Assembly (NCBI RefSeq): GCF_025244665.1
Contig: NZ_CP104205.1
Span: 372,001 to 436,000 of the forward strand
Direction of reading: 5' to 3'
Origin: Maribacter litopenaei
GTDB lineage: Bacteria; Bacteroidota; Bacteroidia; Flavobacteriales; Flavobacteriaceae
DNA: 64,000 bases
Part shown: positions 1 through 64,000 of the stretch, piece after piece
How the letters are laid out: each line of letters begins with the position of its first letter
How positions within the stretch are numbered: the stretch's first letter is position 1
Notes under the pieces: model-generated
Database searches by the model: none
Told to the model about the DNA's origin: nothing
Seen by the model: the letters and a program-made list of their open reading frames with translations, nothing else
Position numbers and translations under genes: made by a program

Positions 1-1744
1 AGCTTCCGGGTTTCAAAATAGCGTGGAAAGCAATATCGCCCTCGTCCAATTGCGGTATGAACTCACCGCCCATTTTAGTGAACGTGAAGATAGCCACGGC
101 AAAGATGGCCACCGCAATACTAACGACCCATTTTCCTTTTTCCAAGGCATTTAACAATAGGGGCTCATACTTGCGTTGTACCCAATGTACAAAACGGTCG
201 CCCCACGATTTCTTTTCCTTTTTTGGCGGTTTCAGGAATAATGCGGACATCATCGGCACATAGGTCAGACATAAAACCATTGCACCAATCATCGCAAAGA
301 TGAACGTAAGTGCCATAGGCTGGAACATCTTGCCCTCGACACCTTCCAATGCCAAGATGGGTAGGAAAACGATAAGGATTATCAGCTGTCCGAAGAAGGC
401 TGCGTTCATCATTTTTTTGGATGCATCGGCTGCAATTTCGTCACGGTCTTTCTTATCCAAAGATTTCTTTTTAAGCACATAACTGGCCATAAGAAATACA
501 CTCGCTTCCACGATAATGACCGCCCCATCTACGATAATACCAAAGTCGATTGCACCCAAGCTCATCAGGTTCGCCCATACGTCAAAAACATTCATTAGGA
601 TAAAGGCAAACAATAGGGATAGGGGAATGGTCGATGCCACAATCAGTCCGCCACGCCAGTTCCCCAAAAGAAAGACGAGTACAAAAATCACGATGAGCGC
701 GCCTTCCGGAAGATTGTTGCGTACCGTGCCCGTTGTCTCACTTATGAGTTTACTTCTATCCAACAAGGGTTCGATGACCACGCCTTCGGGAAGTGATTTC
801 CGGATTTCCGCCATCCTATCCTTAACGCGGACAATGACCTCGTTTGAGTTTACGCCTTTGAGCATCATCACCAGTCCACCGACGACCTCGCCTTCGCCAT
901 CCTGCGTTAATGCCCCATAGCGAACGGCGGAACTGAAGCGTACATCGGCCACATCGTTTACGGTGATGGGCACACCATTTTCATTTTTAATAACGATTTT
1001 CTTGATGTCATTGAGGTTGCGTACCAAACCTTCACCCCGAATGAAGTTGGCCTGGTGGTTCTTTTCGATGTAGGCACCACCCGTATTCCTATTGTTTGCT
1101 TCCAAAGCTTTAAATACATCGGTAATGGTAAGCCCGATAGCCTTCAATTCGTTGGGGTCAACGGCCACTTCATATTGTTTAATCTTTCCACCTATCGCAT
1201 TGATTTCAACGACGCCAGGCACCATCGCCATTTGTCGTTGTACAATCCAATCCTGCATCGTGCGCAAGTCGGCAAGGGAATACTCGTCCTGAAACTCAGG
1301 CTTGACCTTTAAGGTGTATTGGTACACTTCGCCCAAACCAGTTGTAATAGGTCCCATCGATGGCTGGCCCAATTCCTCCGGAATTTGCTCGCGTACCTCA
1401 GTCAGTTTTTCGGAAACGAGCTGGCGTGGCAAAAAGGTTCCCATATCATCGTCAAAAACTACCGTTACCACCGATAGCCCGAATCGGGAAATCGAACGGA
1501 TTTCCTTGACATCGGGAAGGTTGCTCATCGCCACTTCCACGGGATAGGTTACGAACTGTTCGATATCCTCTGTACCCGGATTGGGCGATTGCGTGATGAC
1601 CTGTACCTGGTTGTTGGTTATATCCGGCACAGCATCTATGGGAACTTGGGTCATACTGTAGATACCGGCACCGATGAGTGCCAGTGTAAGCAGACCGATA
1701 ATAAATTTGTTATTGATTGAAAAATCAATGATTCTGTTAATCAT
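1..1744 (-). CDS. cusA: CusA/CzcA-type heavy-metal RND efflux pump (copy 1, cut by window edge)
   Basis: Inner-membrane proton-driven pump of the HME-RND family, exporting Cu(I)/Ag(I) through a CusCBA-type tripartite complex. The first 581 or so residues are visible and the frame is open from the ATG at 1744 to the window edge, so the gene continues outside. The start reads MINRIIDFSINNKFIIG, a typical RND first transmembrane helix. It is followed by the porter-domain motif VPIDAVPDITNNQ, a DGAVIIVE-type helix-4 stretch, and EFIPQLDEGDIA near residue 560, which opens the second periplasmic domain. It is the last visible gene of the copper block, 145 bp after DUF6660. A second cusA lies at 12484-16280. 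Copper versus other divalent metals is inferred from the neighbours. Confidence 0.93.
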   Translation of the reverse strand, partial: MINRIIDFSINNKFIIGLLTLALIGAGIYSMTQVPIDAVPDITNNQVQVITQSPNPGTEDIEQFVTYPVEVAMSNLPDVKEIRSISRFGLSVVTVVFDDDMGTFLPRQLVSEKLTEVREQIPEELGQPSMGPITTGLGEVYQYTLKVKPEFQDEYSLADLRTMQDWIVQRQMAMVPGVVEINAIGGKIKQYEVAVDPNELKAIGLTITDVFKALEANNRNTGGAYIEKNHQANFIRGEGLVRNLNDIKKIVIKNENGVPITVNDVADVRFSSAVRYGALTQDGEGEVVGGLVMMLKGVNSNEVIVRVKDRMAEIRKSLPEGVVIEPLLDRSKLISETTGTVRNNLPEGALIVIFVLVFLLGNWRGGLIVASTIPLSLLFAFILMNVFDVWANLMSLGAIDFGIIVDGAVIIVEASVFLMASYVLKKKSLDKKDRDEIAADASKKMMNAAFFGQLIILIVFLPILALEGVEGKMFQPMALTFIFAMIGAMVLCLTYVPMMSALFLKPPKKEKKSWGDRFVHWVQRKYEPLLLNALEKGKWVVSIAVAIFAVAIFTFTKMGGEFIPQLDEGDIAFHAILKPGS

Positions 1745-1785
1745 AGATTTAGGTGTTAATTCAGTTAAAAATGAAATTGTGCTTT

Positions 1786-1800
1786 CCCTTCGACTGCGCT
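1786..1800. repeat. Half of a flavobacterial REP-like palindrome
   Basis: CCCTTCGACTGCGCT resembles one arm of the short TTCGACTnnGCTCAG palindromes scattered in many flavobacterial genomes. It sits between cusA copy 1 and the DUF6660 gene. A related half site is inside copA at 7443-7464. The second arm is not seen here, so this may be a decayed copy. Confidence 0.35.
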
Positions 1801-1889
1801 TTGGACAGGCGCGCAAGGCAAATACACCATTTGAAGTTTCCTAAAGCTGAAAACTTCAAAACTGGATATAGTAATCCTGTAAAACTGAA

Positions 1890-2198
1890 TTAAACCTGCG
1901 GGGGCTGAAAGAGAGAGAAAGTAATATCCTTACCGATACTGTCGAAGTGGGAAAAGTTATCCTGTGGAATGGTCGCTTGAAGCGGTTCGAAGTTAGCAAT
2001 ACCAAAGTGTATCGTGTGAACGTGACAGCAGTGGCACTGGCAGAACGGTGAGCAAAGTTCGCAATCGTCACCGTGGTCACCATCAAAATCAACTACTGAA
2101 ACGGTTTGGGAATCGTCGGCGACATCACCAACATCGCTACAAGGCACCACATTGAGCGCCAAGAAGTAAATCGATAATATGATTGCCAAAACTTTCAC
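1890..2198 (-). CDS. DUF6660-like small exported Cys/His-rich protein
   Basis: A 102-residue protein of unknown function. The N-terminus is a hydrophobic signal segment (MKVLAIILSIYFLALNVVPC) and the middle carries a dense cluster of possible soft-metal ligands, CELCSPFCQCHCCHVH at about residues 46-61. It resembles the DUF6660 family, which I recall beside cus/czc efflux genes in Bacteroidota. It lies between cusB and cusA. A periplasmic copper-binding or sensing role is inference from composition and position only. The frame is intact. Confidence 0.75.
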   Translation of the reverse strand: MKVLAIILSIYFLALNVVPCSDVGDVADDSQTVSVVDFDGDHGDDCELCSPFCQCHCCHVHTIHFGIANFEPLQATIPQDNFSHFDSIGKDITFSLFQPPQV

Positions 2199-2242
2199 GA
2201 TGCAAAGATAACAGAATTTCGGTGCAACAGGGTTGCAAAGTC

Positions 2243-3951
2243 CTATTTCAACGAATCAATCACACTACCGCACGTTAACATTGCATCACCATAATAAGGA
2301 TTACGGATTTCTTCTTCGGTGCTCAACCAAACCGCACCTTTATTGTTGTTTGCCATTGGGCATTTTTGAACGTATAGGGGGTTGTCAATGCTTTCGAGAT
2401 TCATTGCTATTGCAACCAAATTTTCATTGAGAATGACGAAATGACTACGTTGGTTTTCTAAATTAGAATTACTTGCAATGGCATCCAGCATTTCAATACT
2501 TTTGGATAGATGGGTTTTGAGCATTTTGTCCAAATCTTTTTGTGATATCACCTTCATTTTTTCGGAAGATACTTTCGCAAAATCGGAAACTTTTTCTGCA
2601 TTACTCGCTACCAAAGCATCTTTGAGTTCAAGGTATGACGGCAAAGCCTTCACAAACTGTTCTTGAAAAGAAGTTGAAAGTGACATTTCCATCGCCATCA
2701 TTTCTTTCTCTTCTTCAGTACTTTGATTCATCATCGATTTCTTCCCCTGCAATTGCGCAGCTGCATCTACGGTAAAAGTGCCATTGGTCACAATCTCATC
2801 GCCATTTTTTAAACCGGATGTAACCGTAAACATATCGCCATTGCGATTGCCAAGAGTAACTTCCCGCATTTCAAAAACAGGTTCGTTGGCGTTGGTTTTG
2901 ATGTACACCAAAGACCGTTCACCCGTCCACATCACAGCACTTGCAGGTATGGTCAGGTTTGATTCCGTATTTACCGTTGTTCCTTCTACTTTGCCAGTTA
3001 CGAACATTCCGGGTTTTAGCATTCCATCGCTATTTTTGAGATTGGCCCGAACGGTTACGGTGCGGGTTTGGGTATTCAGAACAGGGTCTATAAATGAGAC
3101 CGTTGCATCAAATTCCTTATTTGGATAAGCATTTGTCGTTACTGAAATTTTCTGCCCTTTTTTAAACTCTGAAATCTGGTTTTCGTAGGCATCAAATTCC
3201 GCCCATACAGAGTTTAGGTTACTCACCTTTACAATGGGCTGTCCCTGTTTTACATAGTCGCCTTCGGCAGCCATTTTTTCTGAAACCGTTCCGGATACGG
3301 TCGCATAAATCGGAAAGTTCTCTTTGACCTTGCCGGATTCCTCTATGCTATTGATTTGGGCTTCCGAGAGTTTCCAAAGTTTCAGTTTGTTGCGTACCGC
3401 CTTGTATAGTGAGGGTTGCGATTCTTTTAGCGAAGCCGCAGTAATCAATTCTTGCTGAGCAGCTATCAGATTAGGTGCATAAATGGTTGCCAACAATTGC
3501 CCTTTTTGTACTTCCTGACCTTCAAAATTGACGTTGAGCCGTTCAATTCTACCATCGAAATAACTGGCCTGCACCGCATTTTCTTCCTCGTTCATCTTGA
3601 TTTTTCCCGAAAGGGAAATCATATTCTCATCATCTACAGAAGCATTTCCCACGATGGATGTTTGGATGTCCGCCAATGCCATCGCATTTTTGGTCATCTT
3701 TATTTCGTTCATTGCAAGTCCATCAGCACCTGATTCCGCAGGAATTAAATCCATTCCGCAAATGGGACAATCACCTGGTTCGGGTTGCATAATCTGGGGT
3801 GCATCGAGCAGGTCCACATTTGACCTTCCGCTTCTGTGGAATGGTCGTGCTTATCTGTCATAGATTCTTCCGATGAGCCACCGAAAATGAGCCAACCACC
3901 AAGCAGTCCGACAACGACTGCAATAGCGATATATATGAAATTCTTGTTCAT
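2243..3951 (-). CDS. cusB: CusB-type RND periplasmic adaptor with metal-binding and DUF3347 domains (one frameshift)
   Basis: Membrane-fusion protein linking the RND pump to the outer-membrane channel. Order of domains: N-terminal anchor (MNKNFIYIAIAVVVGLLGG); a heavy-metal-binding finger built on WTCSMHP and CPICGMDL; HlyD-like hairpin and barrel domains (GTVSEKMAAEGDYVKQGQPI); and a C-terminal DUF3347 domain with QKCPM and LTCG. The frame breaks at 3793-3799, where TCTGGGG should be TCTGGGGG, i.e. H-P-Q-I-M on the coding strand. Adding one base gives 569 residues. It is 6 bp from the DUF305 gene. The DUF3347 tail closely matches the separate lipoprotein at 8240-8837, so both probably bind the same copper form. 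Confidence 0.9.
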
Positions 3952-3957
3952 AGCTAT

Positions 3958-4437
3958 TTATTTTTCGTTCTGTAATCGTTCAATCATTTCTTTCATTTCG
4001 GCAATTTCCCTGCGCTGTGCCTTGATGATTTCTTCTGCCAGTTTCTTCACCTCCGGGTCTTTGATGTCCGCTCGTTCACTGGTCAATATAGCGATGGAAT
4101 GATGCGGTATCATTGCTTTCATCCATAGTACGTCACCTACTGTGGATTTTTGGTCGCGAACCAAAAACAATGCCCCAAAAAACAAGACCAAACTACCTAA
4201 AAGAATGGCAATATTCTTTTTCTTGTCGGTGTACATCTTCCGCATAAAAAACCACATAATGACTGCCATTGCTGCTATGCCCGGACAGACCATATAGAAG
4301 CGCGTTAGGCTGAACCATACGTGGTCGAGTTCATAGGTGTTGAGATACATTGTGATGTACATTGCTACAAATGAGCAAGCCAGCATCATAAAAAATGTTC
4401 TGTATTTTCCTTTGTTTGCGTGTTTTGAATGTTCCAT
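3958..4437 (-). CDS. DUF305 membrane protein
   Basis: A 159-residue protein with three predicted membrane helices (about residues 12-32, 45-64, 76-95) and a C-terminal DUF305-type segment, DVLWMKAMIPHHSIAI, followed by a charged helix. DUF305 proteins carry a conserved M-IPHH motif and are frequent in copper/silver resistance loci of Bacteroidota. The exact function is unknown. The His pair in MIPHH is a possible metal ligand. It sits 19 bp downstream of the PepSY gene in the same operon and is intact. Confidence 0.85.
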   Translation of the reverse strand: MEHSKHANKGKYRTFFMMLACSFVAMYITMYLNTYELDHVWFSLTRFYMVCPGIAAMAVIMWFFMRKMYTDKKKNIAILLGSLVLFFGALFLVRDQKSTVGDVLWMKAMIPHHSIAILTSERADIKDPEVKKLAEEIIKAQRREIAEMKEMIERLQNEK

Positions 4438-4456
4438 AGTTTTTGAATTTTTGGTG

Positions 4457-5164
4457 TTATTTGTTTCTCTTTTTTATTTTTCTGATTGTTGGTGAACTGA
4501 TATACCATAACAAAAACCCGCTCAATACGGTAATCAATCCAAGTAGGGAAAAGGCACGTAGTACGGTTGTATTGAAATCGTCGCGACCTTCATAATCCAT
4601 CGTATGGGTCATCCATAGAAAGTCGAACCAACGCCAATCCCGATGACGTAGCGTTTGGAATGCGCCATCTTTTTCGGAAACGTAGGCCTTGATGTTTTTA
4701 GGTGTTTCATAGCTGATGACATAGGCCGGAAGCGGTCTGCCACGATACTCGCTATGGCTGCCTACTTGCTCGATGCGCTCGATTCCTTTTACTTGAAGTT
4801 CCGGCAACATATTCCGTTCAGCGATTTTCAGAGCTTCACTTTCTGAGATTACTTTCTTTACTTTGCCTGTCTTGGCATCAAAGAGCTGTTTGTCATTAAT
4901 CCAGTAAAAGGGTTTACCACCGATTTCCCGAAGTTCTACCGAGACTATTGCTTCTTCAAGATTCACTTCGGATGGACTTATCAAACTTGTAAAAGCAGAT
5001 GCCTTTACTGGGTCTTGCCGAAATTGGTCACCGTGTATTTCGTCAATGTCTGTCCAACTAAAATACATCCCACTTATCGTCCACATCAAGAACTGGATGC
5101 CCAAGAAGATGCCCAAATAGCGGTGTACCTTTCTAATTTTTATCGCTGTTTTTCTTTTTACCAT
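4457..5164 (-). CDS. PepSY-domain membrane protein
   Basis: A 235-residue protein with an N-terminal helix beginning at KVHRYLGIFLGIQFLMWTIS, a periplasmic region holding a PepSY repeat (SEALKIAERNMLPEL), and a C-terminal helix near residues 205-222 with a basic tail. This is the PepSY-associated TM architecture found beside copper ATPases in Bacteroidota, distantly related to membrane reductases such as FpvG. Its role is unproven; assisting periplasmic copper handling or reduction is inference. It starts 5 bp after the copA stop and is intact. Confidence 0.82.
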   Translation of the reverse strand: MVKRKTAIKIRKVHRYLGIFLGIQFLMWTISGMYFSWTDIDEIHGDQFRQDPVKASAFTSLISPSEVNLEEAIVSVELREIGGKPFYWINDKQLFDAKTGKVKKVISESEALKIAERNMLPELQVKGIERIEQVGSHSEYRGRPLPAYVISYETPKNIKAYVSEKDGAFQTLRHRDWRWFDFLWMTHTMDYEGRDDFNTTVLRAFSLLGLITVLSGFLLWYISSPTIRKIKKRNK

Positions 5165-5169
5165 ATAAC

Positions 5170-7710
5170 TTAATCAATGTTTGAACCTTTAAGCCTAAGC
5201 GAATTGGCTATGACCGAAACCGAACTGAAACTCATCGCCAAAGCAGCTATCATTGGTGATAGTAAAATCCCAAAAAATGGATAGAGCAATCCCGCAGCAA
5301 TGGGTATTCCCAAGGTGTTGTATATCATCGCAAAAAACAGATTCTGCTTAATGTTTCGCATTACCACATCGCTTAAATTTCTTGCCTTGACAATACCGTG
5401 TAGGTCGCCTTTGACCAAAGTAATGGCAGCACTTTCTATGGCCACATCAGTACCCGTTCCCATTGCGATGCCTACATCGCTTTTTGCCAAAGCAGGTGCA
5501 TCATTGATACCGTCACCTGCCATCGCCACGACTTTTCCATTTTCTTGTAGTTTTTCAACTTCCTGCAATTTGTTTTCGGGAAGCATTCCCGCTTGAAAAT
5601 CTGCAAGATTGAGTTCGTTGGCCACTGCCTGAGCTGTATCGTGGTTGTCGCCCGTGAGCATAATCACATCGATTCCCTTGTCCTGTAATTCCTTGATGGC
5701 CTTGGCACTCGTTTTCTTAATTTTATCACCAATTACTACATAACCGACAAGGTTTCCATCAATCGCGAGATAGGAAACGGTTTTGCCCTGCTTTTGGAAG
5801 AATTGGGCTTTTTCTTCCATTTCTTTGGAAAGCGTCGCCTTTGCATATTCCATCATTTTGGCATTTCCTAAAGCCACCTTTTTACCGTTTACATTACCTT
5901 CAACACCTTTACCGGTTACGGCATTGAACCCGTCGGCTTTTAAGAAATCAGCTTTTTGTTCTTTGCCGTATTTGATGGTGGCTTCCGCAAGGGGATGCTC
6001 ACTTTGATTATTCAGGGAAACAATGTATTGCAGTACTTCGCTATCGCTGAAACCGTTATCAAAAGACCCCATTTTTTCCACCGTGGGTTTTCCTTCGGTA
6101 ATCGTTCCCGTTTTATCCACGATAAGGGTATCTACCTTATCCATTTTTTCAAGTGCCTCTGCATTCTTGATGAGCACCCCATTTTGTGCACCCTTACCCA
6201 CACCGACCATCACGGACATCGGTGTTGCCAATCCCAATGCACAGGGACAGGCGATAATCAAAACGGCAATGGCATTGACCAAGGCATACACATAAGCTGG
6301 TTCAGTCCCCAAATTGCCCAAATCCCAAAAGTGATTACGGCGATGATGACCACGATGGGCACAAAGTAACCTGAAACGGTATCGGCCAGTTTTTGGATAG
6401 GCGCACGGCTACGACTGGCATCATTGACCATTTGGATGATTTGTGAAAGCAAAGTGTCGGAACCTACCTTTTCCGCTTTCATAAGGAAAGACTGGTTGCC
6501 GTTGATAGTTCCGCTACTGACTTTATCATCGGTTGACTTGTTGACTGGAATGGGTTCGCCCGTTATCATCGATTCATCGATGGATGTTTCGCCTTCGGTG
6601 ATAACACCATCAACGGGAATTTTATCGCCCGGTTTTACCCGAAGAATATCGCCCAATTCAATTTGGTCGATGGCCACTTCCTGTTCCTCACCATCCACGA
6701 CTTTAACTGCCTTATTTGGCGCCAGTTTTAAAAGTTCCTTGACCGCGGAATTTGTCTTGCTATGGGCTCGGGCTTCCAATAGTTGGCCAAGTAAAACTAA
6801 CGTGAGAATGACCGTGGCCGCTTCAAAATACACGTGTACGGTGCCCGCTTCGGTCTTGAACTGGTCCGGGAAAAAGTCCGGCATCAGCATCCCGAATACA
6901 CTAAACAACCAAGCTACACCAGCACCGATGCCAATGAGCGTGAACATATTGAGGTTCCACGTTTTTATGCTTCGATAAGCACGCTCGAAGAACATCCAAG
7001 TGGCATAGAACACCACGGGTAGGGAAAGTGCAAACTGAATCCAGTTCCAGTATTTCAGTTCCAAAATATCGTATAGCGGATTGTTGCTGACCATTTCGGA
7101 CATCGCAATGATGAAAATAGGCAGTGTAAAGGCCGTGGCTATCCAGAACTTTTTGAGCAGTTTTTTATAGGTTTTTTCCTCTGCGGACAAATCGGCTTCA
7201 TCGGTACCAAGTCCATCCCACAAATGGGGCAGCTTCCCGGTTCATCCTTTACAATTTCAGGATGCATTGGGCACGTCCATTGTTCGCTGCGGGAACTGGC
7301 GGAAAAGCTTTGCTCTTCCACCAAATCCATTCCACAGACAGGGCAATCGCCTGGCTTGTCATAAGTATTATCGCCTTCACAGTGCATCGGGCAGTAGAAC
7401 GTTCCGGTTCCCTTGCCTTTTGGTTTTTGCTTTTTCGCTTTCGTACTTCGACTATGCTCAGTATTAACTTTAGCCGAATCATCCTTGTGATGATGTTTGC
7501 CGATTTGTGAATGCTATACGAACCACCATCTTGCTTTAGAGCTTCCTGAAATGATTCGATAGGAATATGCGATTCCATTTCAATGACCGCTTCAGATTTT
7601 TCCAAATCGACCAATACATCAATTACACCGTCCACTTTAGAGAGCGTTTTCTCGACGTGGGTTCTGCAACCGTTACAGGTCATTCCGTGTATGTGATAGG
7701 TGTGTTTCAT
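5170..7710 (-). CDS. copA: CopA-type Cu(I)-exporting P1B ATPase (three frameshifts)
   Basis: ATP-driven export of Cu(I) from cytoplasm to periplasm. Domains: N-terminal HMA (GMTCNGC, residues 8-14); a basic His/Lys linker; two metal-binding fingers (YCPMHC...CPVCGMDL and WTCPMHP...CPICGMDL); eight-helix P1B core with TGEPIPV, the CPC ion site in [12 protein letters not shown], the phosphorylation site DKTGTITEG and hinge [10 protein letters not shown]. Breaks: 7500-7503 (TCGG for TCTGG), about 7200 (CCGAT for CCAGAT, restoring VPDEADL) and about 6305 (GGACT for GGACCT, restoring WGPEPAY). Correction gives 847 residues. The linker contains a REP-like half palindrome. It lies 73 bp downstream of the haem-binding gene. 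Confidence 0.95.
7443..7464. repeat. REP-like half palindrome inside the copA linker
   Basis: GTACTTCGACTATGCTCAGTAT matches the common flavobacterial TACTTCGACTnnGCTCAGTA short palindrome arm. Here it is translated as part of the low-complexity linker between the HMA domain and the first metal-binding finger of CopA ([10 protein letters not shown]). No second arm is seen nearby. Confidence 0.45.
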
Positions 7711-7783
7711 TACTTTACTAATTTGTGTCTGTTACGGAAAGGGTTACTACGAACCATCATACTACCCTTCCCGCAGCAGGACT

Positions 7784-8239
7784 TTATTCCAAGCTATCTT
7801 TTAGTTTATTCATATAGTCAATTACTGCTGTTTTGTTCGCCTCAGAAAAAATTGCATCCCGATGAATTAGCGTGTAACTATCCAAAGGCATTTCCCCATC
7901 CTCGATCTGGTTTATGATAGACCGTAATTTGCTATTTTTCCTTCGGTCGGAAAGGTTGCCCCATTCGTTGAAATTCAGCTCTGCCTTTCCTTCTTTGATA
8001 TGATGTTCCAAGTACCAAGAAGAGGGTTGTACCTTGCTGTACCAAGGATAATCGGTATTATTGCTATGGCAATCATAGCAGGAAACCTGCAACGATTGTT
8101 CTACCGTTGCAGGTACATTGTTCACGAGCATAAAATCGGTTTGTGGTACGGTTTCACTCTGGTTATAGTCCACAGGAAAAAACTGGATGACCACAAAGGC
8201 AACCAATGCTATCCACGCTATGATTTTTACTATTTTCAC
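7784..8239 (-). CDS. Haem-binding domain protein (monohaem c-type)
   Basis: A 151-residue exported protein with an N-terminal hydrophobic signal (KIIAWIALVAFVVIQFFPVDY), one haem c site C-Y-D-C-H at about residues 54-58 followed by SNNTDYPWYSKVQPSSWYL, and a conserved WGNLSDRRKNSKLRSI segment. This matches the Haem_bd family (PF14376 as I recall it). The GTG start directly follows the TAA of the DUF3347 gene (TAAGTG), so translational coupling is likely. A role in electron transfer during periplasmic copper oxidation is inference. Confidence 0.85.
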   Translation of the reverse strand: MKIVKIIAWIALVAFVVIQFFPVDYNQSETVPQTDFMLVNNVPATVEQSLQVSCYDCHSNNTDYPWYSKVQPSSWYLEHHIKEGKAELNFNEWGNLSDRRKNSKLRSIINQIEDGEMPLDSYTLIHRDAIFSEANKTAVIDYMNKLKDSLE

Positions 8240-8837
8240 TTAGTTGATTTCACGTTGCACCTTACCACATTTTAGCATTTGGGCACCGAAATAGGGGTTT
8301 CTGATTTCTTCATTCATACTTAGCCAAGCACCGCCTTTATTGTTATCGTACATTGGGCAGTACTGCTCATAAATGGTCATTGAAGTTCCCGTTATCGCCA
8401 CCATATCGGTCATATCCTTGCTAAGCGTTTTAAAATGCTCGCGTTGGTGGGCTATATCGCTCTCGCCAATATGCTCGGCGTGTTCGGTGGCATCCTCAAT
8501 GATATCGTTTAGTTCGTTCTGCTCGCTGTCCGAGTAGCTCGATGCATCAAAGGATTTGAGCGATTGTGCCAAGGTGTTGCCCAGTTCCTTTGCTTTGGAA
8601 TTGTCATCGTTGACCAAAGCGTCCTTCAAGTTGAAATAGTCCTTCAATATCGCTTCTGCCTTGGCATCTTGGCTGTTATCCATAGCCATATCTTCCTTTA
8701 TCATCCATCTTTTCTTGATGTATTTCATTGCTCATTGGCTTGGCGGGTTCGTTCTTATTTCCGTCCTTGCAGGAAACTGTTACCATCACTACGGTAGCAA
8801 GTGCCATTGTACCTATCGTTCTCTTTACTGTTTTCAT
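8240..8837 (-). CDS. DUF3347 lipoprotein (one frameshift)
   Basis: The ATG at 8837 opens a lipoprotein signal ([20 protein letters not shown] then VSCKD) that shifts frame near 8690, in an AAA run, into the main frame. Correction gives 198 residues. The body is a helical DUF3347 domain ending in [17 protein letters not shown] and MLKCG. The same CPM...NNKG...EEIRNPY...CG pattern ends CusB, so the two Cys and Met residues are candidate copper ligands. The protein probably sits on the periplasmic side as a metallochaperone, which is inference. It begins 28 bp after the multicopper oxidase. Confidence 0.82.
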
Positions 8838-8865
8838 TTTGTGTTTGTTTTAAATTGTTACTTTG

Positions 8866-11269
8866 TTAAAATCGGGCTAAAAGACCGCCACCCCAGCCAT
8901 ATCGGTTATTGTAATTTGCTTGTATTGAAAAATTTCGGGATAGGATATAAGAGGTTCCCACCAACCATTGCGTTTCGCCCTGATAGGATGTATCGCCTAT
9001 ATCGTTCACCCAACCAAAGTCTGCCCGGTATTCGTATTCCCCTTCAAGGAAAAAGCGTGGAAAAAGCAACAGTTCCCTATCGAGACGTATCCTTGGGCGC
9101 AGTTGATGGTCTACACTCACATCTACATTAAATCGGTAAGGCGTAAAGTATTTTACACCAATTAGACCTACTGTATTAAAGGTGTCATACGAGTCGGGTG
9201 TAGAAGTTTCGGTATTTACTCCTACATAGAGGCGCACCCAATCATTGAGATACCTATTATAGTTTACTTCGGCTTCAAGGTTTTTGTTATAATCGAACTC
9301 TGCTCTTAAACCAAATTCATTCCGAATATTGCTTGACATCAGAAATAGTTCATTAAAGTTTGAGCCTGCACGCAACAATCCCCAAGAATAGTAATGGTCT
9401 GTTTCGTCAATCAGTTTTTGAACGGGAAAGTTTTTCATCCTTTCATCCCTTGGGGTATCATAGCTGAATACGCGAGCCATACCGCCCATCATATGGTACA
9501 GGATGTGGCAGTGAAAGAACCAATCGCCATACTCCTCGTTATAGAACTCGATAACCACTTTCTGCATCGGTGGCACATTGACGGTGTGTTTCAACGGCGA
9601 GCGCTCACCATTTTCATTGATTACCCTAAAATAATGCCCGTGAAGGTGCATCGGGTGGTGCATCATCGTTAGGTTGTTAAGGGTAATGCGGGTTACTTCA
9701 CCACCCCTGATTTTAATCTTATCCGTTTCTGAAAGTGGCACACCGTTAATACTCCACACATAGCGTTGCATATTTCCGGTCAGGTTTAATAGAATGTCGT
9801 TTACGGGCAAATCAGCCTTGTAGGTGGTATTTTCCTTCGCTTTTAAGAAATCATAGTTGAAATAGGTTTTACGGGTATCGTAATCAAAAGAGGAAGTGTC
9901 TTTTTGCATCATAGGCATATCGTGCCCCATATGGCCTCCCATCATATGCGAAGGTTCGGTAGATTTCATTGGCATTGAATCTTTTTTCATTCCTGCCATA
10001 CCGTCCATCTTTTTATCCATCTTCATTTGCTTATGGTCGTCCATCTTCATATTGTCGCCCATTTCGCCTTTATTCATTGACATTTTGTCTTGCATTCCCA
10101 TATTCATCTGGCCATCTTTCATATCCATTTTCATCCCGTAATTTTCCTTCAAAAACTCGGGTGTTTTTTTCTTTTTGTTACCCACCATTGCAGGGGCGCC
10201 CATCTTCATATCCATTTTGGCCATTTGTTTCATCATTGCAACCTTGTCCGGTCTCTCAATTCTTTTTGCTGGATACAGGCTTCCCTGTCCCAAGCGCAAC
10301 GAGGTGCTACCGAGAACCGTCTTGAGCGGTGGCGGTAACTTCCAAAGTACCTTCAGGGATGGTTACGATAACATCATAGGTTTCGGCAATACCAAAAAGG
10401 AAACGGCTTTTAGGTACAGGTTCCACATCAATACCATCGCCCGCAACGACCATAGGGTTGCCACCGCCAAAATCCATCCAGTAATAGGTAGAGGCGGATG
10501 CATTGATAAAGCGAAGCCGTACTTTTTCGCCTGTTTTGAATTCGGGATACTCGGCCAATGATTTTCCATTGGTCAGAAATGCCGGATAATAGATGTCGGC
10601 TATATCTGCTCCTTCCATACGGTCTCTCCAAAATTTCAGTTGTGCACCAAATGCGCCTTCCTTGATAACCCTGCCCAAAGGAACCGCCGTACCTTTTTTG
10701 ACCTGATACCACTCGTTACCTCTTTTAAGGTTTCTCAAAACATTCATAGGATTTTCGTTGGTCCAATCAGAGAGTACCACAACCAAATCCTTGTCATATT
10801 CCGTAGTTTTTTCTTTTGGGTGAATAATAATAGACCCATAAACACCGCTTTGCTCCTGTAGCATCGTGTGGGAATGGTACCAGTAGGTGCCTGATTGGTT
10901 GATTGGGATTCTGTATTGAAAAGTTGTTCCTGGTTTAATAGGTGGCGTGGTCAAATAGGGAACGCCATCGTAAAAATTGGGTAATATCAACCCGTGCCAA
11001 TGTACAGAGGTTTCCACATCCATTTTATTGGTAACATTGATAATGGCGAGGTCGCCCTCGGTGAATTCCAAGACTGATCCAGGAATACTACCATTGATGG
11101 TCATTCCTTTTGCTGTTACACCAGCGAGCGTCATTTCATTTTCTTCAATGGTTAAGTTATACTCCTTGACAGGTCTACCTTCTTCATTTCTGTCCGCACC
11201 GTTTGTGCCTACTTGGGCAAATACAGTAGAAGAAAACAGCAATAGGGTGGTGATTTGTAATATTTTCAT
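8866..11269 (-). CDS. Multicopper oxidase fused to a PcoB/CopB-like barrel (one frameshift)
   Basis: Periplasmic Cu(I) oxidase of the PcoA/CueO type. It has a signal peptide (MKILQITTLLLFSSTVFAQ), cupredoxin domain 1 with HWHGL and WYHSH, a long Met/His/Lys-rich segment (repeats such as KMDKKMDGMAGMKK, HMMGGHMGHDMPMM), and a last cupredoxin with HPMHLHGH and HCHILYHMMGGM, which supply the type 1/2/3 copper ligands. After about residue 620 follows a beta-strand-rich region starting YYSWGLLRAG and ending YGWGGGLLARF, resembling the PcoB outer-membrane barrel. The single break at 10310-10315 (CCGAGA for CCAGA) is repaired to D-G-S-G-S-T-S, giving 800 residues. It lies 3 bp after cusC. Confidence 0.93.
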
Positions 11270-11271
11270 TT

Positions 11272-12487
11272 TTAATTTATTAAATAGTTTAAAAGTGCTG
11301 ATTGCACGTAATACATCTTTATGGATTCGATTTGGTTCATCTGAAATTTCAGTTGCAATTCCTGAATGTCCAGCACATCGTTAAAATCGATGGTTCCCGT
11401 TTCATAATTCTTTATTAATATTTCCTCGGCATCGTTAGCCTGCATTAAACTCTTTTCTTGGGTATTGAACTGAATACGGGCTTGATTGCGCTGTGATTTT
11501 GCTTTCGCGAAAGCGGTTTCAAGTACATTCAAACGCTCTGTTTTTTGTGATTCGATTTCCAGTTGTCTCAGTTCGTTCTGTTTGGAAACCGATGAATAGC
11601 GGTTGTTGAAAATAGGTATGGACAGCGATACCATTGGCATCACGATATCCTTGCCGTTGTCGCTAAAGGTCATATCGGGACGTTCGGAAACGGGTACATA
11701 GTCCAATCCAAAACCGATGTTCGGGGCACTTTCCTTTTGGTTCAGCAATTCGGATTGTTCAATGGACTCGTAAAGTCTATCATATTTGAGCAGTTCGGGA
11801 TTAAGCGCCAATCCTTCATCGCTGTATATCGGGTCTTCCGTTGGGATGGTCATTTCGGGACGATTTCAACGGCAATGCTTTCCTTTCGGTTCAAAAGATT
11901 GTTGAAGCTGACCTGTTCCGCCAAATACTCCTCCTGCAAGACCTCTTTTTGTTGTTGCAGTTCGTTCGGCGAATCTGCAACCGTAGAACATCAACTGCGG
12001 AAGCCTTGCCCACTTCCACAGAGGTCAATGCCAACCGTTCGTAAGTTTGTAGTAGTTGGATGTTTTCGTCCAGTACATCCTGTTTCGCATTGATGGCATA
12101 TAGTTGATAGTAGGATTGGGCGACCGAAAGTGCCAGTTTTCGTTTGGCAATGGCAATTTCAACAAACTCGGTTTCCGCCATTGAGCTGGCATAGTTTTCC
12201 CGTGCCGTTATCGTACCGAACCACGGCAACATCTGCGAAATCGAAAATCGTGCCCGTTGCGCACCCGTTCGGGTTTCGGGTTCGCTTACAAAGTATCCTG
12301 CGCTTACCACAGTATTAGGTAGCGTATTGACTTCGTTCACTTTTTCTTCGGCGATATTGTACCGCAGCTCGTAAGCCTGAATATCCGGATTGTTCGCTTC
12401 TGCTTCCTGTATATAAGATTGAAGCTCTTGCGCTTCCGCGTAAAAAGAAACAAGCAATAATCCGATGATGATTTTTACATTTTTCAT
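11272..12487 (-). CDS. cusC: CusC/TolC-type outer-membrane efflux channel (two frameshifts)
   Basis: Outer-membrane channel partner of the RND pump. It begins with a signal peptide (MKNVKIIIGLLLVSFYAEAQ) and shows two tandem coiled-coil-rich halves typical of the OEP family: SYIQEAEANNPDIQAYELRY and the later EIESQKTERLNVLETAFAKA-like helix. The end, SALLNYLIN, is usual for Bacteroidota members. Breaks at about 11966 (CCGAA for CCAGAA, restoring R-Q-N-E-L-Q) and about 11855 (CCGAA for CCAGAA, restoring V-P-E-M-T-I-P) reunite the gene at about 405 residues. The start overlaps the cusA stop (ATGA), so the two are translationally coupled. Confidence 0.9.
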
Positions 12488-15400
12488 TTGCTCGCTCGTT
12501 TAAGTTGATTTTCTTCCCGCCAGCTATATAGTACGGGCAACAGGAAATATGAGGTTACATCAATGAGCATCCCACCCACAATGGGAATGGCCATTGGAAT
12601 CATTATATCGCTTCCCTTTCCGGTGGATGTTAGCACTGGCAACAAGGCAAGAACGGTCGTTACGGTCGTCATCAAACAGGGACGGATACGCTTGCCTGCC
12701 GCTTCACGGGTAGCTTGACGAATGCCCGGTTTGTCATTCGGTTTTTCCTTATCGAAAGATTGGTCGAGATAGGTTGCCATCACCACACCGTCATCGGTAG
12801 CAATACCAAAGAGTGCGATGAATCCGACCCGGACCGCAACGCTCAGGTTGATAGTTTTGATATTGAACAACTCGCGAAGGTTCTCACCGAACAAATTGAA
12901 ATTGAGAAACCAGTCTTGTCCATAGAGCCAAATCATCACAAAGCCACCTGCAAATGCTACGGCAATGGCGGTAAATACCATCAATGAGGTGGTGACCGAT
13001 TTAAACTGAAAGTATAGAATGAGAAATATGATAATCAAGCATAGCGGAACCACGATGGACAGGGTTTTCTCTGCACGCAACTGGTTTTCATAGGTGCCCG
13101 TAAACTTGTAGCTGATGCCTTTGGGTACGGTCAGTTCGCCGCTGTCTATCTTTTCTTGAATCAAGGCCTGGGCATTTTCCACCACATCCACTTCGGCAAA
13201 GCCGTCCAGCTTGTCAAATAAAACATAGCCGACCAAGAAGGTGTCCTCACTTTTGATGACCTGCGGACCTTGCTCATACCGGATGTCCACGAGTTCGCCA
13301 AGGGGAACGGGGCTTCCTTTTTCCACGGGAACGTAGATATTCTTTAGGTCGGTCGGATTATCACGCAGCTCTCGTGGGTAGCGTACCCTAACGGCGTAGC
13401 GTTCCCTACCTTCGACTGTTTGGGTCAGGGGCATCCCACCTACGGCCACTTGCAGGATTTCCTGTACGTCCATAATCGAAACCCCGTAACGCGCCAACTG
13501 TTCCCGTTTGATATCCACCAACAGATAGGGTTTGCCCACGATACGGTCGGCAAATACGGCCTGTTCTTTTACACCTTCGGCCTGTTTCAATATTTCTTCG
13601 AGTTCCAAGCCGAAAGCTTCGATTTCCCGTAAGTCCTGCCCCTTGACCTTAATGCCCATTGGCGCGCGCATACCCGTTTGCAGCATCACCAATCGGGTTT
13701 CGATAGGCTGTAACTTAGGGGCGGAAGTAATACCGGGCAGTTTAGTGACCCTGACGATTTCGTTCCGGATATCATCCGGGCTCGGATTTCAGGTCGCCAG
13801 TTTCGGTAGTACTCGCCATCATCATCGGGAATCAATTCGTTTCTTGTGATGGTAGTTTGCAATTGGGATGCTTCATAACTGGCATCGTTTTCTACTTCGT
13901 TGTTCGGATTAATATGGAACCTATCATTTTTCAATACAAAAAGTCCGTCGTCGTTTACCCGATAGCGTTGCCGTTCCCCTGAAGCGTTGCGCATATATTC
14001 CGACTTGTACTGAATCACGTTCTCGTACATCGAAAGCGGTGCCGGGTCAAGCGCGGATTCGGTGCGGCCTGCCTTTCCGACCACGGTCTCGATTTCAGGG
14101 ATGGTGGCCACCGCCATATCCAATTGTTGCAAGACCCGTTTATTTTCGGCTACACCTGAGTGCGGTAGCGAGGTAGGCATCAACAGGAACGAACCCTCGT
14201 TGAGCGCTGGCATAAATTCCTTACCCGTGTTGCGCATTATGAAGAAACCGAGAACCAGCAATGTGGTGGGAATTATCAAGAACAGCAATCTGTTTTGCAA
14301 TGCCCATCTTAAGATGCTATCGTAGTATTTTCTGAGTAGCGAAAAGATGCCCGAACACCAAAACAGCTTACCGCTACAAAAATGAGGTTCATAATCAGGC
14401 TGCGGTCGAAGCCGAGCGGTCGCCAGTATTCAGCCAATAGGAATACAACTGCGATTGTGGCAATAGCCGTATTGATGAGATTTTTTTGCTTTACCGCTAC
14501 GCTCTCCCTTTGGTCGTGAATCTCGCCAGCTCGATTTCGCGAAAGCGTAACACGCATCGATAAAATGGCTACCAAGCCAAAAGCGACAAGTACCAATCCT
14601 ATCCAATACCCAAAAATCACTGCGGTGATTCCCAAAAGGATTAAAAGCCCATTGATGGCATATTTGAGCCGTTCCCGCATTTCGGTCTTTCTAAAGAAAG
14701 TGGCTGCGAATGGCGGTATAAGGAATAGGGCAATAACGAGTGCAGCGGCCAATGCCATTGTTTTGGTAAATGCCAATGGTCGAAAGAGTTTCCCTTCAGC
14801 ACCAATCATCGTAAACACCGGAAGGAAACTAATTATTGTAGTCATTACAGCAGTAACAATAGCGCCGGAAACTTCGGATGTGGCGTTGTAAACGATTTCG
14901 TTTGTTGTATAGGGTTGACCGTTTTTGTTTACCCGCAAGTCTTCATCTTCCGGATGTCGAATCATATTTTCGGCAAGGATGACCCCGACATCTACCATCG
15001 TACCAATAGCAATGGCGATACCCGAAAGTGCCACAATGTTCGCATCCACATTAAAGAGCTTCATCGTGATAAAGACCATCAACACCGCCACGGGCAATAA
15101 TCCGGAAATCAATATGGATGCTCTGAGATTGAAAACCATTATGATAATGACCAAAATGGTAATCAGGATTTCCAAGGTCAGGGCCTCGTTGAGCGTACCC
15201 AAGGTTTCTTGAATGAGTTCGGTACGGTCGTAAAAGGGGACAATAGTGACTTGGGAGGTTCTACCGTCGGCCAGTTCTTTTGAAGGAAGCCCCGAGCTTA
15301 CCTCGTCGATTTGGTCTTTGACATTATTGATGACTTCCAGCGGATTGGCACCGTAACGGGCAACTACCACACCGCCCACGACTTCGGCACCTTCCTTGTC

Positions 15401-16280
15401 CAAAATGCCGCGACGTGTAGCTGATCCCAAGTGTACCTTGCCTACATCCTTTATCCTGATGGAAGTGAAATTCTCGGAATCGACTACCGCATTTTCTATA
15501 TCGGCTATGGATTTTACGTACCCCGGACCGCGCACCAGGTATTCGGCCTTGTTCATTTCCAAGGTTTGCGCACCGATGTCCTGATTGCTTTCCCTAACGG
15601 CCTTTACAATATCCGCCGGACCGATGTTGTACTGCCGCATCTTTTCGGGGTCAACATCCACTTGGTATTCCTGAACGTATCCGCCAATGGATGCCACTTC
15701 ACTTACACCGCTTGCAGAAGAGAGCGCATATTTTACGTAGTAATCCTGTATGCTTCGTAGTTCCTGTAAATCCCATCCACCTGTAACGTTTCCCTCTTTG
15801 TCACGACCTTCCGGAGTGTACCAAAAAATCTGTCCCAATCCCGTGGCATCCGGGCCCAAGGCGGGATTGACACCATCGGGCAACAGACCGCTGGGTAGCG
15901 AATTGAGCTTTTCGAGGATGCGGCTACGCGACCAGTAGAATTCGATGTCCTCTTCAAAAATGATGTAGATACTGGAAAACCCGAACATCGAAGAACTACG
16001 AATGGTCTTGACGCCAGGTATTCCGAGAAGGGAAGTGGTGAGCGGGTAGGTAATCTCGGTCCTCGATATCCTGAGGAGAGCGCCCTTGCCACTTGGTGAA
16101 AACAATCTGTTGGTTTTCGCCAATATCGGGTATGGCATCTACAGCCACAGGGTCATTGGGCAATATTCCGGTGTCCCAATTAAAGGGTCCGTTCACGATA
16201 CCCCAACCCACGAAAAGGGCTAGCATCAGTACCGCAACGAGCTTATTTTCTATAAGGAATTTTATGCCTTTGTTCAGCAT
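12484..16280 (-). CDS. cusA: CusA-type heavy-metal RND efflux pump (copy 2, three frameshifts)
   Basis: Second HME-RND pump, Cu(I)/Ag(I) exporter. The start is MLNKGIKFLIENKLVAVLM. It shows VAVDAIPDIGENQQ, the helix-4 motif GTMVDVGVILAENM, SGAIVTAVMTTIISFLPVF, FMPALNEGSFLLMP and, near the end, GIATDDGVVMATYLDQS. Breaks: 16054-16059 (CCGAGA for CCAGA, restoring D-Q-I-T-Y-P), about 14351 (CCGA for CCAGA, restoring V-L-G-I-F) and about 13782 (CCGAG for CCAGAG, restoring I-Q-S-P-D-D-I). Correction gives 1265 residues, longer than the roughly 1040 of E. coli CusA. The extra length is mainly an inserted membrane region around residues 510-620, which I believe is usual in this phylum. Confidence 0.93.
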
Positions 16281-16385
16281 ATAAAATGATAATTAGACAG
16301 TTATACAATTGTGGCTTGTTGCAATTCTAAAAGTTGAATACAACAAAACGTGCCCGGAACGGGATAACCGTTGGGCTTAGTGCCG

Positions 16386-16403
16386 TTCCGATGGGTATCG
16401 GAA
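16386..16403. other. Perfect hairpin in the HYC-cusA spacer
   Basis: TTCCGAT-GGGT-ATCGGAA is a perfect 7-bp stem with a 4-base loop between the HYC_CC_PP gene and cusA copy 2. There is no clean T-run after it on the minus strand, so it is more likely an mRNA structure or attenuator-like element than a strong terminator. Function unknown. Confidence 0.4.
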
Positions 16404-16422
16404 TCGGGCTACTGTCTAAAAA

Positions 16423-16842
16423 TCAAATTAAATAAGTCTCGTAGAGTATCTGAACGTCCCGTTCAATAAAGGGGGGCGAGTAATCCTTGAAGGGAACGAT
16501 ATTTTCATCAAGTCCCTCGAAAAGATTGATATAGGTGTAGAAAAATGTGGCAACGAAGGTTTGTTGCTCAAAAGTAAGTTTGTTGAATGATGTTTTAAGG
16601 TCGTCGCTACCTTCCTTCACGATTTTTTGGTCTGAGCAACACGATTTATTGCTCATTGAAGGATTTTCACAACCCGTGGTTGGTTGTGCCTTTTCCATTC
16701 CGCAGGTTTCTGCCTTTGTGAAGAAACTAAAATCGACCAAAGAGTCCCCGCAGTAGTGTATATCAACCGTGAATGACATCGTAGTGAACATCACTACAAA
16801 TGCCATTAAAACAGATAATATTTTATGGAAAACCTTTTTCAT
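16423..16842 (-). CDS. HYC_CC_PP family small exported protein
   Basis: A 139-residue protein with an N-terminal signal (ILSVLMAFVVMFTTMSFTV), the family motif HYCGD at about residues 29-33, then ETCGMEK, a CENPS and the Cys pair in SCCSDQK, and a C-terminal segment ending PFIERDVQILYETYLI with P-P before it. HYC_CC_PP proteins are small Bacteroidota proteins commonly linked to copper or metal efflux operons, with unknown function. Cys/His spacing suggests metal binding. It is the first gene of the copper block, 142 bp upstream of cusA copy 2, and is intact. Confidence 0.85.
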   Translation of the reverse strand: MKKVFHKILSVLMAFVVMFTTMSFTVDIHYCGDSLVDFSFFTKAETCGMEKAQPTTGCENPSMSNKSCCSDQKIVKEGSDDLKTSFNKLTFEQQTFVATFFYTYINLFEGLDENIVPFKDYSPPFIERDVQILYETYLI

Positions 16843-16980
16843 CGATGCAAAATTACAAAATTTTAAGATTCTTTTTTTGGTTTAAGGAATTTTTGGGCAA
16901 TGCAATCGATGAAAAATAGTCAAAAAATGTGAGATGTTTTATAAGATAATAGTTTGTGGGACAAAGAATGAAAACGAAAT

Positions 16981-19287
16981 TTAGAATGAAAGTCCTCTAC
17001 CTTTGCCTTTGTATTTCGACCAATCCGTAAACTCATCCTTGAACCCGTTATAGACTTCTTCGGTTTTCTTGCCCCTACTGCCCAATAAGGAGCTAACGGC
17101 ATAAACGCCTTTTCTGAGCAGTCTGTTTTGTTGGATATTCGAATGCCTCGCTGATGCCATTTTCACACTTTCGCGAAGTCCGTTATCCATATGGTGTTGC
17201 ACTATTTCCCGGTGCAGGTTCGGGTACCCTTTTTCAGCGGTTAGCATAAAGGCGACCTTGTCGTACAGTCCCCTTTCCATCAAATGTCCCGCCCATAGGT
17301 TTTCGAGATTGTTCCTTCCATCTGCTATTAGTTCATTAATGATAGGTTGTTGTCCTTTTAATGTTTCGCTTAAATCAGGAATTGAACTCAAATACTGGTT
17401 CGTTCTTTTCGGCAAGGGGCAACTTGTTGTATTGTCCGTATAAATGGATTTGATCTCGAACCCTTTCTCTCCATTTACAAAATAGAACCCCTTGGCATTG
17501 AACAGGGAGATATAATCCTTCGCCGATTTTTCGAAAGGCGCATGCATACGTTCGGCATTCTTTATATACGAACCCAAAGCGATACTTTCATATTGCTTTT
17601 TGTAAACGGTATTCATTTTTCCATATAGTTTCGGAAAAATCATAGGCAAGAATATAGCCGTTGCAGTCAGCTTAGGACTGTTATCGGAAGACTGCTCCGA
17701 AAGCATATCCAACATCAAATGGTTTTGACGCACGAATCCCGTGGATACATGTTTTTCCATATGCTCGGGGAAGGACAAGTCTCCCGGAGTAACGGGAACC
17801 GTATGCTTGTTCGATTTGGTAAAGGACAATTTGTTGTCATAGTACTTTACGCCCAAAGCTTGGAACAAAAGACGAACACTCCCCTGTTTCGTGCCAACAT
17901 TGAAAATGTCCTTTTTCAATACCTTGCCGATAAGTTTGAATATGTTCTCTAAGATTTCTTTTTCCTTTTTGGTCTCAATTTCATACAATCTGTCCCTGAC
18001 CATGGGAAAGATATTTTCTACCGCTTTCCTGAAATCCGTCCTTTGATTTCTTGGGATGTAGCGTTCCAAGAAATTATGAGCTTTGGAGGCCGTCAAGATT
18101 GGAACGATATCCCCGAAGTTGGTTTTCAGAATATGTTCCGAAAGCAGTCCTTGCTGTTTCGGGGATTTAAGATAGGATGTTGTAAAAGCGTCTTTTATAA
18201 GTTTTTGGATTTCCAATTTGACCTGTTTGCTTTCCATATCGACTTGGGTGGGTTCGTGCCCTTTACCAAAAATGTCTAAACGATTCTGCATCCGAACGTT
18301 CTTGCCAAGCTCCCTTGCCCTGAAAACATAGCGCGATCTGTCAAAGATAGTGTACCCCTCGATAACATCTCCTTTTTTGTCCAGTTTGATATCAATGTGC
18401 TGATATTCCTTTAGCATGGCTTCCAGGTCATGCGGACGGATGGTCCGGAAAAGGTCGTAAGTGGTCTCTATTTGTTTCAAGAGCCGTTTACGGTACATCG
18501 GCAACAGCTTCGATTTGGAATGGATATCGAATACCTTTTGAAGTTTTGGGCCGCTCAAATTTCGGTGTACGGCGGAACCATTGATTAATCGTGTTTTATA
18601 CCCATTTTGGTTATTCAGCCCATATGCGACCCCTATTCTTCCCGTTTCACTTTTGGTCTGTCTTACTTCAATATGATACCGTTTTACCAATCGTGCAAGT
18701 TCATCAAAACTGCGCACCCTGTATTTTTGGTTGATGCTGTTCAGGACATCCTGTAGATAGTACTTCGTTCCTTTTTCGGCTTCCATTCCAAACTGTTTTT
18801 CCGGTAATCGGTATATCGGTAGTTGGCTTGTCTGTTTTTTGGTCGGTGCAGGTGTAAGTCCGTACTTTTTTTCGAGGTGTTTCCGTATCGCCATACTTCT
18901 TTTGTGGCTATTGTAGATTCCGAGTACTTTTCCGTCTTCCTTTACTGTGGTGGTTACAATATGGACATGCTCGTGCTTGGTATCGTTGTGGCGCACCACT
19001 ACAAAGGGCTGATTTCCAAAGCCCATATTTTCCATATACTCCTCGGAGATTTTATAGAAGATCCTATCGTCCAAATGTTCGCCATGGGGAAGGTTCAAAC
19101 TTATATGGGCATACCGGTTCTTGGTGGCGTTGCGCTGTCCCTGAAAATAAAGCACGCTCCCGAAAAATTTTGGCGATATGTTTCGTGAAAATGTGTTTCC
19201 GTAGCCGAGTATTCGCATACCTTCCTTTCCGAAAACATAGTTCAATGTTCCGGTACAGGTTTGGCCGTAAATGATCTTTGCTATCAT
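16981..19287 (-). CDS. mobB: MobB-like relaxase / mobilization nuclease
   Basis: A 768-residue relaxase that would nick the element at oriT and pilot the strand into a recipient. The N-terminal domain has MIAKIIYGQT...LNYVF, HISLNLPHGE and the HUH-type metal site in KHEHVHIVTT near residue 107, as in the PF03432 (MobP/MobB) family of Bacteroidota mobilizable elements. The rest is long, helical and basic. The tail GKGRGLSF resembles the tail of the small protein at 22719-22964. The start overlaps the mobC stop (ATGA). Although over 2.3 kb long it has no frameshift, and I see no CCAGA or TCTGG in it. Confidence 0.93.
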   Translation of the reverse strand: MIAKIIYGQTCTGTLNYVFGKEGMRILGYGNTFSRNISPKFFGSVLYFQGQRNATKNRYAHISLNLPHGEHLDDRIFYKISEEYMENMGFGNQPFVVVRHNDTKHEHVHIVTTTVKEDGKVLGIYNSHKRSMAIRKHLEKKYGLTPAPTKKQTSQLPIYRLPEKQFGMEAEKGTKYYLQDVLNSINQKYRVRSFDELARLVKRYHIEVRQTKSETGRIGVAYGLNNQNGYKTRLINGSAVHRNLSGPKLQKVFDIHSKSKLLPMYRKRLLKQIETTYDLFRTIRPHDLEAMLKEYQHIDIKLDKKGDVIEGYTIFDRSRYVFRARELGKNVRMQNRLDIFGKGHEPTQVDMESKQVKLEIQKLIKDAFTTSYLKSPKQQGLLSEHILKTNFGDIVPILTASKAHNFLERYIPRNQRTDFRKAVENIFPMVRDRLYEIETKKEKEILENIFKLIGKVLKKDIFNVGTKQGSVRLLFQALGVKYYDNKLSFTKSNKHTVPVTPGDLSFPEHMEKHVSTGFVRQNHLMLDMLSEQSSDNSPKLTATAIFLPMIFPKLYGKMNTVYKKQYESIALGSYIKNAERMHAPFEKSAKDYISLFNAKGFYFVNGEKGFEIKSIYTDNTTSCPLPKRTNQYLSSIPDLSETLKGQQPIINELIADGRNNLENLWAGHLMERGLYDKVAFMLTAEKGYPNLHREIVQHHMDNGLRESVKMASARHSNIQQNRLLRKGVYAVSSLLGSRGKKTEEVYNGFKDEFTDWSKYKGKGRGLSF

Positions 19288-19670
19288 ACCGTTTGTTCTG
19301 TCATGACAATCTCTAAAAGTGCATGTAGCAATCTGTTCGTCTTTTGTATTTCATTTTGCAGATTACTGTTCGGGTTTCTCAGGTTTTTGTGGTGTGCGAT
19401 TTTGACTAATTGGTTAATGTTGTTGCCTATTCTGTTGATGTGGTAAGCAAGGTTCGAGGTATCGGGGAGCCTATCTTTTTCTTCGGCCTCCTGCTGCAAA
19501 ACTAATCTCCTCAGGAGTGGACTTATAACGCCCCTTTGCGAAATATCGAGATTATAGGATTCACAGATTTTTCGCAATCTTTCAAATTCGGAATCGTTGA
19601 AACGCAGCATTATGTTATGGAATCTCTTCTTGTTTCCCAATCGTTTCCGACCTCTTTTTTGTTTTTCCAT
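19284..19670 (-). CDS. mobC: MobC/MobA-like relaxosome accessory protein
   Basis: A 128-residue basic protein. The N-terminus is Lys/Arg-rich (KQKRGRKRLGNKKRF). It is followed by a ribbon-helix-helix-like segment (IMLRFNDSEFERLRKI) and the MobC family signature YHINRIGNNINQLVKIAHH at about residues 80-98. MobC proteins bind oriT and help the relaxase open the duplex. It is coupled to mobB by a 4-base overlap and is preceded by 540 bp containing the oriT-like structure. Confidence 0.9.
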   Translation of the reverse strand: MEKQKRGRKRLGNKKRFHNIMLRFNDSEFERLRKICESYNLDISQRGVISPLLRRLVLQQEAEEKDRLPDTSNLAYHINRIGNNINQLVKIAHHKNLRNPNSNLQNEIQKTNRLLHALLEIVMTEQTV

Positions 19671-19934
19671 TTTCGTTGCTTTTTAAGCAAAACACTTCGC
19701 CGAAGTAGACAATTCTAAGTTACTTAGAATGCACCTCGCTATCCGTTTCACGGATAAATATAAGTAATCAATTATGAATTTAACTATCTATTAATCAATT
19801 GTTTAAGTCGTTAATTCATATCGAACCATATCAATATAAATGGGTACAGGCATGAAATTAAAATGGTCTAATATGGTGTTTAAAAAATGGGAAGAATTAC
19901 GGCAGTGTTCAAGTTTTTTGTGGGTAGGGAGAAA

Positions 19935-20080
19935 AAAGGGCAAGCGGCATTTTGCCGCTTGTGCTTTTGCGCGGCCGCGAGGGGGTCTTGCAAAACCGGA
20001 ACGGAAAGACGAGCGAAAGCGGGCGGACGAAGGTCGCCCGCTCGGGAGGATCGGAGTGGAATTTTTGCAAGACTTCCGCA
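19935..20080. other. GC-rich nested inverted repeats, candidate oriT
   Basis: The 19671-20209 spacer between mobC (minus) and the hypothetical gene (plus) has no credible gene but holds a strongly structured GC-rich island in an AT-rich flank. It contains CAAGCGGCA-TTT-TGCCGCTTG (19941-19961). Arms GTCTTGCAAAA (19985-19995) and TTTTGCAAGAC (20063-20073) enclose an inner hairpin, GCGGGC-G-GAC (19019+1000, i.e. 20019-20028), loop GAAG, then GTC-GCCCGC (20033-20041). Position directly upstream of mobCB fits an origin of transfer. A structured RNA is the alternative. No nick site was identified. Confidence 0.55.
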
Positions 20081-20209
20081 GTGGCTTGGGAATATATGGC
20101 TGAATAAAAAAGTTAAAAAGAGTACTACCTCCTTAGTTAAAATCTTTACTCGGTATCTTTGGTCAATCTTAAAATCTAGACCTACGACAAACAAAAAAAC
20201 TTATAGCCA

Positions 20210-20768
20210 TTGATAAGTATTAGCGACAAAATGTTCATTACAAAAGATATCAATGCAGCTACTATAGCCTATTTTAAAAAGATAGTGCTACGTAAATTAT
20301 TGATGAGTTTTTCCTTTGAACCACAATCAAATAATGAAGCTATTACCGGCCTCTTCAAAAGCATCAATCATTATGGATTTGACTTGCCCAACGAGTATGA
20401 ATTAGACCCTTCTCGGAATGTTATGGCAGTTCAAAAATAACCTTGAAAAGGCCGAGCTAACCGCTCTATACTTTTGGGGCTTGAACCAAAAATACATGTA
20501 CTATTTCAAGAATTTTACAGATGAAAGTGACACCTATTCGGAAAAGAAATTCGACGAGGAATTTGGCAGGTTTCTTGCCTATAAAATCTATGACCCAAAT
20601 GCTAGTGGATTGGAGGAGGATACTATGGAAGAACTCAAAGTACTCTTATGTTGTAATTTCGCTAGTGAATTTGATTTATCGGTTATAGATGAATTTACAT
20701 CAGAAGAGATAGTAGAGGTTATTGATATCTACTGTTCATCATCGAATAATTTTGTACCAGTTCTCTAG
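20210..20768 (+). CDS. Hypothetical protein (one frameshift)
   Basis: I do not recognise this gene. The frame breaks at 20411-20416, where TCTCGG should be TCTGG, giving D-P-S-G-M-L-W-Q-F-K and a protein of 185 residues from the TTG at 20210, or 178 from the ATG at 20231. It is acidic in the C-terminal half (EEDTMEELKVLL, DEFTSEEIVEVIDI) and has an aromatic-rich centre (ALYFWGLNQKYMYYFKNF). There is no signal peptide or membrane helix. It is the only plus-strand gene of the mobile region and lies between the oriT-like structure and the AbiE pair. Confidence 0.6.
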
Positions 20769-20827
20769 TTAAGAATTGTACTTACGTGTTAACGGAGTGT
20801 TTTTATGTGGAATGTTCATAACTAGGA

Positions 20828-21724
20828 TTAAGCTGTAAGCCCACTTTCTAAAAGTTCTAATTGCTCCCTATGCTTTTCAGGATTAGCTTCTTTTAGCTTT
20901 TGTAGATTTTGTAATTTCCATTGTACCGCAGGATAGTCTTCAAAATTGTACGCGTTCCAATTTGGGGTGTTGTTTTCAAAACTCAATAGAAATTCTTTAT
21001 CAGAATCAGTAAGGTTTTCATGAATGGTTTTAAGAAGTAAATTTCGTGTTGTTTCAAAATCTTCATAGGCAAACACTTCTTCACTCATACCTTCAAATTG
21101 ATTCGCCATAACTGAACGTTGGTCAAGCAAATTTGGAGCAAGCATTTCATGTAGTGGTCTATTGCTACTTAACAGACCAAAGAGGAATCCTGTTCTGACT
21201 TCCTCAGTAAATCCCTCGTTTTCTAAAAGATATTTGACATCGAAAAAATCTCTTGGATGCTGACGATCCAAAGCAGCACAAATTTTGCCTCCATAAAGTT
21301 GACCAATAGGGACGATAGCAATTTCACAAAAAGCATCGAATGCTTCCTGCGCCTTTTCACATAAGGTCATTTTAATCGATGGCGTAATAGTCCCGCGCAT
21401 TGCCTGATTGACTTCGAGTTTTATTTGAGCTTGTATATTGGAAATTTGCAATTTAAGTTCAGCTTGTTTGTGTACAACCTTGGCGTTTGGGACGACCGTT
21501 TCAATAGTTGCTTTAATTCTTTCCAAGGCCCCCGTTATATCTTTAAAAGATGTTTCCCTATCCTCAAGCGGAACGTAGGTTAAATCAATATCTACGGACA
21601 ACCTAGGCATTTCACGAACGAACAGGTTAATGGCCGTTCCTCCATGGAGGGCAAAGCATGTTTCCTGTGCAACTTCCGGAAGTACACTCAATAATAATGA
21701 AACTTGTGATTTATAATTCGCCAT
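20828..21724 (-). CDS. abiEii: AbiEii-type nucleotidyltransferase toxin
   Basis: Toxin of a type IV toxin-antitoxin/abortive-infection system. A 298-residue protein with the nucleotidyltransferase core FALHGGTAINLFVREM and SVDIDLTYVP (residues about 25-50), where the two Asp of D-I-D coordinate metal, and the later PIGQLYGGKICAALDRQHPRDFFDVKYL, typical of AbiEii/AbiGii. The ATG at 21724 overlaps the end of abiEi, so the pair is coupled; an upstream in-frame start at 21730 is possible. AbiEii enzymes of this family are reported to modify tRNA acceptor stems or use GTP. It is intact. Confidence 0.92.
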   Translation of the reverse strand: MANYKSQVSLLLSVLPEVAQETCFALHGGTAINLFVREMPRLSVDIDLTYVPLEDRETSFKDITGALERIKATIETVVPNAKVVHKQAELKLQISNIQAQIKLEVNQAMRGTITPSIKMTLCEKAQEAFDAFCEIAIVPIGQLYGGKICAALDRQHPRDFFDVKYLLENEGFTEEVRTGFLFGLLSSNRPLHEMLAPNLLDQRSVMANQFEGMSEEVFAYEDFETTRNLLLKTIHENLTDSDKEFLLSFENNTPNWNAYNFEDYPAVQWKLQNLQKLKEANPEKHREQLELLESGLTA

Positions 21725-22485
21725 TTGCAAATTCGGTAGGAACGGTTATTTTATATTTTGAATTGTAAACACCATTTTTTACGACACTTCGTTTACCACT
21801 TCCCAAATCTATTTTTTCGAGGTTTATATGTTGAACCCAACTATGACCAGCCTTTTCTGCCGAGATATAGAAAGAGGCGTTTTACCTTTATGGAGGAACA
21901 GTTTTCCAATAGATTTTGAACAAGATTGGGTCTTAGATTATTTAACCCTTCCATTAATTGGTAACACTCTAAAAGTTCTTGATTTTTGGGTGTTAAAAAT
22001 AGGCACTCTAGCATTGCCCTCGCAGCACTGGAAACTTTTATGGTGAATGTTTTTAGCTCCACTTCCGTAAGTCCTATTTCTGCTGGTAGAAAAGAAGAAC
22101 TATAATAGTCTAGGGTTACGCCCCAATCATGCTTTAAGCACCAAGTGGGCAGCTTTTCGTTTTTTCCACCGAACAGTGTAACCTTTTTTTGGGAAAGTTC
22201 TAAATAATGTGATTTTCCGAGTAATGAGAAAGCGGTCTTCCCTGCTGGATGTACAAATAGCCCTGCTTGATTTTGAAGGGCATAGATAGCCCCTTCGTAA
22301 CCGACATCATCGCCCGAGCGTATCATGGCTCCTGTACCTATTGAAGTAAACCAGTCACTGCTACGATATCTTTTTTGCAGATCAAGGCTATATCCTTGCC
22401 CTACTAACCAAGAAGATAGGTAAACGATTCCCGAAGGATTCGCGCCCAATAATTGGTTTATTTTTAATTTACTATCGGTACTCAC
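21711..22485 (-). CDS. abiEi: AbiEi-type antitoxin (one frameshift)
   Basis: Cognate antitoxin and autorepressor of AbiEii. The N-terminus has a wHTH-like region (QLLGANPSGIVYLSSWLVGQGYS with a break after SLDLQKRY), and the central AbiEi domain includes SSAARAMLECLFLTP. The frame breaks at 21860-21865 (CCGAGA on the plus strand for CCAGA). Correction gives YLAEKAGHSWVQHINLEKI and the full C-terminus VPTEFANGEL, 257 residues, ending 14 bp inside abiEii. About 230 bp without a gene precede it and should hold the promoter and operator. Confidence 0.88.
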
Positions 22486-22718
22486 GGTACCAATTTACGT
22501 AATTTTTTAAACTTTATATGGATTTGGTTTATAATTTATTTCCTTTCGGTACTATAAGTACCGAAAAACACAAAATATCAAACTATCCTTAGGTGTCTAA
22601 AACCTCTGACTTCGAGTAATGGAAAGCAAAGCATTATGTACGATTTTGGGCGGTTAGTACCTACGTATCAGAGAAAAATTATTGATTAGGAATAAAATAT
22701 TATGGAAAGCTGGTCTAA

Positions 22719-22964
22719 CTAAAAGCCTAAACCCTTGCCCCTTTTCTTTTTGACACTTTTTTCAACGGTTTTATCCTGTCTTTTATTTTTGGAAAGTTTG
22801 GCTTCATCAATAAACTGCTGCATACCCAAGTGCATGGGATTTGAGGGCATAATTTTCTCCTGATTTTCAAGCATAGGGGATTTGAGATTCAACTCCTCTG
22901 CCAATCGATAACCCAAGTTAAAGGCATGCTTAAATTTTTCGTCAACTTTGATTTCTTCTTCCAT
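22719..22964 (-). CDS. Small basic-tailed protein of mobile elements
   Basis: An 81-residue protein with an acidic helical N-terminus (FKHAFNLGYRLAEELNL) and a basic C-terminus ending KKKRGKGLGF. Function unknown. It follows the HTH gene by 2 bp. The tail shares the K-G-x-G-L-x-F pattern with the relaxase tail GKGRGLSF, suggesting that both are handled by the same partner, possibly the conjugation coupling protein. That is inference. Confidence 0.65.
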   Translation of the reverse strand: MEEEIKVDEKFKHAFNLGYRLAEELNLKSPMLENQEKIMPSNPMHLGMQQFIDEAKLSKNKRQDKTVEKSVKKKRGKGLGF

Positions 22965-22966
22965 TT

Positions 22967-23236
22967 TTAAAAAGTTTCTCGGGCGTGTTTCTCGATGTAT
23001 GCTATAATAGAATCCCTATCGTAAAGGATAATCTTCTTTTGGGGTTGGGAAAACCTAATTTTTCCTTCATCCCTTAGTCTCTGAAGGGTAGTCGTAGATT
23101 TTATTCTAAGGATAGACATTGCTTCTTCCCCATCAATCCATTTTTCGGGCTTATCCTGCCTTTTGGATTCAACATGTTCAATGACCTTTTTAAACAAGGC
23201 ATAAAAAGCTTCCTCTTGTAGACAGACGACTTGCAT
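22967..23236 (-). CDS. Excisionase-like helix-turn-helix protein
   Basis: An 89-residue DNA-binding protein with a MerR/excisionase-type winged helix: EKWIDGEEAMSILRIKSTTT, then LQRLRDEGKIRFSQPQKKI and the wing ILYDRDSIIAYI. This HTH_17-like family is common at the ends of Bacteroidota integrative elements, where members act as recombination directionality factors or regulators. It is the gene closest to the tRNA-Asp junction, which fits a role in integration or excision. No integrase is present in the window. Confidence 0.82.
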   Translation of the reverse strand: MQVVCLQEEAFYALFKKVIEHVESKRQDKPEKWIDGEEAMSILRIKSTTTLQRLRDEGKIRFSQPQKKIILYDRDSIIAYIEKHARETF

Positions 23237-23350
23237 GGTAATTAACTGGTATGATTATTTATTGTTTCAAGATATGACTTTTTTAGTCTTGATTAAAATC
23301 TTGATTATAAAACCCTCGAATGTTTATAAATAGTTTATAAATGGAGAAAT

Positions 23351-23380
23351 AAAAAAGCCCCCACATCCGTGAGGGCTTTA
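23351..23380 (-). terminator. Rho-independent terminator of tRNA-Asp
   Basis: On the minus strand TAAAGCCCTCAC-GGAT-GTGGGGGC is followed by a run of T. It lies 7 bp beyond the CCA end of the tRNA. Confidence 0.85.
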
Positions 23381-23386
23381 TTTTAC

Positions 23387-23463
23387 TGGCGGTCCGGACG
23401 GGACTCGAACCCGCGACCCCCTGCGTGACAGGCAGGTATTCTAACCAACTGAACTACCGGACC
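23387..23463 (-). tRNA. tRNA-Asp (GTC)
   Basis: A 77-nt cloverleaf with encoded CCA. The acceptor arms GGTCCGG and CCGGACC pair perfectly, followed by G and CCA. The anticodon arm is CCTGC-CTGTCAC-GCAGG with anticodon GTC. The T arm has GTTCGAGTC. The 3' end faces the mobile region, so it is a plausible attachment site for the element to its left; no duplicate 3' end is visible within the window. Confidence 0.97.
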
Positions 23464-23535
23464 GTGGCGTTTAGCGTGTGCAAATATACATTGCTTATTC
23501 AATTGCACAAACATTTTCTTTTAAAATATTCTCTT

Positions 23536-24466
23536 CTAGAGAAATTTACTCCGTTCTACCAAAAACGTGTTGAGTATTGTGGTAAAGTCCCTATTAATAT
23601 CGACTTCCACATATTTAATTCTGTACTGTGCGCACTTCAGTTTAATGTTGGTGTAATATTTACTTATACTTTCCTCATATGCCTCTTTGACGTTGTCTGC
23701 ATAAAGATCAAGATATTCACCTGTTTCCACATCTAAGAATCTTTTGGGTGTATTGTCAAAATTTAAGTGAAATTCAAGTTCCTTGTCCATTAAATGGAAA
23801 AGAACCACTTCGTGTTTGTTGTATTTTAAATGACGAAGTGCCTCAAATAGTTCCTCATCTTCTTTTTCAGTTTGAAGCATGTCCGTGAAAAGAAAAATTA
23901 GGCTTCTTCTCTTTATTTTTTCCGCTATCTCGGTGAAGGTAGGTGTAGGTTCTTGTTTCTTTCACTAGATTTTTATCGGCCCCAATTTCATTCAATTTTG
24001 CCAATAGCATCCGGAAGTGTCGTTCACTTCCCTTTTCAGGGGCATAATAGTGATAGTCATCTGAAAAAACACTTAGACCTACGGCGTCCCTTTGCTTTTT
24101 TAGCACGTTCATGAGGGCCGCAATGGCCAAAATGCCAAAACCTATCTTGTTGAGGTTTCCAATTCCTTGGTTTTTGACATCAGGGTAGAACATGGAGGCC
24201 GAATTGTCCAAAATCATATGGCACCTTAAATTGGTCTCTTCCTCGTATCGCTTTGTATACAGTTTATCGGTCTTGGCGTATAATTTCCAATCAATATGCT
24301 TGGTACTTTCGCCATTGTTATAAATTTTGTGTTCTGCAAATTCCGCAGAGAAACCATGGAAGGGGCTTTTATGGATGCCACTTATAAAACCTTCCACTAC
24401 CTGACTGGCCAGTAGCTCAAGATTTGGAAATAATGATGCGTTATTTAATTCTTGTCGAATATCCAC
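23536..24466 (-). CDS. DUF58 domain protein (one frameshift)
   Basis: Cytoplasmic DUF58/vWA-like protein usually found with MoxR ATPases. The N-terminus has HKSPFHGFSAEFAEHKIY and HIDWKLYAKTDKLYTKRYEEE, the DUF58 core, followed by the MIDAS-like LDNSASM. The frame breaks at 23928-23933 (TCTCGG for TCTGG). Correction reads TYTYLHQIAEKIKRRSLIFL followed by FTDML and gives 309 residues. It is the first chromosomal gene right of tRNA-Asp, separated from trxA by a terminator. Confidence 0.88.
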
Positions 24467-24482
24467 AAACTAAAGATAGCAT

Positions 24483-24512
24483 AAAAAAGGTCCAGTTCTA
24501 ACTGGATCTTTT
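24483..24512 (-). terminator. Terminator after trxA
   Basis: AAAAGATCCAGTT-AG-AACTGGACCTTTTTT on the minus strand, one wobble pair in the stem, 25 bp after the trxA stop and before DUF58. Confidence 0.75.
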
Positions 24513-24537
24513 ACCTTAATAAGTAAAGAAAATTGTT

Positions 24538-24854
24538 TTATAAAAGGGCATCGATAGCATCGGTGTATACCTTTTTTGGGGATACCCCAACTTGTCTACT
24601 GGCTATTTCACCATCTTTGAAAACCAATACGGTCGGAATGTTTCTAACACCATATTTTGCCGCAAATTCTTGGTTGGCATCAACGTCCACCTTTCCTACA
24701 ATGGCTTTACCTTCATATTCGTTGCTTACTTCATCGATGATTGGCCCTACCATTCTACATGGTCGCACCAAGCGGCCCAAAAGTCTACTACTACAGGTTT
24801 ATCACTTTTTAAAACTACTTCGTCAAAAGTAGCATCTGTTATTTCTAATGCCAT
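24538..24854 (-). CDS. trxA: Thioredoxin (one frameshift)
   Basis: Cytoplasmic disulfide reductase. From the ATG at 24854 it reads [14 protein letters not shown]...[11 protein letters not shown] and then shifts, because GGTCGC at 24761 (TGGTGCGACC on the coding strand) should be TGGTGCGGACC. Adding the missing G restores the active site W-C-G-P-C-R-M and a 105-residue protein ending with [17 protein letters not shown]. Loss of the active-site Gly codon base in such a housekeeping gene strongly suggests a sequence error. Confidence 0.95.
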
Positions 24855-24952
24855 GATTAATACTTTTAATTGATTATGCAAAGTTAGTCAAATATTCGGC
24901 GCTTTCCTTACGCTTGTGGTATTCGTTTTGGTTATTTCAAAATTGATGTAAT

Positions 24953-26173
24953 CTATTCTTTTGCAACTTCCTCCGGGTAAATAGCAATGTTATGGGTTCT
25001 AACGCCTACTGGAGTCGTATTATCCAATTTGGTCAGTTGCACCTGCATATTCTTGGACGGGACCACGGGCATATGGCATTGGATGCAATCATTGCCCATT
25101 TGTGCCATTTCAGTTGTTGATATGGAACAGGTTGTGGTATTTTGTTGATGGCATCCGATGCATTTGCTATTAAAATATGCCTTTTGCCCCCTTTGATTCC
25201 TGTGCGGGTCATGACAGGTCATACAGTCCATCTGATCGGATTCGGTAAAACACTTGCTGCTGGTCAACAATCCAAATTGGTTACCATGGACATCCAAAGT
25301 GGTACTCGGCCGTAACGAATTGTAGTTCTTTGAAAACTTGGACAAGGTATCGCCGGGTAAAAATTTAAAGGGATTTTGAATTTGATTGCTTCTAAGTCCG
25401 GAATGGCAAGAAGCACATAGGTCGAGCCGCTGTTGCCTCGATAGTGAACTTAGGCCTATAAGTGTGGTGTCATTATGAATTCCCTTGTTCTTTCTTTGAA
25501 AGACCACATGCTTTTCCGCTGGGCCATGGCATTTTTCACAATCTACGCCCAAGACAATTTTGGAAATATCGTATTTATTTGAATTTGGCGATGTCGATGA
25601 GCTTTTAGCAAAGGTCACATGGCACTTTAAGCATTGATCGTTTACGGGCCGTAATGGATTTATTCTGTCTGTGTAGTTCGGGCTATTGATCCATTTGTCC
25701 GAAGGTACAAAATAGGAGGCCTGCAACTGATATAAACCATCGGGTTGGTTACTCAAATAGGACTGTCCCTTTAACCCCGATCCTATGGTTATGTCCATGC
25801 TCCAATCATATGCCTGGCGATCACCGTATTTTATTTGTGCATGCTGAAAAGGTTTTCCATCAATTTCAACCATTTTGATATCTGCATCCATCAGGGATAC
25901 TGTATTTTCTCCTTCTTTAAAACTACCATGAATATTATCTAGGTTGGTAAAGGACGAAGTGTTGAAATGTGCCGTTTTCAAATGGGTTTCATAAATGTCC
26001 CTATGACATTCCATGCAAGTTTCTGAACCCACATAGCCTTCGCCATTGTAGTGGTAGGCGATAACTTGTAAATCTGAGTATTGCTCGGTTGATCTAGAAA
26101 TGTATTTATATAGTTTTATGGAGACAAAACCAATCACTAGCAAACTTAGAATGACAAATATCTTTTTCTTCAA
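24953..26173 (-). CDS. Heptahaem c-type cytochrome
   Basis: A 406-residue periplasmic protein with an N-terminal membrane anchor (IFVILSLLVIGFVSIKLY). It has seven CxxCH haem sites: CMECH, CLKCH, CEKCH, CASCH, CMTCH, CIGCH and CIQCH. Spacing and motifs such as GYVGSETCMECHRDIYETH and DHP-type DPHR resemble the cytochrome c554/c-prime family of multihaem proteins. Electron donor or acceptor is unknown. It follows dnaE by 18 bp, so the two may share a transcript, an unusual pairing. The frame is intact. Confidence 0.88.
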   Translation of the reverse strand: MKKKIFVILSLLVIGFVSIKLYKYISRSTEQYSDLQVIAYHYNGEGYVGSETCMECHRDIYETHLKTAHFNTSSFTNLDNIHGSFKEGENTVSLMDADIKMVEIDGKPFQHAQIKYGDRQAYDWSMDITIGSGLKGQSYLSNQPDGLYQLQASYFVPSDKWINSPNYTDRINPLRPVNDQCLKCHVTFAKSSSTSPNSNKYDISKIVLGVDCEKCHGPAEKHVVFQRKNKGIHNDTTLIGLSSLSRQQRLDLCASCHSGLRSNQIQNPFKFLPGDTLSKFSKNYNSLRPSTTLDVHGNQFGLLTSSKCFTESDQMDCMTCHDPHRNQRGQKAYFNSKCIGCHQQNTTTCSISTTEMAQMGNDCIQCHMPVVPSKNMQVQLTKLDNTTPVGVRTHNIAIYPEEVAKE

Positions 26174-26191
26174 TGGGACAGGTTCTTATAG

Positions 26192-29100
26192 CTAATTCAG
26201 TTTAAAATGCACCTGTTGCTCCTCCAACGTTTGTAAAAGCTCACTTGAAATCTGTACCTTTTGTTTCCTGCTGCTCAAACGTACTTTTATTTGCTCCTGC
26301 ATTTCATAGACGATAAAGCTTAAAAGGTGATCCCCTTTGTGTGAAACCAGGGTGTCCTTCAGTTGATGGACTTGGGTTTCTTCCAATTCATCTATGTTCA
26401 GCTTTATTGTCAATTTTTTTGCAAAGGATTCCATAACATCCTGTAGCAACATAAAACTGTTGAACTGCATTACGGGTTCGCCCTTAATTCCCGTATCCCT
26501 ATTGACCCAACCTTCCCTCACAAACAATTTAATATACGCGAAGGAATTAAGCATTAAGAAGTGTCTAAATTTTAGATATTCTTCACCAAAAATCCTGAAT
26601 TCAAAGGAGTCAGTATAATCCTCCATGGTAAAGGAGGCCCATCCCTTGCCGTTTTTAGATATCCTATGTTGTACATCGGTAATGACGCCTGCAAAAGTAA
26701 GTTCCCTATTTACATAGTTGGATAGGTCATTGCAATGGGAGAGACTGGCGTTGCAAAAAGCCTTAATTTCTGTTTTAAAGTCGTCAAGAGGGTGACCGAG
26801 AGATATAGATACCTACCACGTCTTTCTCCCTTCTTAGTTTTTCCATGGTGCCCCATTCCTCACAAGGGGGCACAATCGGTTCCGGAATGGAAACTTCGCT
26901 CGCGTCGCCAAATAAGCTCACTTGGGCCGAGTTTTGATTCTCCTGAAACTTGGAACCGTATTTAATTACTTTTTCCAAGAAGGTGATTCCATCCCCATCA
27001 TTATGAAAATATTGTGCCCTATGGGAGCTTCCCAAGGAATCGAACCCGCCGGCAAGTGCCAAATTTTCAAAGGCCTTTTTGTTGGCAGCTCTAAGATCGA
27101 TACGTTTGGCCATATCAAAAACGGAATTGTAAGGTCCGTTTTCCTTTCTTTCTTCAACAATGGCGTCTACAGCTCCCTTTCCTACACCTTTGATGGCACC
27201 CATACCAAAACGAACGGCCCCGTCCTTGTTCACTGCAAACTTATAATAGGATTCGTTGACGTCAGGTCCTAGAACATCCAAGCCCATGCGCTTACATTCC
27301 TCCATGAAAAAGGTCACCTGCTTAATATCGTTCATGTTGTTGCTGAGTACGGCCGCCATATATTCGGCAGGGTAGTGGGCCTTGCAGTAGGCCGTTTGAT
27401 AAGCTATCCATGCGTAGCAGGTGGAGTGACTTTTATTGAAGGCATAGGCGGCAAACGCTTCCCAGTCTTTCCATATTTTTTCCAGTTTTTCCTCCGGGTG
27501 ACCTTTGGCCGAAGCTTGTTGGATAAACTTGGGTTTCATTTTGTCCAACACATATTTTTGCTTTTTCCCCATGGCCTTGCGCAGCACGTCCGCCTCACCT
27601 TTTGTGAAATCTGCCAATTTTTGGGATAAAAGCATCACTTGCTCTTGATAAACCGTAATTCCATAGGTCTCAGAAAGATACTCCTCACAAGCCTCCAAGT
27701 CGTACACGATTTCCTCGGTTCCATGTTTTCACGGCAATGAAGCTTGGAATGTATTCCATCGGACCTGGGCGGTACAAAGCATTCATGGCGATAAGATCCG
27801 CAAAAACTGTGGGTTTTAATGCCCTCATGTGTTTTTGCATCCCGGGGGATTCGTATTGGAACACCCCTATGGTTTCTCCGCGTTGAAAAAGTTCATACGT
27901 TTTTTCATCGTCCAAGGGAAAATTCTCCGGGTCCAGTTCAATGCCATGTTTGGCCTTTACAATCTTAACGGTGTCCTTGATTAGGGTCAACGTTTTAAGG
28001 CCTAGAAAATCCATTTTTAGTAGTCCGGCACTTTCCACCACGGAATTATCGAACTGGGTACAGTACATATCCGAATCCTTCGCTAAGGCCACCGGTACGA
28101 ATTTGGTAATATCGTCCGGGGTTATAATAACCCCGCAGGCATGTATTCCTGTATTCCTTACGGAACCTTCCAAAACATACGCCTGGTTCAACGTCTCAGA
28201 TTCAAGGCCATCACCTTCGGAAATGGCCAATAGTTCGTTTATTTTGACCAGGTCGTCACTGTTAAACTTGCTTCTCAAGATTTTCTCATCGACCCCCATT
28301 ATCTTTTTGAGCTTGGACATATTGGGAATCAATTTGGCCATACGGTCGCATCACCTAATGGAAGGTCCAAGGCCCTGGCGGTGTCTCGTATAGAGGACTT
28401 GGCGGCCATGGTGCCATAGGTGATAATTTGGGCTACTTGATTTGATCCGTATTTATTTATAACGTAATCCATTACACGGCTACGTCCCTCATCATCGAAG
28501 TCGATATCGATATCAGGCATGGAAATACGATCCGGATTTAGAAAGCGCTCAAACAGCAAATCATACTGGATCGGATCCAAATTGGTTATCCGGAGACAAT
28601 AAGCTACTGCGGAACCTGCAGCAGAACCCCGGCCGGGTCCAACCGAAACCCCCATTTCCCTTGCGGCCCTTATGAAATCTTCTACAATCAAAAAGTAACC
28701 GGGATACCCTGTTTTTTCAATGACTTTCAACTCAAAATCGAGACGCTCATCAATTTCTGGGTGATTTCACCATACCTCTTTTTGGCACCTTCATAGGTGA
28801 TGTGCCGTAGGTACTTATTTTCACCACGTTTTCCTCCATCTAATTTATCCTCTTCGAACTGAAACTCTTCGGGGATATTAAAAGCGGGTAACAAGACATC
28901 CCTAGCCAAAGTGAATGTTTCTACTTTGTCAACGATTTCCTGAATGTTGATAATGGCCTCGGGAATATCCTTGAAAAGCTCTTTCATTTCATCCGAGGAC
29001 TTGAAATAGTACTCTTGGTTTGGAAGTCCATATCGATAGCCGCGGCCCCTACCAATAGGGGTCGACTGCTTTTCCCCGTCCTTTACGCATAACAAAATAT

Positions 29101-30628
29101 CATGTGCGTGAGCATTTTCCTTTTTTTCGTAATAGGTGTTGTTGGTGGCCACCAACTTTACCTTATGTTTTTGGGCAAACTGAATCAATACTTGGTTGAC
29201 GCGATCTTCATCTTCCTGACCATGACGCATAATTTCCATGTATAGGTCATCACCGAAGGTTTTTTTCCACCATAATAAGGCTTCCTCCGCCTGGTTTTCA
29301 CCTACATTTAAAACTTTACTTGGTACCTCGCCATAAAGGTTCCCCGTTAGGACTATGATGTCTTCCTTGTATTGTTCAATAATTTTTTTGTCGATTCTTG
29401 GTACATAATATTTACCGTCCACAAAGGCAATGGAAGACATTTTGGCCAAGTTTAGATATCCATTTTTGTTTTTTGCAAGCATGACAATCTGGTACCCATT
29501 ATCCTTTTGCGTTTTATTAGTGTGATCTTCACATACCTGAAACTCACAGCCCACAATGGGTGTTATTTCAAGTTCGGGTTCGGGTAGGATATCAAGTGGT
29601 TCTTGACCTTCTTCCAAGGTGCCATTTTGGGTGGCCTCATAGCGTTTCTTATGTTCTTCGTTCCTGGCCGTTACCCCGCTATTATGGTTTATGATGCCGT
29701 TTACGAAGTGAAAGGCGCCCATCATGTTAGCATGGTCCGTTATGGCCACTGCGGGCATTTTTGCCTTTGCGGTAGCGGCAATGAGATCAGGTACACTGAT
29801 GGTGGATTGCAAAATGGAGAATTGGGTATGGTTGTGGAGGTGGGCAAAACTAGCAGTCTCCAGGGTAGCCAAGTTCTCTTTGATCTCTTCTTTGGAAATG
29901 CCACCGGTATCTTTCTCCCAAAGGGCATCCGCGATTTTTTTGGACGCTTTTTTTAGATTGATGTGCTTGAGACCGATGAGTTGAATTTCCTGGGGGTTGG
30001 CCTCGGAGAAATTCTTGAAATAATCGGGTTGAACGTCCAATTGCTCGGCCGTGTATTGTTTTAGCCGAACAAGCTCTAAAAAACATCTTGTGGTAGCCTC
30101 AACGTCTGCTGTAGCATTATGGGCTTCCGCAAAAGGCTCCTTGAAGAGAAACTCATGAAGTTCCGTTAGGGTAGGGAGCTTAAATTTTCCCCCACGTCCG
30201 CCCGGGATTTGACAGAGTTCCGCTGTATGTTCTGTACAGGTATCCAAAACGGGAAGTTCCTGCAATGGATTTTCAACGCCCTTTCTATGGAACTCTGTCC
30301 CCATGATATTGACATCGAAACCAACATTTTGTCCCACGATGAACTTGGTCTTGGACATGGCGATATTGAATTTTTCCAATACCTCGGCCAAAGGAACCCC
30401 CTCCTGTTCCGCCAATGCGGTCGAGATACCATGTATTTTCTCGGCATCATAAGGAATATTGAAACCTTCGGGTTTTACCAAATAATCTTGTTGGTCCAAC
30501 AAGTTGCCCATGGCATCGTGCAATTGCCATGCAATTTGGATACATCGGGGCCAGTTGTCCGTATCGGTAATGGGGGCGTCCCAGCGTTTTGGTAATCCTG
30601 TGGTTTCGGTATCGAAGATTAAGTACAT
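26192..30628 (-). CDS. dnaE: DNA polymerase III alpha subunit with N-terminal exonuclease (four frameshifts)
   Basis: Replicative polymerase. Residues 1-180 are a DEDDh proofreading exonuclease ([18 protein letters not shown]). This is followed by a PHP domain ([20 protein letters not shown]), the C-family palm with [15 protein letters not shown] and the catalytic DIDIDF, finger and HhH regions, an OB-type SGHPLDDF region and a C-terminal tail. Breaks: 28756 (CCCAGA for CCCCAGA, restoring [13 protein letters not shown]), 28344 (GCGACC for GCGGACC, restoring GDADRMAKL), 27726 (extra A, restoring [12 protein letters not shown]) and 26796 (TCTCGG for TCTGG, restoring SGHPLDDF). The corrected length is 1478 residues. 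The exonuclease fusion is usual for Flavobacteriia. Confidence 0.96.
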
Positions 30629-30745
30629 ACGTATATCCTATAAATTAGCGTCTATACGCTCCGGAACGGAACGTTAAAAAGGAACTTTAAAATTACAGAA
30701 AAGAGTTGGTCGAGGAAAAGGGAGTTTTTATAAGTTATGAACGAA

Positions 30746-30775
30746 AAAAAGCGGACGTTTTAACGTCCGCTTTTT
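30746..30775. terminator. Terminator between the PA2169-like gene and dnaE
   Basis: AAAAAGCGGACGTT-TTAACGTCCGCTTTTT, a perfect long stem with A and T flanks. It lies 20 bp after the stop of the four-helix-bundle gene. Confidence 0.9.
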
Positions 30776-30795
30776 CAGCAAATTTAATATAATGC

Positions 30796-31253
30796 TTAGG
30801 AGACTGCCTCTTCATATATCTTGGCATTGTTCAATGCTTCCTTTATTTCGTTTCTATGCTTTTTCAGCATATTCTCAGTCGAAGGAGCAAGCACCATGTC
30901 ATCGTCATTTAAGATTTCATTGTACTCTTCCGGACTTGCTTTTTCCCCTCTTTCAACTTCCTCCAATATCCTTTCGGTATCATCGCTGGTGAAAGTAGTA
31001 GTGAAATTCATCCAAGTCCTGTGTAGGTCTCCTTTGATGCTTCCGCCTTTATCTCGGCAATTCGCCAAAGGTCTGTATTTCCTTTTTGAGCTCATGGCCA
31101 AAATTATAGCGCTGTTGAACTTTATCGGCCAAGAATTTCTTTACGGTTGGATTATTTACCTTATCTTGTGCTAGTTTATAGCCTTTCTCGGCATCATATG
31201 TTCTCGGTTAGTAAGTCGTTTAATCTATTTGAAATTTTTTCTGAATACTTCAT
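30796..31253 (-). CDS. PA2169/DUF2383-type four-helix-bundle protein (two frameshifts)
   Basis: From the ATG at 31253 (MKYSEKISNRLNDLLTEN) the frame shifts near 31195 to YDAEKGYKLAQDKV...NFGHELKKEIQTFGELP, then at 31052-31057 (TCTCGG for TCTGG) to DKGGSIKGDLHRTWMNFTTT. Correction gives 151 residues. The family is a ferritin-like helical bundle with stress-linked expression in Gammaproteobacteria and Bacteroidota; function unknown. The DKGG-S-hxGxxHRxW block is typical. A terminator separates it from dnaE. Confidence 0.82.
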
Positions 31254-31431
31254 AATGTCTCTTATCATTTAAATTTACTATCGTTATTGTCTCTCAATAA
31301 CTACACTAACTAAGATATAAGAATTTCTCGGGAACACAAGTATTTACGGGGGGGTTTGCATAGGTTTAACGTTATTTGCGAGAGTGTCTTAATGTATTTA
31401 ACATCCTGGAATTGATTTTTTAGCTTTATTC

Positions 31432-31463
31432 GTTGCCAAATCAAACTAATTAAATTACATTTG
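31432..31463 (+). promoter_or_regulatory. Putative rpsP promoter
   Basis: A TACATTTG box (31456-31463) matches the Bacteroidota minus-7 consensus TAnnTTTG, with TTGCC at 31432 about 19 bp upstream as a minus-33 element. The rpsP ATG is 67 bp downstream. Nothing else is seen in the 276-bp spacer 31254-31529. Confidence 0.6.
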
Positions 31464-31529
31464 CAGCCCTTTTTCAAGGATAAATAGAATTAATAACCAA
31501 GGGTCGGGCACCCTACAAATTAATATGAT

Positions 31530-32113
31530 ATGCCAGTTAGGATTAGATTACAGAGACACGGTAAAAAAGGTAAACCATTTTATTGGGTGGTTGCCGCTGA
31601 TTCAAGAGCCAAACGTGATGGAAAATTCTTGGAAAAATTAGGAATCTACAATCCTAATACGAACCCTGCTACGATAGAGCTGGATGTTGATAGTTCTGTT
31701 AAATGGTTACAAAACGGTGCGCAACCAACAGATACTGCAAAAGCGATTCTTTCTTACAAAGGAGTTCTTTTAAAGAGACACTTATTAGGAGGTGTTGCCA
31801 AAGGTGCTTTGACGGAAGATCAAGTAGAGGAAAAATTCAATGCATGGATTTCTGAAAAGGAGGCTGCCATAGATGCTAAAAAAGGTGGATTGGACAAAGC
31901 AAAAGAAGAAGCCAAGGCAAAAGCATTGGCTGCTGAAAAAGAAATAAATGAGAAGAGAGCTGCTGAAGCTGCGGCTGCTGCACTTCCGGAAACTCGGAAG
32001 GAGAAAGTGCAGAGGAAGAAGTTGAAGCTGTAGAGGAAGCACCTGAAGTACCGGAAGAGGCTCCTGCCGCTCCTGAGATGAAAGAGGAAGAAGCTCCAAA
32101 AGAAGGCGAGTAG
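31530..32113 (+). CDS. rpsP: 30S ribosomal protein S16 with acidic tail (one frameshift)
   Basis: Small-subunit ribosomal protein. The core MPVRIRLQRHGKKGKPFYWVV and the end of the conserved part (LLKRHLLGG) are clear. A Lys/Ala/Glu-rich extension follows. The frame breaks at 31994 (ACTCGGAAGG, probably from ACTCCAGAAGG); correction continues in an acidic run rich in E, A and P (SAEEEVEAVEEAPEVPEE) ending KEGE at 32113. The protein is 194 residues against about 80 in E. coli. Long tails on S16 are usual in Bacteroidota. rimM follows by 8 bp. Confidence 0.95.
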
Positions 32114-32121
32114 TTTTAACG

Positions 32122-32648
32122 ATGCGAAAGGAAGATTGTTTCTACCTAGGCAAAATCGTTTCAAAATATAGTTTTAAGGGTGAAGTCCTAGTTAAGTTGG
32201 ACACAGACGACCCCGAGATTTACGAAAATATGGAATCAGTATTTGTTTCATTGGGAAACAATCTGGTTCCATTTTTTATTAAACGTTCCCGCCTTCACAA
32301 ATCCAACTTACTTCGTATCGATTTTGAAGAAGTGAAGGACGAGTCCGATGCGGACAGAATCATGCGCTGTGAACTTTACCTTCCCTTAACTATGTTGCCC
32401 AAACTATCGGGAAATAGGTTTTATTATCACGAAGTTATCGGATTTGCTGTATTGGACGATATCCATGGAGATATTGGTGTTATTGAAGGAGTGAACGATG
32501 CCACTTCCCAAGCACTTTTTGAAATAAGAAAAGGGGACAAACAATTGTTGGTCCCCATCAATGATGAAATTATTAAAAAAGTAGACCGTCAAGGCAAAAG
32601 CATTTACGTTTCTACTCGGAAGGTCCGGTAGACCTTTATCTTTCTTAA
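32122..32648 (+). CDS. rimM: Ribosome maturation factor RimM (one frameshift at the 3' end)
   Basis: Assembly factor for the 30S head that binds S19. It has the N-terminal beta barrel with YLGKIVSKYSFKGEVLVKLDT and the C-terminal PRC-type barrel with YYHEVIGFAVLDD and LLVPINDEIIKKVD. The frame breaks at 32616 in ACTCGGAAGG, the same string as in rpsP. Correction gives STPEGPVDLYLS and 175 residues, ending at 32648, 4 bp into the convergent epimerase gene. rpsP-rimM is a conserved operon. Confidence 0.95.
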
Positions 32649-33686
32649 CTTTCCAGTGCTTCTTTGGCGAATGCCAAGCATTTCTTTACCTCGGCAATGG
32701 CATCCGAACCTTCGGGAATATCATATTCCAATTCTATTGTAGCGGGAAAGGAATAGTTGTTGTCCCTCATCATTTGCAAGGCATCCACTAAAGGAGTGTC
32801 TCCTTGGCCCCAAACCACATTGCCTTGGCCATGTTCAGGAGTTTGCCTATCCTTTACGTGCATGCTTTTGATGTGATCGTGTTTTTCCTTGATAATATTC
32901 AAGGGGGCTTCATTTCCAGCAGCAACAAAATGTCCTAAATCCAAGTTAAGCGCATTGTATTTGGATTGTTCCAAGGCTGTGTCCCAAAAGGTGGGTGTTT
33001 GTTGGGTATGGCCGTGGTACGCTACATAGATTCCATGTTTGGCGGCCATTTCCCCTAGTTTTTTGGTATGTTCGTCATCACTGGGATGTTCCAGGGTAAC
33101 ATGGGAGGCCCCTAAAGCTTTGGCCGCCTTGAATCCATAGTTGATTTCGTCGTCTGTATTGTCTTTGCCAAAGGCACTGGGTTTAAAGGCATAAATACTC
33201 ACCCCGGCATCGTTGTACATCTTTTTCAATTCTTCGAATTTGTCCATGGAAACTTTGGATCTCCATTCTGCAACCTGCGAATTGTATGCGGCCATCTCTT
33301 TTTTAAGATTGTCAAACTCCTTTTCTTCTTCGGCTGTTAGTTCCCCATTTCTACTCTTTCGCATGAACCCAAAAAAAGTATACCTATCTACTGGACTTTC
33401 CGGTTTTCCAGCAAAGGATTCCGCAGGGTCGCCCATAAGCTCAATTGCACTGATGCCACAATCCAATATATATTTCAGTGTAGCTTCCGCACTTTGGTCT
33501 CGGCATACTTCTAAAGGAATAGGTGATCACCCCAATTTGTACACCCTTTATCTTAGAATTTGGCTTGATGGATGTTAAGCTGTTATTGGCAAAAAGGTTT
33601 GGACCTAACAAGGTTGTGCCCAAGGCCAAGGCAGAAGAGCTTGCAATAAAATTTCTTCTTGAAACCGTATGTTTTTTCTTGTTCAT
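32645..33686 (-). CDS. Sugar phosphate isomerase/epimerase, Tat-exported (one frameshift)
   Basis: TIM-barrel (AP endonuclease 2-like) protein with a twin-arginine signal (SRRNFIASSSALALG). Conserved pieces include GVQIGVITYSFRSM, ASHVTLEHPS, YVAYHGHTQQ, LDLGHFVAAG and KSMHVKDRQ, which supply metal-binding Glu, His and Asp residues. The break at 33498-33503 (TCTCGG for TCTGG on the plus strand) is repaired to SMPDQSAEATLKYI, giving 346 residues. It follows the PVC-type haem gene by 25 bp, so both probably act in periplasmic sugar breakdown. The substrate is unknown. Confidence 0.88.
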
Positions 33687-33711
33687 AATACTAGTGCTTT
33701 ATATTAAATAT

Positions 33712-36518
33712 TTATTTGACATATCCATAAATTTTCATTTGTCGCATAGACCATGGTATTTCATGGTCTTCCTGAGATCCAAAATTCTCAGTAAGTTTCA
33801 TACGTACAAATTTTGTCTCAATAGGTTCAAATACCAATGACACATCGGCCTGCTCGCCCTTGCCATTTTTAATTTCCTTCCAAGAATTTCCATCTGTGGA
33901 TGTTTCCGGAATATAACCACGGGGATAGGTATGCAAAGGAGGGGGAGCATCGGGTCGCCAACCTCTTGATATAGGGGTTGCATTGTAGTGAAGTTCGGAA
34001 ATATTCATAATCTCCGGAAATTCAATTTGATACCACATGTCCTTTTCCTGGTTACCGCCTGTACTCCATCCTTCAAAGTTGAAAGCACTATTGGGCGATG
34101 CCCTACCACCTATGCGAGTAGGGACGGAATGGCTGGCCGTAATTTTCCAACCTTCGTTAGGAATCAGTATCTGAGGCACGGAATGTACTAATTCTTCATA
34201 GGTGTATGGTGCATCTTTTCCCGTGGTTTTGTCCCTTACTTTTTTTACATCATCTGCCGTAACTAAGGTTCCTTCGTTGGATAAGTTGGTACGGATATAA
34301 GATACAATAGCTGCAATCCATTCGTCAGACTGTTCTTCATTGCCCACCATAATGCCTGCTGGGTAGGTTTTCCCTTCAAGAGGGCCTTCAAGTCCGTGCA
34401 TGACCGTTTTTATGGCGTATTACGGGTGCGCTTGTACTCGAGCCGAACCACTCAAAGGTGGCGCCATGACCAAGCCGTCGCCCACATGTGTACCCATGCC
34501 ATCGTTTCCATGACATTGAACACACAATTCGTTGAAAATTACCCGCCCTTTTTCCAATGAATTTTTCTGTGCATCCGTAAGTTGGTTGTTTCCCACCTCC
34601 CACCAATTCCTAACTTCTTTAGGTTCCAGTATTTGTGTTCCTATGGTCTGTATTCCTTTTGCTCTATTAGTTTTGAGGAGTGCTGTTAAGGACTGGTCCA
34701 AAGAAGGAACCTCTAAAATATGCGCCGTTAAAATAGCCTGCAGGGCCACGTCCACATTATCATCCTTTAGCATTTTTAAATAAGTGTCCCCAAAGGATTT
34801 ATTGCCCGACTTATAAAGGGTTTCACTCACCCGTAGCGCCTGTACCCGAATACGTGGATTTGGATCGTTCAGGAGTTCTTTAACCATTTCAGGTCTAAGA
34901 GAAGAAAGTCCTTCCAAACTCCGGAGGGCATGGGCACGGGCCAACAGATTATCACTTTCGCGTACCATCCTTTCCAGTGCCGGAACTATACTTTTGTCTT
35001 GGGACAGTACAATCAATTGCTGCGCCTGGTCACGCCACCAACCATTGGGGTGTTCCGGATGCTTGACAAGTTGTGCGGGCGTTTCATTGAGCATGTTCGG
35101 TTGCGTCTTGTCCCGTTCCATGCTATCATGGATAATCCGCCATATACGTCCTAAACCAATGACCTTGTCCAATTGATATTGTTCAATTTTTGCTCGTAGG
35201 TAGGTACCTTTTTGTGCCCATTGTCCCTCTTGGATGATGCCATGATACATATCCGTTATATAAAGTGTGCCGTCCGGCGCAGTCGTCATATCTACTGGAC
35301 GAAACAAGGGATCCAGTGGAACGCAGGAACTCTGATTTTTCATTTTGGAATGCGTTGTGCAAGGTGGTGATGCCTTCGTGGACCACCGGATCAACCTGTC
35401 GAACAATCCGGGCTACAGGTTCTCCATAGAACAATTGCCCATATAATTCTTTTGGTAATCTATCGCCCCGATAAATATCGTTTCCAGCTGCTCCGGTAAC
35501 CCGTTTGGGGCCACCATTGTTTTCACGTACCCGGTCCATTCCTTCTTGGAGGTCACCTATCAAGACAGGGGCGCCCCAAGGTTCCTCAAAGCCTTCGGCA
35601 TAATTGTCTTCATAATTGAAATTACCGTAATGAACAGGTTGTTGAAATTGTGAAGGAAGTCCACTGGCACCTCCCAGGAACCAAACCTTGCCATCATCGT
35701 CATGTGTTACACCCCATTGTGCTCTATTGTACCCCGTATTTTCACGAATAACCCCTGTAGGTGTTTCCCTGACCCGAAAGGCATTATAAGTGCTATATAG
35801 CCAATTATCCATGTTGTAGTACATAAAGGCTTGTTGGTGTTCAACGTTGCCTGATCTACCGTAATTTGTAGTGAACAACTCCTTTTTGTCGGCTTTGCCA
35901 TCACCATTGGTGTCCGAAAACTTGTAAACATTATCCTCATCTGAATTCATGGTCAGTACGGCATCCTTTCCATAGGGCAGTACAAAACGGGGAAAAATAA
36001 GACTGTCCACGAAGACCGTTCCTGATTCATAAACCCCGTCATTATCCGTATCCTCCCATCTCGGAGATTCTACTCGTTGGTTCCAAAGTACCGTCAGAAT
36101 CAGCCGTAAGCATATACGTGCGTAATTCAAGCACAAACATTCTACCATTACCATCAAAAGCGATGGCTCCGGGTTGTTCAATTTGAGGTTCGGTAAGGAT
36201 GGGTTCTATGTGATATCCTTCCGGCAACAAAAACTTTTTGGCTTCTTCTTCCGGATATAGGGGAAGAACCGGTGATTTGGGTTCCAAATCTGCCCCTTTC
36301 CAATCTTCATGCTCCGGGTCAACACCTTCGGGAAGGGAAACAACCGGAAGGGAATCGGACATGGAAGAAATAACATCAGCAATGGCATCCCTTTCTTTCT
36401 TCTCGGAAGTACAACTTACACTAAGTAAGGCAAATAGAAGGGGTAAAAAAAAGACAAAACTACAAACGCTTTGTCGATGGCTATTTTTCTTGGTCATTAA
36501 CATTTTGGCCTGGGTCAT
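33712..36518 (-). CDS. PVC-type haem-binding dehydrogenase-like lipoprotein (three breaks)
   Basis: A multi-domain lipoprotein (signal ending LLSVSCTS). It has an N-terminal beta-propeller of the membrane-bound dehydrogenase type (DTDNDGVYESG, DTNGDGKADKKELF, GNDIYRGDRLP), a HEAT-repeat region, one cytochrome c site C-V-Q-C-H with GNDGMGTHVGDGLVMAPPLSG, and a C-terminal discoidin-like (F5/8 C) domain. Breaks: 36059 (TCTCGG for TCTGG, restoring SRWEDTD), 35309 (GGATCC for GGTCC, restoring STGPLFRPVDM) and an in-frame TAA at 34420 (CCGTAA for CCAGAA, restoring AHPEYAIKTV). Corrected length is 934 residues. Such proteins are thought to oxidise sugars; the substrate here is unknown. Confidence 0.87.
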
Positions 36519-36598
36519 TCTTAAACTAAGTTCGGAAATTAACTATATTCATAGCATCTTACAAGCATTTTAACTATGACTTTATTGAAAAAGTGTCA

Positions 36599-38044
36599 AT
36601 GAAACAATTAAATTTTATAGGAATAACCTTTTTTATCTTTGTTTTTGTATCATCTTGTCAAGAATCGGGCAAAAATATAGATAAGAACCAAACTAGTGTT
36701 TCGCCCAACATTGTTTTAATTTTTACGGATGACCAAGGATATCATGATGTGGGAGTTTTTGGTGCCGACGATATCGATACCCCCAATTTGGATCAAATAG
36801 CCAAGGAAGGGCTTAAACTTACTAATTTTTACTCAGCACAAGCGGTATGTTCTGCTTCCGAGCCGGAATTTTAACCGGTTGCTATCCCAATAGAATCGGT
36901 ATTCATAATGCATTGATGCCCAACAGTGAAATTGGCTTGAATCCTGAGGAGACTACCATAGCTGAAATCCTAAAAGATCAAGGCTATGCCACCGGAATTT
37001 TTGGGAAATGGCATTTAGGCGATGCTCCGGAACTGATGCCCAATAACCATGGGTTTGATGAGTATTTTGGTATACCCTATTCCAATGATATGTGGCCTTT
37101 ACATCCCCAACAAGGGCCTGTATTTAATTTTGGACCACTGTATCTGTATGAAAACACAAAAATTTTGGACACGTTAACAGACCAATTCGACCTGACCAAA
37201 AGGATTACAAAGAGGAGCGTGGATTTCATCAACAAGAATAAGGACACTCCCTTTTTTTTGTATGTACCACATCCACAACCACACGTTCCTTTATTCGTTT
37301 CCGATACCTTTAAAGGAAAATCGGGGAGGGGTTTGTACGGGGATGTAATCATGGAGTTGGACTGGTCGGTTGGGGAAATTCTAAAAGCCTTGGAGGAAAA
37401 CGGATTGACCGAAAATACCATGGTGATTTTTACTTCTGATAACGGATCGTGGCTTTCCTATGGTAACCATGCCGGTAGTGCCTATCCACTTAGGGAAGGT
37501 AAAGGTACGGCCTGGGAAGGGGGACAGCGGGAACCATTTTTGATCAAGTACCCTAAGAAAATACCTGTAGGAAGAGTGGTCGACGCCCCGGTCATGGCTA
37601 TCGATATTTTGCCTACCATTGTGGAGGCGACCAAAGCGAAGTTGCCTAAAAAGAAAATCGATGGTAAAAGTGCTTGGGGTTTATTCACTGGAAAGACCGA
37701 TGATAGCCCTCAAGAAGCTTATTTCTATTACTATCGGGTAAATGAATTGTTCGGTGTACGATATGGAAAATGGAAACTGTATTTTCCACACACGTACAGA
37801 ACTATGGAGGGTCAGGAACTTGGAAAGGATGGTCTGCCAGGTAATTATAAAATGGTTGATTTGGAAGAAATTGAGCTGTATGATTTGGAGAAAGATGAAA
37901 GTGAAACAAGAAATATAGCAAATGAGCATCCGTGAAGTTGTTGAAAAAATAAAAACAATGGCAGACGAAATGCGTGCCGAGCTTGGCGACAGCCTTAAAG
38001 GTATTGAGGGTACCGAAAGAAGGGAGCCTGGTAAGGTCAAATAG
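36599..38044 (+). CDS. Sulfatase, S1 family lipoprotein (two frameshifts)
   Basis: Periplasmic sulfatase hydrolysing sulfate esters. The lipoprotein signal ends [10 protein letters not shown], followed by [19 protein letters not shown] (metal-binding Asp pair). The formylglycine motif is broken at 36858: TCCGAG should be TCCAGAG, restoring [28 protein letters not shown] and FTSDNGSW supply the other active-site residues. A second error at 37930-37935 (CCGTGAA for CCAGAA) restores the tail NEHPEVVEKI to 38044. Total 481 residues. The GTG at 36593 is in frame, but ATG 36599 fits the signal better. It is divergent from the PVC-type gene, suggesting a sulfated polysaccharide locus. Confidence 0.93.
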
Positions 38045-38070
38045 GTGATTTTCAAGACCATTATAAGCTA

Positions 38071-38102
38071 AAAAAGGCGACCGAATTTCGGTCGCCTTTT
38101 TA
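38071..38102. terminator. Convergent terminator between sulfatase and CHRD gene
   Basis: AAAAAGGCGACCGAA-TTTCGGTCGCCTTTTT, a perfect stem flanked by A and T runs; serves both directions. Confidence 0.93.
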
Positions 38103-38123
38103 TTTAGGTTTCATGAATTTTAA

Positions 38124-40077
38124 TTACTCATTGATTCCAATATCTGCTTGTGCAACCAAGGTAGCCAAGTCATCTCGGACTTAAATGTACATTAATGTAT
38201 CCATCAACATCCAGCACACCTTGATAACTGAAAGGTGTTTCATCATCCAAAATATCCACATGGGTTTTACTTATACCCGTTGTTCCATCTACAGGATTAA
38301 AGGTAAAGATGATAGGGCCGGTTTCAGCGGCACTGTTGGCATGAATATGTGCGGGATGCACTCCATCAGCAGGAGTTCCGGTCAGTTCGATAACTGCTAG
38401 GGCATCTCCGCTTACCCTTTCAAAAAAGGTGGCGTTTCCACTTATTCCGGGAACATCCACTGTATTCAAAGCATACGTCTTTGAAGTGCCGGTAAGTTCA
38501 TTTTCACCAATATCCCCTTGCGCTACTAGGGTACCCAAATCATCGGCACTTAAGTGAATATTGATATATCCGTCAATGATAAGTATGTCATCATATCCAA
38601 AAGCGGAGTCATCATCCAAAGTAGCTACATTGGTTTTGCTCATCCCCGTAGTTCCGTCAACAGGATTGAAGGTAAACAAAATGTCACCAGATTCTGCTGC
38701 ACTATTCCCGTGAATATGTCCGGGATGCATTCCACCATCCGGGGTTCCATCCAGCATGATGATTGCCAAAGCCTCTCCATTGAGGCGTTCAGCGAAGGTA
38801 GCCGTACCGGAAATAGTTGGTACCGCAACGGAACCTAGTTCATAGGTTTTGGATTCCCCGGTCAATTCATTCTGACCGATATCTCCTTGCGCTACTAAAG
38901 TGGCCAAATCGTCGGCACTTAAGTGAATATTTATATAACCATCAACTTCAAGAACTTGGGCATAACCAAAGGCGGTATCATCGTCCAAAGCAGCCACATT
39001 GGTCTTACTCATTCCGGTGGCACCGTCCACTGGGTTAAAGGTAAAGGCAATATCCCCACCTTCCGCTGCAGTGTTCATATGTATATGTCCAGGGTGAGTT
39101 CCATCTTCCGGAGTATTATTCAACATGATGGTTGCCAAAGCCTCACCATTAACTCTCTCCTCAAATGTGGCCGTACCATCAATACCTTCAACATCTACAG
39201 AACCTAATTCATAGGTTTTGGCTTCACCGGTCAATTCGTTCTGTCCTATATCACCTTGTGCTACTAAAGTTGCCAGGTTATCGGCACTTAAATGAATATT
39301 GATGTATCCATCATACGTAAGGACATCGTTATAACCAAAATCACTGTCATCGTCCAAGTTGGAAACGTTTGTTTTACTCATCCCTGTAGCACCATCCACT
39401 GGATTGAAGGTAAATGCGATATCACCGCCTTCTGCGGCCGTATTCATATGAATATGTCCTGGGTGCATACCATCTGCCGGCGTATTGTTCAATACTATAG
39501 TCGCCAAGGCCTCCCCATTAACACGTTCTGAAAATGTTGCCGTACCGCTAATTTCTTCAACAGCCACGCTTCCTAGTTCATAAACCTTGGTGTCGCCGGT
39601 CAACTCATTTTGCCCAATATCACCTTGCGCCACTAACGTTCCTAGGTCATCTGCACTAGTGTGTACATTAATATATCCATCAAAATCCAACAATTCTTCA
39701 TAGGAAATGGCTGTACCATCATCCAGTGTTGAAAAGGTAACGGAACTCATGCCGGTGGAACCGTCTACGGTTCCTAAAGTAATGGCAATATCCCCACCTT
39801 CTGCGGCCGTATTAAAATGAATGTGTGCTGGATGCATTCCACCACTCGGCGTATTCTGTAGTTCTAATTCAACGGTAATGGAATTGTCCCCGTTGTCTAC
39901 GAATTTTGCGGTACCTGTAATATCAGGATTGGAAACGGAGCTTAGTTGATAGGTTTCGGAATCTCCACCATCGATTATTGGAGGTATAAAATCACCATCG
40001 TCATCACTACAGGAGGTGAAGAGCATTGCGCCCATGACTATGGGCAGGATAAATCTGATTGTTTTTCTTAGTTTCAT
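38124..40077 (-). CDS. CHRD-domain lipoprotein with five tandem repeats (3'-end frameshift)
   Basis: Lipoprotein (signal then FTSCSDDDGD) composed of five CHRD modules of about 120 residues. Each has an HPxHIHxNxAAExG motif, a PVDGxTGMSKT block, a DGYINxHLS strand and a LGTLVAQGDIGxNELTG linker. CHRD domains occur in chordin and in bacterial secreted proteins; the His residues may bind metal, but function is unknown. Repeats 2 to 4 are the most alike, suggesting recent duplication. The frame breaks at 38174-38179 (TCTCGG for TCTGG); correction ends the protein with DDLATLVAQADIGINE at 38124, 650 residues. Confidence 0.92.
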
Positions 40078-40192
40078 AATAATTGTTTTTATGTATGTTT
40101 ATGTACGGAAGAATTTCCAAGGGGTTTGGTTTTTTTATTTTTTTTGAACCTATGGCCCTTTCCATTTTCAATACATTCCAAAAAACAATTCG

Positions 40193-40906
40193 TTGAAGGA
40201 TACTTTTTGCTTTAAAAAATTTAAAATTGACCAAGAACGTTGTGCCATGAAAATTGGAACCGATGGTGTCCTGCTAGGCGCTTGGACAACTGTCGAACAC
40301 AAACCACAATCTATATTGGATATTGGCGCTGGGACCGGCATTATTTCCTTAATGTTGGCCCAAAGATGCGATGCGCCTACAATCGATGCCATAGAAATCG
40401 ATGAAAATGCCTACGAACAGTGTGTCGACAATTTTGAGGCTTCACCTTGGGGCGACCGACTCTATTGCTACCATGCGGGATTGGACGAGTTCATGGATGA
40501 AATAGAGGATGAATACGACCTGATAGTAAGCAATCCACCATTTTATAGTGAAAAAGTAACAAGTGGAGATACAGCTAGAGACTGGGCACGCCAAAATGAG
40601 GCTCTTCCTTTTACAGAATTGATTGATGGCGCTTCTAAATTATTATCCGATGAAGGTCGTTTTTCAGTTATTATTCCATACAAGGAATCCGAAGAGTTCA
40701 TCAAACTTGCCTACGGAAAAGGATTGTATGCAATGAGAACCTGTAATGTTAAAGGGCATAAGGATGCTCCTTATAAGCGAAGCTTAATCGAGTTTTCAAG
40801 AACAAAGGTTGTAGTAAAAAAGGAAGAATTGACAATAGAAAAGGAAAGACATCTGTATACGAATGAATATGTAGCCCTGACCAAAGACTTTTACTTAAAA
40901 ATGTAA
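40193..40906 (+). CDS. trmN6: tRNA1(Val) A37 N6-methyltransferase
   Basis: SAM-dependent methyltransferase of the YfiC/TrmN6 type. It has FKKFKIDQERCAMKIGTDGV near the start, the SAM loop LDIGAGTGIISLMLAQR, acidic IEIDENA, and the N6-adenine catalytic motif in VSNPPFYSE (N-P-P-F). The proposed TTG start at 40193 gives 237 residues; no ATG lies nearby upstream in frame, so the start is uncertain. The gene is divergent from the CHRD gene and precedes the acyl-CoA dehydrogenase. Confidence 0.93.
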   Translation: MKDTFCFKKFKIDQERCAMKIGTDGVLLGAWTTVEHKPQSILDIGAGTGIISLMLAQRCDAPTIDAIEIDENAYEQCVDNFEASPWGDRLYCYHAGLDEFMDEIEDEYDLIVSNPPFYSEKVTSGDTARDWARQNEALPFTELIDGASKLLSDEGRFSVIIPYKESEEFIKLAYGKGLYAMRTCNVKGHKDAPYKRSLIEFSRTKVVVKKEELTIEKERHLYTNEYVALTKDFYLKM

Positions 40907-40956
40907 CTTTTTGTTTGTCTAATGTTATATTTTTACAAGACCTTTAAATTGTATCT

Positions 40957-42134
40957 ATGAGAAGCGACTTATTTGAAGCACCTGATTATTATCATTTGGA
41001 CGATTTGTTGTCCGATGAACACAAATTGGTACGTGATGCGGCCAGGCAATGGGTGAAAAGGGATATTTCTCCTATAATTGAAGAGTATGCCCAAAAGGCC
41101 GAATTTCCCAAACAAATTATCGGAGGATTAGCAGAAATAGGCGCTTTTGGCCCGTACATTCCTGAAGAATACGGCGGAGCTGGCCTTGACCAAATCAGTT
41201 ACGGACTAATCATGCAGGAAATTGAACGGGGTGATAGTGGTGTACGCTCTACTGCATCCGTTCAGTCCTCTTTAGTAATGTATCCTATCTATACGTATGG
41301 TACCGAAGAACAACGTAAAAAGTACCTTCCAAAATTGGCGAGTGGTGAGATGATGGGCTGTTTCGGTTTAACGGAGCCCAACCACGGCTCCAATCCCGGA
41401 GGTATGGAGACCAAGTTCAAGGATATGGGGGATCATTATTTGTTGAATGGGGCGAAACTGTGGATTTCCAATTCACCTTTTGCGGATATCGCCGTTGTTT
41501 GGGCTAAAAACGAGGAGGGAAGAATTCACGGATTAATAGTGGAACGTGACATGGAAGGATTTTCTACGCCGGAAACGCATAATAAATGGTCACTAAGGGC
41601 TTCGGCTACCGGCGAACTTATTTTTGATAACGTCAAAGTTCCCAAGGAAAATTTATTACCCAATAAATCGGGTTTAGGGGCTCCGTTAGGGTGTCCGGAT
41701 TCTGCTAGATATGGAATTTCTTGGGGAGCTATCGGTGCTGCCATGGACTGTTATGATACAGCTTTACGATACGCCAAGGAACGTGTTCAATTTGGCAAGC
41801 CCATAGCCGCCACTCAGCTCCAACAAAAAAAATTGGCCGAAATGATTACCGAGATTACCAAGGCCCAATTACTGGCTTTCCGATTGGGGCAACTAAAAAA
41901 TGAGGGTAGGGCCACGACGGCCCGATTTCCATGGCGAAGCGAAACAATGTGGAAATGGCCATCAATATTGCCAGGGAAGCTAGACAAGTATTGGGAGGTA
42001 TGGGAATCACCGGAGACTACAGCATTATGAGGCATATGATGAATCCGGAGAGCGTGATTACCTATGAGGGTACCCATGATATTCACCTATTGATTACTGG
42101 AGCGGATATTACCGGACACCAGGCATTTAAATAA
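40957..42134 (+). CDS. Acyl-CoA dehydrogenase, glutaryl-CoA dehydrogenase-like (one frameshift)
   Basis: FAD-dependent acyl-CoA dehydrogenase. Features include [37 protein letters not shown] (FAD-binding loop), [29 protein letters not shown], and the C-terminal catalytic region [15 protein letters not shown], in which YEGT carries the base Glu. This pattern matches glutaryl-CoA dehydrogenase (lysine/tryptophan breakdown), but the substrate is not proven. The break at 41922 (CCCGATT for CCCAGATT) restores [16 protein letters not shown] and gives 392 residues. A terminator follows. Confidence 0.92.
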
Positions 42135-42236
42135 ACATAACCAATTGCTTAGGTTAGCTTAACATTGCACCGAATATTGGTTTTACTTTTGTCCTGCATT
42201 TGATAAGATTCATGTAATTTTTTGAGTTAGTTAGCT

Positions 42237-42262
42237 AAAGCCGATGGGAGCATCGGCTTTTC
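42237..42262. terminator. Convergent terminator
   Basis: AAAGCCGATG-GGAG-CATCGGCTTTT between the acyl-CoA dehydrogenase (plus) and the GH1 gene (minus, ends 42291). Confidence 0.9.
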
Positions 42263-42290
42263 TATTTTATATGTCCCATAATAAGGATTG

Positions 42291-43638
<1,348 letters not shown>

Positions 43639-43646
43639 TTGGAGAC

Positions 43647-44642
43647 TTATCCCTGCAAGCTTTTTTGAAGTAGTTTTTGAACTATTTCACCGGTAATATT
43701 TGGGTAATCTACTTCAATTTTCTTACTGGATGCCACCCAATCCATGACTTTGGGCAGGTGCTTTTCCTTTAGGGATTTAATGACGGGAATGTTCATTTCC
43801 TGTAAAGCGGCCGCATTGCACTGTTGTTCGTATTGCCCTTTCATAGGCACCACCAATAGCTTCTTTTGCATGTATATGGCTTCAGCGGGGGTCTCAAAAC
43901 CGGCACCGCAAAGAACGCCCTTACTTGATGCCATACTTTCCACAAAGGCCTCGTTGGTAATGGGACGTATGCTTAAATTCTTGGTAACCGTTTCTTGGTT
44001 GTTGTGCTTGGAAAAAACGTCCCACTTTACATTGGGTATTTGTGAAAGAAAATGAATGATTTTTCCATCGCTGTAAGATGGAAGATAGACTGTATAATGT
44101 TCCCCCTCGTAAACCTTTGCATTTCGAATATCGGTCCTGATAATTGGCGTGAAAATATCTTCGTCGTACGATTTAAAATGTAGTCCGAAATGATGGCTGC
44201 CGGGCGCATAGTTCTTTAGTATCATTTTACCCAGGCTGTCCTTTTTCTTTGGTTTAGGGGCGTTGTTGGATAGCACGGCCGATTGATGGCTGAAACTAAA
44301 GCAAGGTTTTTCGGTCAGTTTGCAGGCCCATGCCGAAACGGGCTCAAAGTCATTGATGATCAAATGGTAGTCCTGGATCGGAATGCTTCGGATTTCCTTT
44401 TGCAATCGCAAGGTGTTCGATTTCACGTAGGTCTTCCACATATCCACACCTCCTTTTTTTCCAAAAATGAAGCTCAAACCTTTGCATCGGTATTTAATCG
44501 AATAAGGTAGATCAATATCGGCTTGGGTGCCACTGATCAATATATCCAAATCTACTTTTTCTTCAAGCAAGGCTGGGATAACGTCCCTTGCCCTACTTAA
44601 ATGGCCGTTTCCGGTACCTTGGATGGCATATAATACCCGCAT
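43647..44642 (-). CDS. Glycosyltransferase (MurG/UGT-like)
   Basis: A 331-residue GT-B glycosyltransferase. The N-terminus, VLYAIQGTGNGHLSRARDVI, is the glycine-rich acceptor loop with conserved G-x-G-H, and the C-terminal donor region includes GVLCGAGFETPAEAIYMQKK and PMKGQYEQQCNAAALQ. It resembles the Glyco_trans_1_3/MJ1255 family often adjacent to lpxH-like genes in Flavobacteriaceae. Donor and acceptor sugars are unknown. It is intact and lies 21 bp downstream of lpxH, suggesting an envelope glycolipid role. Confidence 0.88.
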   Translation of the reverse strand: MRVLYAIQGTGNGHLSRARDVIPALLEEKVDLDILISGTQADIDLPYSIKYRCKGLSFIFGKKGGVDMWKTYVKSNTLRLQKEIRSIPIQDYHLIINDFEPVSAWACKLTEKPCFSFSHQSAVLSNNAPKPKKKDSLGKMILKNYAPGSHHFGLHFKSYDEDIFTPIIRTDIRNAKVYEGEHYTVYLPSYSDGKIIHFLSQIPNVKWDVFSKHNNQETVTKNLSIRPITNEAFVESMASSKGVLCGAGFETPAEAIYMQKKLLVVPMKGQYEQQCNAAALQEMNIPVIKSLKEKHLPKVMDWVASSKKIEVDYPNITGEIVQKLLQKSLQG

Positions 44643-44663
44643 AGTCCCTCTCTTATTTTACTA

Positions 44664-45525
44664 TTATTTGGCCTTGACCAATCCGCTGATCCTGAATTCG
44701 TCCAAAAGGCTTTGGAACAGTTCGGCTTTTTCGAGAACGGGGTGTTCCTCATCAGAATCCTCCGTTAGGTTTTTTATACCTAGATCAGCAAAAAAAGAAT
44801 AAAGATCCCATCGGCCGTTAACATATTCCAAGGCAGTTAGGTTTTCAATCCAATCCCCTGAATTCAAATAGGTTACTTCACCTTTTTCCGTTGTAATTTT
44901 TCGTATTTCTCGGTTGATGTATATGGCCACAAACAACAAATTCATAACCATTTTCAATGGCGATTTCAGAGGCTGTGGTTTCAAAGTTATTGATGAACTT
45001 AACAGCCGATTTGACACCGTTCTTTATTTTTTTGGACATGGAAATGGGTCACTACCCAATTGTTTGCTCAAAAAATTTATGGCCCTGTTCAATAAGATTA
45101 AAAAGTCATACCCTTTGGCTCCAAGTTTGGCCACCCATTTTGAGTGTTGCATGGTCACATCAAATACATCACCGTGAAAGAACCACGCCTTTTTTCCATG
45201 AATGGGCAAAACCACTTTATTGACGATACTTAACGAACCCATTTGAAATCCTGTAAATTTCCGAAGCATTTCATCATGGTTGCCCGTGATGTAATGTACT
45301 TTGATACCCTTTGCAATCCAACCCATAAGGTACTTGACGACCTTCATGTGCGATTTGGGCCAGTAGCGTTTACTAAACTGCCGAGATATCTATAATATCG
45401 CCGTTTAGGATTACTTCCTTAGGAGCAATAGACTTTAGGTATTGTAATAGTTCGTTCGCGTGGCATCCGTAGGTGCCTAAATGCACATCAGATATGACCA
45501 CGATGTCAACAGGTCTTTTTTTCAT
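44664..45525 (-). CDS. lpxH: UDP-2,3-diacylglucosamine diphosphatase-like metallophosphoesterase (three frameshifts)
   Basis: Calcineurin-like phosphoesterase, likely the LpxH step of lipid A synthesis. Metal-binding motifs: VVISDVHLGTYGCHANEL, LNGDIIDIW, ITGNHDE, HGDVFD and VVCGHIHQPE. Breaks: 45381-45386 (CCGAGA for CCAGA, restoring DIWQFSKRYW), about 45046 (GTGACCC for GTGGACCC, restoring GSGPISMSKKIKN) and 44908-44913 (TCTCGG for TCTGG, restoring HQPEIRKITTE). Correction gives 286 residues. The gene heads a run lpxH - glycosyltransferase - GH1. The LpxH assignment rests on motifs and length. Confidence 0.88.
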
Positions 45526-46038
45526 CTATGATATAAAATAGGTTGGTATTTTTTTGGATTATAGGAGTGGTAGAGGGACTTTCTTTAAAAGTTGCGGTAA
45601 AGAAGGAAGAATCCTGCAGTCTAATTTTCATCCAAAGAATATCTCTGCATACAAAGTTTGATATTAAAACTACATTTTAGGTTACCTACGACTTATCTTT
45701 TAGTTAGCTGATTGTTAAGATTTTTAGAGCCGGAAGGGTCAAAAAGGTTATTTGTAAAATAGTACTGAGGTGAGATAAATTGCTAAACCACAGATAAAAG
45801 GAAGTTGACAACAAATAGAACCTATCTTACAACAATTAGTTCTAATATGAATAGAAAGCTTTTACATTTACAACGTAATAAAAAAGTAAATAATTTTTCA
45901 TTTTCATATAGTGTTCTCGTAAAAGAGTCTCGGTTCCAAAAAGCCGGACTCTTTTTAGTTTGCGCCATTCGTAAATGTGGTGCATTAAAAAAGGCCGATA
46001 GTTATTCCTACCGGCCTTTTTAATAATTAGATTATTTT
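45526..46038. other. 512-bp spacer without a gene, two hairpin terminators
   Basis: No credible coding region is seen; the short open frames here have no family features. Two stems are present: AAAAGAGTC...GACTCTTTT (45921-45956) and AAAAAGGCCG...CGGCCTTTTT (45987-46021). On the minus strand the second directly follows the nucleotidyltransferase stop. The rest is AT-rich and presumably holds the lpxH promoter. Confidence 0.7.
45987..46021 (-). terminator. Terminator of the nucleotidyltransferase gene
   Basis: AAAAAGGCCG, 15-base loop, CGGCCTTTTT, 18 bp beyond the stop. Confidence 0.8.
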
Positions 46039-46914
46039 CTACCACAGAGGCGTTTTGTAAAGTCCCTGATCGGTTTTGGACTGTAGGTTCTCTACGGCCT
46101 TTTCACGGTCGCTGGCGTACGTAACACCAAACCATTCCGCCCCGGATGGAATACACTTAACTTCTGCTTCATTTGCTTGAAGCATTTCTTGAATCATAAA
46201 AGGTAAATACAGCTCGCTGGATGCTATTTTGTTCTCATCCTGCAGGAATACCTTTAATTCAGTATTTATCTTATCGAAAATGGAAGGTCTGCAAACCCAA
46301 AAGTTCATACTGGCCTGTTCATCACCAGTAAACTCCGGACCTGTGTCCTCATCTACAATTTTGTCGCCCTGTTGAACCAATTTTAATCGCTCATTCACGG
46401 AAACCAAGTTGTCTCCTTCAACCTTACAAACACCTCGGGATACGGAGCCATGTTCGGATAGTGTATCTTTAAGGGTATACCCTAGAAGGGCATAGGCTTC
46501 GTTATTTGATTTTATAAAATCGGCAGCCTTTTTATAAACGGCCTGTCCGTAATAATCATCTGCATTCAAGACCACAAAAGATCCATTGATGACATTTACG
46601 GCTGTCCATACGGCGTGTGCGGTTCCCCAAGGTTTTTGACGGTCACCCTTATAATCTACACCGTCGGGCAAATCCGTAAGCTCTTGGGCTAACACATTTA
46701 GTTTTATATGTTTGGGTAATCTTTCCTTTAAATAGTCTTCCAAAAAAGATACATTTTCTTTTTTGGTGATGACCACGATTTGTTCAAAATCGTTTTGTAG
46801 TGCATCGTAGATGGCGAACTCCATGAGAAATTCCCCTTCGGGCCCTAAATCATCAAATTGTTTTAGTTTTCCATATCTACTTCCGCTACCTGCGGCCATT
46901 AAAAGTAATGTCAT
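46039..46914 (-). CDS. Sugar nucleotidyltransferase family protein
   Basis: NTP_transferase fold enzyme: MTLLLMAAGSGSRYGKLKQF is the nucleotide-binding loop (G-x-G-S-R-x-G-x-x-K), followed by FVVLNADDYYG with the metal Asp pair, and SMNFWVCRPSIFDKI. The ATG at 46914 is chosen because it starts right at the loop; an upstream open frame to 47061 lacks conserved features. The protein has 291 residues. It probably makes a nucleotide-activated sugar or related product; the substrate cannot be told. It is intact and divergent from hemN. Confidence 0.85.
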   Translation of the reverse strand: MTLLLMAAGSGSRYGKLKQFDDLGPEGEFLMEFAIYDALQNDFEQIVVITKKENVSFLEDYLKERLPKHIKLNVLAQELTDLPDGVDYKGDRQKPWGTAHAVWTAVNVINGSFVVLNADDYYGQAVYKKAADFIKSNNEAYALLGYTLKDTLSEHGSVSRGVCKVEGDNLVSVNERLKLVQQGDKIVDEDTGPEFTGDEQASMNFWVCRPSIFDKINTELKVFLQDENKIASSELYLPFMIQEMLQANEAEVKCIPSGAEWFGVTYASDREKAVENLQSKTDQGLYKTPLW

Positions 46915-47055
46915 GATTTCAAATTTAGGACGCAAAAATAAGGATTGTTTCAAAATAGATGGGAAGAATTGGCTAAACCATTCAGGAAACTCTATAAAGG
47001 TAACATTAATGTAACCATAATGAAATAACCATCGACCCACTGATAGCGGGGAAAC

Positions 47056-47098
47056 TGACAATTATCATATTTTTTGGGCGGTGTCAAGAGTAGATTTG
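47056..47098 (+). promoter_or_regulatory. Fnr-type site and promoter of hemN
   Basis: Palindrome TGACAATTATCA (47056-47067), 23 bp, then TAGATTTG (47091-47098), a Bacteroidota minus-7 box. The ATG is 20 bp downstream. Site and spacing are the same as upstream of fnr, ccoI, ccoS and the second universal stress gene. Confidence 0.82.
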
Positions 47099-47117
47099 TA
47101 CCATATTCAAACCAACT

Positions 47118-48480
47118 ATGTGCAGTCTTATTCAAAAATATAATATTCCAGGTCCTAGGTATACCAGTTATCCAACGGTACCTTTTTGGGATATCCAATC
47201 GTTTTCACGGGAAAAAATGGGAAGCCACGGTAAGGCAAAGTTTTTCCGAGTCGAATTCTAAGGAGGGCATCAGTCTATACATTCATCTTCCCTTTTGTGA
47301 GAGCATGTGTACGTTTTGTGGGTGCCATAAACGTATCACCAAAAGGCATGATGTTGAGGTTCCTTACATACGGACCTTGTTGAAGGAATGGTCCCTTTAT
47401 TTGGAGTTGTTTGATCAAAGACCTATAATCAAGGAGTTGCATTTGGGAGGGGGACTCCAACGTTTTTTAGTCCGAGAGAATCTACAATTGCTTATCAACG
47501 GACTTTTTAGAAGGGCCGATAGGGCAGAGGACTACGAATTTAGTTTCGAGGGACACCCAAATAATACGACAAAGGAACACCTTCAGGCCCTGTACGATGT
47601 GGGATTTAGACGGGTAAGTTATGGCGTACAGGATTATAATGAGACCGTTCAAAAGGCCATCCATCGGGTACAATCCTTTGAAAATGTGAAGAACGTTACG
47701 GAGTGGGCCAGGGAAATTGGGTATACATCCATTGGTCACGATATCATTTTTGGGTTACCGCACCAAACCTTGGAGCACGTACTCGAAACCATTGAAAAAA
47801 CGAAATCCTTAAAGCCGAGATAGATTGGCGTTTTATAGTTACGCTCATGTGCCTTGGCTCAAGGGAAATGGTCAGCGTGGTTATAAGGATTCCGATTTGC
47901 CATCAGCCGAAGAGAAGCGTGAACAATATGAAGCTGGCAAGTTGGAGCTGGCAAAGGCCGGGTATACTGAAATAGGTATGGATCATTTTGCCTTGGACAC
48001 GGATAGTCTGTATCAATCCATGCAAAGTGGAAAACTGCACCGAAACTTTATGGGTTACACGGCTTCCAAAACAAAATTAATGGTGGGTCTTGGAGCCTCC
48101 AGTATTAGCGATAGTTGGTATGGTTTTGCGCAAAACGTCAAGAGTTTGGAGGAATATCAGCACTTGGTGGAAAACAATATTATTCCCATTTTTAGAGGCC
48201 ATATTTTAACCGATGAGGATAGGATCATAAGGAAGCACATTCTTAACTTAATGTGTCAACTTGAAACTATTTGGTTCAAGGAATCTATGCAGTTCAAGAC
48301 ACTACCTATGGTAATGGACAGGTTGAAGGAGATGCGGGAGGACGGACTTCGGAAATGACCCAATACCAATTACGAATTACCGAAAAAGGTCGGCCGTTTG
48401 TACGAAATATATGTATGGCGTTCGATTTGAAATTGCATGAAAAAACACCGGAGACAAGACTGTTCTCCATGACCATTTGA
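47118..48480 (+). CDS. hemN: Oxygen-independent coproporphyrinogen III oxidase (five frameshifts)
   Basis: Radical-SAM enzyme of anaerobic haem synthesis. The start MCSLIQKYNIPGPRYTSYPT is typical, the cluster motif is in CESMCTFCGCHK (C-x3-C-x2-C), and GGGTPTFFSPENL, DYNETVQKAIHRVQ and SYAHVPWLKGNQ-like sequence follow. Breaks: 47211 (A run, restoring REKWEATV), 47448 (G run) and 47472-47477 (CCGAGA for CCAGA), which compensate each other and garble only about eight codons around GGGTPTFFSPEN; 47815 (CCGAGA for CCAGA, restoring KPDRLAFYSY); and 48349 (TTCGG for TTCTGG, restoring DGLLEMTQYQ). Corrected length is 453 residues. Confidence 0.95.
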
Positions 48481-48504
48481 TTGTTTAACCTAAATCTTGT
48501 AAAA

Positions 48505-49326
48505 ATGAAAAGTATTATTGTTCCCATAGATTTTTCGGAAATATCCGAGTATGCTTTTGAGGTTGCGGCTTCTATTGCAAAAAAGCACGATGCCACTCTG
48601 TATGTGTTGCACATGCTAGAATTGAATCAGGCGATGCTGACCTCCACCGAAGGTTTTCACCCGGAACAGACTGTTTTCTTGATAAAGTTGGCAGAAAAGC
48701 GATTGAATGAATTCTTGGACAAACCTTACTTGGAAGGTGTAAAGGTAGAGCCGATAATAAAACACTATAAGGTATTTGGTGAGATTAGCGAAGTTGCCGA
48801 GGAAAACGATGTGGATTTGATTGTAATGGGCAGTCAGGGTGCGGACGGACTCAAGGAAATGTTTGTAGGATTCAACACGGAAAAGGTGGTTAGAAATTCA
48901 GACATACCCGTTTTGGTAATAAAGTCTAAAATATCGGATTTTAATCCGAAGCAGATTGTTTTTGCCTGTGACTTAAAAAGCGAAAACATTCATGCCTTAC
49001 AAAGGGCCAAGGCAATAGCCGATGCTTTTTCCGCCGAATTAAAATTAGTGTATATAAATACCCCAGGTGACGATTTTTTAAGCACCGCCGAAATACAAAA
49101 ACGGATAAAATCCTTTTGTGACCTGGTCGGATTTGAACTTCTCATTGCCATCTACAACGACTACAATGTGGAACGAGGCGTACTGAATTTTGGAATGGAG
49201 AGCAATGCCGATATGATCGGAGTTCCCACCCATGGTAGAAAGGGACTGTCCCATTTCTTCATGGGCAGCATAGGGGAAGACATTGCTAACCATGCAACAT
49301 TACCTGTGGTCACCTTTAAGATTTAG
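48505..49326 (+). CDS. Universal stress protein (tandem UspA domains)
   Basis: A 273-residue protein with two Usp folds. The first begins MKSIIVPIDFSEISEYAFEV and has the nucleotide-binding signature LIVMGSQGADG with a later VPVLVIKSK-like end; the second ends with MIGVPTHGRKGLSHFFMGSI and LPVVTFKI. It starts 24 bp after the hemN stop, so it is probably co-transcribed and Fnr-controlled; an in-frame TTG at the hemN stop is an alternative start. Role in low-oxygen or starvation response is inferred. It is intact. Confidence 0.92.
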   Translation: MKSIIVPIDFSEISEYAFEVAASIAKKHDATLYVLHMLELNQAMLTSTEGFHPEQTVFLIKLAEKRLNEFLDKPYLEGVKVEPIIKHYKVFGEISEVAEENDVDLIVMGSQGADGLKEMFVGFNTEKVVRNSDIPVLVIKSKISDFNPKQIVFACDLKSENIHALQRAKAIADAFSAELKLVYINTPGDDFLSTAEIQKRIKSFCDLVGFELLIAIYNDYNVERGVLNFGMESNADMIGVPTHGRKGLSHFFMGSIGEDIANHATLPVVTFKI

Positions 49327-49360
49327 TTAGGAGCAAGGAATCACAGTTTTTAGTTGGTTG

Positions 49361-49387
49361 AAAAGGGTGCGTAGGCACCCTTTTTTT
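49361..49387. terminator. Convergent terminator
   Basis: AAAAGGGTGC-GTAG-GCACCCTTTTTTT between the universal stress gene and the oxidoreductase. Confidence 0.9.
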
Positions 49388-50777
49388 ATATCAGCTTCAT
49401 ATTTACGGGATCCCAGTTTACGGGTTGCTGGGTATAGTAGCTGTCATTCGCCAATAGTGCTGCGCCGGCCGCTCTAAGCCCAAAAGTTGGGTCTTGGATT
49501 ACGGAACCGTTGTTTCTAATAGCGGTAAAGAAATTGTTGAAATGATCATAGTGGCCTCCTTTATAATCACGTTCCGCCTCCCAAGTAGTAGTGCCTGTGC
49601 TTAAGGAAGACGTTCTTGGTTCTAAGGTATCCAAGTCATAACCAGCTCTTATCTTTTCCTGCATTTCCTCGGTAAATGAAACCATGGAGTATCCATGGGG
49701 TATCATACTTAATTTGGAACGTCTAACGGTGACCGAATTTTGTCCGACTTCCATTTCCCCTTCGGTACCGATTAGTTTAAAGCCTCCCCCGCCTCCGCTG
49801 CCGGCAATGAAATTGATTCTAAAGGCCGCATTAAAGGCCGCATGTGTATCGGTTTTAGGATAATCATATAAGGTTATGGAAACATCCGGCACATCCCGTC
49901 CATCTTTCCAATAACGGAGTCCGCCGGTTGCAAGGGCACGGTTAGGACCCATGGAACTGATTACGTGGTTTAAGGTAGAAAATGCATGAACGAATAAATC
50001 CCCTGCAACTCCGGTCCCATAGTCCCTATAGTTTCGCCATCTAAAAAAGCGTTTGGGCTCAAAAGGAACTTTGGGCGCTTTTCCTAGAAAGGTATCGAAA
50101 TCAACGGTTTTTGTATCGGCATCGGGAGGGATGGGATATTGCCAGGCACCTTCTGCCGAGTAACGGTCGTTGTACATGTCCAACATGACCAAGTCGCCAA
50201 TGGCCCCTTCTTCATATAATTGTTTTGCCTTTTCATTCCCAAGGGAGGACATGCCTTGGCTCCCGACCTGACAAATCTTTCCGCTTACTTTTTGTGCGTT
50301 GATGATGGCCTGACCTTCCTCAGGTTTTTGTACCATGGGTTTCTCACAGTACACATGTTTTCCTGCATTCAAAGCATCGATAGTGATCTTTTGATGCCAA
50401 TGGTCCGGGGTGGCAATAATGACGGCATCGATTTCCTTTCGATTCAATATATCCCGATAATCCCTTGTTGTGTAAATGGATGCTCCCCAAAGATCCTTTG
50501 CCCTTTCTAATCGGCCTGTGTACAAATCGCACGCAGCAACTAATTGCACGCCATCCACTCTCAAAGCGGTCTGCGTATCATAAATTCCTTGGATTCCCGT
50601 GCCGATAAGTGCAAGGTTGATGTGGTCATTGGCCGAAAAGGAATTGGGTGTATGATTTCTGCTCAGTATCAATTTTTCCTCAAAGCCGGAGGCTAATAGA
50701 AATGGACTTGATGTTACGGCGGCTGAGGTCAAGGTAGCCTTTTTTAAAAAGGATCTTCGGGCGTTTTTCTTGCTCAT
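49386..50777 (-). CDS. Gfo/Idh/MocA family oxidoreductase, Tat-exported
   Basis: NAD(P)-dependent sugar oxidoreductase with a twin-arginine signal (ARRSFLKKATLTSAAVTSS). The Rossmann part shows INLALIGTGIQGIYD, VIIATPDHWHQKITIDAL and AGKHVYCEKPM, the E-K-P motif with catalytic Lys. The C-terminal beta domain includes GTGVAGDLFVHAFSTLNHV and GGGFKLIGTEGEME. Length 463 residues. Exported members act on carbohydrates in the periplasm, often with a bound cofactor; the substrate is unknown. It is monocistronic and intact. Confidence 0.92.
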   Translation of the reverse strand: MSKKNARRSFLKKATLTSAAVTSSPFLLASGFEEKLILSRNHTPNSFSANDHINLALIGTGIQGIYDTQTALRVDGVQLVAACDLYTGRLERAKDLWGASIYTTRDYRDILNRKEIDAVIIATPDHWHQKITIDALNAGKHVYCEKPMVQKPEEGQAIINAQKVSGKICQVGSQGMSSLGNEKAKQLYEEGAIGDLVMLDMYNDRYSAEGAWQYPIPPDADTKTVDFDTFLGKAPKVPFEPKRFFRWRNYRDYGTGVAGDLFVHAFSTLNHVISSMGPNRALATGGLRYWKDGRDVPDVSITLYDYPKTDTHAAFNAAFRINFIAGSGGGGGFKLIGTEGEMEVGQNSVTVRRSKLSMIPHGYSMVSFTEEMQEKIRAGYDLDTLEPRTSSLSTGTTTWEAERDYKGGHYDHFNNFFTAIRNNGSVIQDPTFGLRAAGAALLANDSYYTQQPVNWDPVNMKLI

Positions 50778-50869
50778 AAACTAAACGGGCTTGGTTACTA
50801 TTTGAATTCGTCGGTTTTAAAAATAGGAATTTTTAAACGATAAATCCGAAGTGAAAACCTTAGGAACTG

Positions 50870-51265
50870 TTATTTGGCCGCCCGATGTTCAAATATCTTT
50901 AGAAAAAGCATTGTATTCATTTTGCGGGCCCTATTCTTCGCTATCCAGGCCGTATCCCCTGAAAATAGCTCGTCTATTGTGGCAAACCACAGGTTTAACC
51001 AAATACCAAAGTGTTCCATGGACATGGTGTTTCCCATAAAATTATCGGTCTTTATGTGGGCCTTAATAGGGTCGCCGGTATACTTTCTTTTAAGGAACAA
51101 TTGGGATTCCCAAAAATCGGTCAAGATTTCCAAATGGGCATCCCAATCAGAAATGATTCCATTGAAAATGGGCCCTAGGGTATCCTCTTTCCGCACTTTT
51201 TCATAAAAAGTGTTTACAAGGAGTGTTATATCTTTTCGGGTGTTGATATCCGGATTGCCGCTCAT
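50870..51265 (-). CDS. Group III truncated haemoglobin
   Basis: A 131-residue 2-on-2 globin. Features include LVNTFYEKVRKEDTLGPIFN, DFWESQLFLKRKYTGDP, and HFGIWLNLWFATID, in which His is the likely proximal haem ligand and Trp belongs to the group III core. It may bind oxygen or NO or deliver oxygen to the oxidase. It is the distal gene of the cbb3 cluster, 32 bp after the small membrane protein, which fits oxygen-limited respiration. It is intact. Confidence 0.92.
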   Translation of the reverse strand: MSGNPDINTRKDITLLVNTFYEKVRKEDTLGPIFNGIISDWDAHLEILTDFWESQLFLKRKYTGDPIKAHIKTDNFMGNTMSMEHFGIWLNLWFATIDELFSGDTAWIAKNRARKMNTMLFLKIFEHRAAK

Positions 51266-51297
51266 TTTCTTTTATTAAGGCTTTCTAGGAAAAAGGG

Positions 51298-51792
51298 TTA
51301 AATCTGCCCCAAGGTTTCCATCATAAAGGCATAAAGTTCCTGTATTTGTGGTTTGCCTTTTCTTTTGCCCATTCGCCCAAAGGTATAAAGTGCGAACCAA
51401 ACGGCGACCAATAATACCATAAATCCAATCTGAAGTCCGTAGGGTTTGTTGAGCGATGCACTCACATAGGCCCAAATACCCACAATAATAAACAGGGTGG
51501 CGACTACAAAATGCAGAAACATGAAAAAGATTCACAGCGTTGGGTTTGGACCAAAAAAACCATAGATTTTGGATGTTCTATCGTCCAAGGCATCTATTTC
51601 AAGATGTAGCTGTGGAGAGCCAAAATGGTTGTTCTCCTCATTGAATTTTATGAAGATGTGATTGTCTAGGCATTTGACAAGAAAAGGGGCTTTTTTGATT
51701 TCGAGAAACTTTCGCAATAATACTTCCCTATTCCCTAAAATTTCGAGCTGAAACCGTGGCCTAAGGACAATATCATTGGATAGTTTCTTCAT
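51298..51792 (-). CDS. Two-helix membrane protein of the cbb3 cluster (in-frame TGA)
   Basis: A single 164-residue reading frame interrupted by TGA at 51532-51534. The first part is a soluble domain (LRPRFQLEILGNREVLLRKF, FGSPQLHLEIDA, YGFFGPNPTL) and the second has two membrane helices (MFLHFVVATLFIIVGIWAYV, QIGFMVLLVAVWFALYTFG). Flavobacterial homologues as I recall read FGPxPTxWTxFMFLHF, so TGAATC is probably TGGTCC, as in the GH1 gene. Function unknown. It lies between the TauE/SafE-like gene and the haemoglobin gene. Confidence 0.75.
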
Positions 51793-51802
51793 CAGTATTA
51801 TA

Positions 51803-52507
51803 TCATGGATGACATTCCATTTGTGCCGACGCCATTTCCGTTACCGGTTTTGGGGAAACATAGGGGATTCCCAATCCAAGTCCGCGCAGAATGAAAAGTG
51901 TTCCCATAAGAACCACGAAAACGGGTATCAGTCTTTGGATCCGTTTCTTAGCATTTCCTTTCAAAAATGCACTAAAATAAACGGCAGTGGTCATTAGGGG
52001 AACAGTACCCAGTCCAAAAAGCATCATGTAAAGGCTGCCCTGTGCCACCTCGCCCATGGCGATGGCCCCGAATAGAGCCATATAGACCAAGCCACAGGGA
52101 AGAAAACCGTTTAGGAATCCAATGGTCAAAAAGGTATCTGCCGATTTCTTTTTGAACTCTTGACCCAATCTACTTTTTATTTTTGATATGGCCCTATATA
52201 CAGGGCGTCCCAATTGAAATCTGTTTAAGGTTTTGCTTGGAATCAGCACCAATAGGATCATAATAATACCAACGGCGATGGAAAGTCTTTGCTGCATTCC
52301 AAATACATACAGCCCTTTCCCCAAAAGCCCAAAAATCAACCCAATAATTCCATAGGCCAGTAGCCTACCTATGTGATAAAGGCTGATCTGTCCAAATTTT
52401 TTAAGATTGTTTTTACGATGCACAGGTAACATAAAGGCTATGGGGCCACACATGCCTATGCAGTGAAGACTTCCCATAAAACCTAATATGAGTGCAGAAA
52501 GGAGCAT
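51803..52507 (-). CDS. TauE/SafE-like membrane protein of cbb3 assembly
   Basis: A 234-residue polytopic protein with about six membrane helices. The start, LLSALILGFMGSLHCIGMCG with the G-S-x-H-C-x-G-M-C-G motif, and GFLNGFLPCGLVYMALFGA are the two hallmarks of the DsbD/SafE-like ('sulfite exporter TauE/SafE family', CcoS-neighbour) group regularly encoded in ccoNOP-GH clusters. The Cys and Met residues suggest copper transport for the oxidase. This is inference. It starts 5 bp after ccoH. Confidence 0.88.
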   Translation of the reverse strand: MLLSALILGFMGSLHCIGMCGPIAFMLPVHRKNNLKKFGQISLYHIGRLLAYGIIGLIFGLLGKGLYVFGMQQRLSIAVGIIMILLVLIPSKTLNRFQLGRPVYRAISKIKSRLGQEFKKKSADTFLTIGFLNGFLPCGLVYMALFGAIAMGEVAQGSLYMMLFGLGTVPLMTTAVYFSAFLKGNAKKRIQRLIPVFVVLMGTLFILRGLGLGIPYVSPKPVTEMASAQMECHP

Positions 52508-52512
52508 GAGTT

Positions 52513-52958
52513 CTAATAAGTAATGTTTTCTTTATGCAAATAATCCGTACCGTTGTAGTTCCAACTAACTTTAATGTCCCAGCGACCATCCAACAAGCGG
52601 TTGTCAGGTATGAGCAAATGGTTATTGGACAAACTTATGGGTAAGTTAAAATCCAATTGCTTATTAGATGGTCTGTATAGGGACACTGTGCCTTCAATTT
52701 CTTTTGGGTTCACTTTTTCTGGAAACGAATTTCAAGTCCGTCCGGACTTTTTCTCACTTGTAATTTATTGATGTCCTTGGTGGCATTGTTTTGGGCATCG
52801 ATTTCTTTCTGATAGGCCAATTCCTGCCTGTAATAATCTTCCGTTACAAGGTCATGATTAGCACGATTATCCGTACTCATTCGTACCACAAAGAAGAGGA
52901 TAAAGCCAATAAAACCTATAAATGCCAATACGATTCCTGTTCCCCAATTAAATTTCAT
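52513..52958 (-). CDS. ccoH: FixH/CcoH-like cbb3 oxidase assembly protein (one frameshift)
   Basis: Single-span membrane protein: helix in GTGIVLAFIGFIGFILFFVV, then the FixH sequence NHDLVTEDYYRQELAYQKEI. The frame breaks at 52718-52722 (TTCCAGA for TTCCCAGA), restoring RFPEKVNPKEIEGTVSLYRP and a periplasmic Ig-like domain with DGRWDIKVSWNYNG. Corrected length is 148 residues. CcoH stabilises early CcoN/CcoP complexes. Confidence 0.9.
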
Positions 52959-52971
52959 CTGTTTATTTTTA

Positions 52972-54390
52972 TTATTTATAGCTTCTTGGAGCCATAAAGG
53001 AGCAGAGGGTAGTTTCTACCAACTCATCTCCACTATATACCCCAACTTTTACTTTTTCCTTATCGCTTTTTACGGCGGCGTTGTTAATTTCTATAAAGAG
53101 CGTACCTTCTGCCAAATCCTGTGCGGGTACTTCAAAGTTCTCATTACGGACCAGTTTTACAGTTCCCTTGTGGGACATCAACTTGAAGCTAACGTCCTCC
53201 ACAGGTTTGGTGGTTTTGTTCACCAACTTGTACGTGTACACATTGCTTATGATGTTTCCTTCCTTGTGCTCGTAGAGTTGGCCTGGCAACCGAAGAATAT
53301 TCGCTTCCAGATCGTTTCTTAAAAACAGCATCCCTACCAAAACACCAATCAAAATGGTCAATACGGCAGAATACCCTTTTAATCGCGGCGTAAATTTGAA
53401 CTTCTCCTTCTTGGTGATTTCGTCCTCGCTTGCATACCTAATAAGTCCTTTTGGGAGGTTTACCTTTTCCATGATGGTATCACACTCATCGATACAGGCG
53501 GTACAGTTAACACATTCCAGTTGGGTTCCGTTTCTGATATCGATGCCCGTAGGGCACACGTTCACACATTGAAAACAATCAATACAATCCCCATAGCCAA
53601 GGGCTTCCCTATCCTCATTTTTACGCCATTTTTTGCGGCCGTTTTCCGCCTCTCCACGTTTGTGGTCGTAGGCGACAACAATCGATTTATTGTCCAACAA
53701 CACACCTTGCATTCTACCATAAGGGCATGCAATGATACAGACCTGCTCCCTGAACCAAGCAAATACAAAGTAGAATACACCAGTAAAGATCAATAGGGAG
53801 ACAATAGTACTTAAGTGCTCAAAAGGCCCATCTGTAATATACCTGATCAATCGGTCGCTACCGATCAAATAGGCCAAGAATACATTGGCGATTAAAAATG
53901 AAATAACGAAAAAGATGAACCATTTTAGAACTCTTTTTCTAATTTTCTCAGCATCCCACGCTTGTCTGTCCAATTTTAGCTGCGCCCCACGATCCCCATC
54001 GATCCAATACTCGATCCTTCTGAAGACCATTTCCATAAATATGGTCTGAGGGCACATCCATCCGCAGAAAATACGTCCGAAGGCAACGGTAAACAGCGCG
54101 ATAAAAATCACACCAATAATCATGGAAATAACAAACAGATGAAAATCTTGGGGCCAAAAGGGAAACCCAAAAATATTGAAACGACGTTCCAATACATTGA
54201 ACATTAAAAATTGGTTGCCATTTATTTTTATAAATGGTGCGGCAAACAAAAAGGCCAGCAGAAAATAACTTACATATTTCCGATACTCGTAGAACTTGCC
54301 ACTTGGTTTTTTTGGAAATACCCAAGCTCTTTTCCCTTCTTCGTTTATCGTTCCAATGGAATCCCTAAAGTTTTCTTGATCTTGTGCCAT
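52972..54390 (-). CDS. ccoG: Cytochrome c oxidase accessory protein CcoG
   Basis: A 472-residue polytopic ferredoxin-like protein, reported in other species to reduce copper for cbb3 oxidase assembly. It has membrane helices, the motif GRIFCGWMCPQTIFMEMVFR, ACPYGRMQGVLLD, and two 4Fe-4S motifs, CIDCFQCVNVCPTGIDIR and LECVNCTACIDECD. The C-terminal periplasmic Ig-like domain ends near SFMAPRSYK. It is intact and sits 13 bp upstream of ccoH. Confidence 0.95.
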   Translation of the reverse strand: MAQDQENFRDSIGTINEEGKRAWVFPKKPSGKFYEYRKYVSYFLLAFLFAAPFIKINGNQFLMFNVLERRFNIFGFPFWPQDFHLFVISMIIGVIFIALFTVAFGRIFCGWMCPQTIFMEMVFRRIEYWIDGDRGAQLKLDRQAWDAEKIRKRVLKWFIFFVISFLIANVFLAYLIGSDRLIRYITDGPFEHLSTIVSLLIFTGVFYFVFAWFREQVCIIACPYGRMQGVLLDNKSIVVAYDHKRGEAENGRKKWRKNEDREALGYGDCIDCFQCVNVCPTGIDIRNGTQLECVNCTACIDECDTIMEKVNLPKGLIRYASEDEITKKEKFKFTPRLKGYSAVLTILIGVLVGMLFLRNDLEANILRLPGQLYEHKEGNIISNVYTYKLVNKTTKPVEDVSFKLMSHKGTVKLVRNENFEVPAQDLAEGTLFIEINNAAVKSDKEKVKVGVYSGDELVETTLCSFMAPRSYK

Positions 54391-54518
54391 TACGGTTTAA
54401 TTTGTCTTGCTTTTTTTAGGGATGGGAATTCTCTTGTTATTTGCTTTTGGTTGTTTAGTTTATTTTGAACCACCACATGCCAAATGTATATGGCATGTGA
54501 TAATTCAATAGGATGGCG

Positions 54519-55502
54519 TTACTCTATCACGGTACCCTCCTCGTCAATCGTTTCAATAAATTCTAACGTATCTACTTCAACTTCTATCATGACCGAATCT
54601 ACGGCGGGTGCTCCTTCTACATCCATGTGTGGGCTTACGATAATATCACCTTCCGGGGCTTTGGGATTGGCCGGAGTGGTTCCCTGAAAGTTAAGCACAT
54701 AACTGGCTACTTGTGCCATCTCGACAGGCTTTAAACTCTGTTTCCAGGCAATCATACCTTTACCATCCCTTCCACCTTCCGAAATGGTGTTGAAAACTGA
54801 TTTAATATCGCCTCCCAATATCCAGTTTTGATCGGTTAGGTTAGGATCGATTCCCCCACCACCGTCAGCCATATGACAGGCCACACAATTGGTTTCGAAA
54901 ACGGTTTTACCAGCGGCAATATCAGATGCATCGGTCAATAGTTCTACGGTATTAACATCCACCAGATCCTTGGCATTTTTCTTGTATTCCGCTATTTCGG
55001 CTTCGGCTAAGGTGATCTCCGTAAGGTATTCGGTATCTTGATCGTAATCATGGAAAATATGGAAACGTACTAGGTACACTACGCCAAAAATGATGGTGGC
55101 GTAGAACATGTATACCCACCATGGTGGAAGCTTGTTATCCAGCTCGCGAATGCCATCATAGTTGTGGTCCAAGATGATTTCGCCTTCGGCCTCAATAGGT
55201 TTGGAACCCAATAGTTTCTTGTACATCTTCTTGCCCCAGGCCCATTCAAAGCCTTGTTCCTTGGAAGCCAAGTAGCGTTCCTTAGCCTCTTCCGATAGCG
55301 TCTGAAACATGACGTTCTCAATGGATGCCAGGATAAGCTCTATGCCCACAAGCAAAAGGATTATAAAGCCTAGAAAAAGTGCGACTATGGGTTGGTCTGG
55401 AAAGGCTGGTTTATCCCCTGAGTCTATAAAAAACTCCGTCAATCCAAATATGATAAAAAATAGTAGTGGAAGTCTGATCCACCAAGATCCTAGGTTCTTC
55501 AT
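54519..55502 (-). CDS. ccoP: cbb3 oxidase subunit III, monohaem CcoP
   Basis: Membrane-anchored cytochrome c subunit. It has an extra N-terminal membrane region (LPLLFFIIFGLTEFFID, ALFLGFIILLLVGIELIL), a CcoP N-domain with LDNKLPPWWVYMFYATIIFG, and a single haem c site C-V-A-C-H with MADGGGGIDPNLTDQNWILGG and axial Met in GMIAWKQ. Canonical CcoP has two haems; one only is seen here. An acidic C-terminus follows. The start overlaps the ccoQ stop (ATGA). It is intact, 327 residues. Confidence 0.94.
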   Translation of the reverse strand: MKNLGSWWIRLPLLFFIIFGLTEFFIDSGDKPAFPDQPIVALFLGFIILLLVGIELILASIENVMFQTLSEEAKERYLASKEQGFEWAWGKKMYKKLLGSKPIEAEGEIILDHNYDGIRELDNKLPPWWVYMFYATIIFGVVYLVRFHIFHDYDQDTEYLTEITLAEAEIAEYKKNAKDLVDVNTVELLTDASDIAAGKTVFETNCVACHMADGGGGIDPNLTDQNWILGGDIKSVFNTISEGGRDGKGMIAWKQSLKPVEMAQVASYVLNFQGTTPANPKAPEGDIIVSPHMDVEGAPAVDSVMIEVEVDTLEFIETIDEEGTVIE

Positions 55503-55690
55503 AATTCTATATTTTGTTGGTTGTTATTGTCTAGTGGAATCTCGCTCACCTCCTTAACATACTCCTTGGATGCGGTAAAGACCCACCAAAAGAGAACTAC
55601 GAAGAAGACGAAGAAGATCATCAACGAAATCATTGGGTAGGTGGCCACCCCCTCAATGTTTTCCATATATCCTTTTACAAACTTTAGCAT
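55499..55690 (-). CDS. ccoQ: CcoQ-like small subunit
   Basis: A 63-residue protein with one membrane helix, MISLMIFFVFFVVLFWWVFT, followed by SKEYVKEVSEIPLDN. It has the size and place of CcoQ (cbb3-type subunit IV, FixQ) and lies 2 bp after ccoNO and overlapping ccoP. Confidence 0.85.
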   Translation of the reverse strand: MLKFVKGYMENIEGVATYPMISLMIFFVFFVVLFWWVFTASKEYVKEVSEIPLDNNNQQNIEL

Positions 55691-55692
55691 GG

Positions 55693-57894
55693 CTATTTAT
55701 TTTCTGATATTAATTCGTTTGTTTCCTTAATTTTTATATCCGTACCCAATCGTTGTAGGTAGGCGATCATGGCAACAATTTCCCTGTCGCGCATTTCTAT
55801 GAATTCCTCCCCGTTTTCAGCGGCGTATTTTTTATCCGCCTCGTAGGTCGATGCAAAATCGGGATCGCTGTAAAGATTCTTCTCTATTTGTAGGGCCTGT
55901 TCGCTCATACTGGCTTCGGCATTGGCAATATCCTCATCGGTATAAGGTACTCCCAAGGTAACCATGGCCTCCATTTTGTCCTGAACCCCACTTCTGTCAT
56001 GTTTGTTGCGTACCAACCACGAGTAGGAGGGCATTATGGAACCGGAAGAGGTCGTTTGCGGATCGTACATATGGTTCAAGTGCCAGTTATCCGAATACTT
56101 TCCACCAACACGTAGCAAGTCCTGACCTGTTCTTTTACTTCCCCATAGGAATGGATGGTCGTATACGAACTCACCTGCCTTGGCATATTCTCCATAGCGT
56201 TCTACCTCACTTCTAAAAGGCCTGATCATTTGGGAATGACATCCTACACAACCTTCTCTTATATATAGGTCCCTTCCTTCTAACTCTAAAGGTGTATAGG
56301 GTTTTACACTGGTGATGGTAGGAATATTGGACTTCACCATAATGGTAGGTACAATTTGTACAATACCCCCAATGAGAATGGCTACGGTAGCCAAGATGGT
56401 CAATTGGATAGGTTTACGCTCCAACCAAGTGTGAAAGGTTTCCCCAACAGTCCGACCTTTTGATACTCGTGTAAGGGCAGCGGCTTCGGCCAACTCGTCC
56501 TCCACTTTTTGTCCTGATTTTATGGTTACAACGATATTGTATACCATTACGATGGCACCTACGATGTAAAGGCTACCGCCAATGGCTCGCATCCAATACA
56601 TGGGGATGATCTCGTTTACGGTTTCCAAGAAGTTACCGTAGACCAAGGTTCCATCCGGATTGAAATCTTTCCACATCAATGCCTGTGTGAAACCGGCGAC
56701 GTACATAGGTAGGGCATATAATATGATACCCAAGGTTCCGATCCAGAAATGGAAGTTTGCCATTCCTACGGAAGCCAAACGGGTCTTGAACATTTTAGGA
56801 ACCAACCAATAGATCATACCAAAGGTCAAGAAACCGTTCCAAGCCAAGGCACCTACGTGTACGTGGGCAATAATCCAATCGCTAAAGTGGGCTATGGCGT
56901 TTACGTTCTTTAAGGAAAGCATTGAACCTCAAAAGTGGCCATACCATACCCGGTAATCGCAACCACCATAAATTTAAGCGTAGGATCCGTACGCACCTTG
57001 TCCCAAGCACCCCTCAAGGTCAAAAGACCATTGATCATACCACCCCAAGAAGGAGCTATCAACATAACTGAAAAGGCTACCCCAAGGTTTTGAGCCCAAT
57101 CCGGCAATGCGGAGTATAATAAGTGGTGAGGTCCTGCCCGAGATATATATGAATATCAAAGACCAAAAGTGTACGATCGAAAGTCTATAGGAATATACAG
57201 GTCTGTTAGCCGCTTTGGGCACAAAATAGTACATCAATCCCAAGAAAGGGGTTGTCAAGAAGAAGGCAACCGCGTTATGGCCATACCACCATTGTACCAA
57301 GGCATCCTGAACCCCCGCGTATACGGAGTAGCTCTTTAAGGCGCTTACCGGTAACTCCAAACTATTGAAAATATGCAGTACCGCTACGGTTACAAAAGTG
57401 GCCAAATAGAACCAAATGGCAACGTATAAATGGCGTTGTCTTCTTTTGATCATAGTGCCAATCAGGTTGGCCCCAAAGGCTACCCATACAAGGGCAATGG
57501 CAATATCTATGGGCCACTCCAATTCTGCATATTCCTTAGAAGTTGAAAAGCCCAACGGCAACGTAATGGCTGCGGCCACAATGATCAATTGCCAGCCCCA
57601 AAAGTTGATGTTGCTCAGCACATCGCTGAACATCCGTGCCTTTAGTAACCGTTGGGTCGAGTAATACACACCGGCAAAAATGGCATTACCTACAAAGGCA
57701 AAAATGACCGCGTTGGTGTGCAAGGGTCTTAAACGGCCAAAACTTAGCCAAGAAATTCCGTCCGTGACATTCGGAAAAAGGAACATAAAGGCCAATAATA
57801 GGCCGACGGACATACCAACAATACCCCAAAGCATCGTGGCATAGATGAACTTTTTTACGATTTTGTTATCGTAATAAAACTGCTGTACTTCCAT
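55693..57894 (-). CDS. ccoNO: Fused cbb3 oxidase subunits I and II, CcoNO (two frameshifts)
   Basis: Catalytic subunit of the high-affinity cbb3 oxidase, with CcoN joined to CcoO as is usual in Bacteroidota. CcoN part: [35 protein letters not shown] and [20 protein letters not shown] (haem and CuB His ligands), then [16 protein letters not shown]. CcoO part: membrane anchor at about residue 520 and the haem c motif [12 protein letters not shown]. Breaks: 57138-57143 (CCGAGA for CCAGA, restoring IWAGPHH) and about 56926 (GAGGTTCAATG for GAGGGTCCAATG, restoring [12 protein letters not shown]). Length 733 residues. Confidence 0.96.
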
Positions 57895-57900
57895 AGTTGA

Positions 57901-58104
57901 TTAGTTATTTGATTCTATTGATGTATCCATATTGGATTTTTGTAAACTCTTTTTTTGTTTTACCAGTTCGTCCTCGAAGAGCATTCGGACTGATGGCGTA
58001 TAGGAATCGTCATATTGCCCGTTCTTCACCGAGAAAATAAAAGCTGCAAAAAAGACCATGGCGACGATGATACTAATGGCCAATAACACATATATAACAC
58101 TCAT
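57901..58104 (-). CDS. ccoS: cbb3 oxidase maturation protein CcoS
   Basis: A 67-residue single-span protein: MSVIYVLLAISIIVAMVFFA, then FIFSVKNGQYDD and a short polar tail. CcoS is needed for haem and copper insertion into CcoN. It is the first gene of the oxidase operon, directly behind an Fnr-type promoter, 6 bp before ccoNO. Confidence 0.93.
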   Translation of the reverse strand: MSVIYVLLAISIIVAMVFFAAFIFSVKNGQYDDSYTPSVRMLFEDELVKQKKSLQKSNMDTSIESNN

Positions 58105-58123
58105 ACCTACCTGAATTTCGGGG

Positions 58124-58166
58124 TAAAATTACCGTTGTTGGTTCCCTTTAAATATGACATTTATCA
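58124..58166 (-). promoter_or_regulatory. Fnr-type site and promoter of the ccoS-ccoNOQP operon
   Basis: Palindrome TGATAAATGTCA on the minus strand (58166-58155), 23 bp, then TAATTTTA (58131-58124) as the minus-7 box; the ccoS ATG is 20 bp further. Same site and spacing as at four other promoters in this window. Confidence 0.82.
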
Positions 58167-58207
58167 GTTTTAAATATTTTCTTCAATTCCATGTTTTCCA
58201 GGGGTTT

Positions 58208-60605
58208 TTATTTCAATTTTCTGCCCTGTAGGTTGGTCATTATCGTTGTAAACCCAACCACGCTGATGGAGCTCAAGGGCATTAAAATTGCCGCGATGAC
58301 CGGTTCCAATTGCCCGGTAACCGCAAAATAGAGTCCTACCACATTGTAAAGGAGCGACAGTAAAAAGCTGAGTTTTATTATTTTCATGGCCTTTTTTGAG
58401 GCGATGATGTATTGATATAATTGCTGGAATTTTGAGGCATCCAAAATACCATCACATGCAGGGGAAAAAACATTGATGTTCTCCGATATAGCAATACCCA
58501 CTTCCGCTTGGGCGAGGGCACCTGCATCGTTCAATCCGTCACCCACCATAAGGACTTTTTTGCACTGTTCTTGTAAAGAAGTGATAAAGGCTAGTTTGTC
58601 CTCCGGTTTTTGGTTGAAATACAACGGAGTCAATTTGGGTAACAGTTTTTCCAAGTTTCGTTTTTCGCCCTCGTTATCCCCCGAAAGAATAGCCAATTGC
58701 AGTTGTCCCGCCATTTGTTCAAAGACTTCGGTAACACCTTCCCTATATTGATTGTGGAATACATATTTACCTTTATAGGTATTGTTGCTCGCCACATGCA
58801 CGGCGGTGTTCAAACTGTCCGAAACCTCTTCCTTGCCTACAAATTCAGAAGAACCAATCTTTATATGTTTGTTCCCCTTACTACCCTCCAGTCCTTTGCC
58901 AAGGTGTTCCTCATAATCGTCCAGGGTGTAAATATTATGATCAGACAAAATATCATATAAGGTCCTGCTCAATGGGTGGTTAGAAGCCCTAAGGGTATTT
59001 TTTAGAAGGGATTCCTCTTCGGGTGTCAACGGCATGCCTTGGTAGGTGGCCGTACTTTGTTTGGAAGTGGTAATTGTCCCGGTTTTATCAAAAATAGCTG
59101 TGTCTACCTGTGCCAATTGTTCAATGGCACTGGTATCCCTTAAGTAGAATTTTTTTTGACCAAAGATGCGAAGCATATTACCCAAGGTAAAGGGCGAGGC
59201 CAAGGCTATGGCGCAAGGACACGCTATGATAAGCACCGCTGTAAAAACATTCATCGCCAAGGATGGGTCAAAATATATCCAATACGAAGTGGCCAAAAAA
59301 GCAATGGTCAATACCCCAATGGTAAATCGTTTTCCAATGCTATCGGTAATGTTTTGGAATCGGGTGGACTTGTCCGTTTTAAAGACCGAATTGCTCCAAA
59401 GCTGGGTAAGGTAACTTTGGGAGACCGATTTTAAGGCCTCGACTTCTATGGGGCCGTTCATTTGTCTTCCCCCTGCGAATACCTTATCTCCAAATTCCCG
59501 TTCTACAGGGACCGATTCCCCCGTTACAAAACTGTAATCAATTTGTGCCTTTCCCTTATAGTGAATACCATCAACTGGAATCAGTTCTTCATTTCTGATC
59601 AATAGCAGGTCACCTTGTTTAATTTCGTGGACTTGAACGCTTTCCTCGGTGCCATCATCATTTATTTTGGTGACTGCGATGGGAAAGTAGGATTTATAAT
59701 CCCGTTCAAAAGACAGGAAGGAATAGGTCTTTTGTTGAAAAAATTTCCCAAGCAGTAGGAAGAAGACCAATCCTGTAAGGGAATCAAAAAAACCGCTTCC
59801 CCAATCGAACATGATTTCAAGGGTACTTCGTACAAAAAGGACCAAAATCCCCAATGAAATTGGAACGTCAATGTTCAGGATTTTGGAGCGTAGCCCTTTA
59901 TAGGCCGAAACAAAGTAGTCCGCTCCCGCATAAAAAACGACGGGTAGCGAAAAAGCGAACATCAACCATCTGAAAACTACTTCGTACTGATTCAACCAAA
60001 ACTCACCACCGGAGGTTTTGCTGGAGCTTAGATCAAAATAATCGGGAAAAGATAGGAACATCACATTGCCAAAAGCAAATCCGGCTACGCCCAACTTATA
60101 TATAAGGCTTCGGTCAACCTTCTTCTCCTTTCCGTCAATATCTTCTAAGGATATATAAGGTTCATATCCTATCCTTGCCAATAGTAACACTACATCCTTT
60201 AAAGAGGTTTTTTGGCTATCATAGGCGATTCTAACTGTTTTCTTTGAGAAGTTTACCTGCGATGAGGATATGAACGGGTTCAGCTTGTTCAGGTTCTCCA
60301 AAACCCAAATACAGGAGCTGCAATGAATCAATGGAACATATAGATTTACGATCTGGAGGTTGCCGTCATTGAATTCCGTTAATTTTTCAATGATGCTTTC
60401 GGTTTCCGAGAAAGTCATATTTACCTTCAATCGTGGTGGGCGTAGAACCTGCTGAAGCCTGTATGTCGTAATAATAAGAGAGATTGTTTTCCGAAAAAAT
60501 CTCGTAGACCGTTTTGCATCCGTTGCAACAGAAGCATTTTTCGTCGTATTCGATACTGTCGGAACCGCAATCATCACCACAGTGATAACAGGGTTGTTTT
60601 TCCAT
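58208..60605 (-). CDS. ccoI: CcoI/FixI-type copper P1B ATPase (one frameshift)
   Basis: Copper-exporting ATPase that supplies CuB to the cbb3 oxidase. It has an N-terminal Cys-rich region (PCYHCGDDC, KCFCCNGCKTVYEIF), an HMA-like domain with HCSSCIW, eight membrane helices, TGESVPV, the CPC site in IACPCAIALASP, DKTGTITTS and GDGLNDAGALA. The break at 60406-60411 (CCGAGA for CCAGA) restores YDFLETESIIEKL, giving 798 residues. The start ATG at 60605 is used. It differs from the resistance-type CopA at 5170-7710 in its N-terminal metal sites. Own Fnr-type promoter shared with fnr. Confidence 0.95.
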
Positions 60606-60629
60606 AATTCATTTGCTAATACCTGATGG

Positions 60630-60703
60630 CAAAGATGTAAATCCATGCCCTCAAAAGATATGATATTTATCAGGTTTTATGTACCTTCAAGATGTTAAAT
60701 TTG
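60630..60703. promoter_or_regulatory. Divergent Fnr-type promoter of ccoI and the regulator gene
   Basis: One palindrome, TGATATTTATCA (60661-60672), lies midway between the two genes, 56 bp from each ATG (60605 and 60728). To the right, 23 bp then TAAATTTG (60696-60703); to the left, 23 bp then CATCTTTG (60637-60630). Thus one site can serve both promoters, including autoregulation. Confidence 0.82.
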
Positions 60704-60727
60704 TAGAGTCAGGTAAATTTTAGTCAA

Positions 60728-61417
60728 ATGGAAAGCAGATGTGAAAATTGTATCATCCGGCAATTTAACTCCTTACGGGCCATGTCCAAAGAGGAACTAA
60801 AACGGGTGTCCGATTCAAAAACTACCAAGGTCATTAAAAAAGGCGAACCTATTTTCCAAGAAGGGGAAAAATTGGATGGCGTATTTTGTGTACGTGACGG
60901 AGTTTCCAAGCTATCCAAGTTGAGTGCCAATGGTAAAGATCAAATTGTTAAGCTTGCGAGTAAGGGGGAGGTCATTGGGCAACGCTCCGTGGTGGCCGAA
61001 GAAAGTGTAAACTTAAGTGCAGTAGCCGTTAGTGACATGGAGGTATGTTTCATACCGAAGGAAGGCATCGTTTCTACTTTACACACCAATCCCAATTTCA
61101 CACTGGAGGTTTTAAGGCATATGGCACATGATCTTAAAGAGGCCGATGATGTTATTGTAAATATGAGCCAAAAAAATGTAAAACAGCGAATGGCCGAAGC
61201 CTTTTTATATTTGAAGAACAATTTTGGAGAGGACGAGGAAGGCTTTCTAAAATTGATACTTTCTAGGGAAGATATTTCTAACGTAGTAGGCACCGCCATC
61301 GAATCCTGCATACGTATCATTTCAGAATTCAAGAAAAAGGGATACCTAAAGACTTCGGGAAAAAAGATTGGAATTACAGATGAAAAGGCCCTTACAAACC
61401 TAGTCGAGGGATTTTAA
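60728..61417 (+). CDS. Crp/Fnr family regulator, Fnr-like
   Basis: A 229-residue regulator with a cyclic-nucleotide-type beta roll (KKGEPIFQEGEKLDGVFCV, IGQRSVVAEESVNLSAVAV), dimer helix, and C-terminal winged helix (LSREDISNVVGTAIESCIRI). Cysteines at 5, 8, 54 and 107 could ligate an oxygen-sensing Fe-S cluster; the N-terminal C-x2-C is closer than in E. coli FNR. The recognition helix reads E-S-C-I-R where FNR has E-x-x-S-R. It is surrounded by targets bearing TGAYANTTRTCA. Oxygen sensing is inferred. Confidence 0.9.
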   Translation: MESRCENCIIRQFNSLRAMSKEELKRVSDSKTTKVIKKGEPIFQEGEKLDGVFCVRDGVSKLSKLSANGKDQIVKLASKGEVIGQRSVVAEESVNLSAVAVSDMEVCFIPKEGIVSTLHTNPNFTLEVLRHMAHDLKEADDVIVNMSQKNVKQRMAEAFLYLKNNFGEDEEGFLKLILSREDISNVVGTAIESCIRIISEFKKKGYLKTSGKKIGITDEKALTNLVEGF

Positions 61418-61435
61418 CACACCTTTTTTAAAAGC

Positions 61436-61478
61436 TGATAATTGTCATAGTTTCCACCGACAGCGCCCATTACTTTTA
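61436..61478 (+). promoter_or_regulatory. Fnr-type site and promoter of universal stress gene 2
   Basis: TGATAATTGTCA (61436-61447), 23 bp, then TACTTTTA (61471-61478); the ATG is 25 bp further at 61504. Confidence 0.78.
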
Positions 61479-61503
61479 TCATCGATATTAAGTTGATAAA
61501 TGG

Positions 61504-62355
61504 ATGAAGAATATTTTAATTCCCACGGACTTTTCGGATAATTCCTGTAATGCCATTAAGTATGCGGTTTCCATGTTTTGGGACCAGGAATGTACCTTTT
61601 ATTTATTGAATACCTATACACCTGCCATTGCGGGTAGTAGGTTCATGGCAGCTTCTTTTGAAGAAAGTATGCTCACCAATAGTGCGGCCAAGTATTCCCA
61701 AAGAGGTCCGGATAGTCTACTTGTGAGAATCACGAATGATTATGATAACAAAAAGCATCAATTTAAGACCATTTCATCCTTTAGTTTATTGGTAGATGAG
61801 GTCATCGAAAGTATATCCGCCTATGATATCGATCTCGTTGTTATGGGTACTAAAGGGGCAACTGGAATGGAAGAGGTTTTTATGGGTAGCAATGCAGTAA
61901 GGGTCATCAAATCAGTGAAGGATTGCCCGGTATTGGCCATTCCACAAAATTTTGAGTTTCAAAAACCAACTGAAATTGCTTTTGCGACGGACTTTACAAG
62001 GTTTTATACCAAGTCTGAACTAAAACCTTTGGTTGAGTTGGCCAATATTTTTGATGCTACGGTACGTATCGTACATGTACAATATGAAATAAGGACACTT
62101 TCAGAGCTACAATTGTTCAATTTAGGGATGCTACGAAAGTATCTTGGAGAGGTAGAACATTATGTGCACACGGTGTCCGAACTTAATTCCGTTTCCAAGA
62201 CACTGGAAGTATTTTCTAAGGAAATGGATATTCATTTGTTGGCCATGCTGAACTATCAGCATAGCTACATGGAGCAATTAATACGGGAGCCTGTGGTAAA
62301 AAGGGTGGCTTTCCACACTCAGATACCTCTATTGGTAATTCCGAGTTGGGCATGA
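61504..62355 (+). CDS. Universal stress protein (tandem UspA domains)
   Basis: A 283-residue protein. The first domain starts MKNILIPTDFSDNSCNAIKYAV and has LVVMGTKGATGMEEVFMGSN (nucleotide loop G-x2-G-x9-G-S). The second is degenerate: ATDFTRFYTKSELKPL but no clear loop before the end IPLLVIPSWA. Its promoter carries the Fnr-type site, so it is probably induced at low oxygen with the oxidase. It is intact. Confidence 0.92.
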   Translation: MKNILIPTDFSDNSCNAIKYAVSMFWDQECTFYLLNTYTPAIAGSRFMAASFEESMLTNSAAKYSQRGPDSLLVRITNDYDNKKHQFKTISSFSLLVDEVIESISAYDIDLVVMGTKGATGMEEVFMGSNAVRVIKSVKDCPVLAIPQNFEFQKPTEIAFATDFTRFYTKSELKPLVELANIFDATVRIVHVQYEIRTLSELQLFNLGMLRKYLGEVEHYVHTVSELNSVSKTLEVFSKEMDIHLLAMLNYQHSYMEQLIREPVVKRVAFHTQIPLLVIPSWA

Positions 62356-62400
62356 CATCAAACTTAAAGGAATCCAGTAACAAGGACAACGTATTACTTT

Positions 62401-62628
62401 CTAATTGATTCGGTTCCCTATCGGATTGTCTTCGTAGAAGTCCTTAAAAGTCTTATCTGTAGTGTAGTTATCCGTTAAAACCTTATACACCATATAAACA
62501 ACAAGTGCCTGCCCCAACACGGTACAGTAAAATACCCAATTAAAGGGAAGGTTCATCACGGACATTATAGTTACCGTGACTAAGGCCAAGGTTGTAATTA
62601 CTATCCAAACGTACACTGAATCTTTCAT
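62401..62628 (-). CDS. Small two-helix membrane protein
   Basis: A 75-residue protein with two membrane helices (VWIVITTLALVTVTIMSVM and WVFYCTVLGQALVVYMVYKV) and a conserved-looking tail FKDFYEDNPIGNRI. I do not know its function. It is placed in the respiratory and stress neighbourhood. The preceding minus-strand gene appears to run into it by 89 bp, which is probably an artefact of an unrecognised frameshift there. Confidence 0.7.
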   Translation of the reverse strand: MKDSVYVWIVITTLALVTVTIMSVMNLPFNWVFYCTVLGQALVVYMVYKVLTDNYTTDKTFKDFYEDNPIGNRIN

Positions 62629-63884
62629 TTTTATCTGTAAGATAATGGTTAAGGGTTGCAGAATGCGTTAAAGGATTTCTAAAAAATGAGTTACTAATTG
62701 TGGACCAAAATCTATCGGTTTCCGGAATCGTGTTTTTAAAATCTATTTCCAAAGGATTTTGGTTTGTCTTTGCAAAGTAATACCAAAGTGTTGCCGATAG
62801 GGCCGGAGTAATATCCGAGTGGTCCCATAAATTGTTTTCGCCATAGGTAGTACCGAAATTTGCCGTATAGGGTATGCCTTTGGCATTTTCTGAAATGGAA
62901 CTTTGAATAGATGTCTTTTCAATATTTTCCGGAATCCCTTCCGAAAGATCGAATCGCTGAATGCTATTAAATGCCACAGCCATTTGGGCGGTGCCTTCCA
63001 ACCAAATCACATCCTTATCTTCGTCAAAGCAATATCCGTAAATCAGTTCTCCACTTAAGGTGGCGGTTTGTTCATTAATGAACTTGTTGGCTTGAAACAG
63101 CACATCGTCAGATAGCTCATTGAATATCATTTTACTTAAGGAAAATACATCTAGCGCATAGGCATAATCCGGGTTTTACGGCCAGGCCATTAAAACGCCC
63201 AATTCTTGGTCCCATCGATTATTTTGTAGAAAGCTTAAGAGGTTCTTATGGAATTCGTCATACCCTTGTACAGCATGAAAAGCCGTAATCATACCTTCCG
63301 TAACATTTGGGATTTCTGTTCCGTCAGGATTATATCCACCTTTTAAAGCTCCGTTCTCCATTTGAAGGGAACGCAACCAGGTTTCCAATTTGAGGGAAAG
63401 TGAGTTGTATTTTCCAGATTGATATGTGTTCTCATATTGATTTAAGGCAATCAATAACCAGGCATTATCCCCCATCCATATTCTTTCAGGTTCGGAACCA
63501 TCAGAATTTCTAAATTGGTAAAAGCCACCAGTTTGTGATAATTCTGTGTCTGAAATGGATTCATAATAATCTAAAATCATTTCGGCATTACCTTTCATGC
63601 CCTCTTGCATAAAGAAAATAGCGGCAAGGGCATTATCATACAAGGAAGTAAAGCCGAGATATCTCGGTACTTTCCAATAGGCCGGAAGGCTGTTGCCTGT
63701 TCAAAATCCAATTGGTGAACGCTACATCAAAAACTTGGGATTTTTGGATTGTTTTTTCAGATTCCGTTGCTATTTCCTGATCTAAGGAAACCTTTAAGTC
63801 TTCATGCAGGGTAGTAACGTCCTCTTTGCTACAAGAGGATAAAATAATAATGAAGAATGAGAACGCGATTAATCGTAGGTTCAT
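62540..63884 (-). CDS. Alpha-toroid glycosidase-like lipoprotein (two breaks, 3' end uncertain)
   Basis: Lipoprotein (signal ending FFIIILSSCSKE) with an alpha/alpha-barrel style body: SQVFDVAFTNWILNRQQPSG, YDNALAAIFFMQEG, RIWMGDNAWLLIALNQYE, YAYALDVFSLSKM and VIWLEGTAQMAVAFN. Acidic and Trp residues suggest a carbohydrate enzyme but I cannot assign a family. Breaks: 63655-63668, which holds both CCGAGA and TCTCGG (one spurious base; either repair rejoins the frame), and an in-frame TAA at 63176 (CCGTAA for CCAGAA, restoring AWPENPDYAYAL). The open frame to 62540 overlaps the next gene by 89 bp; a stop at about 62669 in another frame, after a T6 run, is a better end. Confidence 0.7.
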
Positions 63885-64000
63885 GTAGTAGGTCTAAATA
63901 GATTTGGACTTACAAATTACGATGCTGAATGGTACAAGCGGAAAACTATCGACCAAGTCAGCCAATTATCGATATTACTCTATTTGGATTTATACTGAAC
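63885..64000. other. Upstream region of the lipoprotein gene
   Basis: No gene recognised in the last 116 bp; it should contain the promoter of the lipoprotein gene at 63884. Confidence 0.5.

Follow-up and report, generated by a model that had tools for sequence, protein, structure and literature searches.

The 64,000-nucleotide window of the Maribacter litopenaei chromosome analysed here contains, among others, genes for efflux proteins, a multicopper oxidase, the DNA polymerase III alpha subunit, S16, RimM, a sulfatase and CcoN, and its reading frames are repeatedly interrupted (Table 1). Protein alignment of 76 genes to relatives (88 kb), which was independent of the coordinates in an earlier note on this DNA and used a coincidence limit of 12 nt, called 61 frameshifts and 10 in-frame stops (71 breaks), with 34 of the 76 genes frameshifted. 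By the same method, 37 of 75 genes are broken in this genome, as opposed to 2 of 80 and 7 of 81 when one relative is compared with another. CCGAGA, CCGTGA or CCGTAA lies at 38 of the 71 breaks versus 1.94% of 20,000 random coding positions (binomial p ~1e-45), and 34 of the 46 CCGAGA copies in aligned coding DNA are found no more than 12 nt from a break.

The earlier note had read such strings as altered copies of a single 5-mer, CCAGA (TCTGG on the other strand). Each of the 34 coordinates that it gave carries the string it named, within one base, and 22 of the 25 in alignable genes coincide with a called frameshift or in-frame stop within 12 nt. The other three (31994, 32616 and 37930) lack a called break because the alignment stops at the last bases there; DNA alignment reveals one base absent relative to relatives at 31994 and 32616, and is poor at 37930. 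The nine coordinates in the first 17 kb have no aligned relative. At 10310, 11855, 13782 and 14351, domain matches identify adjacent open frames as successive parts of one protein, the ACR_tran domain positions running 57-498, 525-632 and 666-913 over successive frames; at 3793, 7200, 7500, 11966 and 16054 the evidence is the string match. The split at 11855 is less telling, since the outer-membrane efflux family normally has two such domains.

Table 1. Altered sites and broken genes in the window.
Feature	Position	Strand	Evidence
Multicopper oxidase, CCGAGA between two pieces	10310..10315	+	string, split domains
Outer-membrane efflux protein, CCGA where two pieces join	11855..11858	-	string, domains
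ACR_tran efflux protein, CCGA near split	13782..13785	-	string, domains
ACR_tran efflux protein, CCGA near split	14351..14354	+	string, domains
CCGAGA, +1 frameshift	20411..20416	-	alignment, string
CCGAGA, +1 frameshift; TCTGG in relative	21860..21865	+	alignment, string
CCGAGA, +1 frameshift	23928..23933	-	alignment, string
GGWCC-type, -1 frameshift; GGACC in relative	24755..24771	-	alignment
dnaE (DNA polymerase III alpha), fragmented; breaks 26798, 27729, 28348, 28761	26784..30628	-	alignment
CCGAGA, +1 frameshift	31051..31057	-	alignment, string
CCGAGA, +1 frameshift, absent from earlier note; CCAGA in relative	31205..31213	-	alignment
CGGAAGG at S16 alignment end; one base short vs relatives	31995..32001	+	DNA alignment
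CGGAAGG at RimM alignment end; CCAGAAGG in relatives G005, G007	32617..32623	+	DNA alignment
CCGAGA, +1 frameshift	33498..33503	-	alignment, string
CCGTAA, in-frame stop	34420..34425	-	alignment, string
CCGAGA, +1 frameshift; CCAGA in relative	36059..36064	-	alignment, string
Sulfatase, CCGA, -1 frameshift	36858..36861	+	alignment, domains, string
CCGTGAA, two bases short of sulfatase alignment end; no called break	37930..37936	+	string
CCGAGA, +1 frameshift	38173..38178	-	alignment, string
CCGA, -1 frameshift; CCAGA in relative	41922..41925	+	alignment, string
CCGAGA, +1 frameshift	42985..42990	-	alignment, string
CCGAGA, +1 frameshift	44908..44913	-	alignment, string
GGWCC-type, -1 frameshift; GGACC in relative	45041..45057	-	alignment
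CCGAGA, +1 frameshift	45381..45386	+	alignment, string
CCGAGA, +1 frameshift	47472..47477	+	alignment, string
CCGAGA, +1 frameshift	47815..47820	+	alignment, string
CCGA, -1 frameshift; TCTGG in relative	48349..48352	-	alignment, string
CCAGA retained, adjoining -1 frameshift	52718..52726	-	alignment, string
GGWCC-type, -1 frameshift; GGTCC in relative	56921..56937	-	alignment
CcoN site of earlier note: CCGAGA, +1 frameshift; TCTGG in relative	57138..57143	+	alignment, string
CCGAGA, +1 frameshift	60406..60411	+	alignment, string
CCGTAA, in-frame stop	63176..63181	-	alignment, string

The gene breaks are a minority of the altered CCAGA sites. CCAGA occurs 123 times in 354 kb, 0.22 of its frequency in relatives; this is the largest deficit of any 5-mer (z -17.0, the next being -5.9) and recurs in eight of eight 20-kb stretches spread over the chromosome (4-12 copies each versus 32 expected). 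Against 553 missing copies, CCGGA is 371 in excess, and most losses look like silent A-to-G changes. CCGAGA numbers 1,760 genome-wide versus 323-858 in eight same-genus genomes. The window itself retains 17 CCAGA where ~103 are expected, and three of the 17 are the note's own "lost C" sites. Retention varies with the flanking bases: NCCAGAT persists at 82 of 201.5 expected and other contexts at 72 of 505. CCGA (2584 vs 2643 expected) and CCGTGA (99 vs 99) show no bulk excess, so that only individual sites support these forms.

The prominence of CCAGA depends on the comparison. Of 48 CCAGA sites in relative G002 the window retains 3, yet the word falls outside the six lowest, and against a relative-relative control it ties with GGACC and with ATTAC, which is without explanation. 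The CCGGA excess likewise varies by relative (2.416 per kb here vs 1.900, 1.359 and 1.337). Among changes private to this genome, CCAGA ranks third of the 5-mers with 12 of 14 copies changed, a small sample; the two words ahead of it are overlapping or related. GATC and CCAGG (CCWGG) have keep rates near control. AGGCCT was considered as a further misread word (4 of 52 kept in the window vs 24 of 56 in control) and dropped, because its density over 440 kb (0.195 per kb) is in the range of the relatives (0.185, 0.200 and 0.275).

A second word, GGWCC, is also misread in this genome. GGACC is kept at 33 of 132 sites versus 64 of 161 in control, turning mainly into GGATC and GGACT, with a deficit that varies by relative (0.755 per kb here vs 1.315, 0.941 and 0.887) and is absent in one of the eight chromosome stretches. 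Of the 71 gene breaks, only 7 have GGACC or GGTCC in the relative, one of these tallied under the CCGA form. The "GGWCC-type" class, with 12 breaks, is a loose one, since 16.4% of random positions show its signature. The dnaE break at 28348 belongs to this loose class, and the other three lie at CCAGA-related strings. Like dnaE, dnaA and ligA are fragmented, the fragments being successive parts of one protein. Both 16S copies are changed at the near-universal CCAGACTCC site, each differently, and the four sites at which the two copies differ all read GGACC or GGTCC in relatives.

Together, the split replication genes, the unlike 16S changes and the CCAGA deficit imply that the breaks are errors rather than biology. 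We consider it very likely that the broken genes stem from methylation-induced consensus errors at CCAGA, joined by GGWCC, in a native nanopore-type assembly. The motif-specific error recognised in the earlier note is borne out by the deficit in all eight stretches, the CCGGA and CCGAGA excess, the replication genes, the 16S copies and the near absence of breaks in relatives, but the note had overlooked the commoner silent changes, GGWCC and the flank effect. For methylation as the cause, the case is consistent but indirect. Published work describes m5C at CCAGA in other bacteria, and a second, palindromic word, GGWCC, is misread here as well; the platform (nanopore), the modified base and the enzyme are what we infer.

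We envision a scenario whereby a DNA methyltransferase would mark the non-palindromic CCAGA/TCTGG, and native unamplified nanopore reads were very probably assembled without adequate short-read correction, such that basecaller and polisher would misread the modified signal. Reading A as G, which yields CCGGA and is invisible in frame, would probably be the most frequent outcome; a G would often be inserted (CCGAGA) and sometimes a base would be lost (CCGA) or CCGTAA/CCGTGAA produced, and broken genes would display only the length-changing or stop-creating outcomes. GGWCC would be misread mostly from C to T, sometimes with loss of a base. The assembly is a single contig with a completeness of 81.68, which is in line with native long reads but is not proof of them. 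An A-to-G outcome is not the mark expected of m5C.

Which enzymes might write these marks? A profile search found three PF00145 cytosine-5 methyltransferase genes in the genome, at 1.952, 3.175 and 3.682 Mb, of which the last is genus-wide. The leading, putative writer at CCAGA, which we put forward tentatively, is the one at 1.952 Mb, next to an HNH gene encoding a 365-aa protein. The GGWCC mark is probably written by the putative cytosine-5 methyltransferase at 3.175 Mb, beside an EcoO109I-like nuclease gene that lies ~0.4-0.8 kb away in opposite direction and in which an open piece matches PF14511 (6.4e-47, positions 2-110 of 198), with no solved-structure match at E 0.01. A 202-aa nuclease-like neighbour has one weak structure match (2l57, E 0.002, an uncharacterised protein), and a third such neighbour matches the HNH endonuclease 6yex (2.8e-16). 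Searches with PF02086, PF01555, NPPY/NPPF and the Eco57I family found no dedicated adenine methylase in the genome: a Dam-like alpha-class PF02086 gene was not found, and PF01555 (beta-class N6/N4, type III Mod), which is present in 8 of the 13 genomes covered, is not matched here at E 0.001. Matches to NPPY/NPPF number 90 (by eye two type I HsdM, PrmC and two RNA- or protein-type methylases). The four Eco57I-family matches were rejected as candidate writers: two are the type I HsdM genes, one is PrmC, and the fourth, below cut-off and located in the window, is a 252-aa frame resembling by eye an RNA or protein methylase.

Alternatively, the artefact may be the same and the CCAGA mark be N6-methyladenine on the A, laid down by another writer. 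Many adenine marks sit on one strand, as does the A of CCAGA, and the losses are best matched by the A-to-G excess. A/G ambiguity is moreover a published form of error (PMC11610573), whereas the CCAGA methylation described in print is m5C (PMC7973814, PMC7046676). Given also the lack of a PF02086 or PF01555 match and the HsdM, PrmC and RNA/protein-type nature by eye of the NPPY/NPPF matches, we regard an adenine mark as rather unlikely. That basecaller or polisher misreads CCAGA without any modification, or that the errors are of the ordinary homopolymer kind, appears very improbable: flank-dependent loss does resemble a signal-context effect, but so strong a bias in unmodified DNA would be expected in many genomes, and the breaks gather at one 5-mer and its derived forms, not at single-base runs. 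Real pseudogenes, left by decay of the genome or by strain-specific mutation directed at CCAGA, are hardly credible, even though the strings stand in the deposited assembly and frameshifted pseudogenes are known in host-associated bacteria, because dnaE, dnaA and ligA are among the fragmented genes, both 16S copies are differently changed at one near-universal site, and relatives with 84-95% identity of a marker protein have almost no breaks.

If the breaks are reading errors at CCAGA and GGWCC, then the living cell probably has intact genes, and the pseudogene-riddled look of this genome is misleading. Extrapolated very roughly, 71 breaks in 88 kb correspond to 2,800 false breaks chromosome-wide, which may account for the 81.68% completeness and would carry over into any gene count, report of pseudogenes, 16S comparison or protein database built on this assembly. 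Conversely, the error footprint points to two probable methylation motifs without recourse to raw signal. It is conceivable, if speculative, that the uncorrected consensus here serves as a methylome read-out of CCAGA modification in a Maribacter-like strain (among the literature matches listed, none reports it from Bacteroidota). The writer would be either a cytosine-5 methyltransferase paired with an HNH protein and acting on an asymmetric target, or an adenine-modifying enzyme that belongs to none of the searched families. The near-universal 16S site might then be a simple sentinel for affected public assemblies or a hidden mark, the screening signature being an extra base immediately 5' of GACTCCTACGGGAGG.

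How do these putative systems compare with known ones? The methyltransferase at 1.952 Mb is ~55% identical over 73% of its length to those of LlaJI-type plasmid operons in Vitreoscilla and Acinetobacter. The LlaJI site is asymmetric; in two records of those operons the methyltransferase is accompanied by an AAA ATPase and a nuclease of the LlaJI family, whereas the partner here is the HNH protein. The arrangement at 3.175 Mb resembles EcoO109I-type restriction-modification in placing a PF14511 nuclease beside a cytosine-5 methyltransferase. EcoO109I targets RGGNCCY, but the errors here occur at GGWCC in many contexts, and AGGACCT is not depleted (41 vs 27.3 expected). Nanopore bacterial assemblies of native DNA are described as showing methylation-induced basecalling errors with A/G and C/T confusion, as substitutions at RACG/CGTY in Klebsiella with an RA/TY core across species (PMC11610573). 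The errors in this genome are similarly motif-bound and involve the same confusions; in contrast to the patterns described there, the word is CCAGA, insertions and deletions are many, and the errors are known from the assembly alone. Among the listed literature matches for CCAGA and methylation, the word appears only in two papers on Neisseria; in Neisseria meningitidis CCAGA is the m5C motif of a type II system with a predicted cytosine methyltransferase as writer (PMC7973814, PMC7046676). The likeness to that system lies in the same non-palindromic five-base word, paired here with a putative writer.

The gene breaks in this stretch of the Maribacter litopenaei genome are sequence error, because dnaE, in the window, and dnaA and ligA, at 1.96-1.97 Mb, lie in fragments that match successive parts of one model each, and because both 16S genes are altered, in differing forms, at the near-universal CCAGACTCC site. 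The three replication genes are normally essential. At the 16S site both copies carry an inserted base, one reading GGATCGAGACTCC and the other GGACTGAGACTCC, where four copies from G007 and G002, relatives of the same genus, read GGACCAGACTCC. The clustering of breaks on CCAGA described in the earlier note is confirmed. Its proposed explanation, base-calling error of the methylation type, is supported, and we infer that the methylation itself is very likely real.

The assembly is a single contig of 3,864,532 bases with an estimated completeness of 81.68, of which the window covers bases 372001-436000. For one window protein, the named relatives are Maribacter and neighbouring Flavobacteriaceae, and identity in the nearest genomes is 95% (G005), 92% (G007) and 84% (G002), all three of the same genus and 99-100% complete. 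Rfam matches in the window comprise only a tRNA and an S16-type leader, listed below with other features.

Features of the window and of the wider genome
Feature	Position	Remarks
S16-Flavobacteria ribosomal protein leader	window 31489-31524	upstream of S16 gene
Metal-efflux type genes (HlyD/CusB-like, P-type ATPase pieces, multicopper oxidase, ACR_tran efflux), then MobB-type relaxase gene	window 2243-19287	resembles an integrated mobile element; the compared stretch of G005 has no syntenic counterpart
Protein of several similar ~120-residue repeats	window 38170-40077	DNA matches itself
EcoO109I-like nuclease and its cytosine-5 methyltransferase (L145)	genome 3.168-3.182 Mb	genes broken in assembly, by eye at TCTGG-like strings
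Type I restriction-modification locus with HsdM gene (L147)	genome 2.87 Mb	
Type I restriction-modification locus with HsdM gene (L146)	genome 3.61 Mb	

Breaks were called blind to any motif: genes of G005 and G007 were aligned to the window and its flanks, 194 kb in all, by a frameshift-tolerant codon aligner. The 76 aligned genes (88,068 nt) contained 61 frameshifts across 34 genes and 10 in-frame stops, and 37 of these 71 breaks fall within the window. By the same procedure, 37 of 75 genes were broken from G007 to M. litopenaei (60 frameshifts, 10 stops), as against 2 of 80 from G005 to G007 (2 frameshifts, 2 stops) and 7 of 81 from G007 to G005 (1 frameshift, 8 stops). CCGAGA, CCGTGA or CCGTAA lay at most 8 nt from 38 of the 71 breaks, against a background of 1.94%. 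At four further breaks the relative has CCAGA/TCTGG; CCGA accounts for six (background 9.0%), a loose GGWCC class for 12 (background 16.4%), and 11 are other breaks, three of which by eye adjoin a surviving CCAGA. Conversely, aligned coding DNA holds 46 CCGAGA, and 34 of them sit at a break. The earlier note had listed 34 altered sites, and all 34 strings are present within one base. Aligned genes contain 25 of them: 22 match a called break and three are at alignment ends, two of these with a base missing in the DNA alignment; the remaining nine lie in the first 17 kb, where no relative aligns, four being backed by domains split between adjacent frames and five standing as strings only. These sites are the visible part of the altered ones, because about 103 CCAGA are expected in the window and 17 are left.

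With genes left aside, CCAGA is retained less than any other 5-mer from G005 (3/62) and from G007 (2/72) to the window, compared with 14/79 and 14/71 between these relatives; from G002, 3/48 are kept and CCAGA is outside the six lowest 5-mers. It shows the largest deficit among 5-mer classes over 354 kb (0.22 of relatives), and eight 20-kb stretches spread along the chromosome hold 4-12 each versus 32 expected. Genome-wide, CCGAGA occurs 1,760 times; eight genomes of the same genus have between 323 and 858. The claim that flanks are free and only five bases matter needs correction: with T next (CCAGAT), 82 of 201.5 expected are retained, versus 72 of 505 in other contexts, and ACCAGAT keeps 32 of 40.5. 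ATTAC/GTAAT is also retained less between the window and G005/G007 than in the control (82/229 vs 114/255). In 440 kb, where 707 CCAGA are expected, 553 are lacking, and the excesses are 371 for CCGGA (a size that varies with the relative chosen), 128 for CCGAGA and 27 for CCGTAA, with no excess of CCGTGA and CCGA slightly under expectation. Because CCGGA tops these products, the commonest fate of CCAGA is probably a silent A-to-G change, which reading frames could not show.

The second misread word, GGWCC, surfaces in the two rRNA copies: of 2,625 columns compared, they differ in 8. Four of these sites, within 16S, are GGACC or GGTCC in relatives and show C-to-T on one or other strand; one coincides with the CCAGA insertion. 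GGACC retention in alignments is 33/132 versus 64/161 in the control, mainly yielding GGATC (18) and GGACT (9), and its bulk deficit is modest and varies with the relative. The relative has GGACC/GGTCC at 7 of the 71 breaks.

Which enzymes might write these marks? Searches of the genome for adenine methylases gave no match to PF01555 or PF02086, and the 90 NPPY/NPPF matches, inspected by eye, came down to PrmC, a pair of type I HsdM proteins and two methylases of RNA or protein type. Cytosine-5 methyltransferase genes number three, at 1.952, 3.175 and 3.682 Mb. The second adjoins a PF14511 EcoO109I-type nuclease (6.4e-47) and fits as the GGWCC writer. Close relatives of the third (72-88% identity) occur in every genus genome searched except G008 (11 of 12); this gene may write CCAGA, and it stays a candidate because errors would not show in relatives whose genomes were assembled differently. 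For the first two, the best matches in the genus genomes searched reach 23-41% identity, with one fragment at 52% across 100 residues. Elimination and genomic context point to, without demonstrating, the 1.952 Mb candidate gene, which adjoins an HNH protein, as the CCAGA writer.

The three best plasmid matches of this gene are about 55% identical, and LlaJI-type operons contain the two that were inspected. In Neisseria meningitidis, CCAGA is listed as the m5C motif of a type II system and was confirmed with MspJI (PMC7973814, PMC7046676). Nanopore errors caused by methylation, in which A is confused with G and C with T, are likewise reported (PMC11610573). PMC10942906 deals with a Maribacter sequenced by nanopore alone; its 173 pseudogenes, most of them frameshifted, are discussed in terms of adaptation to a host, and long-read error is mentioned for a different feature. 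The present case is a fresh instance of an already known artefact.
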